Shown: one piece after another, positions 1 to 64,000 of the stretch
Layout of the letters: the number at the start of each line of letters is the position of its first letter
How positions within the stretch are numbered: the stretch's first letter is position 1
Assembly (NCBI GenBank): GCA_017443345.1
Contig: JAFSNR010000008.1
Coordinates: forward strand, 1-64,000
DNA: 64,000 nucleotides
Source: Prevotella sp.
Lineage (GTDB): Bacteria > Bacteroidota > Bacteroidia > Bacteroidales > Bacteroidaceae
Reading direction: 5' to 3'
Made by a program: the position numbers and the translations under genes
The notes under the pieces: generated by a model
Told to the model about the DNA's origin: nothing
The model's input: only the letters and a program-made list of their open reading frames with translations
The model's database searches: none

Positions 1-1
1 G

Positions 2-499
2 CGTCCCGATCTCTACATTCCTATCGCAGAGAAGAAGGTGTTCTCAGAGGCGGCTACCCACTCGGGCATCTCTTCAGGTGTTATCAAGGCGGCTTGGGAT
101 GCAGCCGGTGAAGTCATCCGCACGTGGGCCACTGAAGGTCACTCCGTACCCCTGCCCGGTCTGGGAACCATGCGCTTCGGCGTCCGTTCGAAGGCTGTAG
201 AGAAGCTGGAGGACGTGAAGGCCAACCTGATCACCACCCGTCGTATCGTGTTCACGCCCAACGTCGACGTGAAGGACGAGCTGAAGAACACGGCTATCCA
301 GATCACCTGTCTCGACGAGGAGGGTAACGTCCTGAAGCGTGTAACCAGCGGTGACAGCGGCACCGTAGAGGATCCCGAGAACGAGAATGAGAACGAGAAC
401 AGCGGCTCAGAGAACAGCGGTTCAAGTTCTGAGAATAGCGGTTCAGAGCAGAACAGCGGTTCAGGTTCAGAGAGCGGCGGATTCGACCTTGGGAACTAG
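2..499 (+). CDS. HU-like histone-family DNA-binding protein, 5' end cut by window edge
   Basis: The reading frame is open from base 2, so the true start lies upstream; an in-frame GTG at 38 is probably internal because the sense sequence before it (RPDLYIPIAEKKV) fits the N-terminal strand of Bacteroidetes HU-related proteins. The family (TIGR01201-like) binds DNA as a dimer in the nucleoid. The visible core runs from TATHS/SGISSG-like residues to about residue 110, followed by an acidic, low-complexity tail of E, N, S and G (codons from about 370 to 490) that is probably disordered. It is followed by a heptamer array and then the smalltalk peptide, a pairing common in Bacteroides and Prevotella. 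The family call is good; the tail length is unusual. Confidence 0.8.
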   Translation, partial: RPDLYIPIAEKKVFSEAATHSGISSGVIKAAWDAAGEVIRTWATEGHSVPLPGLGTMRFGVRSKAVEKLEDVKANLITTRRIVFTPNVDVKDELKNTAIQITCLDEEGNVLKRVTSGDSGTVEDPENENENENSGSENSGSSSENSGSEQNSGSGSESGGFDLGN

Positions 500-503
500 T
501 TCT

Positions 504-566
504 GAGTTTAGAGTTTAGAGTTTAAAGTTTAGAGTTTATAGTTTAAAGTTTAAAGTTTATAGCTTA
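504..566 (+). repeat. Heptamer array (class A, gagttta) between HU-like gene and smalltalk gene
   Basis: Nine consecutive 7-nt units of the form (g/a/t)agttta, the last being tagctta. The array begins 4 nt after the upstream stop codon and its final base is the A of the smalltalk ATG at 566. Units contain TAG or TAA, so stops occur in all three frames. Confidence 0.9.
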
Positions 567-673
567 TGACAAAGAAGGAAACGCTTAAGTGGTCGCTGCA
601 GATACTCGCTTCGATTATCTCAGCTGTGCTGACGGCACTTGGTACGACCTCGTGTATGGGGTATGTGGCCTAG
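566..673 (+). CDS. Smalltalk family peptide
   Basis: A 35-residue ORF starting MTKKETLKWSLQ and ending CMGYVA. It has one hydrophobic segment (about residues 10-28, LQILASIISAVLTALG) followed by TTSCMG. This matches the pattern of the Bacteroidetes smalltalk proteins, tiny hydrophobic peptides with a Lys-rich start and a TSC near the end, usually found next to HU-like genes. Its function is unknown. It follows the HU-like gene on the same strand, separated only by the heptamer array, and a hairpin terminator follows at 687-716, so the two are probably co-transcribed. It could be a single-pass membrane peptide; the Cys does not sit in a convincing lipobox. Confidence 0.8.
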   Translation: MTKKETLKWSLQILASIISAVLTALGTTSCMGYVA

Positions 674-686
674 AATCTTAAAAACA

Positions 687-716
687 ATCATCCCCAACCG
701 AATGGCTGGGGATGAT
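687..716 (+). terminator. Hairpin terminator after smalltalk gene
   Basis: A perfect 10-bp stem (atcatcccca / tggggatgat) with a 10-nt loop, starting 13 nt after the smalltalk stop. It probably also ends the convergent gene at 727-1206, although there is no long T run on either side. Confidence 0.75.
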
Positions 717-726
717 CGTTTATGGT

Positions 727-1206
727 TTACTCTTCCTCGGGAATCGCCGAGAACGTCAGCTTCTCGTAACCTTCGAAATCGTCGAACTGCAACTGGAAGG
801 TGGAGTACTGGTAGAAGTTACCACCCGTGTTATGGGTGTCCTTCACCGGCTTGCTCTTGGCCAGCGCGTTGAGGATGCGGTTGTAGATGACCTTATCGTT
901 CTTCTCGTCCTCAATCTGAATAGCCATCGAGGTCACGATGCCGTTCTCGACCTTGTAGGTGTAGTCACCAGCAGCGTAGAGCTGGAAGGCCTCGGTCTCG
1001 AGAATCGTCTCCAGTTCGCCTACGGCCTTCTCGAGGTCTTCCTTGGCCCAGTTGATATAATTGATGGGCTCCAGATTAGCGTCGAGCTTGATATAGGTTG
1101 TGTCACAATCGTTGGTGACATTGGTCTCTTCTGCCAAAACAGCGGTGCAGGTCAGCATCATCATACCGACCAGCAGGGATTTCATCATTGCGTTCATCAT
1201 CTTCAT
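727..1206 (-). CDS. Secreted protein of unknown function
   Basis: A 159-residue protein with an N-terminal signal peptide (hydrophobic residues about 8-24, cleavage near AVLAEE), so probably periplasmic. The mature part is acidic and ends in PEEE. I recognise no catalytic motif or family; the pattern IKLDANLEPINYINW and the alternation of beta-like stretches suggest a small alpha/beta domain. The start is uncertain because several Met codons (residues 1, 3, 4, 7, 8) lie close together; the first, at 1206, is kept because the -7 promoter element at 1238-1245 leaves a leader of about 25 nt. The gene appears monocistronic, with hairpins on both sides. Confidence 0.6.
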   Translation of the reverse strand: MKMMNAMMKSLLVGMMMLTCTAVLAEETNVTNDCDTTYIKLDANLEPINYINWAKEDLEKAVGELETILETEAFQLYAAGDYTYKVENGIVTSMAIQIEDEKNDKVIYNRILNALAKSKPVKDTHNTGGNFYQYSTFQLQFDDFEGYEKLTFSAIPEEE

Positions 1207-1237
1207 CTCTTTTAACTCTTTTATATCTTAGACGTTG

Positions 1238-1245
1238 CAAAGGTA
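1238..1245 (-). promoter_or_regulatory. -7 element (TACCTTTG) for the secreted protein
   Basis: On the minus strand the sequence reads TACCTTTG, matching the Bacteroidetes -7 consensus TAnnTTTG, 32 nt before the start at 1206. Confidence 0.7.
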
Positions 1246-1315
1246 AGCATTTATTAATGACATTACAAGAATTTTTGGCTAAAAATTCAAAAAATGGCCG
1301 TAAACGATTACCTTT

Positions 1316-1353
1316 TTGACAAAAGTCAACGAGAATTGGTGTCAAATTGACAC
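1316..1353. promoter_or_regulatory. Cluster of TTGAC/GTCAA half-sites, possible operator
   Basis: Two inverted repeats share one half-site: TTGAC-aaaa-GTCAA (1316-1329) and GTGTCAA-a-TTGACAC (1339-1353). They lie upstream of the promoter at 1238-1245 and just beyond the 3' end of the beta-galactosidase gene. This is a candidate binding site for a dimeric regulator; no regulator can be named. Confidence 0.45.
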
Positions 1354-1361
1354 AAAAAGAA

Positions 1362-1385
1362 ATCTCCCAGCCGAAACTGGGAGAT
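1362..1385 (-). terminator. Rho-independent terminator of the beta-galactosidase gene
   Basis: A 9-bp stem (atctcccag / ctgggagat) with a 6-nt loop, followed on the minus strand by TTTCTTTTT. It sits just after the gene's stop codon at 1394. Confidence 0.8.
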
Positions 1386-1393
1386 CTGTTTGG

Positions 1394-5226
<3,833 letters not shown>

Positions 5227-5230
5227 ATTT

Positions 5231-5250
5231 AAGTTCCGCATGCGGAACTT
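5231..5250. repeat. Perfect 20-bp palindrome
   Basis: AAGTTCCGCA followed directly by TGCGGAACTT, with no spacer, in the gap between the convergent nth and CpxP-like genes. It may be a protein-binding site or part of a bidirectional termination region. Confidence 0.7.
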
Positions 5251-5253
5251 ATA

Positions 5254-5288
5254 GGGGTTAGGGGTTGGAGGTTAGAGGTTAGAGGCTA
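5254..5288. repeat. Heptamer array (class F, gaggtta) ending at a stop codon
   Basis: Five 7-nt units (ggggtta, ggggttg, gaggtta, gaggtta, gaggcta). The last three bases are the complement of the TAG stop codon of the CpxP-like gene. Confidence 0.85.
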
Positions 5289-5714
5289 CTTCTTTTTGCG
5301 TTCCATGTGTCCGCGAAGGGCTCTGCGATGGAAACGATTCTCGGCCTTGATGACGTCGTAGACCTTGGATGCGGGCAGCACCTCGAAGAACTTCACGTGA
5401 TAACTCTGAGCGATGCGACGCTGCTCGAGTTCGAGTTCATCGCGCTTCTCCACAGCCTTGCGACAGGCCTTCTCGTCAGTAGGCTTGTTCTTACCCAGCT
5501 CCTTCATCTGCTTATAGACGGCGCGCTGCTTACACTGCATCTCACGATAGATGGGAAAGAACTTGGCTGCCTCATCGGCAGTGAGGTTGGCCTCCGTCGT
5601 CATAAACTGCTCAAGGGCGGCCTGGAACTTCTCGGGCGAGAACTTCTGCTGCTCCTCAGCGCGGACTGAGACCAGGGAGAATAGGAAGAGGGTGATAAGG
5701 ATAATCTGCTTCAT
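5286..5714 (-). CDS. CpxP/Spy-like periplasmic protein of the sigma operon
   Basis: A 142-residue protein with a signal peptide (MKQIILITLFLFSLVSVRA) and a mature part rich in charged helices. It includes an LTADEAAKFFPIYREM segment that resembles the LTxxQ-type helix of Spy/CpxP envelope stress proteins. It would act in the periplasm, possibly as a chaperone or sensor. The start at 5714 is preferred over the in-frame ATG at 5759, which lies inside the upstream gene and does not give an N-terminal signal peptide. It is the last gene of an operon of small secreted protein, ECF sigma factor, membrane protein and this protein. In Bacteroidales, sigma-70/anti-sigma/CpxP-like triplets of this kind are common. 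The function itself is an inference. Confidence 0.7.
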   Translation of the reverse strand: MKQIILITLFLFSLVSVRAEEQQKFSPEKFQAALEQFMTTEANLTADEAAKFFPIYREMQCKQRAVYKQMKELGKNKPTDEKACRKAVEKRDELELEQRRIAQSYHVKFFEVLPASKVYDVIKAENRFHRRALRGHMERKKK

Positions 5715-5727
5715 CGGACTGGTTGTA

Positions 5728-6078
5728 TTAATTATCTGACAACAAGGCATAAATCTCATGATTATCGAGCATCATGTAGTCGGCAGCCTCATCGATCGAC
5801 TCCTCCATAGACTCCTGCTGGGCAGCCATCTGGACTGGCGCCTCGGGCTGGGCCTCGGGCTGAGACATGAACAGCCAGGCAGCACCCGAGATAAACAACG
5901 CTGCGATACAGGCTGCTGCGATGTAGAGGGAACGACGCATACGCACCTGGCGCGCCTTAACGGGGCGCTCGGGCAACTGTTGCATCAACTGGGAGGCAAA
6001 TGCATCAAAATAGCCCTCGGGAACCTGATAGGGATTCCGACGGCCAACTCTTTCTTCTATGTACTTTTCGTCACTCAT
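5728..6078 (-). CDS. Small membrane protein, likely anti-sigma factor
   Basis: A 116-residue protein with a soluble N-terminus containing VPEGYFDAF, a motif seen in many Bacteroidales proteins encoded next to ECF sigma factors. One membrane helix follows (about residues 50-70, LYIAAACIAALFISGAAWLF) and then a short outer part rich in Q, E and A. The layout suits an anti-sigma factor that holds the sigma factor at the inner membrane, but no recognised zinc-binding anti-sigma motif is present. The start at 6078 (MSDEKYIEERVG) is preferred over 6105, which would crowd the sigma gene ending at 6111. It is 13 nt upstream of the CpxP-like gene. Confidence 0.65.
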   Translation of the reverse strand: MSDEKYIEERVGRRNPYQVPEGYFDAFASQLMQQLPERPVKARQVRMRRSLYIAAACIAALFISGAAWLFMSQPEAQPEAPVQMAAQQESMEESIDEAADYMMLDNHEIYALLSDN

Positions 6079-6110
6079 TTGTATATCAGACGTATAAATA
6101 ATCAAATAGT

Positions 6111-6620
6111 TTAATCGTGAGCCTTAAAAAATGCTGTTATTTTCTTCACGGCGATGTGATAGGAGGCTTTGAGGGCACCTTCGGAGGTGTTGAGCAGGCG
6201 ACTGATGTCGGCATACTTCATATCGTCAAAGTAACGCAGCTGGAAGACCGTGCGCTGTACTTCGGGCAAGGAAGCCATCGCCTCCTGCAGCAAGGCCTCA
6301 GCCTCAGATCCATCGAAATAGGGATCGGCCATCAGCGTACGGGCAACACTCATCTCGTCGGAGGTAGCTACAGGGCGCTTCTTGTTGCGACGGATAAAAT
6401 CGAGACACTCGTTGATAGCTATGCGCGAGAGCCAGGTTGACTCCTTAGCATCGCCATGAAAGGTGTCGAAGGCGTTCCAGGCCTTCATGAAGGTATTCTG
6501 GAGCAGGTCATTGGCATCTTCATGAGACATCACCATACGACGAATCATCCAATACAGCTGTTCACTATACTGGTGCACCAACTTCTCGAAGGCAGCACGT
6601 TGCGACTTCGAATCCATCAT
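6111..6620 (-). CDS. ECF-type RNA polymerase sigma factor
   Basis: A 169-residue sigma-70 family protein. Region 2 is seen in SEQLYWMIRRMVMSHEDANDLLQNTF and in FDTFHGDAKESTWLSRIAINECLDFIR. Region 4 is seen in LLQEAMASLPEVQRTVFQLRYFDDMKYADISRLLNTSEGALKASYHIAVKKI, the helix-turn-helix that reads the -35 region. Length is typical of group 4 sigma factors. Its ATG overlaps the stop of the preceding gene (ATGA at 6617-6620), indicating translational coupling. It probably controls an envelope-stress or surface-protein regulon through the membrane protein encoded next. The family call is firm; the regulon is unknown. Confidence 0.92.
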   Translation of the reverse strand: MMDSKSQRAAFEKLVHQYSEQLYWMIRRMVMSHEDANDLLQNTFMKAWNAFDTFHGDAKESTWLSRIAINECLDFIRRNKKRPVATSDEMSVARTLMADPYFDGSEAEALLQEAMASLPEVQRTVFQLRYFDDMKYADISRLLNTSEGALKASYHIAVKKITAFFKAHD

Positions 6621-6892
6621 CGTACGGAAACCTTGCGCACTACATCGCCCACCTTCACGATGTAGCAGCCCTTGGGAATACTCAATTCAAATCTCTGGGC
6701 AGGACTAGTGATGCGTTCCTCCATAACACACTTACCCGTCAGCGAGATGACCTCGAGGACCTGACCCTCTGCACCAGTGACACTCAAGGTACCATTGGCA
6801 TAGGAAATAGAGGTCGCCATCGCCGTCAACGGCAGCATCAGCGACATCATGAGTCCTGCGACGAATATGAGCAATCTTCTATGCATAAGCAT
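6617..6892 (-). CDS. Small secreted protein with a sorting-domain-like C-terminus
   Basis: A protein of about 91 residues with a signal peptide (HRRLLIFVAGLMMSLMLPLTAMA). The mature part resembles the C-terminal beta-sandwich of Bacteroidetes secreted proteins: TLSVTGAEGQVLEVISLTG followed by LSIPKGCYIVKVGDVVRKV, the KGxYIVKVG pattern of type IX (Por) sorting domains. It is not attached to a larger passenger. Starts at 6892 or 6886 are both possible; the -7 element at 6905-6912 excludes the longer frame to 6946. It overlaps the sigma gene by 4 nt and heads its operon, so it may be a sensed surface signal or a remnant. The role is unknown. Confidence 0.6.
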   Translation of the reverse strand: MLMHRRLLIFVAGLMMSLMLPLTAMATSISYANGTLSVTGAEGQVLEVISLTGKCVMEERITSPAQRFELSIPKGCYIVKVGDVVRKVSVR

Positions 6893-6904
6893 CAATAACT
6901 GGGG

Positions 6905-6912
6905 CAAAGATA
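6905..6912 (-). promoter_or_regulatory. -7 element (TATCTTTG) of the sigma-factor operon
   Basis: The minus strand reads TATCTTTG, 13-19 nt before the two candidate starts of the first gene. Confidence 0.7.
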
Positions 6913-6968
6913 TGAAATAAATGTGAAAATGCCAAATTTTTTGCAAAAAAATCGCACTTTTGCTGCGT

Positions 6969-7766
6969 TCAGACGTCGAAAACGTCCATTTCGTTCGTCA
7001 AAAACGTATTTTCGAACACTTCCTTGGCCTCACCAAGCAGCACCTGCTCATCATCGTAACGCGAGCTGTAATGCCCCAGAAGCAGCTTCCCCACCCCAGC
7101 CTCGCGCGCCACCAAAGCAGCCTGACGAGCTGTAGAGTGACAATACTTCTCGGCCGACTGCAGACGATCCTCGCCATAGGTGCTCTCGTGGTAGAGCGTA
7201 GAGACACCCTTGAGTTCGTCAGCCAACTGAGGCAGGTATTTCGTGTCGCTGATATAGGCATAGCTGCGCAGCACATCTTCGGGTCTGCGGGTGGGTTTCT
7301 CACTGATGAGGTAGCCACAGCAGGGTACACGGTGCTGCAAGGGGATGCTCTCGACGGTGATACTACGGTCCTCGAAGACCACCTCGCGACGAGTGGTGTC
7401 GACAGGATGGAACTCGACGGAGAAGCCCAGGTCGTGGGTGTAGAACTGTATCTGATGTTCCAGTTCAGGCCCCAATGCCTCGGGTCCATGCACATGAAGG
7501 GTCGCAATGCGTCCCACGAGTCCGAAGGTGGAGATCATACCAATGAGTCCGAAGCAATGGTCGCCATGAAGATGGGTGATGAAGACATGCCCCAGTTTGG
7601 TAAAGCGCACCCTGCACCTGCGAAGCTGCATCTGGGTGCCCTCAGCACAGTCGAGCATCAGAATCTTCTGGCGCACCTCGATGATCTGCGACGAGGCGTT
7701 ATGACGAAGGGTGGGAAGCGCACTTCCACAACCCAGAATATGAACCTTAAAGGGATCCACGGGCAC
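6969..7766 (-). CDS. rnz: Ribonuclease Z (tRNA 3' processing)
   Basis: A 265-residue metallo-beta-lactamase-fold endonuclease that trims the 3' trailer of tRNA precursors. The metal-binding motif HLHGDH is at residues 65-70, with the N-terminal LGCGSALPT, the PLQHRVPCCGYL segment, SDTKY and the late GHYSSRY metal ligand all present. It is shorter than the usual ~300 residues: between GYLISEKP and SYAYISDT there are only about ten residues where relatives carry some 40-50. The start is GTG at 7766, which overlaps the TAG of the lipoprotein gene by one base (TAGTG), suggesting coupled translation. Function is well supported. Confidence 0.9.
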   Translation of the reverse strand: MPVDPFKVHILGCGSALPTLRHNASSQIIEVRQKILMLDCAEGTQMQLRRCRVRFTKLGHVFITHLHGDHCFGLIGMISTFGLVGRIATLHVHGPEALGPELEHQIQFYTHDLGFSVEFHPVDTTRREVVFEDRSITVESIPLQHRVPCCGYLISEKPTRRPEDVLRSYAYISDTKYLPQLADELKGVSTLYHESTYGEDRLQSAEKYCHSTARQAALVAREAGVGKLLLGHYSSRYDDEQVLLGEAKEVFENTFLTNEMDVFDV

Positions 7767-8464
7767 TAAATCTTATTAAACTCGTCGAGCGACTCCTCGA
7801 GTTCAAGACCTCGGAGGTCAATCTTGGGTTTGGGCTTCCAACGGGTATACTCGAAGGTCTCCTCCTCGTCGCGCATCTTACCGATGGTCTTATAAGCCAA
7901 CGTATCGGCACCGAGAATCAGGAGTTCGTAAAGGTTCAGCTCCTCTTCGTCGCCACCACCCTCACGGACAGACAGGATCTCGAGATTACCGTTGTAGATC
8001 TTCCACGTGCGATAGAAGATATTAGTCATCTCGATACTCTCAGCCACACCACCTTCCTTGATGCGGATACCCACCTCAGCACTTCCGTCGAGAGGATCGG
8101 GCATCACCCAGTCGCCCAACAGTGTATTGAGATTGATAACCTTCGTAGCGACAGTCTTATCAGGATTTGTCATGACAGCCAGACGATCGCCACTCTGCAG
8201 ACCACCAAAGACCTGATTTTCCTCCTGGGCTGTGGTGAGACTCAGATGAAGGGTATCACCACTATCAGTAAGCACCTCCAACGTATTCATCGCCGTAGCA
8301 GGACCACAGAGACCATAGATCGTCTTGTCACGAGGCACAAGGTCCTCAATGTCGGTAGAGTCTTCGTCATAGACTACAGTCTGGTTGGATTTACCTCCAC
8401 CAAAACAGCTGCCCAGCATCATGATGCCAGCAACCATCACTCCGATAAATAAACTCTTTCTCAT
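7766..8464 (-). CDS. Lipoprotein with lipocalin-like C-terminal part
   Basis: A 232-residue protein with a lipoprotein signal: a hydrophobic stretch to MMLGSC with the lipid-modified Cys20, followed by FGGGKS. The mature N-terminal half has an NlpE-like feel (IYGLCGPATAM, DSGDTLHL). The second half (GDWVMPDPLDGS, EGGVAESIEM, YRTWKIYNGNLEIL) has the strand pattern of lipocalin-like lipoproteins found in Prevotella. It would sit in the outer or inner membrane facing the periplasm. Ligand and function are unknown. It lies between mazG and rnz on the same strand and is translationally coupled to rnz. Confidence 0.65.
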   Translation of the reverse strand: MRKSLFIGVMVAGIMMLGSCFGGGKSNQTVVYDEDSTDIEDLVPRDKTIYGLCGPATAMNTLEVLTDSGDTLHLSLTTAQEENQVFGGLQSGDRLAVMTNPDKTVATKVINLNTLLGDWVMPDPLDGSAEVGIRIKEGGVAESIEMTNIFYRTWKIYNGNLEILSVREGGGDEEELNLYELLILGADTLAYKTIGKMRDEEETFEYTRWKPKPKIDLRGLELEESLDEFNKI

Positions 8465-8484
8465 ATCATTATTTCATTTTTCAC

Positions 8485-8571
8485 ATTTTCTCAATTTCTC
8501 ATTATCTCATTTTCTCAATTTCTCGTTATCTCATTTCCTCAATCTCTCATTTCCCCAATCTCTCATTCTCC
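8485..8571. repeat. Octamer array (class C) spanning the end of mazG
   Basis: About eleven 8-nt units (attttctc, aatttctc, attatctc and variants; gagaaaat on the minus strand). The array codes for the last residues and the TGA stop of mazG and runs to within about 20 nt of the lipoprotein start. Same class as 30139-30226. Confidence 0.85.
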
Positions 8572-9437
8572 TTCGCTTCTTCCCAGAGGGCATCCATCTC
8601 ACCCAGCGTCATATCCTTCAGGGGTTTCCCCACCTTGATGCTGTGGGCCTCGATATAATTGAAACGACCGATAAACTTACGATTCGTCATCTCGAGGGCA
8701 TTGTCGGGATTGAGCTTATAGAGACGGGCTGCATTGATGACGCTGAAGAGAAAATCGCCCAACTCCTTCGTGGAGTTCTCCTTGTCTTCCTTGTTCAGCT
8801 CGACCTCCAGCTCATCGAGTTCCTCACGGACCTTCTTCCATACATCCTGGCGATCCTCCCAGTCAAAGCCCACATTGCGGGCCTTGTCCTGGATGCGATA
8901 GGCCTTAATCAGTGATGGCAGGGCCTCAGGCACACCAGAAAGGACGCTCTTGTTGCCATCCTTCTCCTTGAGCTTGATCTGCTCCCAGTTCTCGAGGACC
9001 TGCGAAACGGTTGTTACACTAGTAGTACTAGTCTTACTAGATTGACTAGTATTACTAGAAATACTAGTATCACTTGGTACAAAGGGCAACGGCTTTGGAT
9101 CGACGGCATTGATCTGGGAGGGATGATAGACGTGGGGATGACGGGTAATCATCTTCTTCGTCAGTGCATCGCAGACATCAGCCATATCGAACTGCTCCTT
9201 CTCCTCGGCAATCTTCGCATAGAAGCAGATATGGAGCAACACATCGCCCAACTCCTTACAGATGTCGTGAATGTCGTTCTTGATCAAAGCGTCGCAGAGT
9301 TCGTAAGTCTCTTCTATCGTATTGGGTCTCAGACTCTCGTTCGTCTGCTTCTTGTCCCAAGGACAATTGGCCCTTAACGCGTCTAAAACGTCAAGAAAAC
9401 GCCCGAAAGCCTGCATTTTTTCCTCTTTTGTATGCAT
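8547..9437 (-). CDS. mazG: MazG nucleoside triphosphate pyrophosphohydrolase
   Basis: A 296-residue enzyme that hydrolyses NTPs/dNTPs to monophosphates and pyrophosphate, for house-cleaning. The first MazG domain shows CPWDKKQT, EETYELCDAL and ELGDVLLHICFYAKIAEE with the metal-binding E-x-x-E and E-x-x-D pattern. The second has ELGDFLFSVINAAR. The linker holds a Ser/Thr-only tract at residues 122-145, encoded by a nonamer array (9019-9072) that is absent from the typical linker of relatives. The last residues (ENERLGK) and the stop codon are encoded by an octamer array. The start at 9437 fits the family (MHTKEEKMQAFGR) and a -7 element at 9457-9464. Divergent from valS. Confidence 0.93.
   Translation of the reverse strand: MHTKEEKMQAFGRFLDVLDALRANCPWDKKQTNESLRPNTIEETYELCDALIKNDIHDICKELGDVLLHICFYAKIAEEKEQFDMADVCDALTKKMITRHPHVYHPSQINAVDPKPLPFVPSDTSISSNTSQSSKTSTTSVTTVSQVLENWEQIKLKEKDGNKSVLSGVPEALPSLIKAYRIQDKARNVGFDWEDRQDVWKKVREELDELEVELNKEDKENSTKELGDFLFSVINAARLYKLNPDNALEMTNRKFIGRFNYIEAHSIKVGKPLKDMTLGEMDALWEEAKENERLGK
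9019..9072. repeat. Nonamer array (class D, ctagNNNNN) inside mazG
   Basis: Six 9-nt units, each beginning ctag: ctagtagta, ctagtctta, ctagattga, ctagtatta, ctagaaata, ctagtatca. Because 9 is a multiple of 3 the mazG frame is kept, giving a Ser/Thr-rich linker. Confidence 0.9.
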
Positions 9438-9456
9438 AATGATGAAATTATTGGGG

Positions 9457-9464
9457 CAAAGATA
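9457..9464 (-). promoter_or_regulatory. -7 element (TATCTTTG) for mazG
   Basis: The minus strand reads TATCTTTG 20 nt before the mazG ATG. It is arranged back to back with the valS promoter. Confidence 0.7.
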
Positions 9465-9486
9465 ACACTTTTCGGTGGATTTTTAC

Positions 9487-9494
9487 TAATTTTG
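9487..9494 (+). promoter_or_regulatory. -7 element (TAATTTTG) for valS
   Basis: TAATTTTG followed by C, ending 31 nt before the valS ATG at 9526. Confidence 0.65.
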
Positions 9495-9525
9495 CAGCGA
9501 TTTTTGAAAATTATTAAACATAAAT

Positions 9526-12231
9526 ATGGAACTTGCAAGCAAATACGACCCAAAAGAGGTCGAATCGAAATGGTATCAGTACTGGCTAGACCACAAACTT
9601 TTCGCCAGCAAACCCGACGGACGTGAACCCTACACCATCGTCATTCCTCCCCCCAATGTGACGGGTGTGCTCCACATGGGTCACATGTTGAACAACACGA
9701 TCCAGGACATCCTGGTGCGTCGTGCCCGTATGGAGGGTAAGAATGCGCTGTGGGTACCTGGCACAGACCACGCCTCTATCGCTACTGAGGCCAAGGTGGT
9801 GAAGAAACTTGCAGAACAAGGTATCAAGAAGCACGACCTGACGCGTGATCAGTTCCTCGAGCATGCATGGGACTGGACGCACGAGCACGGTGGCATCATC
9901 CTGAAGCAGTTGCGCCGTCTGGGTGCCAGCTGCGACTGGGATCGAACTGCCTTCACGATGGACGAGACACGCTCAAAGAGTGTCATCAAGGTTTTCGTAG
10001 ACCTTTATAACAAGGGCCTCATCTATCGTGGACTCCGTATGGTAAACTGGGATCCCAAGGCACTGACAGCACTTTCTACAGAGGAGGTCATCTATAAAGA
10101 AGAGCAGAGCCATCTGTTCCATCTGAAGTACTATGTTGATGGCCTGGATAACTTAGATAATCTAGCAGAACTAGAGGCTGCTGGCAATATCATCCACAAG
10201 GATGAGAAAGGCTATTACGCAGTAGTTGCTACCACCCGTCCTGAGACCATCATGGGCGATACAGCGATGTGTATCAACCCCAAGGATCCCAAGAACCAGT
10301 GGCTGAAGGGTCGCAAGGTGATTGTTCCTCTGGTAAATCGCGTCATCCCTGTGATTGAGGACCGTTACGTAGATATCGAGTTCGGTACGGGCTGTCTGAA
10401 GGTTACTCCTGCCCACGATACCAACGACTATATGCTGGGTAAGACCCACGACCTCGATACCATCGACATCTTCAACCCCGATGGTACCATCTCTGAACAG
10501 AGTCCTATCTACGTTGGTATGGACCGTATGGACTGTCGTAAGCAGATCAGCAAGGATCTGCAGGAGGCTGGTCTGATGGAGAAGGTGGAGGACTATATTA
10601 ATAAGGTGGGTTATTCGGAGCGTAATCCAGATACCGCCATCGAGCCCCGTCTCTCACTGCAGTGGTTCCTCAAGATGAAGCATTTCGCTGACATCGCCCT
10701 GCCACCAGTGCTCAACGACGAGCTGAAGTTCTATCCTGCCAAGTACAAGAACACCTATAAGAACTGGTTGGAGAACATCCAGGACTGGTGTATCTCTCGT
10801 CAGCTGTGGTGGGGTCATCGTATTCCTGCCTACTACTACAACGAGAACGATGATTATGTCGTAGCCGAGAATCGCGAGGAGGCTCTGAAGCTGGCTCAGC
10901 AGAAGGATCCGAAGGTGACTGATGCAGACCTGCGTCAGGATGAGGATGCCCTCGACACTTGGTTCTCTTCATGGCTCTGGCCTGTATCACTCTTCGACGG
11001 TATCAACAACCCAGGCAACGAGGAGATCAAGTACTACTACCCCACTTCAGACCTTGTAACAGGTCCGGATATCATCTTCTTCTGGGTAGCCCGTATGATC
11101 ATGGCTGGTTATGAGTATATCGGCGACATGCCTTTCAAGAATGTTTACTTCACTGGTATCGTTCGCGACAAGCTGGGTCGCAAGATGTCTAAGTCGCTTG
11201 GTAACTCTCCTGATCCTATCGAGTTGATTGAGAAGTTCGGTGCCGATGGTGTGCGTATGGGTATGATGCTCTCTGCACCTGCAGGTAATGATATCCTCTT
11301 CGACGAGGCACTCTGCGAACAGGGTCGTAACTTCAACAATAAGATCTGGAATGCCTTCCGTCTCGTCAAGGGTTGGAAGGTGGCTGACATCGAACAGTCT
11401 GCAGCTGGCAAGATGGCTACTGCATGGTTCGAGGCTAAACTGCGTCAAACCAATGCCGAGGTTGACGATCTCTTCAAGAAGTATCGTATCTCTGAGGCTC
11501 TGATGGCTGTCTATAAGCTGTTCTGGGACGAGTTCTCAAGCTGGTACCTGGAGATGGTGAAGCCCGCCTACATCAATGGCGAGCCACAGCCCATCGATCA
11601 GCAGACCTACGATAAGACCCTCGAGTTCTTCGAGACCCTGCTGAAGATGCTCCACCCCTTCATGCCGTTCATTACTGAGGAACTGTGGCAGCATCTCTAC
11701 GACCGCAAGGATGGCGAGAGCATCATGCGCGACAGTCTGAAGCTCCCTGCTCCCACGGATGCTGACGAGAAACTCATCGCACAGATAGAGAACGTGAAGC
11801 AGATTATCTCAGGCGTCCGTATGGTTCGTAACCAGAAGAACATCGCTCCTAAGGAGCAACTCGAGTTGCAGGTGATCAACCAGAACGACTATGCAGACTT
11901 CTATCCCACCATCATCAAAATGGCCAACCTGAGTTTCATTAACATCGTGGTTGAGAAGGATCCTACTGCTTCAAGCTTCATGGTTGGAACAGACGAGTTT
12001 GCTGTGCCCGTTGGCGATATGATTGACGTTGAGGCCGAGATCCAGAAGATGGAGGCTCAGCTGCAGCACCTCGAAGGCTTCCTCGCTGGTGTGAAGAAGA
12101 AGCTCTCCAACGAGCGCTTCGTAGCCAATGCCCCAGAGGCCGTCGTCGCCCTCGAGCGCAAAAAGCAAAGCGACTCTGAAGAAAAGATCGCCTCCCTGAA
12201 AGAAAGCATCGCTGCTCTCAGGAACAAATAA
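9526..12231 (+). CDS. valS: Valyl-tRNA synthetase
   Basis: A 901-residue class I synthetase charging tRNA-Val. The HIGH-type motif HMGH is at residues 50-53 and KMSKS at 553-557. The editing domain includes [13 protein letters not shown], and the C-terminal anticodon-binding and coiled-coil arm ([23 protein letters not shown]) is complete. Relative to related enzymes there is extra sequence before the editing motif (about residues 205-218, [12 protein letters not shown]). Its DNA is made of 9-nt units like those in mazG, and it should lie on the surface of the editing domain. A strong terminator follows at 12238. Confidence 0.97.
10144..10179. repeat. Nonamer array (class D) inside valS
   Basis: Four 9-nt units: ctggataac, ttagataat, ctagcagaa, ctagaggct. 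They encode tripeptide-like repeats ending in Leu (DNL, DNL, AEL). Weaker than the mazG array but in the same 9-nt register. Confidence 0.6.
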
Positions 12232-12237
12232 ATAAAG

Positions 12238-12260
12238 AAGCCTCGCGGACTGCGAGGCTT
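12238..12260 (+). terminator. Rho-independent terminator of valS
   Basis: A 9-bp stem (aagcctcgc / gcgaggctt) with a 5-nt loop, followed by a run of T. It starts 6 nt after the valS stop codon and could also serve the convergent gene at 12270. Confidence 0.92.
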
Positions 12261-12269
12261 TTTTTATTT

Positions 12270-12731
12270 CTATCTTATTCTGTCCATCGAGCGGACGAGT
12301 TTCTCATCGGCGATGATGCCGCGACGGGCGAGGAAATAGCAGATGAGGGAGATGGCAGGGAAGACGGCAGGCCAGGTAGGACGGAAGTCAACAGTGCCCC
12401 AGGACTTGTCGCCTAGCATCTGGGCAATAACGAAGTAGCAGACGTACCAACCTACGACCAGCAACATGTTGAACAGACAGAAGAGTGCCTGCATCTTGCG
12501 GTTATGATATATAAATATGGTATAGGTGGCGATGGCTGCTGTAGGTACGAGGATCGCCAGCAGAGGCCAGCTGTCGAAATGATGCTTGCCCAGAGGGTCG
12601 GTATACCACAGGTTATAGAGACGAGCCACCTCGAGTCCTTCCACCTTGAAGGAACCTATCTGCATACAAAGACAGATGACGGTCATTATGATGGCCGCCA
12701 TCAGGTATAATGTCTGTTTACGCTGTATCAT
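12270..12731 (-). CDS. DUF4293 family membrane protein
   Basis: A 153-residue protein starting MIQRKQTLYLMAAIIMT, the typical opening of the Bacteroidetes DUF4293 family. Four hydrophobic segments are visible (about residues 8-25, 58-75, 83-103 and 122-140), so it is an integral inner-membrane protein. The function is unknown. It follows bamD and rpoZ on the same strand (12 nt after rpoZ), a recurrent order in Bacteroidales. Confidence 0.85.
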   Translation of the reverse strand: MIQRKQTLYLMAAIIMTVICLCMQIGSFKVEGLEVARLYNLWYTDPLGKHHFDSWPLLAILVPTAAIATYTIFIYHNRKMQALFCLFNMLLVVGWYVCYFVIAQMLGDKSWGTVDFRPTWPAVFPAISLICYFLARRGIIADEKLVRSMDRIR

Positions 12732-12743
12732 GACAATAGGGGA

Positions 12744-13076
12744 TTAGTTCTCCTGATTCTCACGAGAGGGGTCACGCCAGTACACCTTGTCCTCAACGAA
12801 TTCCTGAGTGGCCAGCAGTGATGGCTTTGGCAGTTTCTCGTAATAACGAGAGATCTCAATCTGCTCACGATTCTCGAAAACCTCCTCCAGAGAGTCGTTG
12901 TATGAAGCAAACTCAGCCAGTTTCTTCGACAGGTCATCCTTGATCTGAACACTGATCTGATTGGCACGCTTAGAGATGATGGCAACACTCTCGTAGATAT
13001 TGCCTGTATCCTTGCAGAGGTCCATAATGTTACGGGTCACGGTATTTACCGGAGCTTTTGATTTCTTGTAATCCAT
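12744..13076 (-). CDS. rpoZ: RNA polymerase omega subunit (Bacteroidetes type)
   Basis: A 110-residue protein, MDYKKSKAPVNTVTRNIMDLC, with the omega-like helix segment ESVAIISKRANQISVQIKDDLSKKLAEF. This matches the RpoZ-like proteins of Bacteroidetes, which help assemble and stabilise the beta' subunit. The C-terminus ends in PSRENQEN. It starts 3 nt after the bamD stop codon, so the two are co-transcribed. The identification rests on sequence pattern and on the conserved bamD-rpoZ-DUF4293 order. Confidence 0.88.
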   Translation of the reverse strand: MDYKKSKAPVNTVTRNIMDLCKDTGNIYESVAIISKRANQISVQIKDDLSKKLAEFASYNDSLEEVFENREQIEISRYYEKLPKPSLLATQEFVEDKVYWRDPSRENQEN

Positions 13077-13079
13077 ATC

Positions 13080-13907
13080 TTACTCTTTAATAACTTTTTT
13101 ACATTTCTCGATATACTTCTGTGCTGTAGAGGCGTTCTTTGATTCAGGGAACTCATTGATGAAGCCATAGCACTCGTCCTCAGCATCACGATAACGCTCC
13201 AGACGCTTCTCCTCAGAGCTGTTCTCTGCCAGATGGAACTTGCTCTTCATGATCAGCACCATGAAAGCCTCGCGCTCCTTGCAGTAGGGATAATCCTTCA
13301 GACAATTTTGGGCCGTGATGATGCACGACGTATAGTTGCTTTCCTCGTTGGAGTTGATATTGCCGAAATAGCCTCCCAGATTATAGTAGAGCTCAGCTGA
13401 GAGATACTCTTTCTGAATCAGTTTGTCGTGGAGCTCATACAGGCGATCGTTAGCCTGGGCACGCAGTTTGGAATCAGGATAGAGATCGATGAACTGCTGG
13501 TAGGCAGTAATGGCACCCTTCGTGGGTGACTGATCCAGACGAGGCTCTGGCGCACTCTGATAGAGCGACTGTCCCACATAGAATGCAGCAGGCTCAGCAT
13601 AGATGCCACGAGGATAGCTGGTGCCATACTTCTTGAAGGTAGCAGAAGCCGACTCGAAGTCCTGATTACAGTATTGAGCCATCGCCAGCATATAGAGACA
13701 CTCCTGTGCCTCTTCAGTGCCTTTCTTCATCGTCACCACCTCTTCCAACAGGTCGATGGCGTGCTGGAAACTGCCATTGGCAAAGCACTCCTTAGCGTAC
13801 TCATACTTGGTCTCAGTATCGCCATGCTTGTAGACAGCGGTGTATTCAGACTTACAACTCGCCACCAACAGAGCCACACATGAGCATATAACTAATCCTT
13901 TTTTCAT
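13080..13907 (-). CDS. bamD: Outer membrane assembly lipoprotein BamD
   Basis: A 275-residue lipoprotein (lipobox LVASC, Cys18) with tetratricopeptide-type helices (YEYAKECFANGSFQHAIDLLEEV, AMAQYCNQDFESASATFKKYG, AITAYQQFIDLYPDSKLRAQA). It is part of the BAM complex that inserts beta-barrel proteins into the outer membrane, anchored on the periplasmic face. Length and repeat spacing fit Bacteroidetes BamD. A -7 element lies at 13918-13925. First gene of the bamD-rpoZ-DUF4293 operon. Confidence 0.92.
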   Translation of the reverse strand: MKKGLVICSCVALLVASCKSEYTAVYKHGDTETKYEYAKECFANGSFQHAIDLLEEVVTMKKGTEEAQECLYMLAMAQYCNQDFESASATFKKYGTSYPRGIYAEPAAFYVGQSLYQSAPEPRLDQSPTKGAITAYQQFIDLYPDSKLRAQANDRLYELHDKLIQKEYLSAELYYNLGGYFGNINSNEESNYTSCIITAQNCLKDYPYCKEREAFMVLIMKSKFHLAENSSEEKRLERYRDAEDECYGFINEFPESKNASTAQKYIEKCKKVIKE

Positions 13908-13917
13908 ATTCGGGGTG

Positions 13918-13925
13918 CAAAGTTA
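13918..13925 (-). promoter_or_regulatory. -7 element (TAACTTTG) of the bamD operon
   Basis: The minus strand reads TAACTTTG and ends 11 nt before the bamD ATG. Confidence 0.7.
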
Positions 13926-13999
13926 CGACTTTTCAGGCAAATAACAAACTATTTTATAAAAATTATGAAATAAGGCGGGCTAATTATGAATATTTTTCG

Positions 14000-14007
14000 T
14001 ATCTTTG
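14000..14007 (+). promoter_or_regulatory. -7 element (TATCTTTG) very close to the uvrB start
   Basis: TATCTTTG ends 8 nt before the uvrB ATG at 14016. It lies inside a longer in-frame extension (from 13986), showing that the extension is not translated. Confidence 0.75.
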
Positions 14008-14015
14008 TCACCCAA

Positions 14016-16052
14016 ATGGGAAAATTCATACTTACATCAGACTATCAACCCACAGGTGACCAACCAGAAGCCATCAGACAGCTGACGGAAGGTTTGGAGC
14101 GTGGTGACAAGGCTCAGGTGCTGCTTGGTGTGACTGGTTCTGGCAAGACCTTTACGATGGCAAACGTGATTGCCAACCGCAATCGCCCTACTCTCATCCT
14201 TAGTCACAACAAGACGTTAGCAGCCCAACTCTATGAGGAGATGAAAGGCTTCTTTCCTCAAAATGCCGTTGAGTATTATGTCAGCTATTATGACTATTAC
14301 CAGCCAGAGGCATATATCCCTTCGACAGATACCTATATTGAGAAAGACCTCAACATCAATGACGAGATAGACAGACTGAGACTGTCAGCCGTATCAAACT
14401 TACTATCAGGAAGAAACGACGTTATCGTTGTTTCTTCCGTTTCATGTATCTATGGTATGGGCAGTCCTGTGGCCTTGCAGGAGAATGTGATCGATCTGCA
14501 AGTAGGACAGAAGCTCGATCGCAATGCCTTGTTAAGGAAATTGGTACAGTCACTCTACGTCAGGAACGACCTGGACCTGCAACGTGGCAACTTCCGTGTG
14601 AAGGGTGATACTGTCGATATCGCGATGGCCTATAGTGAGGTCGTGTTGCGAGTCACCTTCTGGGATGACGAGATCGATGCCATCGAGGAAGTCGATGCCG
14701 TTACCTTCGACCGCCTGGCGAAGTTTGAGGAATACCGACTCTATCCTGCCAACCTCTTTATGACCTCACAGGAGCAGACGAATATCGCCATCCGTCAGAT
14801 ACAGGACGATCTGGTGAAGCAAGTTGCGTTCTTCGAGGAAATGGGCGACCCCATCAAAGCCCAGCGCATCAAGGAACGTGTGGAGTATGACATGGAGATG
14901 ATCAAGGAACTGGGCCATTGTTCAGGTATCGAGAACTACAGTCGCTACTTTGATGGACGACAGGCTGGCGAAAGGCCCTACTGTCTGCTTGACTTCTTCC
15001 CTGATGACTATCTGCTCTTCATCGACGAGAGTCATGTATCAGTACCACAGATCAGTGCGATGTATGGTGGTGACAGAAGCCGGAAGAGCAATCTTGTGGA
15101 ATACGGTTTCCGTCTGCCTGCTGCCTTCGACAATCGTCCCCTGCGCTTTGAGGAGTTCCAGCAGGAGGTGAATCAGGTGATCTACGTCAGTGCCACTCCT
15201 GCCGACTTTGAACTGGCAGAGGCAGAAGGTGTGGTCGTTGAACAGGTCATCCGTCCAACAGGGCTCTTGGATCCAGAGATTGAGGTCCGTAAGAGCGAGA
15301 ACCAGATCGACGACCTGATGGATGAGATACTGACCCGTAGTCATCGTGGCGAACGCGTCCTGGTTACCACCCTCACCAAACGCATGGCAGAGGAACTCAG
15401 CGAATATCTGCTGAATCATGGGGTACAGACAGCCTTCATCCATAGTGATGTAGCAACGCTCGACAGAGTCAAGATCCTCGCCGATCTTCGTCAGGGTGTC
15501 TACGACGTCCTTGTGGGCGTCAATCTGCTCAGAGAGGGACTGGACTTGCCAGAGGTTTCGTTGGTAGCCATCCTCGATGCTGATAAGGAGGGCTTCCTCA
15601 GGAGTCACAGGAGCTTGACCCAGACAGCAGGACGTGCAGCGAGAAACGTGAACGGTAAGGTCATCATGTACGCCGATACCATCACGGCCTCCATGCAGCT
15701 GACCATCGACGAGACCCTGCGCAGAAGGACGAAACAGATGCACTACAACGAGGAACATGGCATCACCCCCAAACAGATTGTGAAGAACCTCACCTTCAGC
15801 ACCCTGAAGAAGGACGACCGTGCAGATATCAAGGAACTGAAACGTGCCTCGAATATCCCATCAGACGGAAAGACTGGTGGCATGATGGTTGCTGACCCGA
15901 TTGTGGAGCGTATGACCAGACCACAGTTGGAGAAGAGTATTGCTGAGACAACCCGTCTGATGAAGGAGGCTGCAAAGAATCTCGACTTCTTGCAGGCTGC
16001 CCAATACAGAGACGAGATTATCCGTCTGCAGAAGGAGTTGGAACTGAAGTGA
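14016..16052 (+). CDS. uvrB: Excinuclease ABC subunit B
   Basis: A 678-residue DNA-damage verification helicase of nucleotide excision repair. The Walker A motif GVTGSGKT is at residues 38-45, the damage-probing beta-hairpin region YYDYYQPEAYIP follows, and then the FIDESH box, helicase motifs (VSATP, GVNLLREGLD, TAGRAARN) and the C-terminal UVR domain that binds UvrA/UvrC. Length matches the family. The start at 14016 is set by the promoter and by the canonical MGKFILTSDYQPTGDQP. The stop codon lies in a short gaagtgaagc stretch resembling class B repeats. Confidence 0.97.
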   Translation: MGKFILTSDYQPTGDQPEAIRQLTEGLERGDKAQVLLGVTGSGKTFTMANVIANRNRPTLILSHNKTLAAQLYEEMKGFFPQNAVEYYVSYYDYYQPEAYIPSTDTYIEKDLNINDEIDRLRLSAVSNLLSGRNDVIVVSSVSCIYGMGSPVALQENVIDLQVGQKLDRNALLRKLVQSLYVRNDLDLQRGNFRVKGDTVDIAMAYSEVVLRVTFWDDEIDAIEEVDAVTFDRLAKFEEYRLYPANLFMTSQEQTNIAIRQIQDDLVKQVAFFEEMGDPIKAQRIKERVEYDMEMIKELGHCSGIENYSRYFDGRQAGERPYCLLDFFPDDYLLFIDESHVSVPQISAMYGGDRSRKSNLVEYGFRLPAAFDNRPLRFEEFQQEVNQVIYVSATPADFELAEAEGVVVEQVIRPTGLLDPEIEVRKSENQIDDLMDEILTRSHRGERVLVTTLTKRMAEELSEYLLNHGVQTAFIHSDVATLDRVKILADLRQGVYDVLVGVNLLREGLDLPEVSLVAILDADKEGFLRSHRSLTQTAGRAARNVNGKVIMYADTITASMQLTIDETLRRRTKQMHYNEEHGITPKQIVKNLTFSTLKKDDRADIKELKRASNIPSDGKTGGMMVADPIVERMTRPQLEKSIAETTRLMKEAAKNLDFLQAAQYRDEIIRLQKELELK

Positions 16053-16111
16053 AGCGTGAAGAATGCCTCAGTTATGGTTAATAAAACCAAAAAAAAGGTA
16101 ATGCACGGATA

Positions 16112-16146
16112 CTTTTCACTTTTCACTTGACGCTTTTCACTTCTTT
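16112..16146. repeat. Heptamer array (class B) between uvrB and the DUF4468 gene
   Basis: Five 7-nt units: cttttca, cttttca, cttgacg, cttttca, cttcttt. It ends 4 nt before the -7 element at 16151. Confidence 0.85.
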
Positions 16147-16150
16147 TTTG

Positions 16151-16158
16151 TACTTTTG
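16151..16158 (+). promoter_or_regulatory. -7 element (TACTTTTG) of the DUF4468-porin operon
   Basis: TACTTTTG ending 25 nt before the ATG at 16184. Confidence 0.7.
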
Positions 16159-16183
16159 CACACAATTAAACGAAGGAATCAAA

Positions 16184-16804
16184 ATGAAAAAGTATTTACT
16201 TGCAATCCTGTTGGCTTTGCCACTGGCTATCTCTGCACAGGACAACACATGGGAGAAAATCGAAACGGAACCTGTCGAGAAAGAGAATCCCGATGCCAAA
16301 TACTTGGCTGAGAACGCAGTCCCCATGGTGGACGGAAAGGTGGTTTTCCACACCGTCATCAACGCACCAGGCAAGAGTGCAGACCAGATCTATGACATCC
16401 TGCTGAAACAGTTGGAAAAGATGGTACAGGAGCCTAACCAGATTGAGAACAGTGTCGTAGCCCTGCAGAATCGTGACAAGCATGAGTTGGCAGCTGTCTT
16501 CCACGAGTGGTTGGTATTCAAAAGCGTAGCACTCTCACTCGATCGCACGCAGTTCAACTACCAGCTCCACGTGTTGTGTTCCGACGGACAGGCTGACGTG
16601 AGTATGATGCGTATAAGCTACGACTACGACATGGAACGTAATCCCCAACACTATACAGCTGAGGAGTGGATTTCCGACAAATATGCTATCAATAAGAAAC
16701 GCACGAAGCTCTACCCCATCTCAGGCAAGTTCCGTAGGAAGACGATCGACCGCAAGGACTTTATCTTCAACAAGTTCAACGCCCTTCTTAATGATCAGAA
16801 ATGA
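16184..16804 (+). CDS. Secreted DUF4468 protein
   Basis: A 206-residue protein with a clear signal peptide (MKKYLLAILLALPLAISAQ). The mature part carries the pattern of the Bacteroidetes DUF4468 domain: a strand-rich middle (VVFHTVINAPGKSADQIYDIL), then SYDYDME, YTAEEWISDKYAINKK and FRRKTIDRKDFIF. It is probably periplasmic; the function is unknown. The start at 16184 is chosen over the in-frame ATG at 16127, which lies upstream of the promoter. Its stop overlaps the next start by 4 nt (ATGA), so it is the first gene of an operon with a small membrane protein and a porin. Confidence 0.85.
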   Translation: MKKYLLAILLALPLAISAQDNTWEKIETEPVEKENPDAKYLAENAVPMVDGKVVFHTVINAPGKSADQIYDILLKQLEKMVQEPNQIENSVVALQNRDKHELAAVFHEWLVFKSVALSLDRTQFNYQLHVLCSDGQADVSMMRISYDYDMERNPQHYTAEEWISDKYAINKKRTKLYPISGKFRRKTIDRKDFIFNKFNALLNDQK

Positions 16805-16974
16805 GCAAAGATCAAGTACGTAATATACTGAACATTATCTTCATGACAGGTGCCATCGTGGGAGTGGCCTTCTTCCTTTCGAAGAACGAGGAGAAGCACA
16901 ACCTGGGCTTGTATATCATTCTGTGCTCAATGCTCGTCAAGATTGCAGAATCAGCTCTGCGAATGATGAAATAG
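16801..16974 (+). CDS. Small two-helix membrane protein
   Basis: A 57-residue ORF starting MSKDQVRNILNIIFMTGAIVG. There are two hydrophobic helices (about residues 9-25 and 35-50) separated by the charged turn SKNEEKHN, giving a hairpin membrane topology. It overlaps the DUF4468 gene by 4 nt (ATGA), evidence that it is translated by coupling. No family is recognised. The codon composition matches its neighbours. It precedes the porin gene by 48 nt. Confidence 0.75.
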   Translation: MSKDQVRNILNIIFMTGAIVGVAFFLSKNEEKHNLGLYIILCSMLVKIAESALRMMK

Positions 16975-16980
16975 AAGGAA

Positions 16981-17022
16981 GTGAAGAGTGAAAAGTATAA
17001 AGTGAAGAGTGAAAGACGAATA
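16981..17022. repeat. Heptamer array (class B) up to the porin start codon
   Basis: Units gtgaaga, gtgaaaa, gtataaa, gtgaaga, gtgaaag and a divergent acgaata; the ATG of the porin gene at 17023 follows in the same 7-nt register. Confidence 0.85.
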
Positions 17023-19392
17023 ATGAGAAACAAAATATACAAGCTTTGGATGCTGAAGGTGGGAGTGATGCTTTTCACTTTTCACTTCTCACTTCTCACC
17101 TCCTTTGCCCAGGACACGTTTAACCAGATCGACGAAAGGGGCAACGTGACCCAACGCAGCGACAATACGAAATTCAACAAACACAACAACGACACCACCA
17201 AAAACAAGGAGATTCCCAAGGGCATCTATGTATGGACCATCGACAGGAAATTCGGCAATGTGATTCCTGCAGTGCCTGATACCCTGCCACACCTCTTTAT
17301 GAATACCACCTTCAATAGTGGCACCTATGGCGAGTTCAACCACACGGGTAACAACTACACATCGCGCCTGAGCAGAATCTTCATCAACCGTCCTGTTGTC
17401 AACGACATCTTCATCTTCACTGCGCCCTACACCTTTGCGGAGAAGAGACCAGAGAAATTCCTGTTTATGAACACCCTGTCGCCTTATACCAACGTGCTCT
17501 ACGACAACTGTGGCGACAAGACCAACGGTGAGGACCATATCGATGCCAAGTTTGCCGTCAATGCCAATAAGCGCTTCAACGTAGGATTCGACCTCGACTA
17601 TGCCTATGCCAGAGGCTACTACAGCAATCAGAATATCTCGCACTTCAACGCTACCATCTTCGCCTCGTATCTGGGTGACAAATACAACATGCACCTCTTC
17701 TTTAATACGGCCCATCAGAAAGCCAATGAGAACGGAGGTGTTGCTGACGATGAGTATGTGACCCACCCTGAATCAAAGGAGAGCAGCTATGGAGAGAACG
17801 AGATCCCCACGATTCTTTCGTCGAACTGGAACAGAAACGATCACCAGCATATCTTCCTCTCCCACCGTTATAACATCGGATTCTACAGGATGGTGAAGAT
17901 GACTGAGGCAGAGATCAAGGCGAAGAAGTTTGCTGAAGAATCACGTAAACAGAAGGAAGCGAAAGAAGGAAAAGACAAACTCGAAAATAGCGGACGCGAC
18001 CAGAAAGAACCAGCGAAGAAAACCCCTTCCGGACGTCCTGAGGGTGCCAAGATCATGGGTAAGGAACCCACAGGCATCAAGGACTCCCTGAACACCGCTA
18101 TTGACACTACCCGTATTCAGGTTGACAGTCAGGCTGCTATCGACAGTCTGAATCGCCTGAAGGCCATCGAGGATTCCATCAACGCCACGATGAAACGTGA
18201 GTATGTACCTGTCACCAGTTTCATCCACACCTTTGAGTTGAACAACTACGATCATATCTATCAAGCCTACACGACCCCTACGGGCTACTATCTGAACAAA
18301 TACTATACGCAGGGTCTGACGTATGGCAACGATTCGATCTATGACCAGTCGAAACACTTCCAGATGAAGAACACTTTCGGACTGGCCCTGCTAGAAGGCT
18401 TCAACAAATACATGAAGGCAGGACTGAAGGGATTTATCACCCATGAGTATCGTACGTTCAGTATGCCTGACACCTTAGGAGCCACCACCTTCAAACAATC
18501 GTGGAAAGAACATAACATCAGTGTGGGAGGTCAGTTGAGCAAGACCCAGGGTAAGACACTGCACTTCAACTTGCAGGCAGAGTTCTGGCTGGCTGGTGAG
18601 GATGCAGGACAGTTACATGCCGACTTTAGCACTGACCTGAACTTCCCTCTCTTCGGCGATACTGTCAGACTCGCTGCCTCGGCCTATTTCCATAGAGACA
18701 ACCCCGTCTTCTTCCAACGCACCTATCACTCGAAACACTTCTGGTGGGATCATGATGATATGGCCAAGGAGACACGTACCCGTCTGGAGGGACTCTTCAA
18801 ATACGAGAAGACGAACACAGCCCTACGCGTAGCCATTGAGGAAATCCAGAACTACACCTATTACGGCATGAGCTACGACGCCACCTCGACGGCTCGTACG
18901 AACATGACGGCAGGAGTCTACCAGGAATCAGGCAACATCAATATCCTTACTGCCCAGCTGCATCAGAACTTCCGTTTAGGACCTCTGAACTGGGAGAACG
19001 TGATCACCTATCAGAACTCGAGCAATAAGGATGTACTGCCTTTGCCCACCTGGAATATCTTCACGAACCTCTATCTGAAGTTCAGGATTGCCAAGGTGCT
19101 GGGTGTGGAACTGGGAGCCGATGCCACCTTCTTCTCGAAATACTATGCTCCAGACTTCTGCCCAGGCATCAATCAGTTTGCCATCCAGCAGAATGAAGCC
19201 AGCAAGGTGGAACTGGGCGGCTATCCCTTCATCGACGTCTATGCGAACATGGTGCTGAAGGGTGTCCGATTCTTCGTGATGATGAGTCATGTGAACAATG
19301 GCTCAGGCAACCACATGAAGTTCCTCGCTCCCCACTATCCGACGAACGGCAACGTGCTCCACCTGGGTGTCTCGTGGAACTTCTTTAACTAG
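17023..19392 (+). CDS. Putative outer-membrane porin (Porin_10 type)
   Basis: A 789-residue protein with a signal peptide ending SFAQ, predicted to form an outer-membrane beta-barrel. The C-terminal two-thirds has alternating aromatic/hydrophobic strands (WKEHNISVGGQLSKTQG, AEFWLAGEDAGQLHADF, YHSKHFWWDHDD) and ends in Phe-Asn after GVSWNFF. The pattern matches the Bacteroidetes putative porin family (PF14121). A Lys/Glu-rich insert at about residues 290-345 may be a periplasmic or surface loop. The start is set at 17023; upstream frame is repeat. The signal peptide core itself (LFTFHFSLLTS) is coded by a heptamer array (17071-17105). The TAG stop lies in a nonamer array shared with menA. Confidence 0.82.
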   Translation: MRNKIYKLWMLKVGVMLFTFHFSLLTSFAQDTFNQIDERGNVTQRSDNTKFNKHNNDTTKNKEIPKGIYVWTIDRKFGNVIPAVPDTLPHLFMNTTFNSGTYGEFNHTGNNYTSRLSRIFINRPVVNDIFIFTAPYTFAEKRPEKFLFMNTLSPYTNVLYDNCGDKTNGEDHIDAKFAVNANKRFNVGFDLDYAYARGYYSNQNISHFNATIFASYLGDKYNMHLFFNTAHQKANENGGVADDEYVTHPESKESSYGENEIPTILSSNWNRNDHQHIFLSHRYNIGFYRMVKMTEAEIKAKKFAEESRKQKEAKEGKDKLENSGRDQKEPAKKTPSGRPEGAKIMGKEPTGIKDSLNTAIDTTRIQVDSQAAIDSLNRLKAIEDSINATMKREYVPVTSFIHTFELNNYDHIYQAYTTPTGYYLNKYYTQGLTYGNDSIYDQSKHFQMKNTFGLALLEGFNKYMKAGLKGFITHEYRTFSMPDTLGATTFKQSWKEHNISVGGQLSKTQGKTLHFNLQAEFWLAGEDAGQLHADFSTDLNFPLFGDTVRLAASAYFHRDNPVFFQRTYHSKHFWWDHDDMAKETRTRLEGLFKYEKTNTALRVAIEEIQNYTYYGMSYDATSTARTNMTAGVYQESGNINILTAQLHQNFRLGPLNWENVITYQNSSNKDVLPLPTWNIFTNLYLKFRIAKVLGVELGADATFFSKYYAPDFCPGINQFAIQQNEASKVELGGYPFIDVYANMVLKGVRFFVMMSHVNNGSGNHMKFLAPHYPTNGNVLHLGVSWNFFN
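17071..17105. repeat. Heptamer array (class B) encoding the porin signal-peptide core
   Basis: Four exact-register units (cttttca, cttttca, cttctca, cttctca) plus a fifth, cctcctt, inside the coding sequence. They are the same units as in the intergenic array at 16112-16146. Confidence 0.85.
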
Positions 19393-19424
19393 AAAGACTA
19401 GTTGTACTAGTAATACTAGAAATC
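19389..19424. repeat. Nonamer array (class D) joining two convergent stop codons
   Basis: Four 9-nt units: ctagaaaga, ctagttgta, ctagtaata, ctagaaatc. It contains the TAG of the porin gene (19390-19392) and ends at the first base of the menA stop codon complement (19424). Confidence 0.9.
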
Positions 19425-20335
19425 TATACCAGCAGGAGCCCGATACTCACTAGGACCCCATAGATAAAGATATTTCGCGCTGTTTCTCCCAAGATGAGAT
19501 TCAGCGCTTTTCCTTGGTAGATGCGCTTCATCTTCAGGTAGGTAAAGAGATGAAGCACCAGATAGAGCAAGGGCAGCAGTGAAGCGAGGATATGTCCGTT
19601 CATCCAGAAAGTACCTCCCAGGATGATAGCAGCTACTCCAACACCCACATAGAGCTGGAGCCCAGCCTTCGGACCAAGGCGCACGATGATCGTATTCTTT
19701 CCAGCCAGACGGTCATTATCCCGATCACGGAAGTTATTGACTATCAGGAGGGCATCGATCACCAAGCCACAAGCAATGGAAGCCAGGAACACTTGGGCTG
19801 TCACCACATGCAACTGGACATAATAGCTACAGCAGACAGGGACGATACCGAAGAAAACCAACACGAGGATATCACCCAGTCCCTGATAAGAGAAGAAAGT
19901 GGTATAGAGGAAAGCGAAGATTACACAGAGAATCCCCACGAGAATCATCTCCAGACCACCATAATAAGCCAATGGCAGTCCGATGACACAGGCTATACAT
20001 GTCGTGAGGGCGATGGCCTTCTTCATCGAATCGAGCTTCACCCACCCCTGGGCACAGGCACGTCTGGGACCCAGACGGGTCTCCGCATCATCCGTTCCGT
20101 TGGCAAAATCGAAGAAGTCGTTGATGAAGTTCGCATCGATCTGCATGGCAAAGGAGAAGAGCAGACAGAGCAGTGCTGCTGTCCAACTGAACACACCTTC
20201 TTCATATTGGAAAGCATCGACCCAAGCCAACGCCACCCCAATCATCACTGGTACTGCAGCACCCGATAAAGTCTTCGGACGGGCTGCTAAAAGCCATGCC
20301 TGAACTGAATCAGTCTTAATTTTCCTTTCTTCCAT
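19424..20335 (-). CDS. menA: 1,4-dihydroxy-2-naphthoate polyprenyltransferase
   Basis: A 303-residue UbiA-family inner-membrane enzyme that prenylates DHNA, the membrane step of menaquinone synthesis. The two Asp-rich metal/prenyl-diphosphate motifs are visible: NDFFDFANGTDD (about residue 70) and NNFRDRDNDRLAGKNT (about residue 195). Eight or nine hydrophobic helices follow the usual layout, and the N-terminus has the family pattern WLLAARPKTLSGA. The start at 20335 is chosen over 20389, which overlaps the divergent promoter. Consistent with an anaerobe using menaquinone. Confidence 0.93.
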   Translation of the reverse strand: MEERKIKTDSVQAWLLAARPKTLSGAAVPVMIGVALAWVDAFQYEEGVFSWTAALLCLLFSFAMQIDANFINDFFDFANGTDDAETRLGPRRACAQGWVKLDSMKKAIALTTCIACVIGLPLAYYGGLEMILVGILCVIFAFLYTTFFSYQGLGDILVLVFFGIVPVCCSYYVQLHVVTAQVFLASIACGLVIDALLIVNNFRDRDNDRLAGKNTIIVRLGPKAGLQLYVGVGVAAIILGGTFWMNGHILASLLPLLYLVLHLFTYLKMKRIYQGKALNLILGETARNIFIYGVLVSIGLLLV

Positions 20336-20358
20336 CTCTATTTTTCGCTTTTTATTTG

Positions 20359-20366
20359 CAAAAGTA
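20359..20366 (-). promoter_or_regulatory. -7 element (TACTTTTG) for menA
   Basis: The minus strand reads TACTTTTG 23 nt before the menA start; back to back with the promoter at 20379-20386. Confidence 0.65.
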
Positions 20367-20378
20367 ATCAGAAATTCG

Positions 20379-20386
20379 TATATTTG
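20379..20386 (+). promoter_or_regulatory. -7 element (TATATTTG) for the HD hydrolase
   Basis: TATATTTG ends 21 nt before the ATG at 20408. Confidence 0.65.
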
Positions 20387-20407
20387 CAAAATTATTCGAG
20401 ACTTTTT

Positions 20408-21088
20408 ATGATTAACAACAACCCTAGCCTAGATTTAGTGGAGTTTATCGAGACACAGATACTCCCACGTTATGCAGCTTTCGACCGTGCACACAATATG
20501 GAGCACGTCACTCGTGTCATCAGAAGTTCACTGGAACTGGTGAAGACCACCGGTGCCGATATCAACATGGCTTACACCATTGCCGCCTATCACGATCTGG
20601 GGATGGCTGGCCATCGTGCTGACCACCATATCCGAGGTGGAAAGATCCTGGCAGCTGATGCCCGACTGAAGAAATGGTTCTCGCCTGAACAGATCAAGAT
20701 CATGAAGGAAGCAGTGGAGGATCACCGTGCTTCAGCCAGTCGTGCCCCACGCAGCATCTATGGGAAGATCGTTGCAGAAGCTGATCGTGATATCGATTGC
20801 CAGACGGTGATTCGTCGGACTATCCAGTTCGGACTGGCCAACTATCCCCAATTCGACAAGGAAGGACAGTGGAAACGATTCCAGGAGCACATGAACAGCA
20901 AGTACTCCAAGGACGGTTACATTAAACTGTGGATTCCCAATTCGCCGAATGCCAAGAAACTCAACGACCTGCGCAACCTCATTGCCCAACCTCTGCAACT
21001 GCGCGAGGCCTTCAACAAGATCTTTGCTGAAGAGCTGGCAATAGCAGCTGAGGAGCAGGCAGAAACCAAGGAGGAACCTACTGCATGA
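20408..21088 (+). CDS. HD-domain phosphohydrolase
   Basis: A 226-residue HD-superfamily protein. The metal ligands are visible as H-x-x-EH (NMEHVTRVI), the HD pair in AAYHDLGM, and HH in the next helix (ADHHIRGG), followed by a conserved Asp in EADRDID. HD proteins of this type hydrolyse phosphate esters of nucleotides or similar small molecules; the substrate is not predictable. It is probably cytosolic. The C-terminus has an acidic/Ala-rich tail (EELAIAAEEQAETKEE). Its 3' end overlaps by 11 nt a small gene on the other strand. Confidence 0.85.
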   Translation: MINNNPSLDLVEFIETQILPRYAAFDRAHNMEHVTRVIRSSLELVKTTGADINMAYTIAAYHDLGMAGHRADHHIRGGKILAADARLKKWFSPEQIKIMKEAVEDHRASASRAPRSIYGKIVAEADRDIDCQTVIRRTIQFGLANYPQFDKEGQWKRFQEHMNSKYSKDGYIKLWIPNSPNAKKLNDLRNLIAQPLQLREAFNKIFAEELAIAAEEQAETKEEPTA

Positions 21089-21233
21089 AATACAGATAAT
21101 AGATTGCAGCCAGGAGCACCACGAGTGCGATAAGGATGACCGACTTGATCATACAGGAAGCCACCTTCTTCACCACCAGAAAGGCCACAATGATGGCCAC
21201 CAGCACAAAAATGTAATATCCGATATTTGTCAT
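21078..21233 (-). CDS. Small two-helix membrane protein
   Basis: A 51-residue ORF starting MTNIGYYIFVLVAIIVAFLVV and ending LYFMQ. Two strongly hydrophobic helices are separated by KKVASCMIKS. The ATG at 21233 lies one base from the stop codon of the RluA-family gene (21235), so it is probably the second gene of that operon. Its end overlaps the convergent HD gene. No family is recognised, but position, start spacing and composition support a real gene. Confidence 0.7.
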   Translation of the reverse strand: MTNIGYYIFVLVAIIVAFLVVKKVASCMIKSVILIALVVLLAAIYYLYFMQ

Positions 21234-21234
21234 G

Positions 21235-22131
21235 TTACTTGAATAGTTTTCTGAATACTATTGGAATGGGCGTCTCGAACTCCATCGGCTCACCCGTCAC
21301 AGGATGATGGAAACAGAGGAGCCATGCATGCAGACAGAGACGATGCAGGGGATCATCCCCATTTCCGTACTTAGGATCGCCACAAACAGGGTGCCCCATA
21401 TCAGCCGAGTGGACACGGATCTGATTCTTACGTCCTGTTTCAAGCTTGAACTCCACCAGTGAGTGCTCCGTCGTACGAGCCATCACGTGGTAATGGGTCA
21501 CGGCATACTTGCCACCATTGTCTGTCGGAGAGGAATACGTTACGTAGGCCTTGTTGTCCTTCAGCCAGTTGGCAATGGTGCCTTCATCCTGCTCCATCTC
21601 ACCTGAACAGACAGCCACATAACGACGGTCGTAGACGATCTGATGCCAGTTATGCTCGAGGATCTGTTCTGTCTCCATATCCTTCGCATAGACCATCAGA
21701 CCACTCGTATCGCGATCCAGACGATGCACCACATGGGCTGTACACTTCTGGCGCGACTTCTTGAAATAGTCGTCGAGTACGGTCTTCACGTTCAGACTGG
21801 AGTGCCCTGCTGCCATCGAGAGGATGCCCTCAGCCTTCTCGACCACGATGAGCCACTTGTCCTCATAGACAATCTTCACATAACGGCTCTTGAAACCCTG
21901 TTGGTTGCGCTTGGTCTTGCTGACAGCTATCTTCATACCAGGTTCCAGAGGGAAATCAAACTGGCTGACGGTTTTGCCGTTCACCCTGATGCCCCTACCC
22001 TGCAATGTAGCCTTGATCTTTGATTTCGACTGTTGGACATTCTGAAACAGCCATTCCAACAACGGCATCGCCTCCGAGACGGTAAAGTGCTCGTAGTCGC
22101 CCTCGTGATTATATCCTGAGTTGAATCTCAT
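21235..22131 (-). CDS. RluA-family pseudouridine synthase
   Basis: A 298-residue enzyme that isomerises uridine to pseudouridine in rRNA or tRNA. An N-terminal S4-like RNA-binding segment (LLEWLFQNVQQSKSKIKATLQGRGIRVNG) is followed by the catalytic motif HRLDRDTSGLMVYAKD, whose first Asp (HRLD) is the nucleophile, and the later GRKNQIRVH motif. Which RNA position it modifies cannot be told from sequence. The start gives the family's usual N-terminus; no clear -7 element was found nearby. Confidence 0.92.
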   Translation of the reverse strand: MRFNSGYNHEGDYEHFTVSEAMPLLEWLFQNVQQSKSKIKATLQGRGIRVNGKTVSQFDFPLEPGMKIAVSKTKRNQQGFKSRYVKIVYEDKWLIVVEKAEGILSMAAGHSSLNVKTVLDDYFKKSRQKCTAHVVHRLDRDTSGLMVYAKDMETEQILEHNWHQIVYDRRYVAVCSGEMEQDEGTIANWLKDNKAYVTYSSPTDNGGKYAVTHYHVMARTTEHSLVEFKLETGRKNQIRVHSADMGHPVCGDPKYGNGDDPLHRLCLHAWLLCFHHPVTGEPMEFETPIPIVFRKLFK

Positions 22132-22149
22132 CTCGTTAGTTAGAAAAAA

Positions 22150-22184
22150 GCCCCCCGACTCCTAGGAGGAGAGGGGGAGCGGAT
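22150..22184 (-). terminator. Rho-independent terminator of uxaC
   Basis: On the minus strand, a C-rich arm (CTCCCCCTCTCCTCC), TAGGAG, then a GGGGGG arm and a T run. It lies between the uxaC stop codon (22193) and the next start (22131). Confidence 0.8.
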
Positions 22185-22192
22185 AGTTTGTA

Positions 22193-23599
22193 TTAGTAGA
22201 ATTTAAAGTAGCGTCGTGCATTGTTGTAGCTGATGTCCTCAACCATACGTCCGAGAATCTCCTGATCGTTAGGCAGCAGGCCCTTCTCGACATCGTTGCC
22301 GAGAATGTTACAGAGGATACGACGGAAGTACTCATGACGAGGATAGCTCAGGAACGAACGGCTGTCAGTGAGCATACCCACGAAACGGCTGAGCAGACCC
22401 AGCACTGAGAGGGCGTTCATCTGACGGATCATACCGTCCATCTGATCATTGAACCACCAGCCTGAACCGAACTGGATCTTGCCTGGCTCACCACCCTGGA
22501 AGTTACCCAGCATAGTGGCGATCACCTCGTTAGCACAAGGATTCAGTGTATATAATATGGTACGTGTGAGCTTGTCCTTCATGTTCAGCTTGTTCAGGAA
22601 GGTCGACATCGCCTTGGCGGTATTGAACTCACCGATGCTGTCGAAACCAGTGTCAGCACCCAGCTGGTTGTACATCTTCGTATTGTTGTCACGGATGGCA
22701 CCATAGTGGAACTGCTGTGTCCAGTCGGCGTCAGCATCCATCTCAGCCATCACCGTGAGGAAGCAGTTCTTGAACTGACGGATCTCCAGCTTAGAGAGCT
22801 GCTGACCACGCATAGCCTTCGCGAAGATAGTCTCGATCTCTGAATCGGTATACTCCTCATCGTAGAACTCTTCGATACCATGGTCTGAGAGCTTACAGCC
22901 GTTGGCAGCGAAGAAGTCGTGACGGTTCTGGAGGGCATCCACCATGTCAGCAAACTTCGTGATGCTTACACCTGATACATTGGCAAGCTGCTCCACGTAC
23001 TTGGGGAACTCAGGCTTCTCGATGTTCATCGCCTTGTCAGGACGCCAGGCAGGAATCATCATAGGATCATCCTGAGCCTTGTGCTTGGCATACTCGATAT
23101 GGTTGTGCAGATCGTCTACTGGATCGTCAGTAGTGCAGACGCACTCCACGTTGTAGTGCTTCATCAGACCACGTGCAGAGAACTCAGGGCTCTTCAGCTT
23201 CTCGTTACACTCGTCGAAGATCTCACGGGCGGTCTTGGGACTCAGCTGCTTGGTGATACCAAAGGCAGTCTTCAGCTCCAGATGTGTCCAGTGGTACAAG
23301 GGGTTGCGGAAGGTATAGGGCACTGTCTCAGCCCACTTCTCGAACTTTTCCCAGTCGGAGGTGTCCTTGCCTGTGCAATACTTCTCGTCGATACCGTTGG
23401 TACGCATGGCACGCCACTTGTAGTGGTCTCCACCCAACCAGAGTTCTGTAATACTCTTAAAACGATGATCGTTGGCTACCATCTCAGGGATGAGGTGACA
23501 GTGATAGTCGATGATGGGCATTTTAGCCGCATGGTTGTGATACAAGTCCTGAGCCACCTGGGTCTCCAGAACGAAGTTATCATCATTGAACTGCTTCAT
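22193..23599 (-). CDS. uxaC: Glucuronate isomerase
   Basis: A 468-residue amidohydrolase-fold isomerase converting D-glucuronate to fructuronate (and galacturonate to tagaturonate), the first step of hexuronate use. Characteristic segments are IIDYHCHLIPEMVANDHRF (metal-binding HCH), YHWTHLELKTAFGI, VECVCTTDDPVDDL and GWWFNDQMDG. Length is typical. The start at 23599 gives MKQFNDDNFVLETQ; the frame upstream to 23629 lies next to the -7 element at 23638-23645. No other uronate genes are nearby. Consistent with growth on pectin or glycosaminoglycans. Confidence 0.95.
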   Translation of the reverse strand: MKQFNDDNFVLETQVAQDLYHNHAAKMPIIDYHCHLIPEMVANDHRFKSITELWLGGDHYKWRAMRTNGIDEKYCTGKDTSDWEKFEKWAETVPYTFRNPLYHWTHLELKTAFGITKQLSPKTAREIFDECNEKLKSPEFSARGLMKHYNVECVCTTDDPVDDLHNHIEYAKHKAQDDPMMIPAWRPDKAMNIEKPEFPKYVEQLANVSGVSITKFADMVDALQNRHDFFAANGCKLSDHGIEEFYDEEYTDSEIETIFAKAMRGQQLSKLEIRQFKNCFLTVMAEMDADADWTQQFHYGAIRDNNTKMYNQLGADTGFDSIGEFNTAKAMSTFLNKLNMKDKLTRTILYTLNPCANEVIATMLGNFQGGEPGKIQFGSGWWFNDQMDGMIRQMNALSVLGLLSRFVGMLTDSRSFLSYPRHEYFRRILCNILGNDVEKGLLPNDQEILGRMVEDISYNNARRYFKFY

Positions 23600-23637
23600 A
23601 ATTCTCAATGTTTTAGTTGTTCGTTTCAAATTTTGTG

Positions 23638-23645
23638 CAAAGATA
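23638..23645 (-). promoter_or_regulatory. -7 element (TATCTTTG) for uxaC
   Basis: The minus strand reads TATCTTTG 38 nt before the uxaC start. Confidence 0.7.
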
Positions 23646-23668
23646 GTGATAATTCTGCAAAAAAGTAC

Positions 23669-23676
23669 TATCTTTG
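23669..23676 (+). promoter_or_regulatory. -7 element (TATCTTTG) for ansA
   Basis: TATCTTTG ends 30 nt before the ATG at 23707. Confidence 0.7.
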
Positions 23677-23706
23677 CACAAAAATAACCACGTAAACGTT
23701 TGTTCT

Positions 23707-24738
23707 ATGCGAACCAAGATATTGCTTATCTATACAGGTGGCACCATCGGTATGAACCGCAATCCCAAGACGGGTGCCCTCGAACCCTTCGATTTCGAAC
23801 AGCTGCTGCAGAACGTGCCTGAGTTGAAACAGTTCGATATCCAGATCGACACCTTCCAGTTCAATCCTCCCATCGACTCCAGCGACATGTCGCCTGCCCT
23901 CTGGACAGACCTCTCCCACTGCATCGCCGACCATTACGACGACTACGACGGCTTCGTGGTGCTGCATGGCACTGACACAATGGCCTATACGGCCTCTGCC
24001 CTCTCCTACATGCTCGAGAACCTGACGAAGCCAGTCGTCTTCACAGGCTCCCAACTACCCATCGGCCAGTTGCGCACGGATGGCAAGGAGAATCTCATCA
24101 CGGCTGTCGAGATCGCTGCAGCAAAGGATGAGGAGGGGCACGCGATGGTACCAGAGGTAGGCATCTACTTCGGAGGTCATCTGCTGCGTGGAAACCGTAC
24201 CACCAAACAGAGCGCTGAGGAGTTCAATGCCTTCGAGTCGTTCAACTATCCCCACCTCGTGGACGCGGGCGTGAACATTACTTATCATCGCGACCGTATC
24301 CTGAAGCCCGACTGGGATCAGCCCATGACGCCCCATTTCCGACTCGACAACAACGTGATCATCTTCTCGCTCTTCCCTGGCATCCGTGAAGACCTGATCC
24401 GACATATTATCCACACACCCAATCTGAAGGCCATCGTCATGCGCACATTCGGCTCAGGCAATGCCCCTCAGAAACCCTGGTTGCTCAATGCCCTCAGGGA
24501 AGGAACGAAGCATGGTAAGGTGATTGTGAATATCAGCCAATGTATGCAGGGAGCTGTCGAGATGAGCCGTTACGATTGTGGTTTCCATCTACAGGAAGCT
24601 GGCGTCATCAGTGGGCGCGACTCAACGGTCGAGAGTGCTGTCACCAAACTGATGTTCCTCCAGAGCCACTATCCCAATGATCCAGAAACCGTCCGGAAGT
24701 TCATGCAACAGTCCATCCGAGGCGAAATGACTCTTTAA
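23707..24738 (+). CDS. ansA: Type I L-asparaginase
   Basis: A 343-residue enzyme hydrolysing asparagine to aspartate and ammonia. The first catalytic Thr is in YTGGTIGM at the N-terminus and the second in HGTDTMAYTASAL at about residue 90. FTGSQLPIGQLRTDGKENLI and the C-terminal AGVISGRDSTVESA region are also conserved. There is no signal peptide, so it is cytosolic, as expected for type I. The start at 23707 is taken because an earlier frame start at 23674 falls inside the promoter. Confidence 0.93.
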   Translation: MRTKILLIYTGGTIGMNRNPKTGALEPFDFEQLLQNVPELKQFDIQIDTFQFNPPIDSSDMSPALWTDLSHCIADHYDDYDGFVVLHGTDTMAYTASALSYMLENLTKPVVFTGSQLPIGQLRTDGKENLITAVEIAAAKDEEGHAMVPEVGIYFGGHLLRGNRTTKQSAEEFNAFESFNYPHLVDAGVNITYHRDRILKPDWDQPMTPHFRLDNNVIIFSLFPGIREDLIRHIIHTPNLKAIVMRTFGSGNAPQKPWLLNALREGTKHGKVIVNISQCMQGAVEMSRYDCGFHLQEAGVISGRDSTVESAVTKLMFLQSHYPNDPETVRKFMQQSIRGEMTL

Positions 24739-24743
24739 ACAGA

Positions 24744-24782
24744 AAAATCTCACAACGGGGACTGACCCTATTGTGAGATTTT
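24744..24782. terminator. Bidirectional terminator between ansA and nrdG
   Basis: A perfect 12-bp outer stem (aaaatctcacaa / ttgtgagatttt) between convergent genes. It is A-rich before and T-rich after, so it can work on both strands. Confidence 0.88.
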
Positions 24783-25241
24783 CCAGAATCTGGACGTGAT
24801 GTCTTCCATCTCGCCTGTATCCGATATGCGATAGAGGCGCTGGTTGGTCGTTGGACTCTTCAGCGGTCCAAGATGCCTGATAAAGGGGCCGATCTTAATG
24901 TAGTCGAAGTCCTTCTTGTTGATCGCAGAGGATATGACCGTCTTGCCACTATACCAGGCCACCTTGAACTCTGGATGCTCCTCATGGATATACTGTGCAA
25001 GCATGTTGACGCCTTTCGGATCGGAATCGCCTCCCATAAAGGAGATACACGTGATGTCACTACCATACTGCTCCACGAAACTGTCGATTGCCTCTGCGTT
25101 GAGGGGCAGTCCGATATCCTCCCAGAGGTAGTGGCTGTGACAACCAGGGCAGTGACACGGGCAATTAGAGATATTAATTGCCAATGTCACTTCGTCTGGT
25201 ATCTCCTGAAATACGATGTCTGTATTGACGTACTTCAGCAT
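24768..25241 (-). CDS. nrdG: Anaerobic ribonucleotide reductase activating enzyme
   Basis: A 157-residue radical-SAM activase that generates the glycyl radical on NrdD. The cluster motif C-x3-C-x2-C is seen at about residues 30-37 (CPCHCPGC), followed by the SAM-binding FMGGDSDP. It is small, as usual for NrdG. It follows nrdD by 27 nt on the same strand and its 3' end runs into the shared terminator. Required for dNTP synthesis without oxygen. Confidence 0.93.
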   Translation of the reverse strand: MLKYVNTDIVFQEIPDEVTLAINISNCPCHCPGCHSHYLWEDIGLPLNAEAIDSFVEQYGSDITCISFMGGDSDPKGVNMLAQYIHEEHPEFKVAWYSGKTVISSAINKKDFDYIKIGPFIRHLGPLKSPTTNQRLYRISDTGEMEDITSRFWKISQ

Positions 25242-25268
25242 AAGGCTATTGGTATAGTTCCGTTAGCA

Positions 25269-27383
25269 TTATATTTCTGCGTTCTGATAAGCTGCATGGG
25301 CATAGAATCTGCGAGCAGCCTCCTCCTGACGGGCCTGTGAGAAGTTGCTCACACGCTTCAGATAGCCGATGATACGTGTCATGTAGTCCACGTTCTTCGA
25401 ATGGCAGTGAGGACACTCCTTCAGATAGCGCTTGTCGATGTGGCCACAGTCGTTGCAGACCGTATTGGGGATGTTGAACGTGAAGTAGTTGCAACCCTCC
25501 TTGGCAGCGACCTTCAACAGGTGCATGTACTGCTCCTTCGAGAGGTGCTCCTCGAGGTTCATGTGGAGGGCAGAACCACCCGTCAGGTGCTCGATGTAGG
25601 GAGCACCGTGCAGCTTGAACTTGTCGATGATGGTCAGCGAGTCGTCCTCTACCACATAGAAATAGCTGTTGTAGCAGTCGCGTGGCACGAAGTAGCCGTC
25701 CTCGCGATCCCACTTGGCGTGCTTCACACCCACGTTCTCGGCTGGAATCATCTCACAGTTGAACATCACGTCCTTCGAACGATACTGACGGTTGTACTTC
25801 TCGATCAGTCCGAGGATGCCCTGTACGAAGTGCAGATACTCGTCGTTAGGCGTAATCTTCAGCCCCATGAACTCAGCAGCCTCTACGAGTCCGTTGATAC
25901 CGATGGTCAGGTACTGGCGTCCGATGTTGATATAGCCTGCATCGAACAGCGGCAGCATGCCGTGCTCCTGCAGTTCCTTCAGGTTCTCGTTGTAGGCCAA
26001 CTGCACCTTGTGGCAAAGGTCGATGACCTTGCCCAGATACTCCAGATAGTCCATCTTGTGGTTGACGGCATACTGGATACAACGGTTCAGGTTGATGGTG
26101 AGCACAGACTTCGAACCCGTGCTGACGCCACCTGCTCCGAGGGTGTAGCTGAAGCCGTTGTCCGTGATCTCGTTGCGCAGACGGCAGCAAGAGCTCAGCG
26201 AGTCGGCATTATTGCTCATGTAGGTAAAGAACGAGTGACCTTCGCTGTACATCTCGGCTGTAAACTCACCCCACTCCTTGTCCTTCGGGTCGCCGTTCTC
26301 GTCGGTCAGCAGTGCCATTGTCTCAACGGGGAAGGTCAGCAGAGTCTTGGTACGCTCCTTGTTGAACCATTTCATGAAGCGTTTCTGGAGCCAAGAGAGA
26401 CCGTCCCAGTCGGGCTTTGAGCCATCGGGGAAGTAGAACTCGCCAAAGATTGACTCGAAATAGTAGCGATCGTAGTAAGCCACGTTCCAGAACACAGCCT
26501 GATAGTTACGGGCACCAGTGGGCTGGTTCAGCGTGTAGACGATCTGCTCAAAGTAGTCAGTAATCACTTTGTCGATGGTGCGCTTCTTCAGTGAAAGGTC
26601 TGCTTGGTCGTTGGGGCGCTTCCAGTAATCGAGTCCGTACTCCTTGCCGATAAAGTAGTTCATGTACATCAGGAACTCAGGCGTAGCACAGGCACCAGAG
26701 AGCATAGAGCTGACCATGAACACCATGTTCACGAAACCGCCAGCGAATGACTTGAGGTTGGTGGGAGCCGTCGAGTTACCTCCGATTGCCACTGTTCCTC
26801 CGATGAGCCAAGGGTACATCGTGATCGAGGCGCAGTAGTTTGCCAGCGAGGTCTCGTCGTTCTTATATATAAAGTGGTGTGTCAGCTTGTCGATATACTC
26901 GTCGGCCAGCTCCTTGCCGTACATCTTCTTGATACGGTCGGTCAGCATACGACGGTTCAGACGGATGAATCCGCTCTTGGGGAGCTCGCCGATGAGGGTG
27001 GCGATGTTCTTGTGCTCCACGTTGGCGTTGGCATCGTACTTCGAACCGGTGGCAGCGTTCACCGACTCGCAGTATTCAGAGAGGAACTGCAGCTTAGCCA
27101 ATGTCTCACGGTCTTCTGTGTGTGCCTGGCGATAGAGCATGAACGATTTGGCTACCTTGTAGTAACCCTCGCGCATGAGTGCCTCTTCTACCTGGTTCTG
27201 GATGTCTTCCACAGTGATGTCGTCGTGAATGTCAAGATGGCTAAGGATTTTTGAAATGGTTCCAAGGTCGGCAGGATAGTCGACACTCTCAAACGCCTTG
27301 ACGATGGCGTTCATGATTTTGTCTAGTGAAAACAGGTCTTTTGAACCGTCACGCTTGGTAATCGTAAAGTTTTTAATTTCCAT
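25269..27383 (-). CDS. nrdD: Anaerobic ribonucleoside-triphosphate reductase
   Basis: A 704-residue class III reductase making dNTPs from NTPs. An N-terminal ATP-cone (FTITKRDGSKDLFSLDKI, ISKILSHLDIHDDITVEDIQNQVEEALM) is followed by the barrel domain. The C-terminal zinc site is CNDC...CPHC, and the glycyl radical is the Gly in RIIGYL, about 31 residues from the end. The start at 27383 (MEIKNFTITKRDG) is preferred; the longer frame to 27482 is translated leader. A -7 element at 27506-27513 leaves a leader of about 115 nt with inverted repeats. Forms an operon with nrdG. Confidence 0.95.
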   Translation of the reverse strand: MEIKNFTITKRDGSKDLFSLDKIMNAIVKAFESVDYPADLGTISKILSHLDIHDDITVEDIQNQVEEALMREGYYKVAKSFMLYRQAHTEDRETLAKLQFLSEYCESVNAATGSKYDANANVEHKNIATLIGELPKSGFIRLNRRMLTDRIKKMYGKELADEYIDKLTHHFIYKNDETSLANYCASITMYPWLIGGTVAIGGNSTAPTNLKSFAGGFVNMVFMVSSMLSGACATPEFLMYMNYFIGKEYGLDYWKRPNDQADLSLKKRTIDKVITDYFEQIVYTLNQPTGARNYQAVFWNVAYYDRYYFESIFGEFYFPDGSKPDWDGLSWLQKRFMKWFNKERTKTLLTFPVETMALLTDENGDPKDKEWGEFTAEMYSEGHSFFTYMSNNADSLSSCCRLRNEITDNGFSYTLGAGGVSTGSKSVLTINLNRCIQYAVNHKMDYLEYLGKVIDLCHKVQLAYNENLKELQEHGMLPLFDAGYINIGRQYLTIGINGLVEAAEFMGLKITPNDEYLHFVQGILGLIEKYNRQYRSKDVMFNCEMIPAENVGVKHAKWDREDGYFVPRDCYNSYFYVVEDDSLTIIDKFKLHGAPYIEHLTGGSALHMNLEEHLSKEQYMHLLKVAAKEGCNYFTFNIPNTVCNDCGHIDKRYLKECPHCHSKNVDYMTRIIGYLKRVSNFSQARQEEAARRFYAHAAYQNAEI

Positions 27384-27429
27384 TTTGTTGTTTATTGATA
27401 TAATGTTTAACGTTCTATGCTCGCCGCGA

Positions 27430-27481
27430 AGTTTTCCGTTTTGGGAAACTTTTTTGTTTTTCGAATCGGAAAAGTTTTCCA
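27430..27481 (-). promoter_or_regulatory. Inverted repeats in the nrdD leader
   Basis: The leader contains gttttcc/gggaaac around 27436-27452 and the near-palindrome ggaaaagttttcc at 27468-27480. Related ggaaaactt and ggaaaagtttccc copies occur at 27712-27755. They may form alternative hairpins or bind a regulator; this is inference. Confidence 0.4.
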
Positions 27482-27505
27482 TTTTGGCAAATCCGAATTC
27501 GCTTG

Positions 27506-27513
27506 CAAAGATA
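27506..27513 (-). promoter_or_regulatory. -7 element (TATCTTTG) for nrdDG
   Basis: The minus strand reads TATCTTTG, about 123 nt before the nrdD start, so the mRNA has a long leader. Confidence 0.65.
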
Positions 27514-27793
27514 CAAAATTATCCGATAACAACCATAAGAATAAGCAGAAATTTACTGCAAAAATATGTTAAATATTAGGACGCTAAAGCACTTTATATT
27601 TCAGAACTCGCTCATTATAAGTTGTTTACAAACTTCTATTCGAAAGCCAGTTGAACGCTCTCCTCGCGCGTACCTTAATTTATACATACGTGGAGATCCA
27701 CGAAACTTTTTGGAAAACTTCTCGAATGATTTAAACGGAAAAGTTTCCCACTTTCGAAGACATCAGGCAAAAACAACAGGAAAAGACATGATG

Positions 27794-27825
27794 TTTTGGG
27801 ATTTTGGGATTTTGGGTTTTTGGGT
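27794..27825. repeat. Octamer array (class G, ttttggga), left arm
   Basis: Four 8-nt units: ttttggga, ttttggga, ttttgggt, ttttgggt. It is matched in inverted orientation by the array at 27946-27977. Confidence 0.85.
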
Positions 27826-27865
27826 TTTTATAATATTTTAATTGGTATTTTTATATACTAATATA

Positions 27866-27903
27866 TTAGAATTAATATAATATAAATATTATATTAATTC
27901 TAA
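27866..27903. repeat. 38-bp AT palindrome
   Basis: A perfect 18-bp stem (ttagaattaatataatat and its complement) around a 2-nt centre, almost wholly A/T. It is placed centrally between the two octamer arms. Confidence 0.85.
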
Positions 27904-27945
27904 ATCAAAATTGACGTTTATAGGAGATGATGATACACGTATTTT

Positions 27946-27977
27946 TCCAAAATATCCAAAATCCCAAAATCCCAAGA
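27946..27977. repeat. Octamer array (class G), right arm, inverted
   Basis: Four 8-nt units: tccaaaat, atccaaaa, tcccaaaa, tcccaaga. They are the complement of the left-arm unit. Confidence 0.8.
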
Positions 27978-28059
27978 TTGTGTTGTCTTTTACAGTGCAG
28001 CGTATTGAAGAAGCAATAAAAATAAACGGCAATTACCGTGTGACAAACGTCGCTTAATC

Positions 28060-28140
28060 AGGAATAAGATGGTCTTATTTCCTAAGAAGCCTATCCCCTT
28101 CGGCTGACGCATGAGGCCGCTTGGAGAAAAAAATCTCCAA
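28060..28140. other. Pair of hairpins upstream of the kinase promoter
   Basis: A 10-bp stem with one bulge (aggaataaga / tcttatttcct, 28060-28083) and a 7-bp stem (ttggaga / tctccaa, 28121-28140). They may be a terminator or part of a small RNA. Confidence 0.4.
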
Positions 28141-28167
28141 ATGTTTGGTGGTTTCGAAAAAAAGTCG

Positions 28168-28175
28168 TATCTTTG
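28168..28175 (+). promoter_or_regulatory. -7 element (TATCTTTG) of the kinase operon
   Basis: TATCTTTG ends 47 nt before the first kinase ATG at 28223. Confidence 0.72.
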
Positions 28176-28222
28176 CAGTCAGTACGAACAACAATTTATA
28201 ACTGAAGACAATCACCATACCC

Positions 28223-30148
28223 ATGACAAATGATATGGACAGCAAGAAGCAGAAGGCGCGCCTAGCTCTGATATTGAAGACAGGCAGGCTGCGGCTGTGG
28301 TTCTACTACCCAGCCACTCGCCACTACTGCTACCTGTCGGAGGCCGGCGAGTACAGTCCCGAATACAACCCCTCGGAGTTCGGACAGCTGTTTCACCGCG
28401 ACGACATGGAGAAGCTGCGCAGCGTGGTGTTCGACATCTGCGACGGCAAGCGCGAAAATGCAGAAGTGACGTTACGCAGCAGGGCAGCCAGGGAGTCGGA
28501 GTGCAGCCACTACAACATGGCGGTCTCCGTGGCCAGCCGCGACGAGAACGGCCTCCCCACCCAGCTGATGGGCATCCAGCACGACGTGACCGACGAGTAT
28601 CGCCACCAGGAGAAGACCAGCCAGCTGCTGATGCGCTATCACACCATCTTCAACTCCTCGCTGCTCGACATGCTCTACTACGACAAGAACGGTGCACTGG
28701 CCGACATCAACGAGCGCGCCTGCAAGGCCTTCAATGTGCAGAGCCGCGAACAGGTGCTCGACGGCAGCTTCCTGCTGAAGAACAACCCTTTCTACAGCCA
28801 GATACCCCTGAAAGAGATGGAGAACTCGCTGACGGGCAGCATCATCGACTTCAGTGAGTTCGAATCGCCCGAATACCGTCTGGACGAATTCGAGCTGAAG
28901 GGCAAGATGTACTACGAGTCGACCATCAACCCGATCCGCAACGAGGAGGGCGAGTTGGAAGGCATCTACATGGCAGGTCACGACATCTCGGAGATGGTCA
29001 ACTCCTTCCATCGTCAGCAGGCAGGCGTCAGGAAACTGAAGCAGGGCACGGAGAGCATCCGGCAGTACATCGCCAACATCGACTATGCCCTGAGCGTCAG
29101 CGGTGTGCAGCTGGCGAACTACTACCCCAAGGCCTATACCTTCGAGCTCATCAACCGCGAGACGCGCCAGAAGCTGCGCATGTCGCAGTTGCGCTGCATC
29201 CGACTGGCCACCATGCGCTTCCGTCGCACCGTGAACAGTGCGCTGAACCGAATGGACCACCTGACCAAGCGAGGCATCGTGCAGGCCATCGAGACGGAGA
29301 TCCGCGACAAGAAAGGCCGTCAGATATGGCTGCTGTTCAACATGGTGCCCATGCTCGATGCAGAAGGCAACGTGGAGCGCTACTTCGGCACCTATCGCGA
29401 CATCACCGACATGGTGGAGACAGAGGAGCGGCTGGCTGTGGAGACGAAGAAAGCCCAGGAAACGGAGCTGCTGAAGCAGGCCTTCCTGACGAACATGAGC
29501 TACGAGATACGTACACCGTTGAACAACATCGTGGGCTATGCCGGGCTCTTCACCAGCGAGCACGACGAACAGGACGAGCCCTTCTTCATGGACCAGATCA
29601 AGCAGAGCACCGACGAACTGCTGCTCCTGGTCAACGACATCCTCTACATCTCGCGCCTCGAAGCCAACATGGAGGAGTACAAGAAGGAGGTGACCGACTT
29701 TGCCTTGGCCTTTGAAGGTCAGTGCCAGATAGGTCTGAAGAACATCGCCCCAGAGGTACAACCCATCGTCATACAGCCTTATAGCAGTCTGATGGTAGAC
29801 ATCGACCTCAACCATGTGGCGATGATCGTCCAGCGCCTGTGCAACCTGGCCTGTCTGCTGACCACGCAGGGCTCCATCACCGTCAGCTGTGAGCACCATC
29901 GCGGCGAGTTGACCATTCGTATCCAAGATACGGGTGTGGGCTTCGCCACAGAAGTGTTGCCTCGCATCTTCGAGCACTTCACGCGTAATATAAGAGGAGG
30001 TCTGATTGGCTCTGGTCTCGACCTGCCGATCGTACAGCTGCTGACGCAGCAGATGGGTGGCACCATCGAGATCCAGTCGGACTACCAGAAGGGCACGAGC
30101 ATATGGGTATCCATCCCCTGTACGGCATCCGTGATCGAGAGGAAATGA
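28223..30148 (+). CDS. PAS-domain histidine-kinase-like protein lacking the phospho-acceptor His
   Basis: A 641-residue soluble protein with no membrane segment. Three PAS-like sensor domains (about residues 15-125, 135-260 and 270-400) precede a HisKA-like region and an HATPase domain. In the HisKA motif the sequence is MSYEIRTPLN: Tyr427 replaces the phosphorylated His. The ATPase N-box is also degenerate (LCNLACLLT), while the G1 box QDTGVGF, the F-box IFEHF and a G2-like GSGLDL remain. It is therefore probably a pseudokinase or a regulator of its neighbour. The next gene is a paralogue with the His intact. The last codons and stop lie in an octamer array. Confidence 0.85.
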   Translation: MTNDMDSKKQKARLALILKTGRLRLWFYYPATRHYCYLSEAGEYSPEYNPSEFGQLFHRDDMEKLRSVVFDICDGKRENAEVTLRSRAARESECSHYNMAVSVASRDENGLPTQLMGIQHDVTDEYRHQEKTSQLLMRYHTIFNSSLLDMLYYDKNGALADINERACKAFNVQSREQVLDGSFLLKNNPFYSQIPLKEMENSLTGSIIDFSEFESPEYRLDEFELKGKMYYESTINPIRNEEGELEGIYMAGHDISEMVNSFHRQQAGVRKLKQGTESIRQYIANIDYALSVSGVQLANYYPKAYTFELINRETRQKLRMSQLRCIRLATMRFRRTVNSALNRMDHLTKRGIVQAIETEIRDKKGRQIWLLFNMVPMLDAEGNVERYFGTYRDITDMVETEERLAVETKKAQETELLKQAFLTNMSYEIRTPLNNIVGYAGLFTSEHDEQDEPFFMDQIKQSTDELLLLVNDILYISRLEANMEEYKKEVTDFALAFEGQCQIGLKNIAPEVQPIVIQPYSSLMVDIDLNHVAMIVQRLCNLACLLTTQGSITVSCEHHRGELTIRIQDTGVGFATEVLPRIFEHFTRNIRGGLIGSGLDLPIVQLLTQQMGGTIEIQSDYQKGTSIWVSIPCTASVIERK

Positions 30149-30226
30149 GAGATTGAGAAAATGAGAAAATGAGAGATTGAGAAAATGAGAGATTGAGAAA
30201 ATGAGAAAATGAGAGATTGAGGGATG
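30139..30226. repeat. Octamer array (class C) between the two kinases
   Basis: Eleven 8-nt units (gagaaaat, gagagatt and variants) running without interruption. The first two contain the TGA stop of the upstream gene (30146-30148) and the last, gagggatg, contains the ATG of the next gene (30224). Confidence 0.92.
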
Positions 30227-32134
30227 AAGACGAAGCATATATTTGACGAGCAACAGGCCATGATGACGGCTCTCGACATCAGCGGCAACCACGTGATGTG
30301 TCTCGACCTGCAACAGAACCGTGTGTTCGATCTGCACGGAAAGGCCATATTCGGGAATAACTTGGGCATCGAGGTGTGTTATACCTACATCCATCCCGAC
30401 GATCAGGACGTGTTCCGTACGTTCATCGAGCGCCTGAGCGACGGCACGGACAAGGAGGCAGAATGCCGTTATCGCTGGAACTACAACTATACAGGCCAGG
30501 GCGACCCCGACTGGCACGACATGCACGGCTATGCCATCGCCGAGTATGAAGACGGGAAGCCTGTGAACATCATCGCCACCCTGACCGACGAGACCGACCT
30601 GAAGCGGAAGGAGCGCGAGGTGGAACAGCTCTACAGCCGATACAAGACCATCTTCGAGAACTCCATCATCGGACTCTCGTTCTATACCCCTGACGGCTGG
30701 CTGGTGGATGCCAACCGCATCATGCGCAAGCTCTGTAACTTCGATAGCGAGGAAGGCGACGAGTTCTTCTCGAAGATGAACCTCTTCGACATGTCGCCCT
30801 TCAACGAGGTGCTGGATCACGATCATCCAGATGACTACTGGGCCTGTTCGCTGAGCATCATCCCAGAAAGGAATATGCACGTTTATCTGGAGATCAGCGT
30901 CCACCCCATCTACGACGAGAAGAACCAATTGGTGTATATCGCCGTATCGGCCAACGATGTCACAGAGGAGCGCGAGATGTATCTCAACGTGACGGAGAAC
31001 GACGTACAGATGCAGAAGATGAACGAGGCCATCAAGAACTACGAGGCCGAGCTGCGCTACATGATGGAATCGTCGAAGATGCAGGCCTGGCGCATCAGTC
31101 TCGACCGTAACATCATCGAGTTCTATAGCGGTCTGAACACGGTGGTACGCTCCTTCGATCTGCTACAGATGCAGAAGATCTTCGTTGATCAGGAACATCC
31201 ATTCGTGAAAGCCCAGTCGATGTCCACCCTTTCCGAAACCTTGAGCAAGCCACTGATTTATAGAGGCCAGATGTATCCCGTGGTATCCCAAAGCTCCACA
31301 GAACTACAGTGGGTACAGGTTAACGGTATCCCAGAATACGACAAGGACGGACGGCTTATAGGCGCCTTCGGTATCTGGCGAAACATCAATGACATCATGC
31401 ATAAGCAGGACCAGTTGCGCAGTGAGACCCAGCGCGCCAGGGAGTCAGGACAGATGAAGAGTCTCTTCCTGGCCAACATGACCCACGAGATACGCACGCC
31501 CATCAATGCCATCGTGGGTTTCTCGGAGGTACTGAGCACCCTCACCTCGTCGGAGGAGAAGAAAGAGGTCATCCAGATCATCAAGAACAACTGCGACATG
31601 TTGTTGCGCCTGGTGAACGATATCCTGACGGCCTCCTCGCTCGAGACCGGAAAAGTGAGCATCCAACCTGTCGACGTGGACTTCTCCAAGACGTTCAACG
31701 AACTCTTCGAATCGCTGCGACCGAGGATGCAGGAGCCTGGTGTGGAGTTCCAGAAGGACAATCCCTATGACACCCTGCCTATCAAGATCGATGCCGACCG
31801 TATGTCACAGGTCATTACCAACTTCGTCACGAATGCCGTCAAGTACACCCATCAGGGACATATCAAACTGGGCTACCGCAAGGAGAACAGGACTGTCGAC
31901 GGACAGCAGCGCGAGGGGCTGTACGTCTATTGTGAGGATACGGGCGACGGTGTGCCTCAGGAGAGTCAACCCAAGATCTTCGAACGTTTCTTCAAGGTCA
32001 ATGACTTCATCCAGGGCACAGGTCTCGGTCTGTCGATCTGTAAGGCCTTCGCTGATGCCTGTCATGGCGACATCGGCGTCATCTCGGAGGGCAAAGGCAA
32101 AGGCTCCACGTTCTGGACCTGGATTCCATTGTAA
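30224..32134 (+). CDS. PAS-domain sensor histidine kinase
   Basis: A 636-residue soluble histidine kinase. Three PAS-like domains (about residues 10-135, 145-265 and 280-400) are followed by HisKA with the phospho-acceptor His421 in MTHEIRTPIN. The HATPase domain has N-box NFVTNAVKYT, G1 CEDTGDGV, F-box IFERFF and G2 GTGLGLSIC, all intact. No membrane helix, so it senses cytosolic signals. No response regulator is fused or adjacent. Its paralogue upstream lacks the His, suggesting a heteromeric pair. The TAA stop is inside a heptamer array. Confidence 0.93.
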   Translation: MKTKHIFDEQQAMMTALDISGNHVMCLDLQQNRVFDLHGKAIFGNNLGIEVCYTYIHPDDQDVFRTFIERLSDGTDKEAECRYRWNYNYTGQGDPDWHDMHGYAIAEYEDGKPVNIIATLTDETDLKRKEREVEQLYSRYKTIFENSIIGLSFYTPDGWLVDANRIMRKLCNFDSEEGDEFFSKMNLFDMSPFNEVLDHDHPDDYWACSLSIIPERNMHVYLEISVHPIYDEKNQLVYIAVSANDVTEEREMYLNVTENDVQMQKMNEAIKNYEAELRYMMESSKMQAWRISLDRNIIEFYSGLNTVVRSFDLLQMQKIFVDQEHPFVKAQSMSTLSETLSKPLIYRGQMYPVVSQSSTELQWVQVNGIPEYDKDGRLIGAFGIWRNINDIMHKQDQLRSETQRARESGQMKSLFLANMTHEIRTPINAIVGFSEVLSTLTSSEEKKEVIQIIKNNCDMLLRLVNDILTASSLETGKVSIQPVDVDFSKTFNELFESLRPRMQEPGVEFQKDNPYDTLPIKIDADRMSQVITNFVTNAVKYTHQGHIKLGYRKENRTVDGQQREGLYVYCEDTGDGVPQESQPKIFERFFKVNDFIQGTGLGLSICKAFADACHGDIGVISEGKGKGSTFWTWIPL

Positions 32135-32144
32135 ACCGTAAACT
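32131..32144. repeat. Heptamer pair (class E, gtaaacc) joining two stop codons
   Basis: Units gtaaacc and gtaaact. The first contains the kinase TAA stop and the second overlaps the TAG stop of the convergent epimerase-like gene (32143-32145). Confidence 0.65.
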
Positions 32145-33207
32145 AAGACAAGAGAATCTGAACGATTCGATCTGCAGTGCGGCCATCCCAACGATCGGGA
32201 AGGGCGCACTTCTTCCAGGTACCAGTCACCATCTGGGCTACAGCCTCACGCAGTTTCTCAGGATCTTCACCCACAAGGACGTTAGAACCTACGGAAACAG
32301 TCTCCTGATGTTCTGTGTAGTTGTTGAGCGTGATACATGGAATGCTGTTGAAAGTGGCCTCCTCAGAGACATTGCCCGAGTCGGTGATGACACCCTTGGC
32401 ATGCGCAGTCAGCCAACCAAACTCCAGATAGCTCAACGGTTCGATGATGCGAAGGGATGCTCCCCCACTCTGCAGCACAGCCTCGCGAGCCAGACCTCTC
32501 AACGGAGCAATGACGGGCACATCGCCAGCAGCCTCAGCCATCGCCTCGATCATACGTGCCAGGTTGTCCGTATTGGCGATCAGCGCCTTGCGGTTGAGAG
32601 TGAAGACAATGTACTCGCCCTCACAAAGATCAGCTAATGATGCCGGTTTCTTGAAACGGCTGTAGTTGAAGCGCAAGGTGTCCATGAGGATATTGCCCAC
32701 CATGTAGGTCTGCGACTGTTCAGACTGTTCTCGGGTGGCAATGCCCGTAGAACGCACACCAGCCGTGAAGAGATAGTCGCTGAGAGCGTCGATGACCAGA
32801 CGGTTGATCTCCTTGGGCATATTGATATTAAAGGAACGCGTACCAGCCACGAGGTGACCCAGACGGATGCCACGCTTCTTCGTAACGATCGCAGCAGCCA
32901 TCGTCGAGGCGAGATCGTCGACCACAATCACCACATCGACGGGATGTTCATCGAGGAAACGGTCGAACTGGGCCATGACCTGACTGGTAATCTCATTCAG
33001 ACTCACGGAGTCGACACCCAGATAGTACTGTGGACGAGGCATCTGGAGGTCGTCGAAGAGTGAGGCTTCGAGTGTAGGATCATTTTCTGATCCAGCATAG
33101 ACGAGCAGACATTCTGCCTCAGGAAACCGATCAATCGCACGAACCAGTGGCGACACTTTTACGAAATTAGGCCTTGCACCAGCAAGGATACAAATCTTCT
33201 TTGTCAT
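32143..33207 (-). CDS. Divergent UDP-N-acetylglucosamine 2-epimerase family protein
   Basis: A 354-residue protein with the WecB/GT-B fold pattern: ILAGARPNFVKVSPLVRAI at the N-terminus, VVDDLAST, MPKEINR, VGNILMDTL, and VITDSGNVSEEATF near the C-terminus. Several catalytic positions differ from WecB: the HxEAGLRS motif reads GHLVAGTRS (Glu to Val120), and the THRREN motif reads FTLNRKA (His to Asn205), while the Asp (97/98) and Glu133 equivalents remain. It may use another substrate or be a sugar-binding protein. The start at 33207 follows a -7 element at 33231-33238. It lies between the kinases and the propeller sensor. Confidence 0.75.
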   Translation of the reverse strand: MTKKICILAGARPNFVKVSPLVRAIDRFPEAECLLVYAGSENDPTLEASLFDDLQMPRPQYYLGVDSVSLNEITSQVMAQFDRFLDEHPVDVVIVVDDLASTMAAAIVTKKRGIRLGHLVAGTRSFNINMPKEINRLVIDALSDYLFTAGVRSTGIATREQSEQSQTYMVGNILMDTLRFNYSRFKKPASLADLCEGEYIVFTLNRKALIANTDNLARMIEAMAEAAGDVPVIAPLRGLAREAVLQSGGASLRIIEPLSYLEFGWLTAHAKGVITDSGNVSEEATFNSIPCITLNNYTEHQETVSVGSNVLVGEDPEKLREAVAQMVTGTWKKCALPDRWDGRTADRIVQILLS

Positions 33208-33230
33208 AGGGCATTCTGTATTATTTTGCG

Positions 33231-33238
33231 CAAAGATA
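33231..33238 (-). promoter_or_regulatory. -7 element (TATCTTTG) for the epimerase-like gene
   Basis: The minus strand reads TATCTTTG 23 nt before the start at 33207. Confidence 0.7.
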
Positions 33239-33313
33239 AGAAGAATAATCGGAATAATCAAAAATAATCCAAAAATAATTTGCAAAATATGCATTTGTTT
33301 GAATATTTTTTTG

Positions 33314-33321
33314 TATCTTTG
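33314..33321 (+). promoter_or_regulatory. -7 element (TATCTTTG) for the propeller sensor
   Basis: TATCTTTG ends only 4 nt before an ATG at 33326 and 34 nt before the ATG at 33356. The latter is taken as the start. Confidence 0.65.
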
Positions 33322-33355
33322 CAACATGAAAACTAATAAGACTATTACAACAAAA

Positions 33356-35953
33356 ATGGCACGGAGAATCATCATCCTCAGCATACTGGTCATAGCCTGC
33401 ATCAGCGCCAGTGCCCAGCAGATCAAGGCGACCAGATCGCACTATTCGACCAGCGACGGATTGTGCAGCAATGTCATCTCAGGTCTCGCCCAAGATGACT
33501 ACGGTTACATCTGGATTGCCACGTGGAACGGTTTGTCGCGCTTCGACGGCTACCACTTCTTCAACTACAAGACTGGTAACGGCAGTGGCATCAAGAACCT
33601 GCACAACCGCATCAGTGACCTGGTCATCGACCAGTCGCAGAACGTCTGGCTGAAGATGTACGACCATCGCGTGTTCGTGCTCGACCGTACTACGGACCGA
33701 TTCATCAATCCCTTCGAGGGTGTCAATGGTGCTGAGGAGTTCCGTTCAAACAGTCCACTTCTCGTGACCAGCAATGGCGACGTGCTCGTGAGCATCGAGG
33801 GCAACGGTCTCTATATCATGCGACTGGATCGCAAAGGTCTGCAGCGCGACATTGTGACCATCAACGACCTGAGCATCACCAGCATGGCCGAGGGTTATCA
33901 GGGTGACATCTGGATGGGCACCAACGATGGCATCCACCGCCTCGACAAGAGTAACTTTTCGCTGGAGTCCAAGAGTATCCTGCCAGGCGAGGAGATCACG
34001 AGTCTCGACTCCAATGGCTTCAATATCTTTGCTGCCACTGCCAACGGAAAGATCTTCTCATTTGCCTATGGCCAGGAGCCCAAGAGCATCAGGCCAGCAT
34101 CAGGCTTGCCTATCTTTACCATCTACGTCGACAGCCAGGGACTCATCTGGTTCTGCGACACCCGCGCAGGAGCCTCGTGTCTGAATCCGAAGACGGGCAA
34201 GGAGAAGTTGTTCCGTCAGGAGGTACCAGGACCAGAGCTCGACGGACGGATTGGCAAGTTCACAGAGAACAATGGAACGGTGTGGATCTGCATGAACCAT
34301 GGTGGCTACGGCTACTACAATCGTGAGACTGACGAGGTGGAATATTTCCACAACGACCCCAGCAACCCCTGGAACCTGTCGAACACGGTCTATGCCGCCC
34401 TGGAGTTGCCCGAAGGCGTCATCTGGGAGTCGACCAGTCGCAGAGGACTGGAGAAACTGGAGCTACAGAAGGACAATATCGTGCGCATCCGTCCCATACC
34501 CAACGCCACCTCGCCCACAGAGAACGAGATCCGTGCCATGTACTACGACACCCAGCGTAAGCTACTCCTGATCGGCAATAAGCACAGCACCCTGTTCCTC
34601 AACTACGACGATGGCAGACGCGAAGTGATTACCAAGGATTCTAATGGCAATTTGCTGGGACGCTTCTATGGCATCTCGAAAGACTCGAAAGGGAATTACT
34701 GGCTCTGTTCGAAAGACAATGGTCTCTACTACATGTCGCCCACAGATAAGGGCGGATGGATGCTGAAGAACTATTGCCATCAGGCAGACAACCCGCAGAG
34801 CCTGAGCCATAACGGTGCCTACATGGCCCTCGAAGACAAATCGGGCAACGTCTGGATAGCCACCTATGGCGGTGGTGTGAACCTGCTCCCTCACGAGGCT
34901 ATCAGTAATCCCAAGTTCCTGAGTCCGGACAACGGTATCAAGGACTACCCCAAGAACTCGCACAAGAAAGTCAGAACCATCGAGATCGACAACGAAGGCA
35001 ACGTCTGGGCAGGTACCACCGACGGCATCCTGATCCTCTCATATAAGAATAATAAGGTGAGCGTGGAGAAGCTCCAGATGCCGGAATCGGGCGAACAGAT
35101 GCTGATGAGCAACGATATCGTCTGCATGAAGTGCGACAAGCAGGGCACGATGTGGTTGGGCAGCAACGGTGGTGGACTGGCCTGTACCGTCGGCAAGAAA
35201 GACGACATGTGGCTCTTCAACAACTACGGTGCTCAGGAAGGCATCCCCTCTGAGGAAATCCGTAGCATCACCTTCGACCAGCGAGGTAACCCCTGGTTTG
35301 CCACTGAGTACGTACTCTGCTCCTTCGACATTACCAATAAGATCGTCACCAGTTTCTCCTACCTCGATGGTGTCGACGAAATGACTCTCTCAGAGGGCAA
35401 TGCCGTCACGATGGGCAATGGCGACCTTCTCTTCGGTACCCTCGACGGTTACTATCTGGTTGACATCAAGAAGCTGATGGCATCGAGCGGTTCGCTGTTG
35501 AAACTGCAGATCACCGACTTCCTTTTCAACAACGAGATACAGAGTCCTCGACTGAACAAGAATTATGATTACTTCATACCCAGCAGTCGAAGCGTAGAGT
35601 TGCCAAGTCGCAGTGGAGAGTTCGCCTTCCGCTTTGCAGCGTTGAACTATCAGCTACAGCACCGTGTACACTACCAATATATGCTGGAGGGTTACGATGA
35701 CGACTGGCATAGTGCAGACAAGCTTCGGATGGCCTTCTACAGTAACGTGCCTGGAGGCACCTATACTTTCAAGGTCAAAGCCTATCTGCTGGAGTCGCCT
35801 GACCAATACGATATCCGTACGATGGAGGTGATCGTACCATCGCCTTTCTTCCTGTCGAAGCCTGCGCTGATCATCTATGGCGTCGTACTGGCATTCCTGG
35901 CACTGGCACTGTTCTACAAGATCCGTTCCATGCGGTCTCGAAATAAAGAATAA
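33356..35953 (+). CDS. Two-component propeller/Y_Y_Y sensor without kinase domain
   Basis: An 865-residue protein with a signal peptide (MARRIIILSILVIACISASAQ), then a long array of propeller repeats (GYIWIATWNGLSRFDG, GDIWMGTNDGIHRLD, GNVWAGTTDGILIL and others), a Y_Y_Y domain (NYQLQHRVHYQYMLEGYDDDW) and one membrane helix (LIIYGVVLAFLALALFY). In hybrid two-component systems of Bacteroidetes the helix is followed by histidine kinase, receiver and AraC domains. Here only about 12 residues (KIRSMRSRNKE) remain, and the stop codon is followed by unrelated sequence. It may signal through a separate kinase such as those at 28.2-32.1 kb. The ligand is unknown, often an oligosaccharide in this family. 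Confidence 0.88.
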   Translation: MARRIIILSILVIACISASAQQIKATRSHYSTSDGLCSNVISGLAQDDYGYIWIATWNGLSRFDGYHFFNYKTGNGSGIKNLHNRISDLVIDQSQNVWLKMYDHRVFVLDRTTDRFINPFEGVNGAEEFRSNSPLLVTSNGDVLVSIEGNGLYIMRLDRKGLQRDIVTINDLSITSMAEGYQGDIWMGTNDGIHRLDKSNFSLESKSILPGEEITSLDSNGFNIFAATANGKIFSFAYGQEPKSIRPASGLPIFTIYVDSQGLIWFCDTRAGASCLNPKTGKEKLFRQEVPGPELDGRIGKFTENNGTVWICMNHGGYGYYNRETDEVEYFHNDPSNPWNLSNTVYAALELPEGVIWESTSRRGLEKLELQKDNIVRIRPIPNATSPTENEIRAMYYDTQRKLLLIGNKHSTLFLNYDDGRREVITKDSNGNLLGRFYGISKDSKGNYWLCSKDNGLYYMSPTDKGGWMLKNYCHQADNPQSLSHNGAYMALEDKSGNVWIATYGGGVNLLPHEAISNPKFLSPDNGIKDYPKNSHKKVRTIEIDNEGNVWAGTTDGILILSYKNNKVSVEKLQMPESGEQMLMSNDIVCMKCDKQGTMWLGSNGGGLACTVGKKDDMWLFNNYGAQEGIPSEEIRSITFDQRGNPWFATEYVLCSFDITNKIVTSFSYLDGVDEMTLSEGNAVTMGNGDLLFGTLDGYYLVDIKKLMASSGSLLKLQITDFLFNNEIQSPRLNKNYDYFIPSSRSVELPSRSGEFAFRFAALNYQLQHRVHYQYMLEGYDDDWHSADKLRMAFYSNVPGGTYTFKVKAYLLESPDQYDIRTMEVIVPSPFFLSKPALIIYGVVLAFLALALFYKIRSMRSRNKE

Positions 35954-35991
35954 AAAATGCTAAAAGGTTTGGTAGATTGAGGAAATAAGCG

Positions 35992-35999
35992 TATCTTTG
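35992..35999 (+). promoter_or_regulatory. -7 element (TATCTTTG) of the ribE leader RNA
   Basis: TATCTTTG followed by C, about 250 nt before the ribE ATG at 36250. The transcript start would be near 36005. Confidence 0.7.
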
Positions 36000-36004
36000 C
36001 ACTG

Positions 36005-36222
36005 TGAACAGATCACACTGCGAGTACTAATATACGGGGCGTGCCGCATAGATCGGGATACTCGACATTTAAAATAAACTTTGGGACCGTTTCCCTTGCC
36101 AATGGCGGGCCACGATGATCCTTCACTGGAGAGCAGCAATGCCGGTGGATTACAACAGCAGGGAGCACCCATATCTTGTGAAACAGGAGTTTTCACCAAA
36201 TCATCGGCACGTACCCTTTTTT
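36005..36222 (+). ncRNA. Candidate structured RNA upstream of riboflavin synthase
   Basis: A promoter-led segment with no ORF of note. Its ends pair over long range: ggg-g-cgtgccg (36036-36046) with cggcacg-ta-ccc (36205-36216), followed by six T, which looks like a terminator. Internal hairpins include gtgaaa/tttcac (36178-36195) with caggag in the loop. A competing 5' stem, cgagta/tactcg (36021-36026 and 36059-36064), overlaps the same region. It could be a stand-alone RNA of 6S size or a leader that controls ribE by attenuation. It does not match the FMN riboswitch consensus as I know it. Confidence 0.5.
36205..36222 (+). terminator. 3' arm and T run of the candidate RNA
   Basis: The arm cggcacgtaccc is followed by tttttt. 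The partner arm is about 165 nt upstream, so the terminator depends on a long-range fold. Confidence 0.45.
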
Positions 36223-36230
36223 CATGTTTA

Positions 36231-36249
36231 TAGTTTAGAGTTTAGAGAG
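36231..36249 (+). repeat. Short heptamer array (class A) up to the ribE start
   Basis: Units tagttta, gagttta and a partial gagag, ending directly at the ribE ATG (36250). Confidence 0.75.
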
Positions 36250-36849
36250 ATGTTTTCTGGAATCATTGAGGAATTTGCTACAGTTGTAGCGATCAAGAAA
36301 GACCGCGAGAATATTGATTTTACGTTGACTTGCTCATTCGTTGACGAGTTGAAGATCGACCAGAGCGTCGCCCATAACGGCGTCTGTCTGACCGTTGTAG
36401 CCATTGAGGGTAACCAATATGTGGTAACAGCCATGAAGGAAACGCTTGATCGTACGAACCTCAGTCTGCTGAAGGTGGGCGACAAGGTGAACGTGGAGCG
36501 CTCGATGCTGATGAACGGACGCCTCGACGGCCACATCGTCCAGGGCCATGTCGACGAAACGGCCAAGTGCATCGCCATGGAAGATGCAGACGGTAGTACC
36601 TATTTCACTTTCAAATATCCAGAGAACCGTGAGATGGCGAAGAAGGGTTACTTTACAGTGGATAAAGGTTCAGTGACAGTGAATGGTGTATCCCTGACCG
36701 TCTGCAACCCCACCTCGAACACTTTTCAGGTGGCCATCATCCCCTACACTTTCGAGCACACGAACTTCTGCGACATCCAAGTTGGGACAGTCGTGAATCT
36801 TGAGTTCGATATCCTGGGAAAGTATATCGCGAGACTACAGAGCTTATAA
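36250..36849 (+). CDS. ribE: Riboflavin synthase, alpha chain
   Basis: A 199-residue enzyme that dismutates two lumazine molecules to riboflavin. It has the typical internal duplication of two barrel domains: MFSGIIEEFATV...NGVCLTV...GHIVQGHVD and then GYFTVDKGSVTVNGVSLTV. Length fits the family. The start at 36250 is fixed by the conserved MFSGIIE; a longer frame from 36115 runs through the leader RNA. Its 3' end overlaps the convergent phosphatase gene by 6 nt. Confidence 0.96.
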   Translation: MFSGIIEEFATVVAIKKDRENIDFTLTCSFVDELKIDQSVAHNGVCLTVVAIEGNQYVVTAMKETLDRTNLSLLKVGDKVNVERSMLMNGRLDGHIVQGHVDETAKCIAMEDADGSTYFTFKYPENREMAKKGYFTVDKGSVTVNGVSLTVCNPTSNTFQVAIIPYTFEHTNFCDIQVGTVVNLEFDILGKYIARLQSL

Positions 36850-37482
36850 TAATTCTCGTGGAGCAGAGACAAACGTCTTTGCTCCATGTTTTATCAGGAA
36901 GTCACGATCGCGGAAACCCCAGAGCACAGTGATACAAGGAAGTCCTGACTGACGAGCCGTTTCCAGATCGACATCACTATCCCCCACATAGACAGCATCA
37001 TCCTTCCCCACTCCCAGTTGGCGAAGGGCAGTGAAGACGGTATCAGGAGCAGGTTTCTTACGAATCCCCTCAGCCTCGTTCTCGCCTATCGCCACCTCAA
37101 TCGTATCAGGGAAGAAATAATGGCAGAGCTCCTGAGTGGCTGCCATCATCTTATTGCTTACCACAGCAAGTCGACAACCTCGTGTCTTGAGGGCTGCGAG
37201 CGTCTCAGGAATCCCATCGTAAGGCCGGGTGGTGTCGAGTGAGTGGGCCATATAATACTGTCGGAAAGTGGCAAAGGTCGCCTCAAACTCAGGATTGGCC
37301 ATTCCATCGGGTATCGCACGCTCCATCAGCTTTCTCACCCCATTGCCCACGAAACGACGCACATCGTCAATCGAGTGCTCAGGCATCCCATGCTCACGCA
37401 AAGCATAATTCACAGCTGCTGCCAGATCGCCCAGCGTATCGAGCAACGTGCCGTCAAGGTCAAAGATATAAACTTTATACAT
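36844..37482 (-). CDS. gph: HAD-family phosphatase (phosphoglycolate phosphatase-like)
   Basis: A 212-residue haloacid dehalogenase-type phosphatase. The nucleophile motif is IFDLDGTLLDT (Asp at about residues 8 and 10), motif II is VVSNK, and motif III/IV are KKPAPDTVF and VGDSDVDLETAR. The cap domain is the helical type (LREHGMPEHSIDDVRRFVGNGV) found in phosphoglycolate phosphatases, but HAD substrates are broad, so the substrate is tentative. It follows malQ on the same strand. Confidence 0.82.
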   Translation of the reverse strand: MYKVYIFDLDGTLLDTLGDLAAAVNYALREHGMPEHSIDDVRRFVGNGVRKLMERAIPDGMANPEFEATFATFRQYYMAHSLDTTRPYDGIPETLAALKTRGCRLAVVSNKMMAATQELCHYFFPDTIEVAIGENEAEGIRKKPAPDTVFTALRQLGVGKDDAVYVGDSDVDLETARQSGLPCITVLWGFRDRDFLIKHGAKTFVSAPRELL

Positions 37483-37487
37483 AATAT

Positions 37488-37508
37488 TCAGTTTACAGTT
37501 GACGGTTA
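37488..37508. repeat. Short heptamer stretch (class E) at the malQ stop codon
   Basis: On the minus strand it reads TAACCGT, CAACTGT, AAACTGA. Its first three bases are the malQ stop codon (37506-37508). Only three degenerate units. Confidence 0.5.
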
Positions 37509-40151
37509 TCTCTTCGAGCGCTGTATCATTGTACGTACCTTATTATTATACTTATCAGCCTTCAGAAGTTCCTCGATAGTGAGGTTCATGCGATACTTCC
37601 AACGGTTATAGGGATCGCTGGGCACATTGATACGCTCCTCACGAGGATTCTTCGAACGGAGTTCACTGTCCATCGCCAGCCAATCCTGTAACGACAGCAG
37701 ACAAAGCATCGACGGGCAATAGAGATGACGGGCAATCATCTCCTCAGCCAGATGGGCTGGCAGATGCTCTGGGGCACGCCCCTGCTTCTGAAGCATGGTG
37801 ACATAATAACGCTGGGTGCGTTCAGGACTCTCCTCCCACCACAGACGGAGAGGCGACATATCGTGCGTAGAGATGGTGGCCACACTGCGATAGGGATTGC
37901 CATCGAGGTGGGTAAACTCGTAGCCACTCTGCTTAGGCAACGATTGGATCTCGAGTGTCAGGATACGGAGACTGTCGAGCACAGGAGCCACACAATCAGG
38001 CAGCATACCCAAATCCTCTGCACAACACAACATACGAGAATCGCCAAAGACATCCGTCAGACGATGCATCGCCTGATCGCCCCAGAAGAAGTTATGACGC
38101 TGATAAAAATAGTTGTTGTAAAGTCGCAAAAATGCATCCTTCTCATCATTATTCAAAGCCTCATAGACGGGTTCGTTGAAGACACCTATACGTGGATGAT
38201 ACATCTCAGGTTGTTCAGGATCCTCGAGGAAGAGCACGTTGCTGATAAGACGATATAAGCCATCACGAATCCACAGACTGTTCTCATCCCCCTTCCCCTC
38301 GAAGAAATCGCGCACCTTCTGTTGGGTGTCAAACTCAGCCTTCAAGTCGTAGAGCCCATAGCTGCGCAGGATGAGGAAATTATCACGGACATAAGGTGCA
38401 TGCATGCCAAAAAGGCGTTCCAGAACACGATCGTTGATAAACGGGCGTGTAAAGAAGCCCTTGCGGAAAGGCAGTCCGAAATACTCAATCTCGCCCACGG
38501 TCATCGGAAGGGATGGGGAGAAATGCCCCAGAAGTCCGAAGACAGCATCCAAAGGAATCTCCCAGATACGGAAGAAGCCCAACACGTGGTCGATACGAAT
38601 GGCATCGAAATACTGCTCCATCCAACGAAGACGCTTGTGGAACCAACTGATAATGTTTACAGATGATGGTTTACGGTTTACAGATGATTGCCAATTATAC
38701 GTAGGGAATCCCCAGTTCTGGCCATTGAGCGAGAAATTATCAGGTGGCGCACCTGTCTGGGCGTTGAGGTGGAAAAGTTCAGGATGAGTTGCCGTCTCAA
38801 CACTCTTACGATTGACACCAATGGGCACATCACCCTTGATGAAGACCCCCTTCTCACGAGCATAGTCAGCAGCTGCCTTCAATTGGAGATGGAGGTGATA
38901 CTGGAGGAAATAGATCTGTTCAGCTGTATCCGACGGACCTGCTATCCACTTAGCGTAAGGCTCGAGCCAATCCTGATTCTCAGCAAGCCACTGTTTGAAC
39001 TCCTTCGAGTCGAGCGTCTGCTGTCCCTTATCCTCAAAAAACTCACGGACATAGGCCGATTTCACACGATCAACAGCCTCGTAGTCGCTATAGCCGAGGG
39101 CATTGAGTTCCTGACGCTGACGATGATAGGCAGTCATCTTAGCCTTGCTCTTCAACTTGCCCAGTGCCTCGAGGTCGATGTAATGGGGATGGAGGGCAAA
39201 AGCCGAGACAATGTTATAGGGATAAGAATCGCTCCAAGAGTGGCTGGCCGTCGTATCATTGACGGGCAACAACTGAATGGCCTTCATGCCTGTCGCTACT
39301 GCCCAGTCGACCATTCTACGAAGATCACCGAAATCGCCCACACCATAAGAATGCTCGCTTCGAAGCGAGAACACTGGCACCACGACACCAGCAGCTCGCC
39401 ACATTTGTTCCTTCAGTCTCAGCGACTCTCCATAAGCCACCAGCACAGTACCATCAGGAATCTGCGTCTGATCAGGAGGCAGCATCCCTTCCGTCGTGCG
39501 ATTGTCACCTTCCTCCCAGTTCAACAACGCATGGGTAGCATCGTCGATCACCACATATTTATATTCTATAGGCAGGAATACTGCATCAACATTGACAGAC
39601 AACAGCCACTCATAACGGCCGATATACTCCATCTTCAGATATCGGGCTGTATTCCAACTGCCCAAAGCTGGATGATTGCCGATGACAGCTAATGACTGTC
39701 CCTTCAGCAACTGAGGAGCAGATACACGGAAAAGGATGGTCTTACGATAAAGGGGCACGCGAAGTGCCTCGACCTCCTCATCCCTGACGCGTTGAGTGGT
39801 CGTCAGATAGGCATTGGTATAGAGATGATACTGTAGTGGAATCTCGCGCCACTGGTCAGCCAACACATAATTCTTGGAAGAATCGAAGTAATAGCAACGT
39901 GGGATCACTGTCCACTCACGACGCAGAACACGCTCCTCGGCATCCTCCACCTGATAATAATAGGAAAAGGAGGAAATGGGATGATGGCGCGACTCGAGGG
40001 CAGAGACTTCCAACTCCCAGTGCCAGCCATCAGCAGTCAACATCATCAGACGACTGGATTTCTCGGTCCCGTCATTACTTCTGTAAGTGATACGCACATA
40101 GAGGTTTTCGCCCCATTGAGTGCCATATTGAATAGAAAATTTCAGTTTCAT
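37506..40151 (-). CDS. malQ: 4-alpha-glucanotransferase (amylomaltase) with N-terminal starch-binding domains
   Basis: An 881-residue GH77 enzyme that transfers alpha-1,4-glucan segments in maltodextrin and glycogen metabolism. Two N-terminal CBM20-like domains (about residues 1-120 and 130-240; GSWNTARYLKMEYIGRYEW) precede the catalytic barrel: YSVGDFGDLRRMVDWA-type motif, GDVPIGVNRKSVE, the nucleophile region DAIRIDHVLGFFRIWEIP, and CCAEDLGMLP. Between PTYNW and the DAIRIDH motif is a segment (QSSVNRKPSSVNIIS) encoded by a heptamer array (38654-38688). The start fits a -7 element at 40169-40176. Confidence 0.93.
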   Translation of the reverse strand: MKLKFSIQYGTQWGENLYVRITYRSNDGTEKSSRLMMLTADGWHWELEVSALESRHHPISSFSYYYQVEDAEERVLRREWTVIPRCYYFDSSKNYVLADQWREIPLQYHLYTNAYLTTTQRVRDEEVEALRVPLYRKTILFRVSAPQLLKGQSLAVIGNHPALGSWNTARYLKMEYIGRYEWLLSVNVDAVFLPIEYKYVVIDDATHALLNWEEGDNRTTEGMLPPDQTQIPDGTVLVAYGESLRLKEQMWRAAGVVVPVFSLRSEHSYGVGDFGDLRRMVDWAVATGMKAIQLLPVNDTTASHSWSDSYPYNIVSAFALHPHYIDLEALGKLKSKAKMTAYHRQRQELNALGYSDYEAVDRVKSAYVREFFEDKGQQTLDSKEFKQWLAENQDWLEPYAKWIAGPSDTAEQIYFLQYHLHLQLKAAADYAREKGVFIKGDVPIGVNRKSVETATHPELFHLNAQTGAPPDNFSLNGQNWGFPTYNWQSSVNRKPSSVNIISWFHKRLRWMEQYFDAIRIDHVLGFFRIWEIPLDAVFGLLGHFSPSLPMTVGEIEYFGLPFRKGFFTRPFINDRVLERLFGMHAPYVRDNFLILRSYGLYDLKAEFDTQQKVRDFFEGKGDENSLWIRDGLYRLISNVLFLEDPEQPEMYHPRIGVFNEPVYEALNNDEKDAFLRLYNNYFYQRHNFFWGDQAMHRLTDVFGDSRMLCCAEDLGMLPDCVAPVLDSLRILTLEIQSLPKQSGYEFTHLDGNPYRSVATISTHDMSPLRLWWEESPERTQRYYVTMLQKQGRAPEHLPAHLAEEMIARHLYCPSMLCLLSLQDWLAMDSELRSKNPREERINVPSDPYNRWKYRMNLTIEELLKADKYNNKVRTMIQRSKR
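38654..38688. repeat. Heptamer array (class E) inside malQ
   Basis: Five 7-nt units: tgtttac, agatgat, ggtttac, ggtttac, agatgat. They encode the NRKPSSVN segment in a loop before a catalytic motif. Confidence 0.85.
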
Positions 40152-40168
40152 AAGCTGTTAATTTGCTA

Positions 40169-40176
40169 CAAAGGTA
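40169..40176 (-). promoter_or_regulatory. -7 element (TACCTTTG) for malQ
   Basis: The minus strand reads TACCTTTG 17 nt before the malQ ATG. Confidence 0.7.
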
Positions 40177-40250
40177 CAAAAAAATAGGAATTAATAGTAA
40201 AGAGTAGAGAGTTTTTTCACAACTTTCTTTGTTTTGCGCCCGACTTTTCG

Positions 40251-40258
40251 TAACTTTG
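40251..40258 (+). promoter_or_regulatory. -7 element (TAACTTTG) for mltG
   Basis: TAACTTTG ends 32 nt before the ATG at 40291, with a TTTG stretch upstream in the -33 region. Confidence 0.72.
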
Positions 40259-40290
40259 CAGCAATTTTCCAAGAATCAGAAAGTCAAAAC

Positions 40291-41307
40291 ATGAAAAAGA
40301 AGCATTATCTGATAGCCATCGCTGTCTGCCTGTTAGCTGCCGTGGGCGTGTTCTACTATTATCTCATGAGCGGTTTCTCAACATCAGAAACCACCCAATA
40401 CGTCTATATCGACGACAACGACGATCTGGACTCGGTCAGCAACAAGCTACTGCCCATCGCCTCAGAGCCTGCCATCACAGCTTTCAAGACCCTCGCCCGT
40501 CATGGAGGCTATGCAGAGAAGATCAGAAGCGGACGCTATGCCATCAAACCAGGCGAAAATGCGCTCACCGTGTTCCGTAACCTGAAAAACGGCCATCAGG
40601 AACCCGTCATGCTGACTATTCCAGAAAGTCGCACTATGGATCGTCTGGCAGGTTCGCTGTCGAGGAAACTGATGATAGACAGTACGGCCCTCGCTATCTG
40701 TCTGCAGGACAATGACTTCTGCCAGCGCTACGGATGCGACACAGCAACCATTGCCTGCCTGTTTGTGCCCAACACCTATGAGGTCTATTGGAACACCAGC
40801 ATCGAGAACCTGATGGAGCGTATGCAGAAAGAGCATCAACACTTCTGGAACGACGAGCGCACGAAGAAAGCCTCAACCATCGGACTGACTCCCAACGAGG
40901 TGTGTACGTTGGCCAGCATCATCGACGAGGAGACAGCCAATAACGCTGAGAAGCCCATGATTGCAGGGATGTACCTGAACCGTATCCAGAAGGGTATGCC
41001 ACTACAGGCCGATCCCACCATCAAGTTCGCCCTGAAGAACTTCGCCCTGAAACGTATCTATTACGATATGCTCTTCATCGACAGTCCCTATAACACCTAT
41101 CGTAACGAAGGTCTGCCTCCTGGTCCCATCAAGATTGCCTCGATCGCTGGCATCGACGCCGTACTGAACAGAGTATCCCACAATTATCTCTATATGTGTG
41201 CCAAAGAAGACTTCTCAGGAACACACAACTTCGCTGTCAGCTATTCAGATCACCTGATGAATGCCGCCAGATACTCGAAGGCTCTCAACGAACGAGGCAT
41301 AAAATAG
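40291..41307 (+). CDS. mltG: Endolytic murein transglycosylase MltG
   Basis: A 338-residue inner-membrane enzyme that cuts nascent peptidoglycan strands. One N-terminal membrane helix (LIAIAVCLLAAVGVFYYYLM) is followed by a LysM-like segment (SGRYAIKPGENALTVFRNL) and the YceG catalytic domain with LASIIDEETANNAEKPMIAGMYLNRIQKGMPLQADPTIKF and the end segment GLPPGPIKIAS. The start at 40291 follows the promoter; the longer frame from 40234 is leader. Confidence 0.92.
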   Translation: MKKKHYLIAIAVCLLAAVGVFYYYLMSGFSTSETTQYVYIDDNDDLDSVSNKLLPIASEPAITAFKTLARHGGYAEKIRSGRYAIKPGENALTVFRNLKNGHQEPVMLTIPESRTMDRLAGSLSRKLMIDSTALAICLQDNDFCQRYGCDTATIACLFVPNTYEVYWNTSIENLMERMQKEHQHFWNDERTKKASTIGLTPNEVCTLASIIDEETANNAEKPMIAGMYLNRIQKGMPLQADPTIKFALKNFALKRIYYDMLFIDSPYNTYRNEGLPPGPIKIASIAGIDAVLNRVSHNYLYMCAKEDFSGTHNFAVSYSDHLMNAARYSKALNERGIK

Positions 41308-41342
41308 TGAGACATTTTTGCAAGAGTTTCGGAAAAAATATG

Positions 41343-41350
41343 TAATTTTG
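41343..41350 (+). promoter_or_regulatory. -7 element (TAATTTTG) for glnS
   Basis: TAATTTTG ends 27 nt before the glnS ATG at 41378. Confidence 0.68.
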
Positions 41351-41377
41351 CAGCCACAATATAATACACGCAGATTT

Positions 41378-43120
41378 ATGGAAGAGAAAATACTGAATGA
41401 AAGTGAGGAGAAAAGATCAGTCAGCTTCATTGAGCAGAAGGTGATCAACGACTTGGCTGAAGGTAAAAACGGAGGCAGAATGCAGACCCGTTTCCCACCA
41501 GAGCCCAACGGTTATCTGCACATCGGACATGCCAAGGCCATTGCCATCGACTTCGGTCTGGCTAAGAAATACGGTGGTCAGTGTAACCTCCGTTTCGACG
41601 ACACCAACCCTATCAAGGAAGATACGGAATATATCGACAGCATCGAGAACGATATCAAGTGGCTGGGTTTCCAGTGGGCTAATATCTACTATGCCAGTGA
41701 CTATTTCCAGGAGCTATGGGACTTTGCCGTATGGCTTATCAAGCAAGGTAGAGCCTACGTCGACGAGCAGAGTTCGGAGGTGATAGCCCAGCAGAAGGGT
41801 ACCACCACCAGTCCTGGAACAAACAGTCCCTTCCGCGATCGTCCCATCGAGGAGAACCTGAAGCTCTTCGAGCATATGAACAGTGGCAAGTGCGAGCCAG
41901 GAACGCTCGTTCTCCGTGCGAAGATAGATATGGCTCATCCCAATATGCTGTTCCGTGATCCTCTGATCTACCGCGTGCTGAATATCCCCCATATCCGTAC
42001 AGGTAACAAGTGGAATGCCTACCCCATGTATGACTTCACCCACGGACAGAGCGACTATCTGGAGGGAGTGACCCACTCGTGGTGTACACTGGAGTTTGTA
42101 GAGCATCGTCCCTTGTACGATCTGTTCGTGACCTGGATGAAAGAATGGAAGGGTGAGACGGACAACATCGAGGACAACCGTCCTCGCCAGACAGAGTTCA
42201 ACAAACTGAACCTGAGCTATACCCTGATGTCAAAGCGTAACCTGCTGGCATTGGTAAACGAGAAACTTGTCAGTGGTTGGGACGATCCCCGTATGCCGAC
42301 TATCTGCGGTTTCCGTCGTCGTGGCTATAGCCCTGAAAGTATCATCAAGTTCATCGATAAGATTGGCTATACTACCTACGATGCCCTCAACGAGATGGCG
42401 CTGTTGGAGAGTGCCGTTCGTGATGACCTGAACAGTCGCGCTATCCGTGTTTCTGCTGTTCTCAACCCCGTGAAAGTGGTTATTACCAACTATCCTGAGG
42501 GCCAGATTGAGCAGCTGACAGCCGTTAACAATCCTGAGAACGAGGCCGACGGCACCCATACCATCGAATTCAGCCGTGAACTATGGATTGAGCGCGATGA
42601 CTTCATGAAAGAGGCAGAGAAGAAATTCATGCGACTGGCCCCTGGCAAGGAGGTACGTCTGAAAAACGCCTATATCATCAAGTGTGACGAGGAACACCCC
42701 TGCGATGAGGATGAAAACGGCAACGTTACCACCATCTACTGTACCTATGATCCTGAGTCACGCAGTGGTATGCCTGGTTCCAACCGAAAAATTAAGGGTA
42801 AGACCCTCCACTGGGTCAGCTGTCAGCATGCCGTTAAGGCCGAGGTGCGTCTCTATGACCGTTTGTGGAAGGTAGAGAATCCTCGCGACGAGATGGCAGC
42901 CATTCGTGAAGCTCAGAATTGTGATGCTGTGACAGCCATGAAGCAGATGATCAATCCCGACTCGCTGAACATATTGAAAGAATGTTACATCGAGCCCTAT
43001 GCTGCTGCTATGAAACCGCTCACCTATCTGCAGTTCCAGCGCATCGGCTACTTCACTCCTGATTCAGACTCCACACCTGAGCACCCAGTCTTCAACAAGA
43101 CGGTAGGGCTCAAAAGTTGA
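41378..43120 (+). CDS. glnS: Glutaminyl-tRNA synthetase
   Basis: A 580-residue class I synthetase charging tRNA-Gln. The HIGH motif is at residues 48-51 in PPEPNGYLHIGHAKA, DDTNP follows, and the KMSKS equivalent is MSKR at 284-287, the usual GlnRS form, next to GWDDPRMPTI. The C-terminal beta-barrel anticodon-binding domain (RLAPGKEVRLKNAYII) is present. The start at 41378 is preferred over 41318, which precedes the promoter. First gene of a run through the TPR and DedA genes. Confidence 0.97.
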   Translation: MEEKILNESEEKRSVSFIEQKVINDLAEGKNGGRMQTRFPPEPNGYLHIGHAKAIAIDFGLAKKYGGQCNLRFDDTNPIKEDTEYIDSIENDIKWLGFQWANIYYASDYFQELWDFAVWLIKQGRAYVDEQSSEVIAQQKGTTTSPGTNSPFRDRPIEENLKLFEHMNSGKCEPGTLVLRAKIDMAHPNMLFRDPLIYRVLNIPHIRTGNKWNAYPMYDFTHGQSDYLEGVTHSWCTLEFVEHRPLYDLFVTWMKEWKGETDNIEDNRPRQTEFNKLNLSYTLMSKRNLLALVNEKLVSGWDDPRMPTICGFRRRGYSPESIIKFIDKIGYTTYDALNEMALLESAVRDDLNSRAIRVSAVLNPVKVVITNYPEGQIEQLTAVNNPENEADGTHTIEFSRELWIERDDFMKEAEKKFMRLAPGKEVRLKNAYIIKCDEEHPCDEDENGNVTTIYCTYDPESRSGMPGSNRKIKGKTLHWVSCQHAVKAEVRLYDRLWKVENPRDEMAAIREAQNCDAVTAMKQMINPDSLNILKECYIEPYAAAMKPLTYLQFQRIGYFTPDSDSTPEHPVFNKTVGLKS

Positions 43121-43129
43121 GCATAACGC

Positions 43130-44560
43130 ATGCAAAATGACAATTTAGAATATTTCAAAGGCGAAGAATTCCAAAAGATTCTGAGACAATACGAAGATTC
43201 AGTCAAGTCAGGGCATCCGATCTATATGGATGCCGATGACTTGGCTGATATCGCAGATTGGTATCAGTACAATGGGCATCAGGAAGAAGCCGACGAAGCT
43301 GTAAACCTCGCTTTGGAATATAACCCTGAGGCTGTAGGTCCTTTGCTTTATAAAGCCAGGGAAGCGTTGTCACTCAGGGATTTTGAGACGGCCTACGACT
43401 ATGCTGACCATGTAGAGGCAGCTGACGCAGTAGAAGCCTTCTACCTCAGAAATGAGATATTGATCTGTGAGGGTAAGGAGGAAGAGGCTGACGAACATTT
43501 CCGTGAGCATCTGAAGGAAGTAATGCCTGATGAGCTGATGGACTATGTTTACGATGTGGCCAGCATCTACTCTGACTATAATCTCTACGACAAGGCCTTC
43601 GAATGGATTGCCCGTTCACAGGGTGACGATTCTGACGATTTCAAAGAACTGATGGCTCGCACACTCTTCGGACTAGGGAAATATCAGGACAGTGAACGAA
43701 TCTTCAACGAACTGATAGACCACAATCCCTACTCCACTCGCTACTGGAACGCACTAGCCAGTGCGCAGTTTATGAGGGAGGACTATCATGCCGCTATCAC
43801 CAGCAGTGAGTTTGCCATCGCCATCGATCCTAATGATGCAGACGGACTGCTCTCCAAGGCCAATAGCCTGTATAACCTGGAGAACTACGAGACAGCTCTT
43901 TCCTATTTCCAGAAATATTCTGAAAAGATGGAGGACGACGAGTTTGGCTATCTGCACCAAGGCACTTGCTTCATCAACCTCGGACGTTATGAGGAAGCCA
44001 TCAAGGTGTTGGAGAAAGGCGAATCCATCTCAGCCCCTGACTCCCCATATCTGCCTGAGATCTACCAGGAAATGGCTTTCGCCTATAGCGAATTACGTCA
44101 GCCTGAGACTGCACTCTACTATCTCGACAAGACTGATTCCCTGGAGTGCGACCATGTAAACGTTAGCATCATCAAAGGCCATGTGCTGTTGAGCAACAAA
44201 CGGGCAAAAGAAGCGGAAGATGCCTTTAAAAAAGCCTTGGTGAACTCAGGCAATGCCCCCAAAACGATGCTCCGTATTATCGTTTCGCTCTATGACAACC
44301 ATTTAGTCCAACCGTCGTATAAGCTGCTAAAAGGTTTTCTGACACTTGTTGACGACGAGTGGAAAGAAGGTTACTCCTACATGGCACTCTGTTGTCTGGA
44401 TCTGAGGAAGTACGACGAGTTCCTTCAATACCTCAAGCAGGCCATCGAGAAAAATCCCAGGGAAGCCCGTCTAGTACTCGGTAGCTACTTCCCCAAAGAG
44501 GTAGAGACCAAAGACTATTATGATTATATGAAGATAAAACTGAAAAGTAAACTGAAATGA
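43130..44560 (+). CDS. Tetratricopeptide-repeat protein
   Basis: A 476-residue protein made almost wholly of TPR-like helix pairs (YQYNGHQEEADEAVNLALEYNPEA, LFGLGKYQDSERIFNELIDHNPYS, AQFMREDYHAAITSSEFAIAIDPND, GTCFINLGRYEEAIKVLEKGE, and more). No signal peptide or membrane helix, so it is probably a cytosolic scaffold. Partner unknown. It starts 9 nt after glnS and its stop overlaps the DedA gene start by 4 nt, so it is within an operon. Confidence 0.88.
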   Translation: MQNDNLEYFKGEEFQKILRQYEDSVKSGHPIYMDADDLADIADWYQYNGHQEEADEAVNLALEYNPEAVGPLLYKAREALSLRDFETAYDYADHVEAADAVEAFYLRNEILICEGKEEEADEHFREHLKEVMPDELMDYVYDVASIYSDYNLYDKAFEWIARSQGDDSDDFKELMARTLFGLGKYQDSERIFNELIDHNPYSTRYWNALASAQFMREDYHAAITSSEFAIAIDPNDADGLLSKANSLYNLENYETALSYFQKYSEKMEDDEFGYLHQGTCFINLGRYEEAIKVLEKGESISAPDSPYLPEIYQEMAFAYSELRQPETALYYLDKTDSLECDHVNVSIIKGHVLLSNKRAKEAEDAFKKALVNSGNAPKTMLRIIVSLYDNHLVQPSYKLLKGFLTLVDDEWKEGYSYMALCCLDLRKYDEFLQYLKQAIEKNPREARLVLGSYFPKEVETKDYYDYMKIKLKSKLK

Positions 44561-45195
44561 ATTTTATTACCAATATTCTTAACAGCCTTGGATGGTACCC
44601 CACCATCTTCGTGCTGATGTTACTTGAGAGTACTGTGGTACCTGTACCCTCAGAATTCGTGGTCACCCCAGCTGCCTATCATGCTGCAAGTGGTTCACTG
44701 AATGTATTCCTGGTCATCCTCTTCGCCACACTTGGCGCTGATGTCGGTGCCAGCATTAACTATTTTGTAGCCTTGTATGTTGGTCGTCCTGTGATATATA
44801 AGTTTGCTAACAGCAAGTGGGGTAAGATGTGTCTGTTGAATCAGGAAAAGGTAGAGAAGAGTGAAAAATACTTCGACGATCACGGTGTGGCAGCCACACT
44901 GACAGGACGATTTGTCCCAGTAATCCGTCACTTGATTTCCATCCCTGCCGGACTTGCTCGTATGAACTATGGCAAGTTTATCCTCTTTACTACCATCGGA
45001 GCAGGTGGATGGCATAGTGTACTGGCTGCTATGGGCTGGTATCTGCATGCCATCGTCCCTGAGGACCAGCTGAATGAGAAGATCAGCGAATATGCAGAAT
45101 ATATTAAGATCTTCATCATCGCCCTGATTGTTTTGGCCATTGTTTACTTCGTTGCCAAGAAGAAAATGGGCAAGAAACAAGAAAATAACGCATAA
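44557..45195 (+). CDS. DedA-family membrane protein
   Basis: A 212-residue DedA/SNARE-associated family protein. It has the family's re-entrant helix pattern: LLESTVVPVPSEFV, FATLGADVGASINYFVALYVGR, and GRFVPVIRHLISIPAGLARMNYGKF, with the conserved Arg and Gly positions. DedA proteins act in the inner membrane and have been linked to recycling of lipid carriers such as undecaprenyl phosphate. Overlaps the TPR gene by 4 nt. Its stop codon lies in the stem of a terminator. Confidence 0.92.
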   Translation: MNFITNILNSLGWYPTIFVLMLLESTVVPVPSEFVVTPAAYHAASGSLNVFLVILFATLGADVGASINYFVALYVGRPVIYKFANSKWGKMCLLNQEKVEKSEKYFDDHGVAATLTGRFVPVIRHLISIPAGLARMNYGKFILFTTIGAGGWHSVLAAMGWYLHAIVPEDQLNEKISEYAEYIKIFIIALIVLAIVYFVAKKKMGKKQENNA

Positions 45196-45226
45196 AAACA
45201 GGATTTTTCCTTTTTTATGCGTTATT
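45184..45226 (+). terminator. Terminator overlapping the DedA stop codon
   Basis: A 14-bp stem (aataacgcataaaa / ttttatgcgttatt) whose left arm includes the TAA stop. Confidence 0.85.
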
Positions 45227-45241
45227 TATTAAAAAAATGTG

Positions 45242-45249
45242 TAACTTTG
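45242..45249 (+). promoter_or_regulatory. -7 element (TAACTTTG) of the GDP-fucose operon
   Basis: TAACTTTG ends 28 nt before the manC ATG at 45278. Confidence 0.7.
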
Positions 45250-45277
45250 CCGATTATATCAGCAAAAAGAAGTGAGT

Positions 45278-46345
45278 ATGGCAAAGACAAACAATCATCT
45301 GGTTATCATGGCAGGCGGCGTGGGGAGCCGTTTCTGGCCTATGAGCACGTCTGAGAACCCCAAGCAGTTTATTGACGTGCTAGGTGTTGGAAAAACGCTA
45401 CTTCAGCTAACAGTCGACAGGTTCGGTGACCTGGTATTGCCTGGGAATATCTGGGTGGTCACTAATCAAAAATACGCAGCCATCGTCAAGGAGCAGCTGC
45501 CTGATATACCAGAAAACAATATCCTTTGCGAACCATGTCGGAGAAACACGGCACCATGTATCGCATATGTCAGTTGGAAGATCAAGTCGAAGGACCCGAA
45601 GGCCAACATCGTCGTGACCCCCAGTGACCATATCGTCACCGATAAGGCTGAGTTCCAGCGTGTCATCAAGGAGTGTATGCTCTTCACCAGCGAGACGGAT
45701 GCCATCGTCACTTTGGGCATGAAGCCTAATCGTCCTGAGACTGGCTATGGCTATATTCAGGCTGACCTCAGTACCAGCTCACTACGAAACAAAGAAATTT
45801 ACAGAGTGGACTCGTTCCGTGAAAAACCAAATATCGAAACAGCATTAGGATATATCCAGAAGAATAACTATTTCTGGAATGCCGGCATCTTCATCTGGAA
45901 CGTCCACACCATCGTCAACGCTTTCCGTATATACCAGCCATCAATGGCCAAGATCTTTGAGTCGTTGATTCCTGTCTATGGTACAGACAAGGAACAGGAG
46001 GTGATCAACGAGCGTTTTCCTGAGTGCGACAATATCTCTGTCGACTATGCCATCATGGAGAAAGCCGAGGAGATCTTCGTATGTCCTGCCGACTTTGGAT
46101 GGAGCGATTTGGGCACATGGGGCTCTCTGCACGAGCAGAGCAAGAAAGACCTTTACGGAAACGTGTGCATCGGTAACGAGATTGACATCATTGAGAGTCA
46201 TAACTGTATCGTTCATACTACACAGGAGAAGAAGGTTGTGATTCAGGGACTTGATGGATATATCGTAGCCGAGAAGGATGACGTCCTGCTCATTTGCAAG
46301 TTGACAGAGGAGCAGCGTATCAAACAATTCTCTGGAAACAATTAA
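45278..46345 (+). CDS. manC: Mannose-1-phosphate guanylyltransferase
   Basis: A 355-residue nucleotidyltransferase making GDP-mannose from mannose-1-phosphate and GTP. The signature [20 protein letters not shown] is at the N-terminus, with [21 protein letters not shown] and FREKPN downstream. It lacks the isomerase domain of bifunctional forms, which fits its length. The ATG at 45278 is preferred over a GTG two codons earlier. First gene of manC-gmd-fcl, which together convert mannose-1-phosphate to GDP-L-fucose for surface glycans. Confidence 0.95.
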
Positions 46346-46349
46346 TAAT

Positions 46350-47441
46350 ATGGAAAAAAAAGTTGCTCTTATTACAGGTATTACTGGTCAGGACGGATCC
46401 TACCTGGCCGAATTTTTAATTGAAAAAGGTTATGAGGTGCATGGTCTGATGCGTCGTTCTTCATCTTTCAACACTGCTCGTATCGAACATCTTTATCTCG
46501 ACGAGTGGGTTCGCGATATGAAGAAAGCCCGTCTGGTGAATCTGCATTGGGCAGACATGACAGACTCATCATCACTGATTCGTGTGATCTCGAAGGTACG
46601 TCCTACAGAGATTTACAATCTAGCAGCTCAGAGCCATGTGAAGGTTTCATTCGATGTTCCTGAATATACTGCTGACACTGATGCCAATGGTGTACTCCGT
46701 CTTTTGGAGGCTGTTCGTATCTGCGGTCTGGCTGATACTTGCCGCATCTATCAGGCTTCGACATCTGAGCTTTATGGTAAAGTGCAGGAGGTGCCACAGA
46801 GTGAGACTACCCCATTCTATCCCCGTTCTCCGTATGCCGTTGCCAAACTCTATGGTTTCTGGATTATGAAGAACTATCGTGAGTCCTATAACATGTTCTG
46901 CTGCAATGGTATCCTTTTCAACCATGAAAGTGAGCGTCGTGGTGAGACTTTCGTAACTCGCAAAATCACTTTGGCAGCAGCCCGTATTGCTCAGGGGTAT
47001 CAGGACAAGCTCTATCTGGGTAATCTGAATTCACTCCGTGACTGGGGCTATGCCAAGGACTATATCGAGTGCATGTGGCTGATTCTCCAACAGCCAGAAC
47101 CTGATGACTTCGTGATTGCCACAGGCGAGTATCATACAGTTCGTGAGTTTGCTACTCTGGCCTTCAAAGAGGTGGGAATCGAACTTGAGTGGCGTGGTGA
47201 TGGTGTCGACGAGAAAGGATACGACAAGGCTACAGGCAAGGCCATCGTCGAAGTCGATCCCAAATACTTCCGTCCTGCAGAGGTGGATCAACTGCTGGGT
47301 AATCCTGCAAAGGCAAAGGCCAAGTTGGGCTGGAATCCACAGAAGACTTCCTTCCCCGATCTCGTAAAGATCATGGTACAACACGACATGAAGTTCGTGA
47401 AAAAGCTCTTTCTTAAAGCACACATGGACGATGCTGAATAA
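46350..47441 (+). CDS. gmd: GDP-mannose 4,6-dehydratase
   Basis: A 363-residue extended short-chain dehydrogenase. The Rossmann motif is [15 protein letters not shown], followed by [17 protein letters not shown] and the catalytic triad Thr/Ser-Glu-Tyr-Lys seen in [10 protein letters not shown] and [12 protein letters not shown]. It converts GDP-D-mannose to GDP-4-keto-6-deoxymannose. Starts 4 nt after manC and overlaps fcl by 11 nt. Confidence 0.97.
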
Positions 47442-48600
47442 AGAAAGTAAGATATACGTAGCGGGACATCACGGTTTAGTGGGTTCCGCTATTTGGAATA
47501 ACCTCCTTTCGAGAGGCTATACCAATCTAATAGGTCGCTCTCACAAGGAGTTGGATCTAACGGATCAGGTAGCCGTCAAGAAGTTCTTCGACGAGGAACG
47601 TCCTGATGCTGTGGTACTTGCAGCAGCCTTTGTAGGTGGTATCATGGCGAACTCACTCTATCGTGCAGACTTCATCATGATGAACATGAAGATTCAGTGC
47701 AATGTAATCTCTGAGGCCTATGCCCATGGGGTGAAGAAACTGCTCTTCCTGGGATCAACCTGTATCTATCCGAAGAATGCACCTCAGCCCATGAAGGAGG
47801 ATTGTCTACTGACATCGCCCTTGGAATATACCAACGAGGAATATGCCATTGCGAAGATTGCAGGTTTGAAGATGTGCGAGAGCTATAATCTGCAATACGG
47901 CACCAACTATATCGCCGTCATGCCCACCAACCTCTATGGTCCCAATGATAACTTCCATCTGGAGAACAGTCACGTCATGCCAGCCATGATGCGAAAGATC
48001 TATCTGGCCAAGTTGATTCATGATGGTGCCTGGGAGGCCATTCGTAAGGATATGGACAAACGCCCTGTAGAAGGAGTTAATGGTTCTGCCAGCAATGAGG
48101 CAATCGAAGAAATTCTGGCCAAATACAGTATCTATAATAATAAGGTGGTACTTTGGGGAACAGGAACGCCTCTTCGCGAGTTTCTTTGGAGCGAAGATAT
48201 GGCCGATGCCTCAGTACACGTACTGTTGAATGTGAATTTCTCTGATATTATTGGTATCGAGAAATACTCATCTGTTCATTTCGGAGCCTCAACGGATGGT
48301 GCTGTAGACCGTAATCACAGTGCAGGTCGTGGTGGAGCCATTCCCAAATTGGGCGAAATTCGCAACTGCCATATCAACGTCGGGACAGGCAAAGAACTGA
48401 CTATCCGCGAACTCTCAGAGCTCGTCGTCGAAGCCGTAGGTTTTGAGGGAGTTGTGGAATTTGACGCCTCCAAACCTGATGGTACGATGCGCAAACTCAT
48501 CGATGTATCTAAGCTCCACTCTCTTGGATGGACACATAAGGTTGAGATTGAAGATGGCGTAAAGAAACTATTTGAATGGTATAAGGATTCTTTAAGATAG
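47431..48600 (+). CDS. fcl: GDP-L-fucose synthase
   Basis: A 389-residue epimerase/reductase finishing GDP-L-fucose. The Rossmann motif is [14 protein letters not shown], and the catalytic Ser and Tyr-x3-Lys are in [14 protein letters not shown] and [14 protein letters not shown]. It is longer than the ~320-residue E. coli form because of an insert around residues 195-235 ([16 protein letters not shown]...), a feature I associate with Bacteroides forms. A terminator follows at 48621. Confidence 0.95.
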
Positions 48601-48620
48601 CCCTGCATTCATAGTAAAAA

Positions 48621-48648
48621 GAAGCCCGCCGATTGATTGGCGGGCTTC
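48621..48648. terminator. Bidirectional terminator between fcl and xylB
   Basis: A 10-bp perfect stem (gaagcccgcc / ggcgggcttc) with an 8-nt loop between convergent genes; A-rich before and T-containing after. Confidence 0.9.
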
Positions 48649-48658
48649 TTCATTAGCA

Positions 48659-50149
48659 TTAGATCTTCGACTGAAGTGTTTCTTTCCAACGGGCATAAGC
48701 CTCAGCATAAGCAGCACGATCAGCAGCCTTTGGCTCAATCACCTGGAGTTTGTCAAGCGAGGCAAAAGCCTCGTTGTTGTCCTTATAGATACCAGCACCG
48801 ATACCAGCACCCTTGGCTGCACCTACTGAACCGTCTGTATCATACAGTTCGATAGTAGCGCCACTGACACCAGCCAAAGTATCACGGAACAACGGGCTCA
48901 GGAACATGTTGGCCTTTCCTGCGTGGATATTCTTGATGTCCATACCCATCTTCTGCATGATCTCCATACCATAGCAGAATGAGAAGACGATACCCTCCTG
49001 AGCAGCACGAACCAGATGAGCCTTGTTGTGCTTGTTGAAATTCACGCCGTTGATAGAGCAACCAATCTCCTTGTTCTCGAGCACACGCTCAGCACCGTTT
49101 CCAAATGGAATAATCGTTACGCCCTCGCTACCAATGGGCACAGTAGCTGCCAGATCGTTCATCTCAGCATATCCCACATCAGGTGTGATGTTACGATGCG
49201 TCCAAGCATTCAGGATACCAGTACCATTGATACAAAGGAGCACACCCAGACGAGTCTGATCTGCCGTATGGTTCACATGAGCAAAAGTATTTACACGGCT
49301 CTGAGGATCGTAGTTCACCTCACCCAGCACACCATAAACAACACCTGATGTACCACCTGTTGCTGCTATCTCACCAGGATTCATCACGTTCAGCGACAGA
49401 GCGTTATTTGGCTGATCACCACCACGATAAGTAATCGGAGTACCTGCCTGCAATCCCATCTCAGCAGCAGCCTCTGCACTGACCACACTCTGCTCAGCAA
49501 ATGTCGGAACAATGTCAGCAATCAGAGAATTGTCGAAGCCATAGTACTTCATCAGGAAGTCGGCCACCTGATTATTCTTGAAATCCCAGAACATACCCTC
49601 AGAGAGTCCGCTGACAGTTGTATTTATTGTACCACTGAGTCGCATAGCAATATAATCACCAGGCAACATCACCTTATATATATTATTATAGAGATCAGGC
49701 TCGTTCTCCTTCACCCAAGCCAATTTGGCAGCTGTAAAGTTACCTGGAGAATTCAGCAGATGACCCAGACACTGGTCTGCGCCAAGCTCCTTGAAAGCCT
49801 TCTCACCATAAGGTACCGCACGAGAGTCGCACCAGATGATGGCAGGACGCAACGCCTTCAAATTCTTGTCAACACACACCAGACCATGCATCTGATAAGA
49901 GATACCGACAGCCTTAATCTCCTCAGCCTTGGCTCCAGAATCAGCCATGATCTTCTTCAGACTCAGCTTGGCATTATCCCACCACATCTGGGGATCCTGC
50001 TCTGCCCATCCAGCCTTGACAGCCATGATAGGTGCTTCCTTCTCAGGATAGAAAGCTGAAGCTACACACTTGCCGCTATCGGCGTTAACCAACGATGCCT
50101 TCACTGATGAGCTACCGACATCAAAACCTAATAGATATCTATTTGCCAT
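48659..50149 (-). CDS. xylB: Xylulokinase
   Basis: A 496-residue FGGY-family sugar kinase phosphorylating xylulose. The N-terminal phosphate motif GFDVGSSSVKASLV, GISYQMHGLVCVDKN, the catalytic Asp in IIWCDSRAVPYG, GGDQPNNALSLNV and the C-terminal ATP-site SVGAAKGAGIGAG are all present. Overall resemblance is to the Bacteroides xylulokinase group. The start at 50149 (MANRYLLGFD) is preferred over 50194. No xylose isomerase gene is adjacent. Divergent from the capsule locus; a 20-bp palindrome lies between them. Confidence 0.9.
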   Translation of the reverse strand: MANRYLLGFDVGSSSVKASLVNADSGKCVASAFYPEKEAPIMAVKAGWAEQDPQMWWDNAKLSLKKIMADSGAKAEEIKAVGISYQMHGLVCVDKNLKALRPAIIWCDSRAVPYGEKAFKELGADQCLGHLLNSPGNFTAAKLAWVKENEPDLYNNIYKVMLPGDYIAMRLSGTINTTVSGLSEGMFWDFKNNQVADFLMKYYGFDNSLIADIVPTFAEQSVVSAEAAAEMGLQAGTPITYRGGDQPNNALSLNVMNPGEIAATGGTSGVVYGVLGEVNYDPQSRVNTFAHVNHTADQTRLGVLLCINGTGILNAWTHRNITPDVGYAEMNDLAATVPIGSEGVTIIPFGNGAERVLENKEIGCSINGVNFNKHNKAHLVRAAQEGIVFSFCYGMEIMQKMGMDIKNIHAGKANMFLSPLFRDTLAGVSGATIELYDTDGSVGAAKGAGIGAGIYKDNNEAFASLDKLQVIEPKAADRAAYAEAYARWKETLQSKI

Positions 50150-50221
50150 AATTATTAAGAATGAGTTTCTATTTATAATACGGTTTTCTTGCAAATTTCC
50201 CCATTTTTTTCGATTTAAGCA

Positions 50222-50241
50222 ACTTTTTTTCGAAAAAAAGT
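50222..50241. promoter_or_regulatory. Perfect 20-bp palindrome between xylB and the capsule locus
   Basis: ACTTTTTTTC joined to GAAAAAAAGT with no spacer, about 43 nt upstream of the -7 element of the receiver gene. Possible operator, or bent DNA from the A/T tracts. Confidence 0.5.
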
Positions 50242-50283
50242 GATTTTTTTACGATATTTTGAACACAATTAAAATATTTTGTT

Positions 50284-50291
50284 TACCTTTG
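50284..50291 (+). promoter_or_regulatory. -7 element (TACCTTTG) of the capsule locus
   Basis: TACCTTTG ends 42 nt before the ATG at 50334. Confidence 0.72.
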
Positions 50292-50333
50292 CACATTAGA
50301 ATAACGTTATTACCGAATAAATTCAATTCATAT

Positions 50334-50699
50334 ATGAAGAAAAAAATACTAATACTTGACGACAAAGAGACCATTGCCAAGGTCCTCTCTATCTACTTGA
50401 TGAGCGACTACGATGTTCAGTGGTTGCCCGATGGTCTGCAAGGAGTTAAATGGCTCCAGGCAGGTAATACTCCCGACCTGATTATCTCTGACATCCGCAT
50501 GCCAGGTATGCGAGGTGACGACTTCCTGGAGTGGATCAAGCAGAACGAGCTGTTCCAGCACATTCCTGTGATCATGCTGTCCAGCGAGGACTCAACCAGT
50601 GAGCGTATCCGTCTATTGGAGATAGGTGCCGAGGATTACATCGTGAAGCCTTTCAACCCGATGGAATTAAAGATTCGCGTCAAGAAGATCATCCCCTAA
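50334..50699 (+). CDS. Stand-alone response-regulator receiver protein
   Basis: A 121-residue CheY-like receiver with no output domain. The acidic pair is Asp9/Asp10, the phosphorylated Asp53 is in ISDIRMPGMRG, Ser83 is in MLSSED and Lys105 is in IVKPFNP. It is probably phosphorylated by an unlinked kinase and acts by protein contact. It is the first gene of the capsule locus, 14 nt before the sugar transferase, whose N-terminus is itself receiver-like, so the transferase is a plausible partner. The start at 50334 is set by the promoter and the family. Confidence 0.9.
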   Translation: MKKKILILDDKETIAKVLSIYLMSDYDVQWLPDGLQGVKWLQAGNTPDLIISDIRMPGMRGDDFLEWIKQNELFQHIPVIMLSSEDSTSERIRLLEIGAEDYIVKPFNPMELKIRVKKIIP

Positions 50700-50713
50700 G
50701 ATAAGCAGTCGAT

Positions 50714-51922
50714 ATGATAGGCGTTGTATATCTTGGTAGCAATCCAGAAACGGAGGAACGTCTGAAGTACATTCCTGGTCGTCTGGTACAATATACGAAG
50801 AATTACAAGGAGGCAGCTGCAGCCTGCTCTACCCATGTTCGTAATGAGCACTTCATTGTGTTCTTCGAGCAGGGTGTGCTCAATGAGGACATCACTGCCA
50901 TCACCTATCTGAAGAAGAAGAGTAAGGGTGTGTATATCATTTTGCTCACCCACGAGTTGTCGAAGGAAGACAGGAAGATGTATCAGAAATGCGGTATCAA
51001 CGATACAGTCAACGCTGCCTCATCTATCACGGACCTCAACAAGAAGATCACCTTCATTGCTGACCGTGAAAACATCCTGTTCGACGATGCCGTACCCAAG
51101 TATCGCATGCTGAAGTTCAAGATTCCCGTTTGGAAACGTCTCTTCGACATATTCTTCTCATTATTGGCCATCGTTATTCTTTCGCCAGTATTCATCCTCA
51201 CTGCCATTGCCATCCGCTTGGAGAGCAAAGGTCCCGTTATCTTTAAGTCAAAGCGTGTAGGTACCAACTATACCATCTTCGACTTCCTGAAGTTCCGCTC
51301 CATGTATCAAGATGCCGAGCAGCGTCTGAAGGATGTGGCCAAGGAGGAAGGCAACCAATATGCCGAAAAGAAGGAAGAAAAAGAAGAAGAGCATGTCATT
51401 ACTGCTCCGCTTGGCGATGAGGCCGAGATGATGATGATGGATATGGGCATGGAGTCCGACATGATGATTAGCGACGATGAGGTCATGCTGGTAGGCGACG
51501 ACTACGTGGTAGCTGAAAGCGACTATGCCAAGGAGAAGAAGGAGGAGATTGAGAATGCCTTCGTCAAGATTGAGAACGACCCACGTGTCACGAAGGTTGG
51601 CAAGTTCATCCGCAAATACAGTATCGACGAATTACCACAGCTCTTTAATATATTAAAAGGTGACATGTCGATTGTCGGCAATCGTCCCCTCCCCCTCTAC
51701 GAGGCAGAAAAGCTCACGGCAGACAAGAGCATCGACCGTTTCATGGCTCCTGCAGGACTTACAGGTCTCTGGCAGGTTGAAGAGCGTGGCAAAGGCGGTA
51801 TGATGTCTGCCGAGGAGCGCAAGCAGTTGGATATCGAGTACGGTCGTAACTACAGTTTCAAGATGGACATGCAGATTATCTTCCGTACGCTGACAGGCTT
51901 TGTTCAGAAACAAAATGTTTAG
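50714..51922 (+). CDS. Initiating sugar-1-phosphate transferase with receiver-like N-terminus and acidic insert
   Basis: A 402-residue polyprenyl-phosphate sugar transferase that should start capsule repeat synthesis at the inner membrane. Residues 1-120 look like a receiver fold (VYIILLTHELSKEDR, CGINDTVNAASSITDLNKK) without a clear phospho-Asp. A membrane segment follows at 144-168, then KSKRVGTNYTIFDFLKFRSM. The catalytic part resumes at NDPRVTKVGKFIRKYSIDELPQ and GNRPLPLYE. Between them is an acidic, Met-rich insert at residues 201-283. The standard family lacks both the receiver-like part and such an insert. Composition is still GC-rich, like the upstream genome. Confidence 0.87.
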   Translation: MIGVVYLGSNPETEERLKYIPGRLVQYTKNYKEAAAACSTHVRNEHFIVFFEQGVLNEDITAITYLKKKSKGVYIILLTHELSKEDRKMYQKCGINDTVNAASSITDLNKKITFIADRENILFDDAVPKYRMLKFKIPVWKRLFDIFFSLLAIVILSPVFILTAIAIRLESKGPVIFKSKRVGTNYTIFDFLKFRSMYQDAEQRLKDVAKEEGNQYAEKKEEKEEEHVITAPLGDEAEMMMMDMGMESDMMISDDEVMLVGDDYVVAESDYAKEKKEEIENAFVKIENDPRVTKVGKFIRKYSIDELPQLFNILKGDMSIVGNRPLPLYEAEKLTADKSIDRFMAPAGLTGLWQVEERGKGGMMSAEERKQLDIEYGRNYSFKMDMQIIFRTLTGFVQKQNV

Positions 51923-51945
51923 AAACGTCATATAACCCCATAGCA

Positions 51946-52902
51946 ATGAATAAGTTAAAAAGACTATTATTTATTGTAGCCATCGCAGGAACAACCACCT
52001 CCGCCTTCGCCCAGTTCGACGAGAGCGGAATTGCTGCTGGATTCTTCGACTCCAGCAATGATAAAGATATCAACTTCTCTGAGTTCCATTTGCCACCATT
52101 GTCTGTGTTGTTGGAAAATGCCAAGGCGAGTCCACAGATATTATCTTTGGAAAAGGCTCGTCAGATAGCTCAGGCAGAAGTAGCCAAGCAAAAAAGGCAT
52201 ATTTTTACATATCTCAACGCCCATGCAAGTTATAGTTATGGTAAAGGTGATATGTGGGGTAATAATAGTGGGGCCTATACACCTATGGTTATGCAATATC
52301 AGGGAACAGAGTCCAACTATTGGAATGTCGGTGTCAGTTTAAATTTGCCTTTAGAAGATATTTTGGATTTAACAGCGGCTGTTAAACGCAAAAAATTAGA
52401 AGTTGATCAGGCTGTTATTCAAAAAGATATTGCTTTTGATCAACTTAAATTACAAATCGCCACTTTATTTGTTAAAATCACGAATAACCTTGTAACATTA
52501 AAAACTTTCGGTGAAGCAGCAGCTGCCTATCAAGGTGCAGGAGCGCTTGATCGCGAAGATTTTGAAAATGGAAATATGGATATTGCATCTTATGCACACA
52601 CAAAAATGTATGAAAGTGGTCAGGTACAAGGTTATCAGGCTATGCAGACAGAAATCACAACTGATATTATTACATTAGAAATCTTAACACATACTCCTAT
52701 TATTACAAATTCAACAACCGAAATTACACTTGATACGCATGTGACTAAATCAGAAAAAGAAATTGCCAAAGAGAATAAAGCTGTCGAAAAGCGAATCAAG
52801 AAAGCTGTAAAAGAAGAAAACAAGAAAGAAAAAAAGTTAGAAAAAGCAGAAGCTAAAGCAGCAAAAGCCGCTGCTAAAGCTGAAAAAAAGAAAAAGAAAT
52901 AA
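51946..52902 (+). CDS. Half-length TolC-like outer-membrane protein with Lys/Ala-rich tail
   Basis: A 318-residue protein with a signal peptide (MNKLKRLLFIVAIAGTTTSAFAQ). The body has one TolC-type repeat: a helix (ILSLEKARQIAQAEVAKQK), strands (YWNVGVSLNLPLEDI) and long helices (KRKKLEVDQAVIQKDIAFDQLKLQIA). Normal TolC proteins have two repeats and over 400 residues. The tail (from about residue 265) is almost all K, E and A. It may form the outer-membrane part of capsule export. Base composition shifts from GC-rich to AT-rich within the first ~150 bases of the gene. Confidence 0.7.
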   Translation: MNKLKRLLFIVAIAGTTTSAFAQFDESGIAAGFFDSSNDKDINFSEFHLPPLSVLLENAKASPQILSLEKARQIAQAEVAKQKRHIFTYLNAHASYSYGKGDMWGNNSGAYTPMVMQYQGTESNYWNVGVSLNLPLEDILDLTAAVKRKKLEVDQAVIQKDIAFDQLKLQIATLFVKITNNLVTLKTFGEAAAAYQGAGALDREDFENGNMDIASYAHTKMYESGQVQGYQAMQTEITTDIITLEILTHTPIITNSTTEITLDTHVTKSEKEIAKENKAVEKRIKKAVKEENKKEKKLEKAEAKAAKAAAKAEKKKKK

Positions 52903-52906
52903 CTTT

Positions 52907-52914
52907 AAAGGAGA
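52907..52914 (+). promoter_or_regulatory. Strong Shine-Dalgarno site before the copolymerase gene
   Basis: AAAGGAGA, 6 nt before the ATG at 52921. Such sites are rare in this lineage, so it may reflect transfer from elsewhere. Confidence 0.6.
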
Positions 52915-52920
52915 TTTGAT

Positions 52921-55098
52921 ATGGATTTATTCAGATATATTGTTAGATTCTTATACAAGATTCGTTGGTATTTAATCATTCTTCCATTAATTGCCTTAGT
53001 GGTCGCATGGTTTTCGACACGTCATATGGAACGTATTTATGATACCAATACTACCATTTATACGGGTATGATTACTGCCTACAATATTGAAGGAGGCTCT
53101 GGTGTAGCTGGAGGTCAGGTTCAAACAAACATGACGAACCTGCTTTTGTTAATTACAACAGATGTTACTATTCATGAGGTCTCTTTAAGGCTTTTTGCCC
53201 GCTGTATGATGTATGGGAACCCCAATAAAGACAATAACTATATTTCTGCAGAACATTTTCGTCAATTAAGTAGTAGTGTTCCTTCTGAGGTAAAAGCACT
53301 TATTAACCATAATAGTGAAAACGCCACCTATGCCAACTTAAAAGCATATGAGAAGCCTTCTGCAGACAACTATTTGTTTGGACTTACCAATTACCATCCC
53401 TGGTTTGGTATTAATAGTATAACGTCTCGCCTCAAGGTTGTTCAATTAAACAAGAGTGATATTATTGACATTGGATACTCTGCGAATGATGCAGGAATTG
53501 CATACAACACATTGGATATTCTGAATGAAGTATTTGCTCGCCAATATGCACAATTACGTTATGGCGAAACCAATAATGTAATTAAATTTTTTGAGCGTGA
53601 AGTGGCTCGTCTCTATCGCATTTTAACTAATGCAGAAGATGATATGATCCGTTATAATGTGGAAAAACGCATCATTAATTATGGTGAGCAAACAAAACAA
53701 TTGGCAGGTTTGGATGCTTCTCAAAAAGTTTCTGATAACACATTATTGATTGACAAAACAACAACACGTGCTCTGATGGATTATTTGGAGCGCCAATTAG
53801 GCGATCGTGCAAAGATTATAAAGGCGAATAAAGAATTTACAGACCAAGTAACAGACATTTCTCGTATTCAATCACGTATATCAAACCTTCGTCTCATGAA
53901 TAGCGAAGGAGGTGGTACAGGTGTTGAATCTCAATTAGAGTTAGCGAAAGCAGAACGAATGTTGCAAGATGCCACCAACAATGTTCGTAGTCTGGTAAAA
54001 GATATCGAAGCTGGTACTTATAGTACTGATGGTGGTGTTAAGGCAAGCCAAATGATTGATAAATGGTTAGAACAAGTATTACTTCTTGAGAAGACCAAAG
54101 CACATGAAAGTGCTCAGGATATCATGCGTCAGAAATTGGATAAAGAGATTCTTTATTATGCACCAATTGGAGCTACCATTGCCCGCAAAGACCGCCATAT
54201 TAGTTTTATTGAAGGTAACTACATGGAGATGCTAAAGGCTCTGAATGCAGCGCGTCTACGTCAAAAGAATCTCCAGATGACAACAGCAACCCTCCGTGTA
54301 CTCAATCCCCCCATGTTCCCAATGAATGCACAACCAACCAATCGTATGATGATTTTATTGGGGGCTTTCATGCTGACATTCATGTTAACGGCTATGTATT
54401 TCTTTATCATAGAATTGCTGGATCGTACATTGCGCGACCGTATGCGCTCAGAGCGCATAACCAAGATACCAGTGATGGGATGTTTCCCAAAGGAGAGTAC
54501 ATTGCGTTATCGTCGTTTCAATAAAACGATTGCCGATATGGCTTTACGCCAGCTAAGTAAAACATTACTTCCTCATTTCAAGGAGGGGCAACAGAATGTA
54601 CTGAATTTACTTTCTACTGATGCAGCTAATGGAAAAAGTTACATTGCTCAGGAATTAGAGAACTACTGGATTTCAATTGGACTGCAAGTTCGCCGTCTCA
54701 CCTACGATGAAGATTTTTTGGCAGAAGATAGTCGCTTTATCATGGCCAATGATATCAAAGATATATGTCCAGACATTCTGCCTAATGAAATAGCCATCAT
54801 TGAATATCCTAATCTTGATGATAATTCTATTCCATCAGGCCTACTCAACATGGGTACGATTAATTTAATGGTTACTCGTGCCAACCGTACTTGGAAAGAC
54901 GTTGATCAGAAAGCTCTTAAAGAACTTCAAGAACAAATGAAGGATAAAAATACATTGTTCATGTACCTGACAGAATGCCAGCGTTATGCAGTAGAAGAGT
55001 TTGTTGGTCAATTACCCCCATATACAAAGTTCAACAACTTTGTATACCGTATCTCCCAGATGGGGCTTACCGCTGTAGAAAATAGTCATGCAAAATAA
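52921..55098 (+). CDS. Wzc/Wzz-like polysaccharide copolymerase with degenerate kinase domain
   Basis: A 725-residue inner-membrane protein regulating polysaccharide chain length and export. Two membrane helices (WYLIILPLIALVVAWF near residue 20 and MMILLGAFMLTFMLTAMYFF near residue 485) flank a large periplasmic coiled-coil part. After the second helix, a BY-kinase-like domain has STDAANGKSY (residues 565-574) in the Walker A position, without the usual first Gly. I see no Walker A' or B Asp motif, and the C-terminus has no Tyr cluster. The kinase is therefore probably inactive. Preceded by a strong Shine-Dalgarno site. Confidence 0.82.
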   Translation: MDLFRYIVRFLYKIRWYLIILPLIALVVAWFSTRHMERIYDTNTTIYTGMITAYNIEGGSGVAGGQVQTNMTNLLLLITTDVTIHEVSLRLFARCMMYGNPNKDNNYISAEHFRQLSSSVPSEVKALINHNSENATYANLKAYEKPSADNYLFGLTNYHPWFGINSITSRLKVVQLNKSDIIDIGYSANDAGIAYNTLDILNEVFARQYAQLRYGETNNVIKFFEREVARLYRILTNAEDDMIRYNVEKRIINYGEQTKQLAGLDASQKVSDNTLLIDKTTTRALMDYLERQLGDRAKIIKANKEFTDQVTDISRIQSRISNLRLMNSEGGGTGVESQLELAKAERMLQDATNNVRSLVKDIEAGTYSTDGGVKASQMIDKWLEQVLLLEKTKAHESAQDIMRQKLDKEILYYAPIGATIARKDRHISFIEGNYMEMLKALNAARLRQKNLQMTTATLRVLNPPMFPMNAQPTNRMMILLGAFMLTFMLTAMYFFIIELLDRTLRDRMRSERITKIPVMGCFPKESTLRYRRFNKTIADMALRQLSKTLLPHFKEGQQNVLNLLSTDAANGKSYIAQELENYWISIGLQVRRLTYDEDFLAEDSRFIMANDIKDICPDILPNEIAIIEYPNLDDNSIPSGLLNMGTINLMVTRANRTWKDVDQKALKELQEQMKDKNTLFMYLTECQRYAVEEFVGQLPPYTKFNNFVYRISQMGLTAVENSHAK

Positions 55099-55104
55099 TG
55101 TTAC

Positions 55105-56631
55105 ATGGTGAAAGTCCAATATAATAGACTATCACAATATGCCGGTGAAAACGGAGGAAGAGTATTATTGCTCTTTCTCCTATTTTTACTAAGCATATAT
55201 TCCTTCATAAATTCAGGCATAACTGGCATGGCAGCCATAGCCATGTCCCCTCTAATTATTGTATTTGTTTATTTGGCATTCAAAAATAGGATGTTTACTT
55301 TTTGGGTGTTATTCTTCATAAATTATTTCTTAATGTTTTTAAATAGAGAAGGATACCTCCCTATCCCTGTCTCATTACCAAACGAATTGTTAGAACTTGT
55401 ACTTATTGCTATTGCTATTGTTGACTTGCGAGAATCTAACTTTGAAAACTTAGCGAACCTAATGACAATTGGAGTTGTTGGATGGTGTATCTTTTGTATA
55501 TTAGAAGTTTTAAATGACACATGTGGCTTAGGTATTAATATCAATGCATGGTTCAATGGTATCAGACTTATTGCCTTTCTGTTATTGTACATTGTTATTG
55601 TTTTTGCTTTATATATAACAACACCTAAGCGTTTATATCAGTTAATTATTTGTTGGGCATGTTTATGCTTATTTGCAGATTATTGGTCATGGCAGCAGCA
55701 AAATATCGGCTTTACACAAGCTGAAACTTCATGGCTATATGGATATGCTTATCGAACTCACTTAGTTAATGGTATAACTCGTTATTGGTCTATTTTCAGT
55801 GATGCAGCATGTTTTGGCGTTCATATGGCTGCAGCTTCTACTGCTTTCTTTATTATTGCTATAACTAATAAAGTACGGAAATATAAGATCTTTTTTTTAA
55901 TTGTTGGAGTATTATCTACATGGCAAATGTTTGCTTCAGGAACGCGTACTGCAATCTATTGCATGATGGCAGGATTTGCTATATTCCTTGTGTTATCAAA
56001 ATCAGTTAAAATCATTGTACCTGTATGTGTTATATTTGGTATTTTTTTATGTATGCTAATCTTTACGGATATAGGACAGGGGAATGCACAAATACGGCGT
56101 ATGCGTTCTGGTTTTAATAAAAATGACGCATCTGCAAATGTAAGAGAAATCAACAAAGCAGCCATAGCAAAATATATGAAAGACGCTCCATGGGGAATTG
56201 GTATAGGAATCTATACAGATGACATTCCTGCTTGGAACAAATTTAAACTTGTCTCCTTAATACCACCAGACTCAGAATATGTTTTTATATGGGTAAGAAC
56301 TGGTTGGATTGGTGTTTCGTGGTTTGCCATTATGAATGCCCTAATGTTGGGCGGAGCATGTTGGATTGTTTTCTTCAGACTAAAAAACAAATCTCTCACG
56401 GGTATTGGGGCTGCTTGGTGTGCGGCATTTACAGCTTTACATCTTGGTGGTTATGCGAATCAAATCCTCCTTCAATATCCTAATGCTCTCGTTTTTTATG
56501 GAGGTTTGACAACTGTTTATCTATACCCCAAGATGGAACAAGACTTTATAAAACACGAAAATAAACTGCTAGAAAAAGAAGAAGAGAGGAAGAGGCTAAA
56601 ATTAGAAAAGAAACTTGCAAAACGAGTATAA
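55105..56631 (+). CDS. Wzy-like polymerase / O-antigen ligase family protein
   Basis: A 508-residue protein with about ten to twelve membrane helices. The Wzy_C-type region shows FASGTRTAIYCMMAG, then a periplasmic loop with RRMRSGFNKNDASANVRE and PWGIGIGIYTDD, and a later helix. It probably polymerises repeat units at the outer face of the inner membrane. The C-terminus is a Lys/Glu-rich cytosolic tail (LLEKEEERKRLKLEKKLAKRV). It starts 6 nt after the copolymerase and overlaps the next gene by 17 nt. Confidence 0.82.
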   Translation: MVKVQYNRLSQYAGENGGRVLLLFLLFLLSIYSFINSGITGMAAIAMSPLIIVFVYLAFKNRMFTFWVLFFINYFLMFLNREGYLPIPVSLPNELLELVLIAIAIVDLRESNFENLANLMTIGVVGWCIFCILEVLNDTCGLGININAWFNGIRLIAFLLLYIVIVFALYITTPKRLYQLIICWACLCLFADYWSWQQQNIGFTQAETSWLYGYAYRTHLVNGITRYWSIFSDAACFGVHMAAASTAFFIIAITNKVRKYKIFFLIVGVLSTWQMFASGTRTAIYCMMAGFAIFLVLSKSVKIIVPVCVIFGIFLCMLIFTDIGQGNAQIRRMRSGFNKNDASANVREINKAAIAKYMKDAPWGIGIGIYTDDIPAWNKFKLVSLIPPDSEYVFIWVRTGWIGVSWFAIMNALMLGGACWIVFFRLKNKSLTGIGAAWCAAFTALHLGGYANQILLQYPNALVFYGGLTTVYLYPKMEQDFIKHENKLLEKEEERKRLKLEKKLAKRV

Positions 56632-57517
56632 ATTATCGATTATCACAGTCAATTACAATGGTCTGAAAGACACCTGCGCATTGATTGAGTCCATCCCCTT
56701 CAATGAAAACATGGAGGTGATAATAATAGATAATGCCTCTAAACAAGATGAAGCAAGTATTATCGCTCAACATTACCCATATGTTAAAACAATTCGAACA
56801 GATAAGAACCTAGGTTTTGCAGGTGGCAATAATATTGGAATCAAAGAAGCCAAAGGACAGTTCTTATTCCTAATAAATAATGACACGGTTTTTAAAGAGT
56901 TCAATGTTGAGCCTTTGACAAACAGATTAGAATCTTCGCCTAAGATTGGGATAATTTGCCCCAAAATTCGTTTTACATGGGGAACAAATCCTATCCAGTA
57001 CGCTGGCTATACGCCACTTTCAAAAATAACTGTTCGTAATCAGGCTATTGGATTTGGCGAAGAAGACCAAAGTCAATATGACACAGCCCATCCGACTCCT
57101 TATGCTCATGGTGCTGCTATGATGATAAAGCGAGAAGCGATAGAGAAAGTAGGCCTCATGCCTGAAGATTATTTTCTCTATTATGAGGAAATAGACTGGT
57201 CGATAATGTTTGCAAAAGCAGACTACAAAATATGGTATGATCCTGCATGCACTATTTATCACAAAGAAAGTCAAAGTACAGGACAAGATAGTCCTTTACG
57301 TACCTATTATATAACACGTAATCGACTTCTTTTAGTCAAACGCAACTGGCAAAGTGTTTATAAATATCTAGCCTATTCTTATCTAATATGTATAGTCGCT
57401 CCTCGAGATTTGCTCAAATATACTCTTAAAGGCAAGATTGCTCATGCCAAGGCCGTCAAGAAAGGGCTTTCTGACTTTTGCCTATCAAGGTATTCATCTA
57501 TAAACTATAAACAATAA
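56615..57517 (+). CDS. Family 2 glycosyltransferase (rhamnosyltransferase-like)
   Basis: A 300-residue GT-A-fold transferase. The N-terminus SIITVNYNGLKDT, DNAS (nucleotide binding), LGFAGGNNIGI, INNDT (metal-binding DxD-type position) and FLYYEEIDW are as in rhamnosyl- and related GT2 enzymes. The start is TTG at 56615, overlapping the polymerase gene by 17 nt; no ATG fits. The stop and last codons (SSINYKQ) lie within a heptamer array. Confidence 0.88.
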   Translation: MQNEYKLSIITVNYNGLKDTCALIESIPFNENMEVIIIDNASKQDEASIIAQHYPYVKTIRTDKNLGFAGGNNIGIKEAKGQFLFLINNDTVFKEFNVEPLTNRLESSPKIGIICPKIRFTWGTNPIQYAGYTPLSKITVRNQAIGFGEEDQSQYDTAHPTPYAHGAAMMIKREAIEKVGLMPEDYFLYYEEIDWSIMFAKADYKIWYDPACTIYHKESQSTGQDSPLRTYYITRNRLLLVKRNWQSVYKYLAYSYLICIVAPRDLLKYTLKGKIAHAKAVKKGLSDFCLSRYSSINYKQ

Positions 57518-57534
57518 ACTATAAACTCAACGAA
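57500..57534. repeat. Heptamer array (class A', ataaact) between two glycosyltransferase genes
   Basis: Units ataaact, ataaaca, ataaact, ataaact and caacgaa, exactly 35 nt, ending at the next ATG (57535). The stop codon of the upstream gene is in the third unit (57515-57517). Confidence 0.88.
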
Positions 57535-58707
57535 ATGGATTTTTGGTTAATACTATATATCATCGATTGGACGCTCTTCGCGTTTGTAGCAGGCACAGTA
57601 CTCTATCTGGGTGTGTATGCTGTAGCAGCTTTGTTTGAAAGGAATACCGTTGTTAATAAAGCAAAAACTCAAAACCGCTTTGTGGTTCTCATTCCTTCTT
57701 ACCAACAAGATGAAGTGATAGAACACACTGTCTTGTCTATTCTGAGTCAGTCATATCCGCAACGCATGTTTGATGTAGTGGTTATTTCTGACCATCAGAG
57801 TGAAATGACAAATATGAAATTGGCTCAGTACCCCATCACTTTATTAACACCAGACTTTGAGGAAAGTACAAAAGCCAAGTCGCTTCAATATGCTATTCTG
57901 AATCTACCAGAATTCAAGATTTATGATATTGCCCTTATTTTAGATGCAGACAACATTGTGGGGCAGGATTTCCTCACAGAGGTTAATGATGCCTTTGAAA
58001 CGGCAGCCACCAAGGCCATCCAGTTGCACCGTATATCGCGCAATAGAGATACTGCAGCTGCTCGAATGGGATCGATTTTTGAAGAAATCAACAACAATAT
58101 TTTCCGTCGTGGCCATATCAATTTGGGCGTCTCTGCTGCATTGGCTGGTTCAGGAACGGCCTACGATTTCAATTGGTTTAAGACCAATGTTATGAAAGCC
58201 AAGACGGCTGGTGAAGACAAAGAGATGGAAGCCTTGTTGCTTCGTCAAGGTATTTTCATTGATTACTTCAACCATATACTTGTATACGGTGAAAAGAAGC
58301 GAACCACTATTAAAATGAATGAACAGCGAGGACGCTGGGCAACACAACAAATTCACAATTTTTTTCGAAACATCAAATTCTTACCTGGTGCAATCTTCAG
58401 AAAGCAATACGACTTGGCAGACAAAATTATCCAATGGATGCTATTACCAAGAACAACAATGGTAGGTATTATCATCTTGATGAGTCTGATACTTCCATTT
58501 ATTTACCTTACCCTAGCACTCAAATGGTGGGTTCTTGGCTCCATTGCCCTTTTCATCTTTGCATTAGCCACTCCTGACTATTTGGTAGATGAAATGTGGG
58601 ATAAGACCTTCCTCCGTGCTCCCTTAGTAACATTTTGGGGAATTATCAGCACTAGGTTGCTAGGAGGCAGGCTTAATTTTAAATCTAACAAAGCTCGCAA
58701 ATCATGA
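57535..58707 (+). CDS. Membrane-bound family 2 glycosyltransferase, first of a tandem pair
   Basis: A 390-residue transferase with an N-terminal membrane helix (LILYIIDWTLFAFVAGTVLYL), a GT-A domain (VVLIPSYQQDEVIEHTVLSIL, ISDHQSE, LILDADN), the QRGRW acceptor-loop motif, and two C-terminal helices. The Q-x-x-R-W motif is typical of processive synthase-like GT2 enzymes. The next gene is a clear paralogue. Confidence 0.88.
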   Translation: MDFWLILYIIDWTLFAFVAGTVLYLGVYAVAALFERNTVVNKAKTQNRFVVLIPSYQQDEVIEHTVLSILSQSYPQRMFDVVVISDHQSEMTNMKLAQYPITLLTPDFEESTKAKSLQYAILNLPEFKIYDIALILDADNIVGQDFLTEVNDAFETAATKAIQLHRISRNRDTAAARMGSIFEEINNNIFRRGHINLGVSAALAGSGTAYDFNWFKTNVMKAKTAGEDKEMEALLLRQGIFIDYFNHILVYGEKKRTTIKMNEQRGRWATQQIHNFFRNIKFLPGAIFRKQYDLADKIIQWMLLPRTTMVGIIILMSLILPFIYLTLALKWWVLGSIALFIFALATPDYLVDEMWDKTFLRAPLVTFWGIISTRLLGGRLNFKSNKARKS

Positions 58708-59873
58708 TGTGGATGATATTACATATTATTGATTGGGCAATATGGTTTATCATATTGGGGTCAGTAGCTTATGTGGCATTCTTTGCCATAATCTCACTCT
58801 TCTACGACAAGGAAGATCAGATTGCGACTCAGGCTGCAGCTTTAAAAGACAAGATGACCAAGTTCTTGATTCTTTATCCTGCCTATAACGAAGACCGAGT
58901 GATTATCAATGCTGTAGAGCAGTTCCTCTTGCAAGAATATCCATCCGATCATTTTACAGTGGTGGTGATTTCTGATCACATGCAGCCAGAAACAAATGAT
59001 TATCTCCGTTCATTACCCATCACCCTTTTAACGCCTACGTTTGAGAAGAGTTCTAAGGCTAAAGCTATGCAATATGCTATGACGGAAGTGACTGGTGACT
59101 TTGACAATGTGGTCATTCTCGATGCCGATAATGTCGTTCGTCCTGAATTTCTATCTCAATTAAATATTCTCTGTTCTGTATATGATGCCATTCAGTGTCA
59201 CCGCTGTGCAAAAAATGCAAACAACGATGTCGCTGTATTGGATGGAACCAGTGAGGAGATCAATAACACCATCTTCCGCAAAGCCCATAATCGCCTTGGA
59301 TTATCCTCTGCATTGATTGGTTCAGGTATGTGTTTTGACTATGGGCTATTTAAGAAAAATGTCTTCCAACTATCTACAGCAGGTGAAGACCGTGAGATGG
59401 AAGCCCTCCTACTCCACCAGGAAGTTTTCATCAAATACGCCCCAGATATTCATGTCTTCGATGAGAAAGTCAGCAATCAGGATAATTTCCAGCGCCAGCG
59501 AATGCGTTGGATGACGGCTCAGATCCAAAGTTTATTCAGCAACTTACCCAAAATCCCTGGAGCCATTGTTCATGGAAAGATTAATTTCATCGACAAGACT
59601 ATCCAACAAGCATTGATTCCGCGCTCTATTCTGATTGTATTATTGGGGGGATTATCGATCTTTATGACAATACTCATGCCAGTATGGTGTGAGAAATGGT
59701 GGGTACTTCTTGCCATCTTAGCTATTTCACTATTTATTGCCATCCCAAGACAGTTGCGCCTACGTTCCTTCAGCAAAGTTTTGGCCATTCCTGGCCTGGT
59801 GTTAAGGATGCTTAGAAACATTCTTCATATAGATCGGAAGAATACTGATTTCATTCACACCCAACATGGTTAG
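58704..59873 (+). CDS. Membrane-bound family 2 glycosyltransferase, second of a tandem pair
   Basis: A 389-residue paralogue of the preceding gene, with the same N-terminal helix (HIIDWAIWFIILGSVAYVAFF), LYPAYNEDRVIINAVEQFL, ISDHMQPE, VILDADN, ALIGSG, GEDREMEALLL and QRQRMRW. The two diverge enough to suggest different sugars or acceptors. It overlaps the first gene by 4 nt. Confidence 0.88.
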   Translation: MMWMILHIIDWAIWFIILGSVAYVAFFAIISLFYDKEDQIATQAAALKDKMTKFLILYPAYNEDRVIINAVEQFLLQEYPSDHFTVVVISDHMQPETNDYLRSLPITLLTPTFEKSSKAKAMQYAMTEVTGDFDNVVILDADNVVRPEFLSQLNILCSVYDAIQCHRCAKNANNDVAVLDGTSEEINNTIFRKAHNRLGLSSALIGSGMCFDYGLFKKNVFQLSTAGEDREMEALLLHQEVFIKYAPDIHVFDEKVSNQDNFQRQRMRWMTAQIQSLFSNLPKIPGAIVHGKINFIDKTIQQALIPRSILIVLLGGLSIFMTILMPVWCEKWWVLLAILAISLFIAIPRQLRLRSFSKVLAIPGLVLRMLRNILHIDRKNTDFIHTQHG

Positions 59874-59876
59874 CCT

Positions 59877-60704
59877 ATGAGTAATATTAAGATATTCATC
59901 TGCGCCCATAAAGAGGTACCACTTCCTCAACACCCATATTTCCTACCTATTCAGGCAGGAGCTGCGTTACATGAGCATATTTCAGGGTATCAACCTGATG
60001 ATGAAGGAGATAATATTTCTAATAAGAATCCTCACTTCTGTGAACTCACCTGTCATTATTGGGCTTGGAAAAACTTAAAGGATGTCGATATTGTGGGACT
60101 CAACCACTATCGTCGCTATTTCGATTTTCAGAAGAAATGGCCACAGTTCTCTGCAGATAAACGCTTCGTCTCTACACAAGACTTTCTAAGCCAAGAATAC
60201 AAATTCCCAGATTTAGAGAAACTTCTACAGAAATACGACATCATACTCCCAGTAGCGCGTCACTGGCGTGTTAGCAATACTCAACAATACGGAGATTACC
60301 ATATTGCTAAAGATTGGGAAATGCTTCGCCAGATTATCAAAGAACGTAGCCCTCAATATATTCCAGCTTTTGAAAAAACGATGGATCATAGTAACAAGGC
60401 TGTGGGGTATAATATGTTTATAACCCATTGGAAGCATTTCGATGCCTATTCTGAATGGCTCTTCGATATTCTTTTTGAAGTAGAACGAAGAGTGCCACCC
60501 ATTGATGATCCCATCCAAAGCCGGATATATGGTTATATGAGCGAACGTCTTATCAACGTATTCTGCGAACATCACAACCTTCTGATTAAGCATATTTCAC
60601 TTATTATGCCATTAGAGTTTTTTAGTAAAGATATGAACACAAGCTATTTTCATGCGACATATAGAAAAATGACAAATGACATATTCTTCCTCATGCATAG
60701 ATGA
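59877..60704 (+). CDS. DUF4422 glycosyltransferase
   Basis: A 275-residue protein with the DUF4422 pattern: KIFICAHKEVPLP at the N-terminus, then FCELTCHYWAWKN and VGLNHYRRYFDF, and a middle KNxD-like acceptor region. Members are often capsule glycosyltransferases. No signal peptide or membrane helix. It starts 4 nt after the tandem GT pair and overlaps the acyltransferase gene by 4 nt. Confidence 0.85.
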   Translation: MSNIKIFICAHKEVPLPQHPYFLPIQAGAALHEHISGYQPDDEGDNISNKNPHFCELTCHYWAWKNLKDVDIVGLNHYRRYFDFQKKWPQFSADKRFVSTQDFLSQEYKFPDLEKLLQKYDIILPVARHWRVSNTQQYGDYHIAKDWEMLRQIIKERSPQYIPAFEKTMDHSNKAVGYNMFITHWKHFDAYSEWLFDILFEVERRVPPIDDPIQSRIYGYMSERLINVFCEHHNLLIKHISLIMPLEFFSKDMNTSYFHATYRKMTNDIFFLMHR

Positions 60705-61789
60705 ATAAAGACAAAGACAATTTTCTATCAACAGCAAAAGGAATTGGTATCATTCTTATGGTATTAGGACACAGTGGTACTCCTGGGCTATTAGGAAAAT
60801 ATATCTATCAGTTTCACATGCCTCTATTCTTCTTTTGTTCTGGATACTTTCTCACAAGCATTTTAAGCAAGGATGCTCTCATTCGATTTTATAAGAAAAG
60901 AATCAAAGGCATATATATAAAGTTCTTATGTTGGAGTATACTATTTCTGTCTCTTCATAACATATTTTATCATCTGAACATATATAACAACATAATTCTT
61001 TTTCAAGGCAACCCGTCATTTCTTTATAGTACACAGGATATTCTTCAAAAAGCCATCATAAATGCTTTCAGTATGAATGAGCATGAGCAACTCCTTCGCA
61101 GTTTCTGGTTTCTTAAGCAACTATTCCTATCTTCTATCCTTGTTTCCACATTCACTTTTTCCGCAAATAAACTCACACATTATAAACATTCGTCTCTTAT
61201 CATTCTTTTTATTCTTCTTATTATGACATTAATCTCTAAATATTTCAACTGGAGTCTTCCTGCTATATGGGATATCTCCTTAGTTTTTATGAGTTCTACA
61301 TTTTACATGTCAGGTCATGTATTTCGGAGATATCACATTTTAGAAAAAGTTGACAACAAAGCAACCATTACAATTCTTTTTCTGCTTTCTATTATTGGCC
61401 TTTTTGTGCTACCCTGGACCAATATGCTAGAGTATACACGAACAACAGCCATTCCTTTCTTTATTGTTGCTTATGCAGGCATCATTATGACACTTAGCAT
61501 TTCTAAAAAAACAGAAAAATACAGCATCAAATACATCTTATATTATCTAGGACAAAATACCATGGTCATTTTTGCATTACATATGTTGTGCTTCAAGATT
61601 GGCAATCTGATTAAAATCGCGTTTTATGATATGCCGATTTATAGACTGGCAGAGTTTCAAATCATATATGAGCACAATAACTATTATTGGATAGTTTATA
61701 CAATCATTGGCATTTCAATACCGTTATTGATAGATTATATGATGAAATTATCAAAAACGACCAAAAAGATTTGGAACTATTTCGTGTGA
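60701..61789 (+). CDS. Acyltransferase family 3 membrane protein
   Basis: A 362-residue protein with about ten membrane helices. The N-terminus (LSTAKGIGIILMVLGHSG, with the catalytic-type His; FHMPLFFFCSGYF) is that of membrane acyltransferases that O-acetylate sugars. It probably modifies the capsule. Its stop is 2 nt from the end of a gene on the other strand. Confidence 0.87.
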   Translation: MNKDKDNFLSTAKGIGIILMVLGHSGTPGLLGKYIYQFHMPLFFFCSGYFLTSILSKDALIRFYKKRIKGIYIKFLCWSILFLSLHNIFYHLNIYNNIILFQGNPSFLYSTQDILQKAIINAFSMNEHEQLLRSFWFLKQLFLSSILVSTFTFSANKLTHYKHSSLIILFILLIMTLISKYFNWSLPAIWDISLVFMSSTFYMSGHVFRRYHILEKVDNKATITILFLLSIIGLFVLPWTNMLEYTRTTAIPFFIVAYAGIIMTLSISKKTEKYSIKYILYYLGQNTMVIFALHMLCFKIGNLIKIAFYDMPIYRLAEFQIIYEHNNYYWIVYTIIGISIPLLIDYMMKLSKTTKKIWNYFV

Positions 61790-61790
61790 A

Positions 61791-62543
61791 TTATTGTTCT
61801 ACATAAGGTTTTATGACCTGCGCCCAGATTGAATAAGCTTCTGGGGTCAGATGTAATCCATCTCTTGTATATATACTTGGTAATGTATCCATATCTTGAT
61901 ATGCAGAATACAAATCCACATATGTGCAACTTTTACTCTCAGATATTTCTTTAATTATTTTATTAGCTTTTTTTATTTTATCAACACAACCATGATATCT
62001 TGCCCCTATTTCCATCTCAACATTTACAGGCAAAATACTTTGCAAATAAAGTTGGACTGAAGGGTTTTGCATTTTTATAGTATCAACCAAAGTAGCATAT
62101 TTCACCTTAAACTCTTCTAAAGATATATCCATAAATCTGTTTATCCCTCCCAAGACGAATAATTTACAAGGCTGAACATTACGAATTATGAAAGCACGAT
62201 GTATCAAGTCATCTATGTCATCCCGGTTACAGCCCAAGTTGCATATATTAAAATGAGGAAAATACTTTTGGAAATCACTCTCATATGTGATAGAATTCCC
62301 ATAAAATACTATATCAGTCTTAATACCCTGTTTACTTAGACAATTTGCCCATCCATCTAAACAACGATATTCTATTTGGTGACGAATAATATTACTGTCA
62401 TAACTCATAAGTCCATAATTAGATAATACTCTCTTATACAAATCAGTTTTCACACAACAGATATATAATAGCATCAATATTGACACAACATTGATTACTA
62501 TAGATGATAACAGAACTCTTGTAAGAATTGATTCTTTTTCCAT
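61791..62543 (-). CDS. SGNH-family hydrolase, membrane-anchored
   Basis: A 250-residue protein with an N-terminal membrane helix (VLLSSIVINVVSILMLLYICC) and SGNH blocks: FYGNSITYE (nucleophile Ser), NLGCNRDD, LGGINRF, and DGLHLTPEAY (catalytic Asp-x-x-His). It probably acts as a periplasmic esterase, perhaps removing acetyl groups added by the neighbouring acyltransferase. It is the only gene of the capsule region on the minus strand and has its own -7 element at 62583-62590. Confidence 0.85.
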   Translation of the reverse strand: MEKESILTRVLLSSIVINVVSILMLLYICCVKTDLYKRVLSNYGLMSYDSNIIRHQIEYRCLDGWANCLSKQGIKTDIVFYGNSITYESDFQKYFPHFNICNLGCNRDDIDDLIHRAFIIRNVQPCKLFVLGGINRFMDISLEEFKVKYATLVDTIKMQNPSVQLYLQSILPVNVEMEIGARYHGCVDKIKKANKIIKEISESKSCTYVDLYSAYQDMDTLPSIYTRDGLHLTPEAYSIWAQVIKPYVEQ

Positions 62544-62582
62544 TTAACACTTTATTTTGAACTAACTACATACATATTTTGC

Positions 62583-62590
62583 ACAAAATT
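62583..62590 (-). promoter_or_regulatory. -7 element (TAATTTTG) for the SGNH gene
   Basis: The minus strand reads TAATTTTG 39 nt before the ATG at 62543. Confidence 0.65.
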
Positions 62591-62624
62591 AGCATTAAAT
62601 TTTGATAATACAAAAAAATAACTT

Positions 62625-62632
62625 ATTTTTGC
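62625..62632 (+). promoter_or_regulatory. -7 element (TATTTTTG) for the ABC exporter
   Basis: TATTTTTG followed by C, ending 17 nt before the ATG at 62650. Confidence 0.62.
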
Positions 62633-62649
62633 ACTAAAAAATATTGTCT

Positions 62650-63501
62650 ATGACAAAAGATTGGGATATTATTATCACTAATAAAAACCACTTGTGGAGT
62701 ATTGACATCAAAGAGCTATGGCTTTACCGAGATCTATTAGCAATGTATGTCAAGCGTGACATTGTGACCTTTTATAAACAGACCATTCTTGGTCCTCTAT
62801 GGTTTGTGATTCAGCCATTGTTTACAACCATTATGTTCATGTTCGTCTTTGGTGGCATTGCGGGTATTTCTACAGATGGAATTCCACAAGCCGTATTTTA
62901 TTTAGGCGGTTTGGTATGTTGGAACTATTTCCAAGATTGCCTCAGTAAGTGTTCCGATACTTTTAATGCAAATCAGGCAATATTTGGAAAGGTATATTTC
63001 CCTCGTTTAGTTGTTCCTCTTTCCATTGTCATCTCCAACCTGATTAAGATGGCCATTCAGTTTTGTCTGTTTATTGCAGTCTACCTATATTATTTCGCTT
63101 CTGGAATCAATTTCCATATTAATGCGACCATCCTACTTGTTCCCTTGCTCATTATCATGATTGGAGGACTTGGACTTGGCTTTGGTATGATCATTTCATC
63201 GATGACGACTAAATACCGTGATTTGAGATTCTTGATTACTTTTGGCGTACAACTATGGATGTATGCAACGCCAGTGGTTTATCCCTTATCTGTGATGAAA
63301 GATACCTACCCCAAATATATCTGGGTATTGGTGGCTAACCCCTTAACCGCCATTTTAGAGACGTTCAAATATGCATTTACTGGAGTTGGTGAGTTTAATT
63401 GGTTCTATCTTAGCTATAGTTTTCTTTTTACTATTGTTATTGTACTTATAGGTATCATTATTTTCAACCGAGTACAACGTAACTTTATGGATATTATTTA
63501 G
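62650..63501 (+). CDS. Polysaccharide ABC exporter, permease (Wzm-type)
   Basis: A 283-residue ABC-2-type permease with six membrane helices: [31 protein letters not shown], the usual amphipathic N-terminus, then helices from [11 protein letters not shown] onward. It matches the Wzm/KpsM group moving completed polysaccharide or teichoic-like chains across the inner membrane. The start at 62650 is preferred over a TTG two codons upstream. The ATPase follows 10 nt downstream. Confidence 0.9.
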
Positions 63502-63511
63502 TTTAGAAAGT

Positions 63512-64000
63512 ATGAGCAACACAGTTATAGAATTCAATAATGTAGGCAAGCAGTATATCCTTGGAACCATTGGCACAGGAACTTTAAGTCAGGATTTGAA
63601 TCGTTGGTGGGCCAATATTTGTGGTAAGGAAGACCCTTATTTGAAGATTGGCGAAACAAATGATCGCACTCAAAAAGGTGATAGTCGATTTGTATGGGCA
63701 CTACGTGATATTAACTTCAAAGTTGAGCAAGGGGACGTAGTTGGTATCGTTGGCAAAAATGGCGCTGGGAAATCAACACTTTTAAAAATTCTCTCCCGTG
63801 TTACCTCCCCCACAACTGGGAACATCAAAATCAAGGGCCGTATTGCATCTTTACTTGAAGTCGGGACAGGTTTTCACCCTGAAATGACTGGTCGCGAGAA
63901 CATTTTCATGAACGGTTCTATCATGGGAATGACAAAGGTAGAGATCAAAAGTAAGTTCGATGAAATTGTAGACTTTGCTGGTGTCGCAAAATACGTAGAC
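63512..64000 (+). CDS. Polysaccharide ABC exporter, ATP-binding protein (Wzt-type), 3' end cut
   Basis: The first 163 residues of an ATPase, continuing past the window. The Walker A motif GKNGAGKST is at about residues 85-93, and [21 protein letters not shown], typical of Wzt/TagH exporters, follows. The N-terminus has an insert of about 40 residues ([18 protein letters not shown]...) before the core, which I associate with polysaccharide exporters of Bacteroidetes. The Walker B and signature motifs lie beyond the edge. Confidence 0.9.

Follow-up and report, generated by a model that had tools for sequence, protein, structure and literature searches.

Short Tandem Arrays of 7-, 8- and 9-nt Units at Gene Junctions of a Rumen Prevotella-Type Bacterium, Probably Formed by Recurrent Tandem Duplication

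Described Repeat Systems and Their Relation to the Present Arrays

Cyanobacterial STRR sequences constitute heptamer families that occur at many loci of one genome, and multi-locus heptamer families are also found in the genome considered here, a likeness that concerns the general description of STRR and not the sequence of the units. The host of the present arrays is a rumen Prevotella-type bacterium with a draft assembly of 204 contigs, and "the window" denotes the whole 64,000-nt stretch of one contig that was analyzed. Heptamer arrays have been published for cyanobacteria, Beggiatoaceae, Xanthomonas, and a few Bacteroidetes (five in the cited portions of PMC4679880). A literature search found no description of heptamer arrays for Prevotella; the statement in the preliminary description of this DNA that no description was known for its lineage agrees with this search as regards the genus but is too broad in view of those five Bacteroidetes.

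In a survey of LSSR (Mrazek et al. 2007, as related in PMC4679880), units of 1-11 nt were covered and heptamers were the commonest class in most genomes; these repeats were phylogenetically scattered, and slippage involving a 7-nt polymerase contact was proposed. The present arrays resemble LSSR in exceeding the lengths expected by chance and in having heptamers as the top class. However, births are traceable here at orthologous junctions, units differ among relatives, and units of 5 and 6 nt are nearly absent from the host genome (0 and 2 arrays, respectively). The heptamer preference of bacterial repeats was reported in 2007 (through the same part of PMC4679880), its cause having only been proposed. 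Because the genus offers births, seeds, and empty sites that can be compared at one junction, this cause is testable by genome comparison combined with mutation accumulation. In addition, repeat DNA is shown here to feed coding sequence, in the form of signal peptides and linkers.

TAACTGA repeats (MacGregor 2015, PMC4679880) lie mostly just 5' of start codons, with one just 3' of a stop codon; they are present in five Bacteroidetes, and close relatives are described that possess shorter gaps and no obvious arrays. Whereas a single unit is described in the cited portions of that work, many units of 7, 8, and 9 nt are present here, and no exact tandem pair of TAACTGA, in any rotation or on either strand, was detected in 845,647 bases of the host genome. 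With regard to the start-proximal position, 37 of 73 arrays in co-directional gaps reach from stop to start, with register to the stop codon far exceeding that to the start codon. The GGGNATC heptamers of Xanthomonas and Nostoc (Rehm 2015, PMC4692102) are dispersed, enriched in non-coding DNA, and found near stops and starts, and the heptamer families described here are likewise dispersed, mostly non-coding, and close to a stop or start. In contrast to the units given in the cited text of that paper, the main families here, AGTTTAN and AGTGAAN, lack a run of three Gs, which does occur in two rarer families, TTAGNGG heptamers and TTTTGGGA octamers. For the tandem repeats of Borgs, the cited portions of PMC9879509 report that they arose recently and independently, that partial repeats may have been their seeds, and that they are used in coding sequence. 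Independent origins, likely seeds, and coding use characterize the present arrays as well; nevertheless, Borg units are described there as perfect and, within genes, as multiples of three, whereas the present units are imperfect and period-7 arrays occur within ORFs.

Arrays and Unit Families in the Window

Every array of the preliminary description was recovered, with ends within about 20 bases of the positions given there, and three further features were added, namely nonamers within mazG (9018-9074), heptamers in a porin signal peptide (17071-17099), and an inverted pair of octamers (27794-27829/27945-27979). The AGTTTAN family is represented on the plus strand by nine NAGTTTA units (504-567) between an HU-like gene (stop codon at 499; match to the HU model below the curated cut-off) and a smalltalk-protein gene (ATG at 566; model match above the cut-off), and by three units (36226-36249) between a Bacteroidales-1 RNA (36037-36220) and the riboflavin synthase gene (ATG at 36250). 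The region 5' of ribE had been read by eye as an FMN riboswitch, a reading that was dropped because its Rfam match is the Bacteroidales-1 RNA. On the minus strand, a heptamer array reading ATAAACT in the gene sense separates two glycosyltransferase genes (57498-57534), and two units of the AGTTTAN family, read directly and too short to stand alone, lie between convergent stop codons (32131-32144).

A second family comprises AGTGAAR heptamers on the plus strand immediately 5' of the porin start codon (16979-17022; ATG at 17023), CTTTTCA heptamers between uvrB (stop at 16052) and a DUF4468 gene at 16184 (16111-16146), and the plus-strand CTTTTCA array in the porin signal peptide (17071-17099), which is the opposite-strand form of AGTGAAR and encodes LFTFHFSLLTS. 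The remaining heptamer array, with 4.9 units of TAGGGGT/TAGAGGT (5252-5288), ends in the stop codon of a minus-strand gene (5286-5759). Among the octamers, GAGAAAAT/GAGAGATT occurs in gene sense on the minus strand between mazG (stop at 8547) and a lipocalin-like gene (8466-8567), and on the plus strand it fills the gap between two histidine-kinase genes (30139-30226); TTTTGGGA forms the left arm (27794-27829, plus strand) of the inverted pair in a divergent gap, the right arm being on the minus strand (27945-27979). Two nonamer arrays complete the set: four units of CTAGNNNNN between the convergent stops of the porin and UbiA-family genes (19388-19424), and a minus-strand array within mazG with CTAG every 9 nt (9018-9074), which encodes an S/T-rich linker joining the two domains of the protein.

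The "different sequence classes" of the preliminary description hold in part: several families are present, but gagttta, ataaact, and gtaaacc represent one family on two strands. Similarly, the gtgaaaa and ttttcac arrays form one family, as do the octamers at 8466 and 30139. Weak members of the earlier list are 32131-32144 (two units), 36226-36247 (3.1 units), and 19388-19423 (74% matches).

Abundance, Placement and Register with Codons

In 845,647 bases of the host genome, 78, 29, and 12 arrays with periods of 7, 8, and 9 nt were detected, compared with 2 at 6 nt, none at 2-5 nt, and 3, 8, and 6 at 10, 11, and 12 nt. At a stricter threshold (score of at least 14; 462,000 bases from the host), periods 7, 8, and 9 yielded 33, 11, and 5 arrays, periods 1-6 none, and periods 10, 11, and 12 one each; some arrays appeared at periods of 14-30 nt, chiefly multiples and period 22, and a single dinucleotide shuffle of the 462,000 bases gave no array at any period. 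When 95,340 intergenic bases were examined for exact runs of 8-10 matches, the counts were 39 observed vs 3.6 in shuffled sequence at period 7, 8 vs 3.5 at period 6, and 4 vs 5.1 at period 5. The comparison with shuffled sequence, proposed in the preliminary description, thus establishes the arrays as real and far above chance for periods of 7-9 nt. Among the relatives, the sampled stretches L035, L036, and L048 contain search matches, period counts omit L030, L033, L039, and L044 (too short), and genome G010 was used for period counts only, as the ORF caller gave 3.6% coding.

The 119 host arrays of period 7-9 are distributed over co-directional gaps (73), convergent gaps (7), divergent gaps (11), and mostly coding positions (28). 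Density reached 1.46 per kb in co-directional gaps vs 0.037 per kb in coding sequence (845,647 bases), although array density and the shares of the families may be overestimated because the contigs were picked from those with search matches, albeit not centered on the matches. Genes were called by a simple ORF caller of our own that starts some genes too late, and hence some "junction" arrays lie in signal peptides. The filling of junctions from stop to start, initially presented as the general design, applies to 37 of the 73 co-directional arrays and not to the other 36.

Register of the gap-filling arrays with the upstream stop codon was found in 24 of 37 cases vs 5.7 in a phase-shift control, in which the codon was placed in the remaining array phases and both sides were handled alike; register with the start codon was found in 6 of 37 vs 1.9 (P 0.004). 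When the ends of other genes were swapped in, 10.8 stop registers were expected (maximum 18 in 200 trials), and when donor ends with the identical codon were used, the counts were equaled for starts (6 vs 5.8) and stops (24 vs 24.1), the codon itself being kept by design. The proposed register with the neighboring gene is consequently strong on the stop side and modest on the start side.

Orthologous Junctions and the Origin of the Arrays

At orthologous junctions, relatives carry arrays of other units or no array. The mazG-lipocalin-like junction harbors a single AATGAA in G023, about three units in G027, and a different array in G036, consisting of four AGTGAAA and one AGTAAAA, while the histidine-kinase junction of G027 contains a single AAATGAG. 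Such single-copy words, found at the kinase (G027), mazG (G023), and lpxA (G023) junctions, are likely seeds of arrays as judged from sequence, although being one word long they could match by chance. For four housekeeping junctions, all 120 loci were oriented by alignment and the 30 best per search were read; no array was present at 22/30 loci for lolC, 24/30 for ribE, 26/30 for tsaD (leaving out an array of L201 outside the stretch read), and 27/30 for lpxA. Short repeats visible by eye in L242 and L248 fall below the threshold. Among the best 30 rbfA-lolC loci, 9 have a 4-nt ATGA overlap and no array, and 8 have junction arrays with eight different units. At the glycosyltransferase junction, period-7 arrays with seven different words were present in 9 of 29 nearer species and in 0 of 32 farther ones. 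Alignment gaps between orthologous arrays of two species measured 14, 21, and 35 nt, all multiples of 7, together with 25 nt, which is the fourth of the gaps of at least 10 nt and not such a multiple; a 6-nt gap occurs in a further array (L338). Array abundance within the genus is uneven, arrays being plentiful in the sampled stretches of some species and missing in those of others.

Considering the sharp period range, the concentration at junctions, the stop register, the differing orthologous units, the likely seeds, and the array-length gaps that are mostly multiples of 7, it is rather probable that the arrays arose by repeated tandem duplication in situ, mostly in 7-nt steps and less commonly in steps of 8 or 9 nt. 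That related species bear different words at one junction suggests a peculiarity of DNA copying in the genome, by which about seven letters are added at a time, and not a shared signal. A common generating process with slippage-driven growth, as suggested earlier, is in agreement with the period range, the varied units at one junction, the likely seeds, and the 14-, 21-, and 35-nt gaps beside that of 25 nt. In this scheme, a strand that slips and realigns over 7-9 nt while DNA is replicated or repaired would duplicate a short stretch, which may often be the A/G-rich end of a gene including its stop codon; the repeats would lengthen by further slippage and diverge by point mutation, and selection would purge most coding arrays, with spacers, signal-peptide cores, and linkers retaining them. 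The position of most arrays requires no function, and the use of single arrays as a leader or hairpin is possible.

Several observations count against slippage. The start register, modest though above control, is not predicted by it; the sense-strand G bias of the gap-filling arrays (32:4) exceeds that of array-free gaps (58:42) and is matched in part by the bias of gene ends (378:164); the gaps of 25 and 6 nt do not fit multiples of 7; and no reason is provided for a period of 7 instead of 5 or 6. A more speculative version, to which a low probability is assigned, is that some Prevotella genomes, unlike others of the genus, have and pass on a copying activity that has a fixed 7-9-nt grip, keeps writing new arrays at gene ends, and copies favored words to distant sites, making new spacers, signal-peptide cores, and linkers. 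A simple mismatch-repair switch was rejected, since the MutS mismatch domain is present in 7/8 genomes, whether these are rich in arrays or free of them, with no match in array-rich G009 and six in G000; this domain was the one gene tried as an on/off correlate in these 8 genomes, and no correlate was found.

Alternatively, arrays might be maintained as unstructured purine-rich leaders of the next gene or as a block to run-on translation, which appears unlikely. The G-rich sense strand of 32 of the 37 gap-filling arrays (4 being C-rich) exceeds the 58:42 bias of array-free gaps, the start register lies a little above control, the ribE array sits between a structured RNA and an ATG, and in 16 of the 23 contexts counted (from 30 loci entered, of which 27 were placed) the AGATGA end common to AGTTTAN arrays is aimed at a co-directional gene. 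However, co-directional arrays show no such G bias in G008 (6 G, 10 C) or G009 (10, 10), and most relatives lack an array at the lolC, ribE, tsaD, and lpxA junctions. Stops in every frame, previously regarded as a design feature, show no excess on the sense strand of the gap-filling arrays (22 of 37 vs 26.1 with shuffled units) but are in excess on the antisense strand (20 vs 13.3); together with the 22 arrayless rbfA-lolC loci, this counts against translation insulation. Binding of every unit by an RNA- or DNA-binding protein, by analogy with TAACTGA in Beggiatoaceae, for which the cited part of PMC4679880 proposes protein binding, would suit the regular spacing, the NAGTTTA core with its free base, and the nearness to starts; it is nonetheless very improbable, as units vary between species at one junction, several families share one genome, and convergent gaps and gene interiors contain arrays too. 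An artefact of draft metagenome bins could be considered given the 204 contigs, but its probability is negligible, for isolate-titled records such as L112 (Prevotella sp. tf2-5) and L120 (Xylanibacter brevis ATCC 19188) also carry arrays.

A dispersing cassette, whereby the AGTTTAN family, if no other, would travel as one piece bounded by the end AGATGAT, in some cases as an inverted pair flanking a short center, in the manner of a miniature mobile element, is doubtful but accounts for several features of this family. AGTTTANAGATRA was matched 51 times in the host genome and 27 times in G023, against 0-6 times in each of the 58 remaining genomes (0-3 for the reversed pattern); the AGATGA end is kept in the 7 of 23 contexts lacking a co-directional target gene; inverted pairs occur, some with related centers; and one such pair in G023 (L335) is absent from the orthologous host junction. 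Of the traits of miniature inverted-repeat elements, inverted pairs and a partly shared center are observed, but no target duplication was established. The related center is rare, with 3 exact matches in G000, 3 in G023, and none in the 58 remaining genomes, and the families that occupy comparable sites are explained without a cassette. A mobile element with a fixed center was rejected, its center pattern giving six matches in 60 genomes. Under recurrent tandem duplication, pure local slippage is insufficient because units are shared among loci (among the 78 heptamer arrays, 648 of 3,003 pairs lie within one mismatch; 121.9, maximum 163, with letter-shuffled units) and AGTTTANAGATRA reaches 51 copies. 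The AGTTTAN family, whose unit has a conserved core and one free base, needs a second step because similar arrays with the AGATGA end sit at dozens of loci; as a guess, this might be array-to-array copying, e.g., by template switching. Some AGTTTAN arrays are old and not labile, since of the 27 G023 loci 20 were taken, 10 could be matched to the host sample, and 7 of these 10 carry an AGTTTAN array in both species.

Period spectrum and excess over chance

The arrays listed in the preliminary description are present in the window, as established with Tandem Repeats Finder and by direct reading, which also recovered further arrays. Their assignment to different sequence classes does not hold in several cases, in which both strands of a single family had been read: NAGTTTA covers GAGTTTA, ATAAACT and GTAAACC, AGTGAAN covers GTGAAAA and TTTTCAC, and the octamer arrays at 8466 and 30139 share one kind of word, read from opposite strands.

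The proposed excess over shuffled sequence is borne out. The own genome is a 4.16-Mb draft of 204 contigs, whose kin, by the titles of matched records, are rumen Prevotella and Xylanibacter. In 462,000 of its bases, 33, 11 and 5 arrays of periods 7, 8 and 9 scored at least 14, with none at periods 1 to 6, one each at periods 10, 11 and 12, and some at longer periods, chiefly 14, 16, 21 and 22; a single dinucleotide shuffle of the same bases yielded no array at any period. In a larger sample (845,647 bases, softer threshold of 12), periods 2-5 gave no array and periods 6 to 15 gave 2, 78, 29, 12, 3, 8, 6, 0, 7 and 3, respectively. Short exact runs of 8-10 matches, counted in an intergenic sample of 95,340 bases, the place expected for nascent duplications, peak at the same period as full arrays (observed versus shuffled: 8 vs 3.5 at period 6, 39 vs 3.6 at 7, 22 vs 3.0 at 8, 16 vs 3.1 at 9 and 7 vs 2.5 at 10), and runs at periods 3-5 are fewer than in shuffles.

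This mutational pattern, of a kind already known, is real, strong and for the most part unexplained, and the comparative material for it is unusually good. TAACTGA arrays have been described with five Bacteroidetes among their carriers (PMC4679880), and the same article reports a 2007 survey in which heptamers predominate and a polymerase contact of 7 nt was put forward; GGGNATC heptamers (PMC4692102) and Borg repeats (PMC9879509) have also been treated. The main text of PMC4060949 makes no mention of Prevotella. By titles and openings of abstracts, no paper on Prevotella arrays of this kind was found in a search that lay mostly outside subscription journals and named Prevotella and Bacteroidetes each in a small part only; within the literature searched, the arrays are new for the genus.

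Period-22 arrays are mostly distinct longer units (2 of 11 are 11-mers). A dispersed 22-nt direct-repeat family around AGTTAAGAG occurs at own-genome loci L019 (3374-3430), L026 (4809-4895) and L134 (6407-6465), along with other 22-nt arrays of unrelated sequence; since this spacing approximates two helical turns, it suggests regulator sites.

Placement and register relative to genes

The 119 own-genome arrays of period 7-9 comprise 73 in co-directional gaps, 7 in convergent gaps, 11 in divergent gaps and 28 that are mostly coding (1.46, 0.58, 0.50 and 0.037 per kb, respectively). Because convergent or divergent gaps are the array-richer class in the relatives' genomes G003, G007, G008 and G009, the co-directional preference is not general. 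Stop-to-start filling is seen in 37 of the 73 co-directional arrays, whose sense strand is G-rich in 32, C-rich in 4 and neutral in 1; array-free gaps of 15-90 nt are G-rich in 58, C-rich in 42 and neutral in 8 cases, and gene ends are G-rich in 378 versus C-rich in 164.

The suggestion that arrays run in register with neighbouring codons is strongly supported for stops and modestly for starts. With the codon moved to the array's other phases and overlap scored at ≥2 nt, stop codons overlapped 24 of the 37 gap-filling arrays against 5.7 expected (reached by 0 of 20,000 draws), and start codons 6 of 37 against 1.9 (P 0.004). Substituting other genes' ends gave 10.8 expected stop overlaps (maximum 18 in 200 draws), and substituted ends bearing the same stop codon gave 24.1; therefore, the effect resides in the stop codon itself. 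Stops in every frame, which had been viewed as part of the design, show no sign of selection in the mRNA sense when compared with shuffled units (22/37 gap-filling arrays vs 26.1). The antisense count is 20 of 37 vs 13.3; the remaining co-directional arrays gave 18/31 vs 14.5 in the sense direction (38 of 500 shuffles reach 18), and coding arrays 1/23 vs 4.8.

Thirty-eight of the 119 arrays lie wholly within an ORF ending at a called stop. Eight of these fall in a signal-peptide-like N terminus, such as the window porin (LFTFHFSLLTSFA) and lipoprotein-like ends (ILVLLVLLIVLGC), by our own simple rule; the same rule assigns such an N terminus to 157 of 543 genes, and this segment accounts for a small fraction of codons overall. 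The linker TSISSNTSQSSKTSTTS of mazG is encoded by a nonamer array; at this place the linkers of G023, G025 and G069 are shorter, and that of G027 is similar in length but differs in sequence. In-frame heptamer inserts yield SPLT-type segments at own-genome positions L148 2313, L148 12955 and L018 17008, in proteins that by eye resemble a putative DNA ligase, RecQ and NRPS. At 36037-36220 of the window, a Bacteroidales-1 RNA (6S-like as suggested in Rfam) lies directly 5' of an array and riboflavin synthase.

Orthologous junctions and distribution among relatives

Thirty loci were read at each of four junctions. At rbfA-lolC, arrays occur in 8 of 30, own genome included, and their words differ: AGTTTAN (own), an octamer (L232), AGTTCAN (L237), AATTAAG (L238), CTCTCAC (L239), TCTTAA-like (L246), a 21-mer of three heptamers (L247) and AGTGAAA (L249). 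This count excludes two extra period-9 matches inside the rbfA coding sequence. Nine loci (L233, L234, L236, L244, L250, L253, L254, L256 and L257) have a 4-nt ATGA overlap without an array, and the gaps of the others are short and in some cases contain one or two sub-threshold units. Arrays are found in 6/30 loci at ribE, 4/30 at tsaD and 3/30 at lpxA, own included; with periods 4-12 scanned, all matches pooled over the four junctions are of period 7, 8 or 9. The glycosyltransferase junction carries arrays in 9 of 29 nearer species, all of period 7 and in seven words, and in 0 of 32 farther species; one period-11 match was also obtained. L069, the closest of the named relatives at this junction (81% DNA identity), has an array of the same family, equal in length within two bases.

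Single units, likely seeds of arrays, and length steps between species are also seen. The kinase junction has about 80 nt of octamers in the own genome and one AAATGAG at the stop codon in G027; among ten loci returned, the gene pair is apparently common to G027 and G025 only, and no AAATGAG-type word was found at the G025 junction. At mazG-lipocalin, a single AATGAA is present in G023 and some three units in G027, and G036 carries four copies of AGTGAAA plus one of AGTAAAA. Upstream of lpxA, G023 has a single GATTGAAAT versus an octamer array in the own genome. Across seven AGTTTAN loci common to the own genome and G023, in-array gaps of at least 10 nt measure 14, 21, 25 and 35 nt, three of the four being whole-heptamer multiples; one further 6-nt gap sits in another array.

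The distribution across the genus is patchy. Period 7-9 arrays number 45 in 300,000 bases of G009, 12 in 95,728 of G003 and 2 in 27,722 of G006, and none was found in G004 (180,000 bases), G010 (120,000), G001 within the genus (9,778) or seven genomes from other families of the order (133,598). G007 (12 in 89,401) and G008 (25 in 120,000) are both rich, in stretches partly selected around matches. Around one glycosyltransferase gene, 23 of 61 named loci, including records titled as isolates (L112, L120), hold 36 such arrays, versus one array of any period in the shuffled control; nearer species are not richer (7/29 vs 16/32 farther).

Unit sharing and dispersal of AGTTTAN

Clustering of the 78 heptamer arrays of the own genome gives 13 groups, including AGTTTAN (35) and AGTGAAN (16), and 648 of 3,003 array pairs are at most one mismatch apart, compared with 121.9 after letter shuffling (maximum 163). 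AGTTTANAGATRA, an array plus its terminal unit, is found 51 times in the own genome (reversed pattern, 1), 27 times in G023 and 0-6 times in 58 other genomes; it points toward a downstream co-directional gene in 16 of 23 contexts and otherwise in 7. Local growth fails to account for this unit sharing and spread of AGTTTANAGATRA; copying from array to array is the reading proposed. The draft (G000) contains six matches to the MutS mismatch domain (contigs C52, C18, C9, C40, C124 and C76); these may represent paralogues or contigs of foreign origin in the bin, and some foreign sequence may therefore be part of genome-wide counts.

Some AGTTTANAGATRA/AGTTTAN loci are inverted pairs, and a few enclose a related centre: at L296, L309 and L316 (own) and L335 (G023), inverted AGTTTAN arrays flank a centre of roughly 38 nt that includes TGTTCTATAG and GGCTTGC, some copies of the centre encoding, by eye, a putative 13-residue peptide starting MFY and ending NQL. 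In the divergent gap at 27794-27979 of the window, octamer arrays TTTTGGGA lie in inverted orientation around an AT-rich centre. At L148 464 (own), an AGTGAA array precedes its inverse and then a run of T, an arrangement built of repeat units that appears terminator-like by eye.
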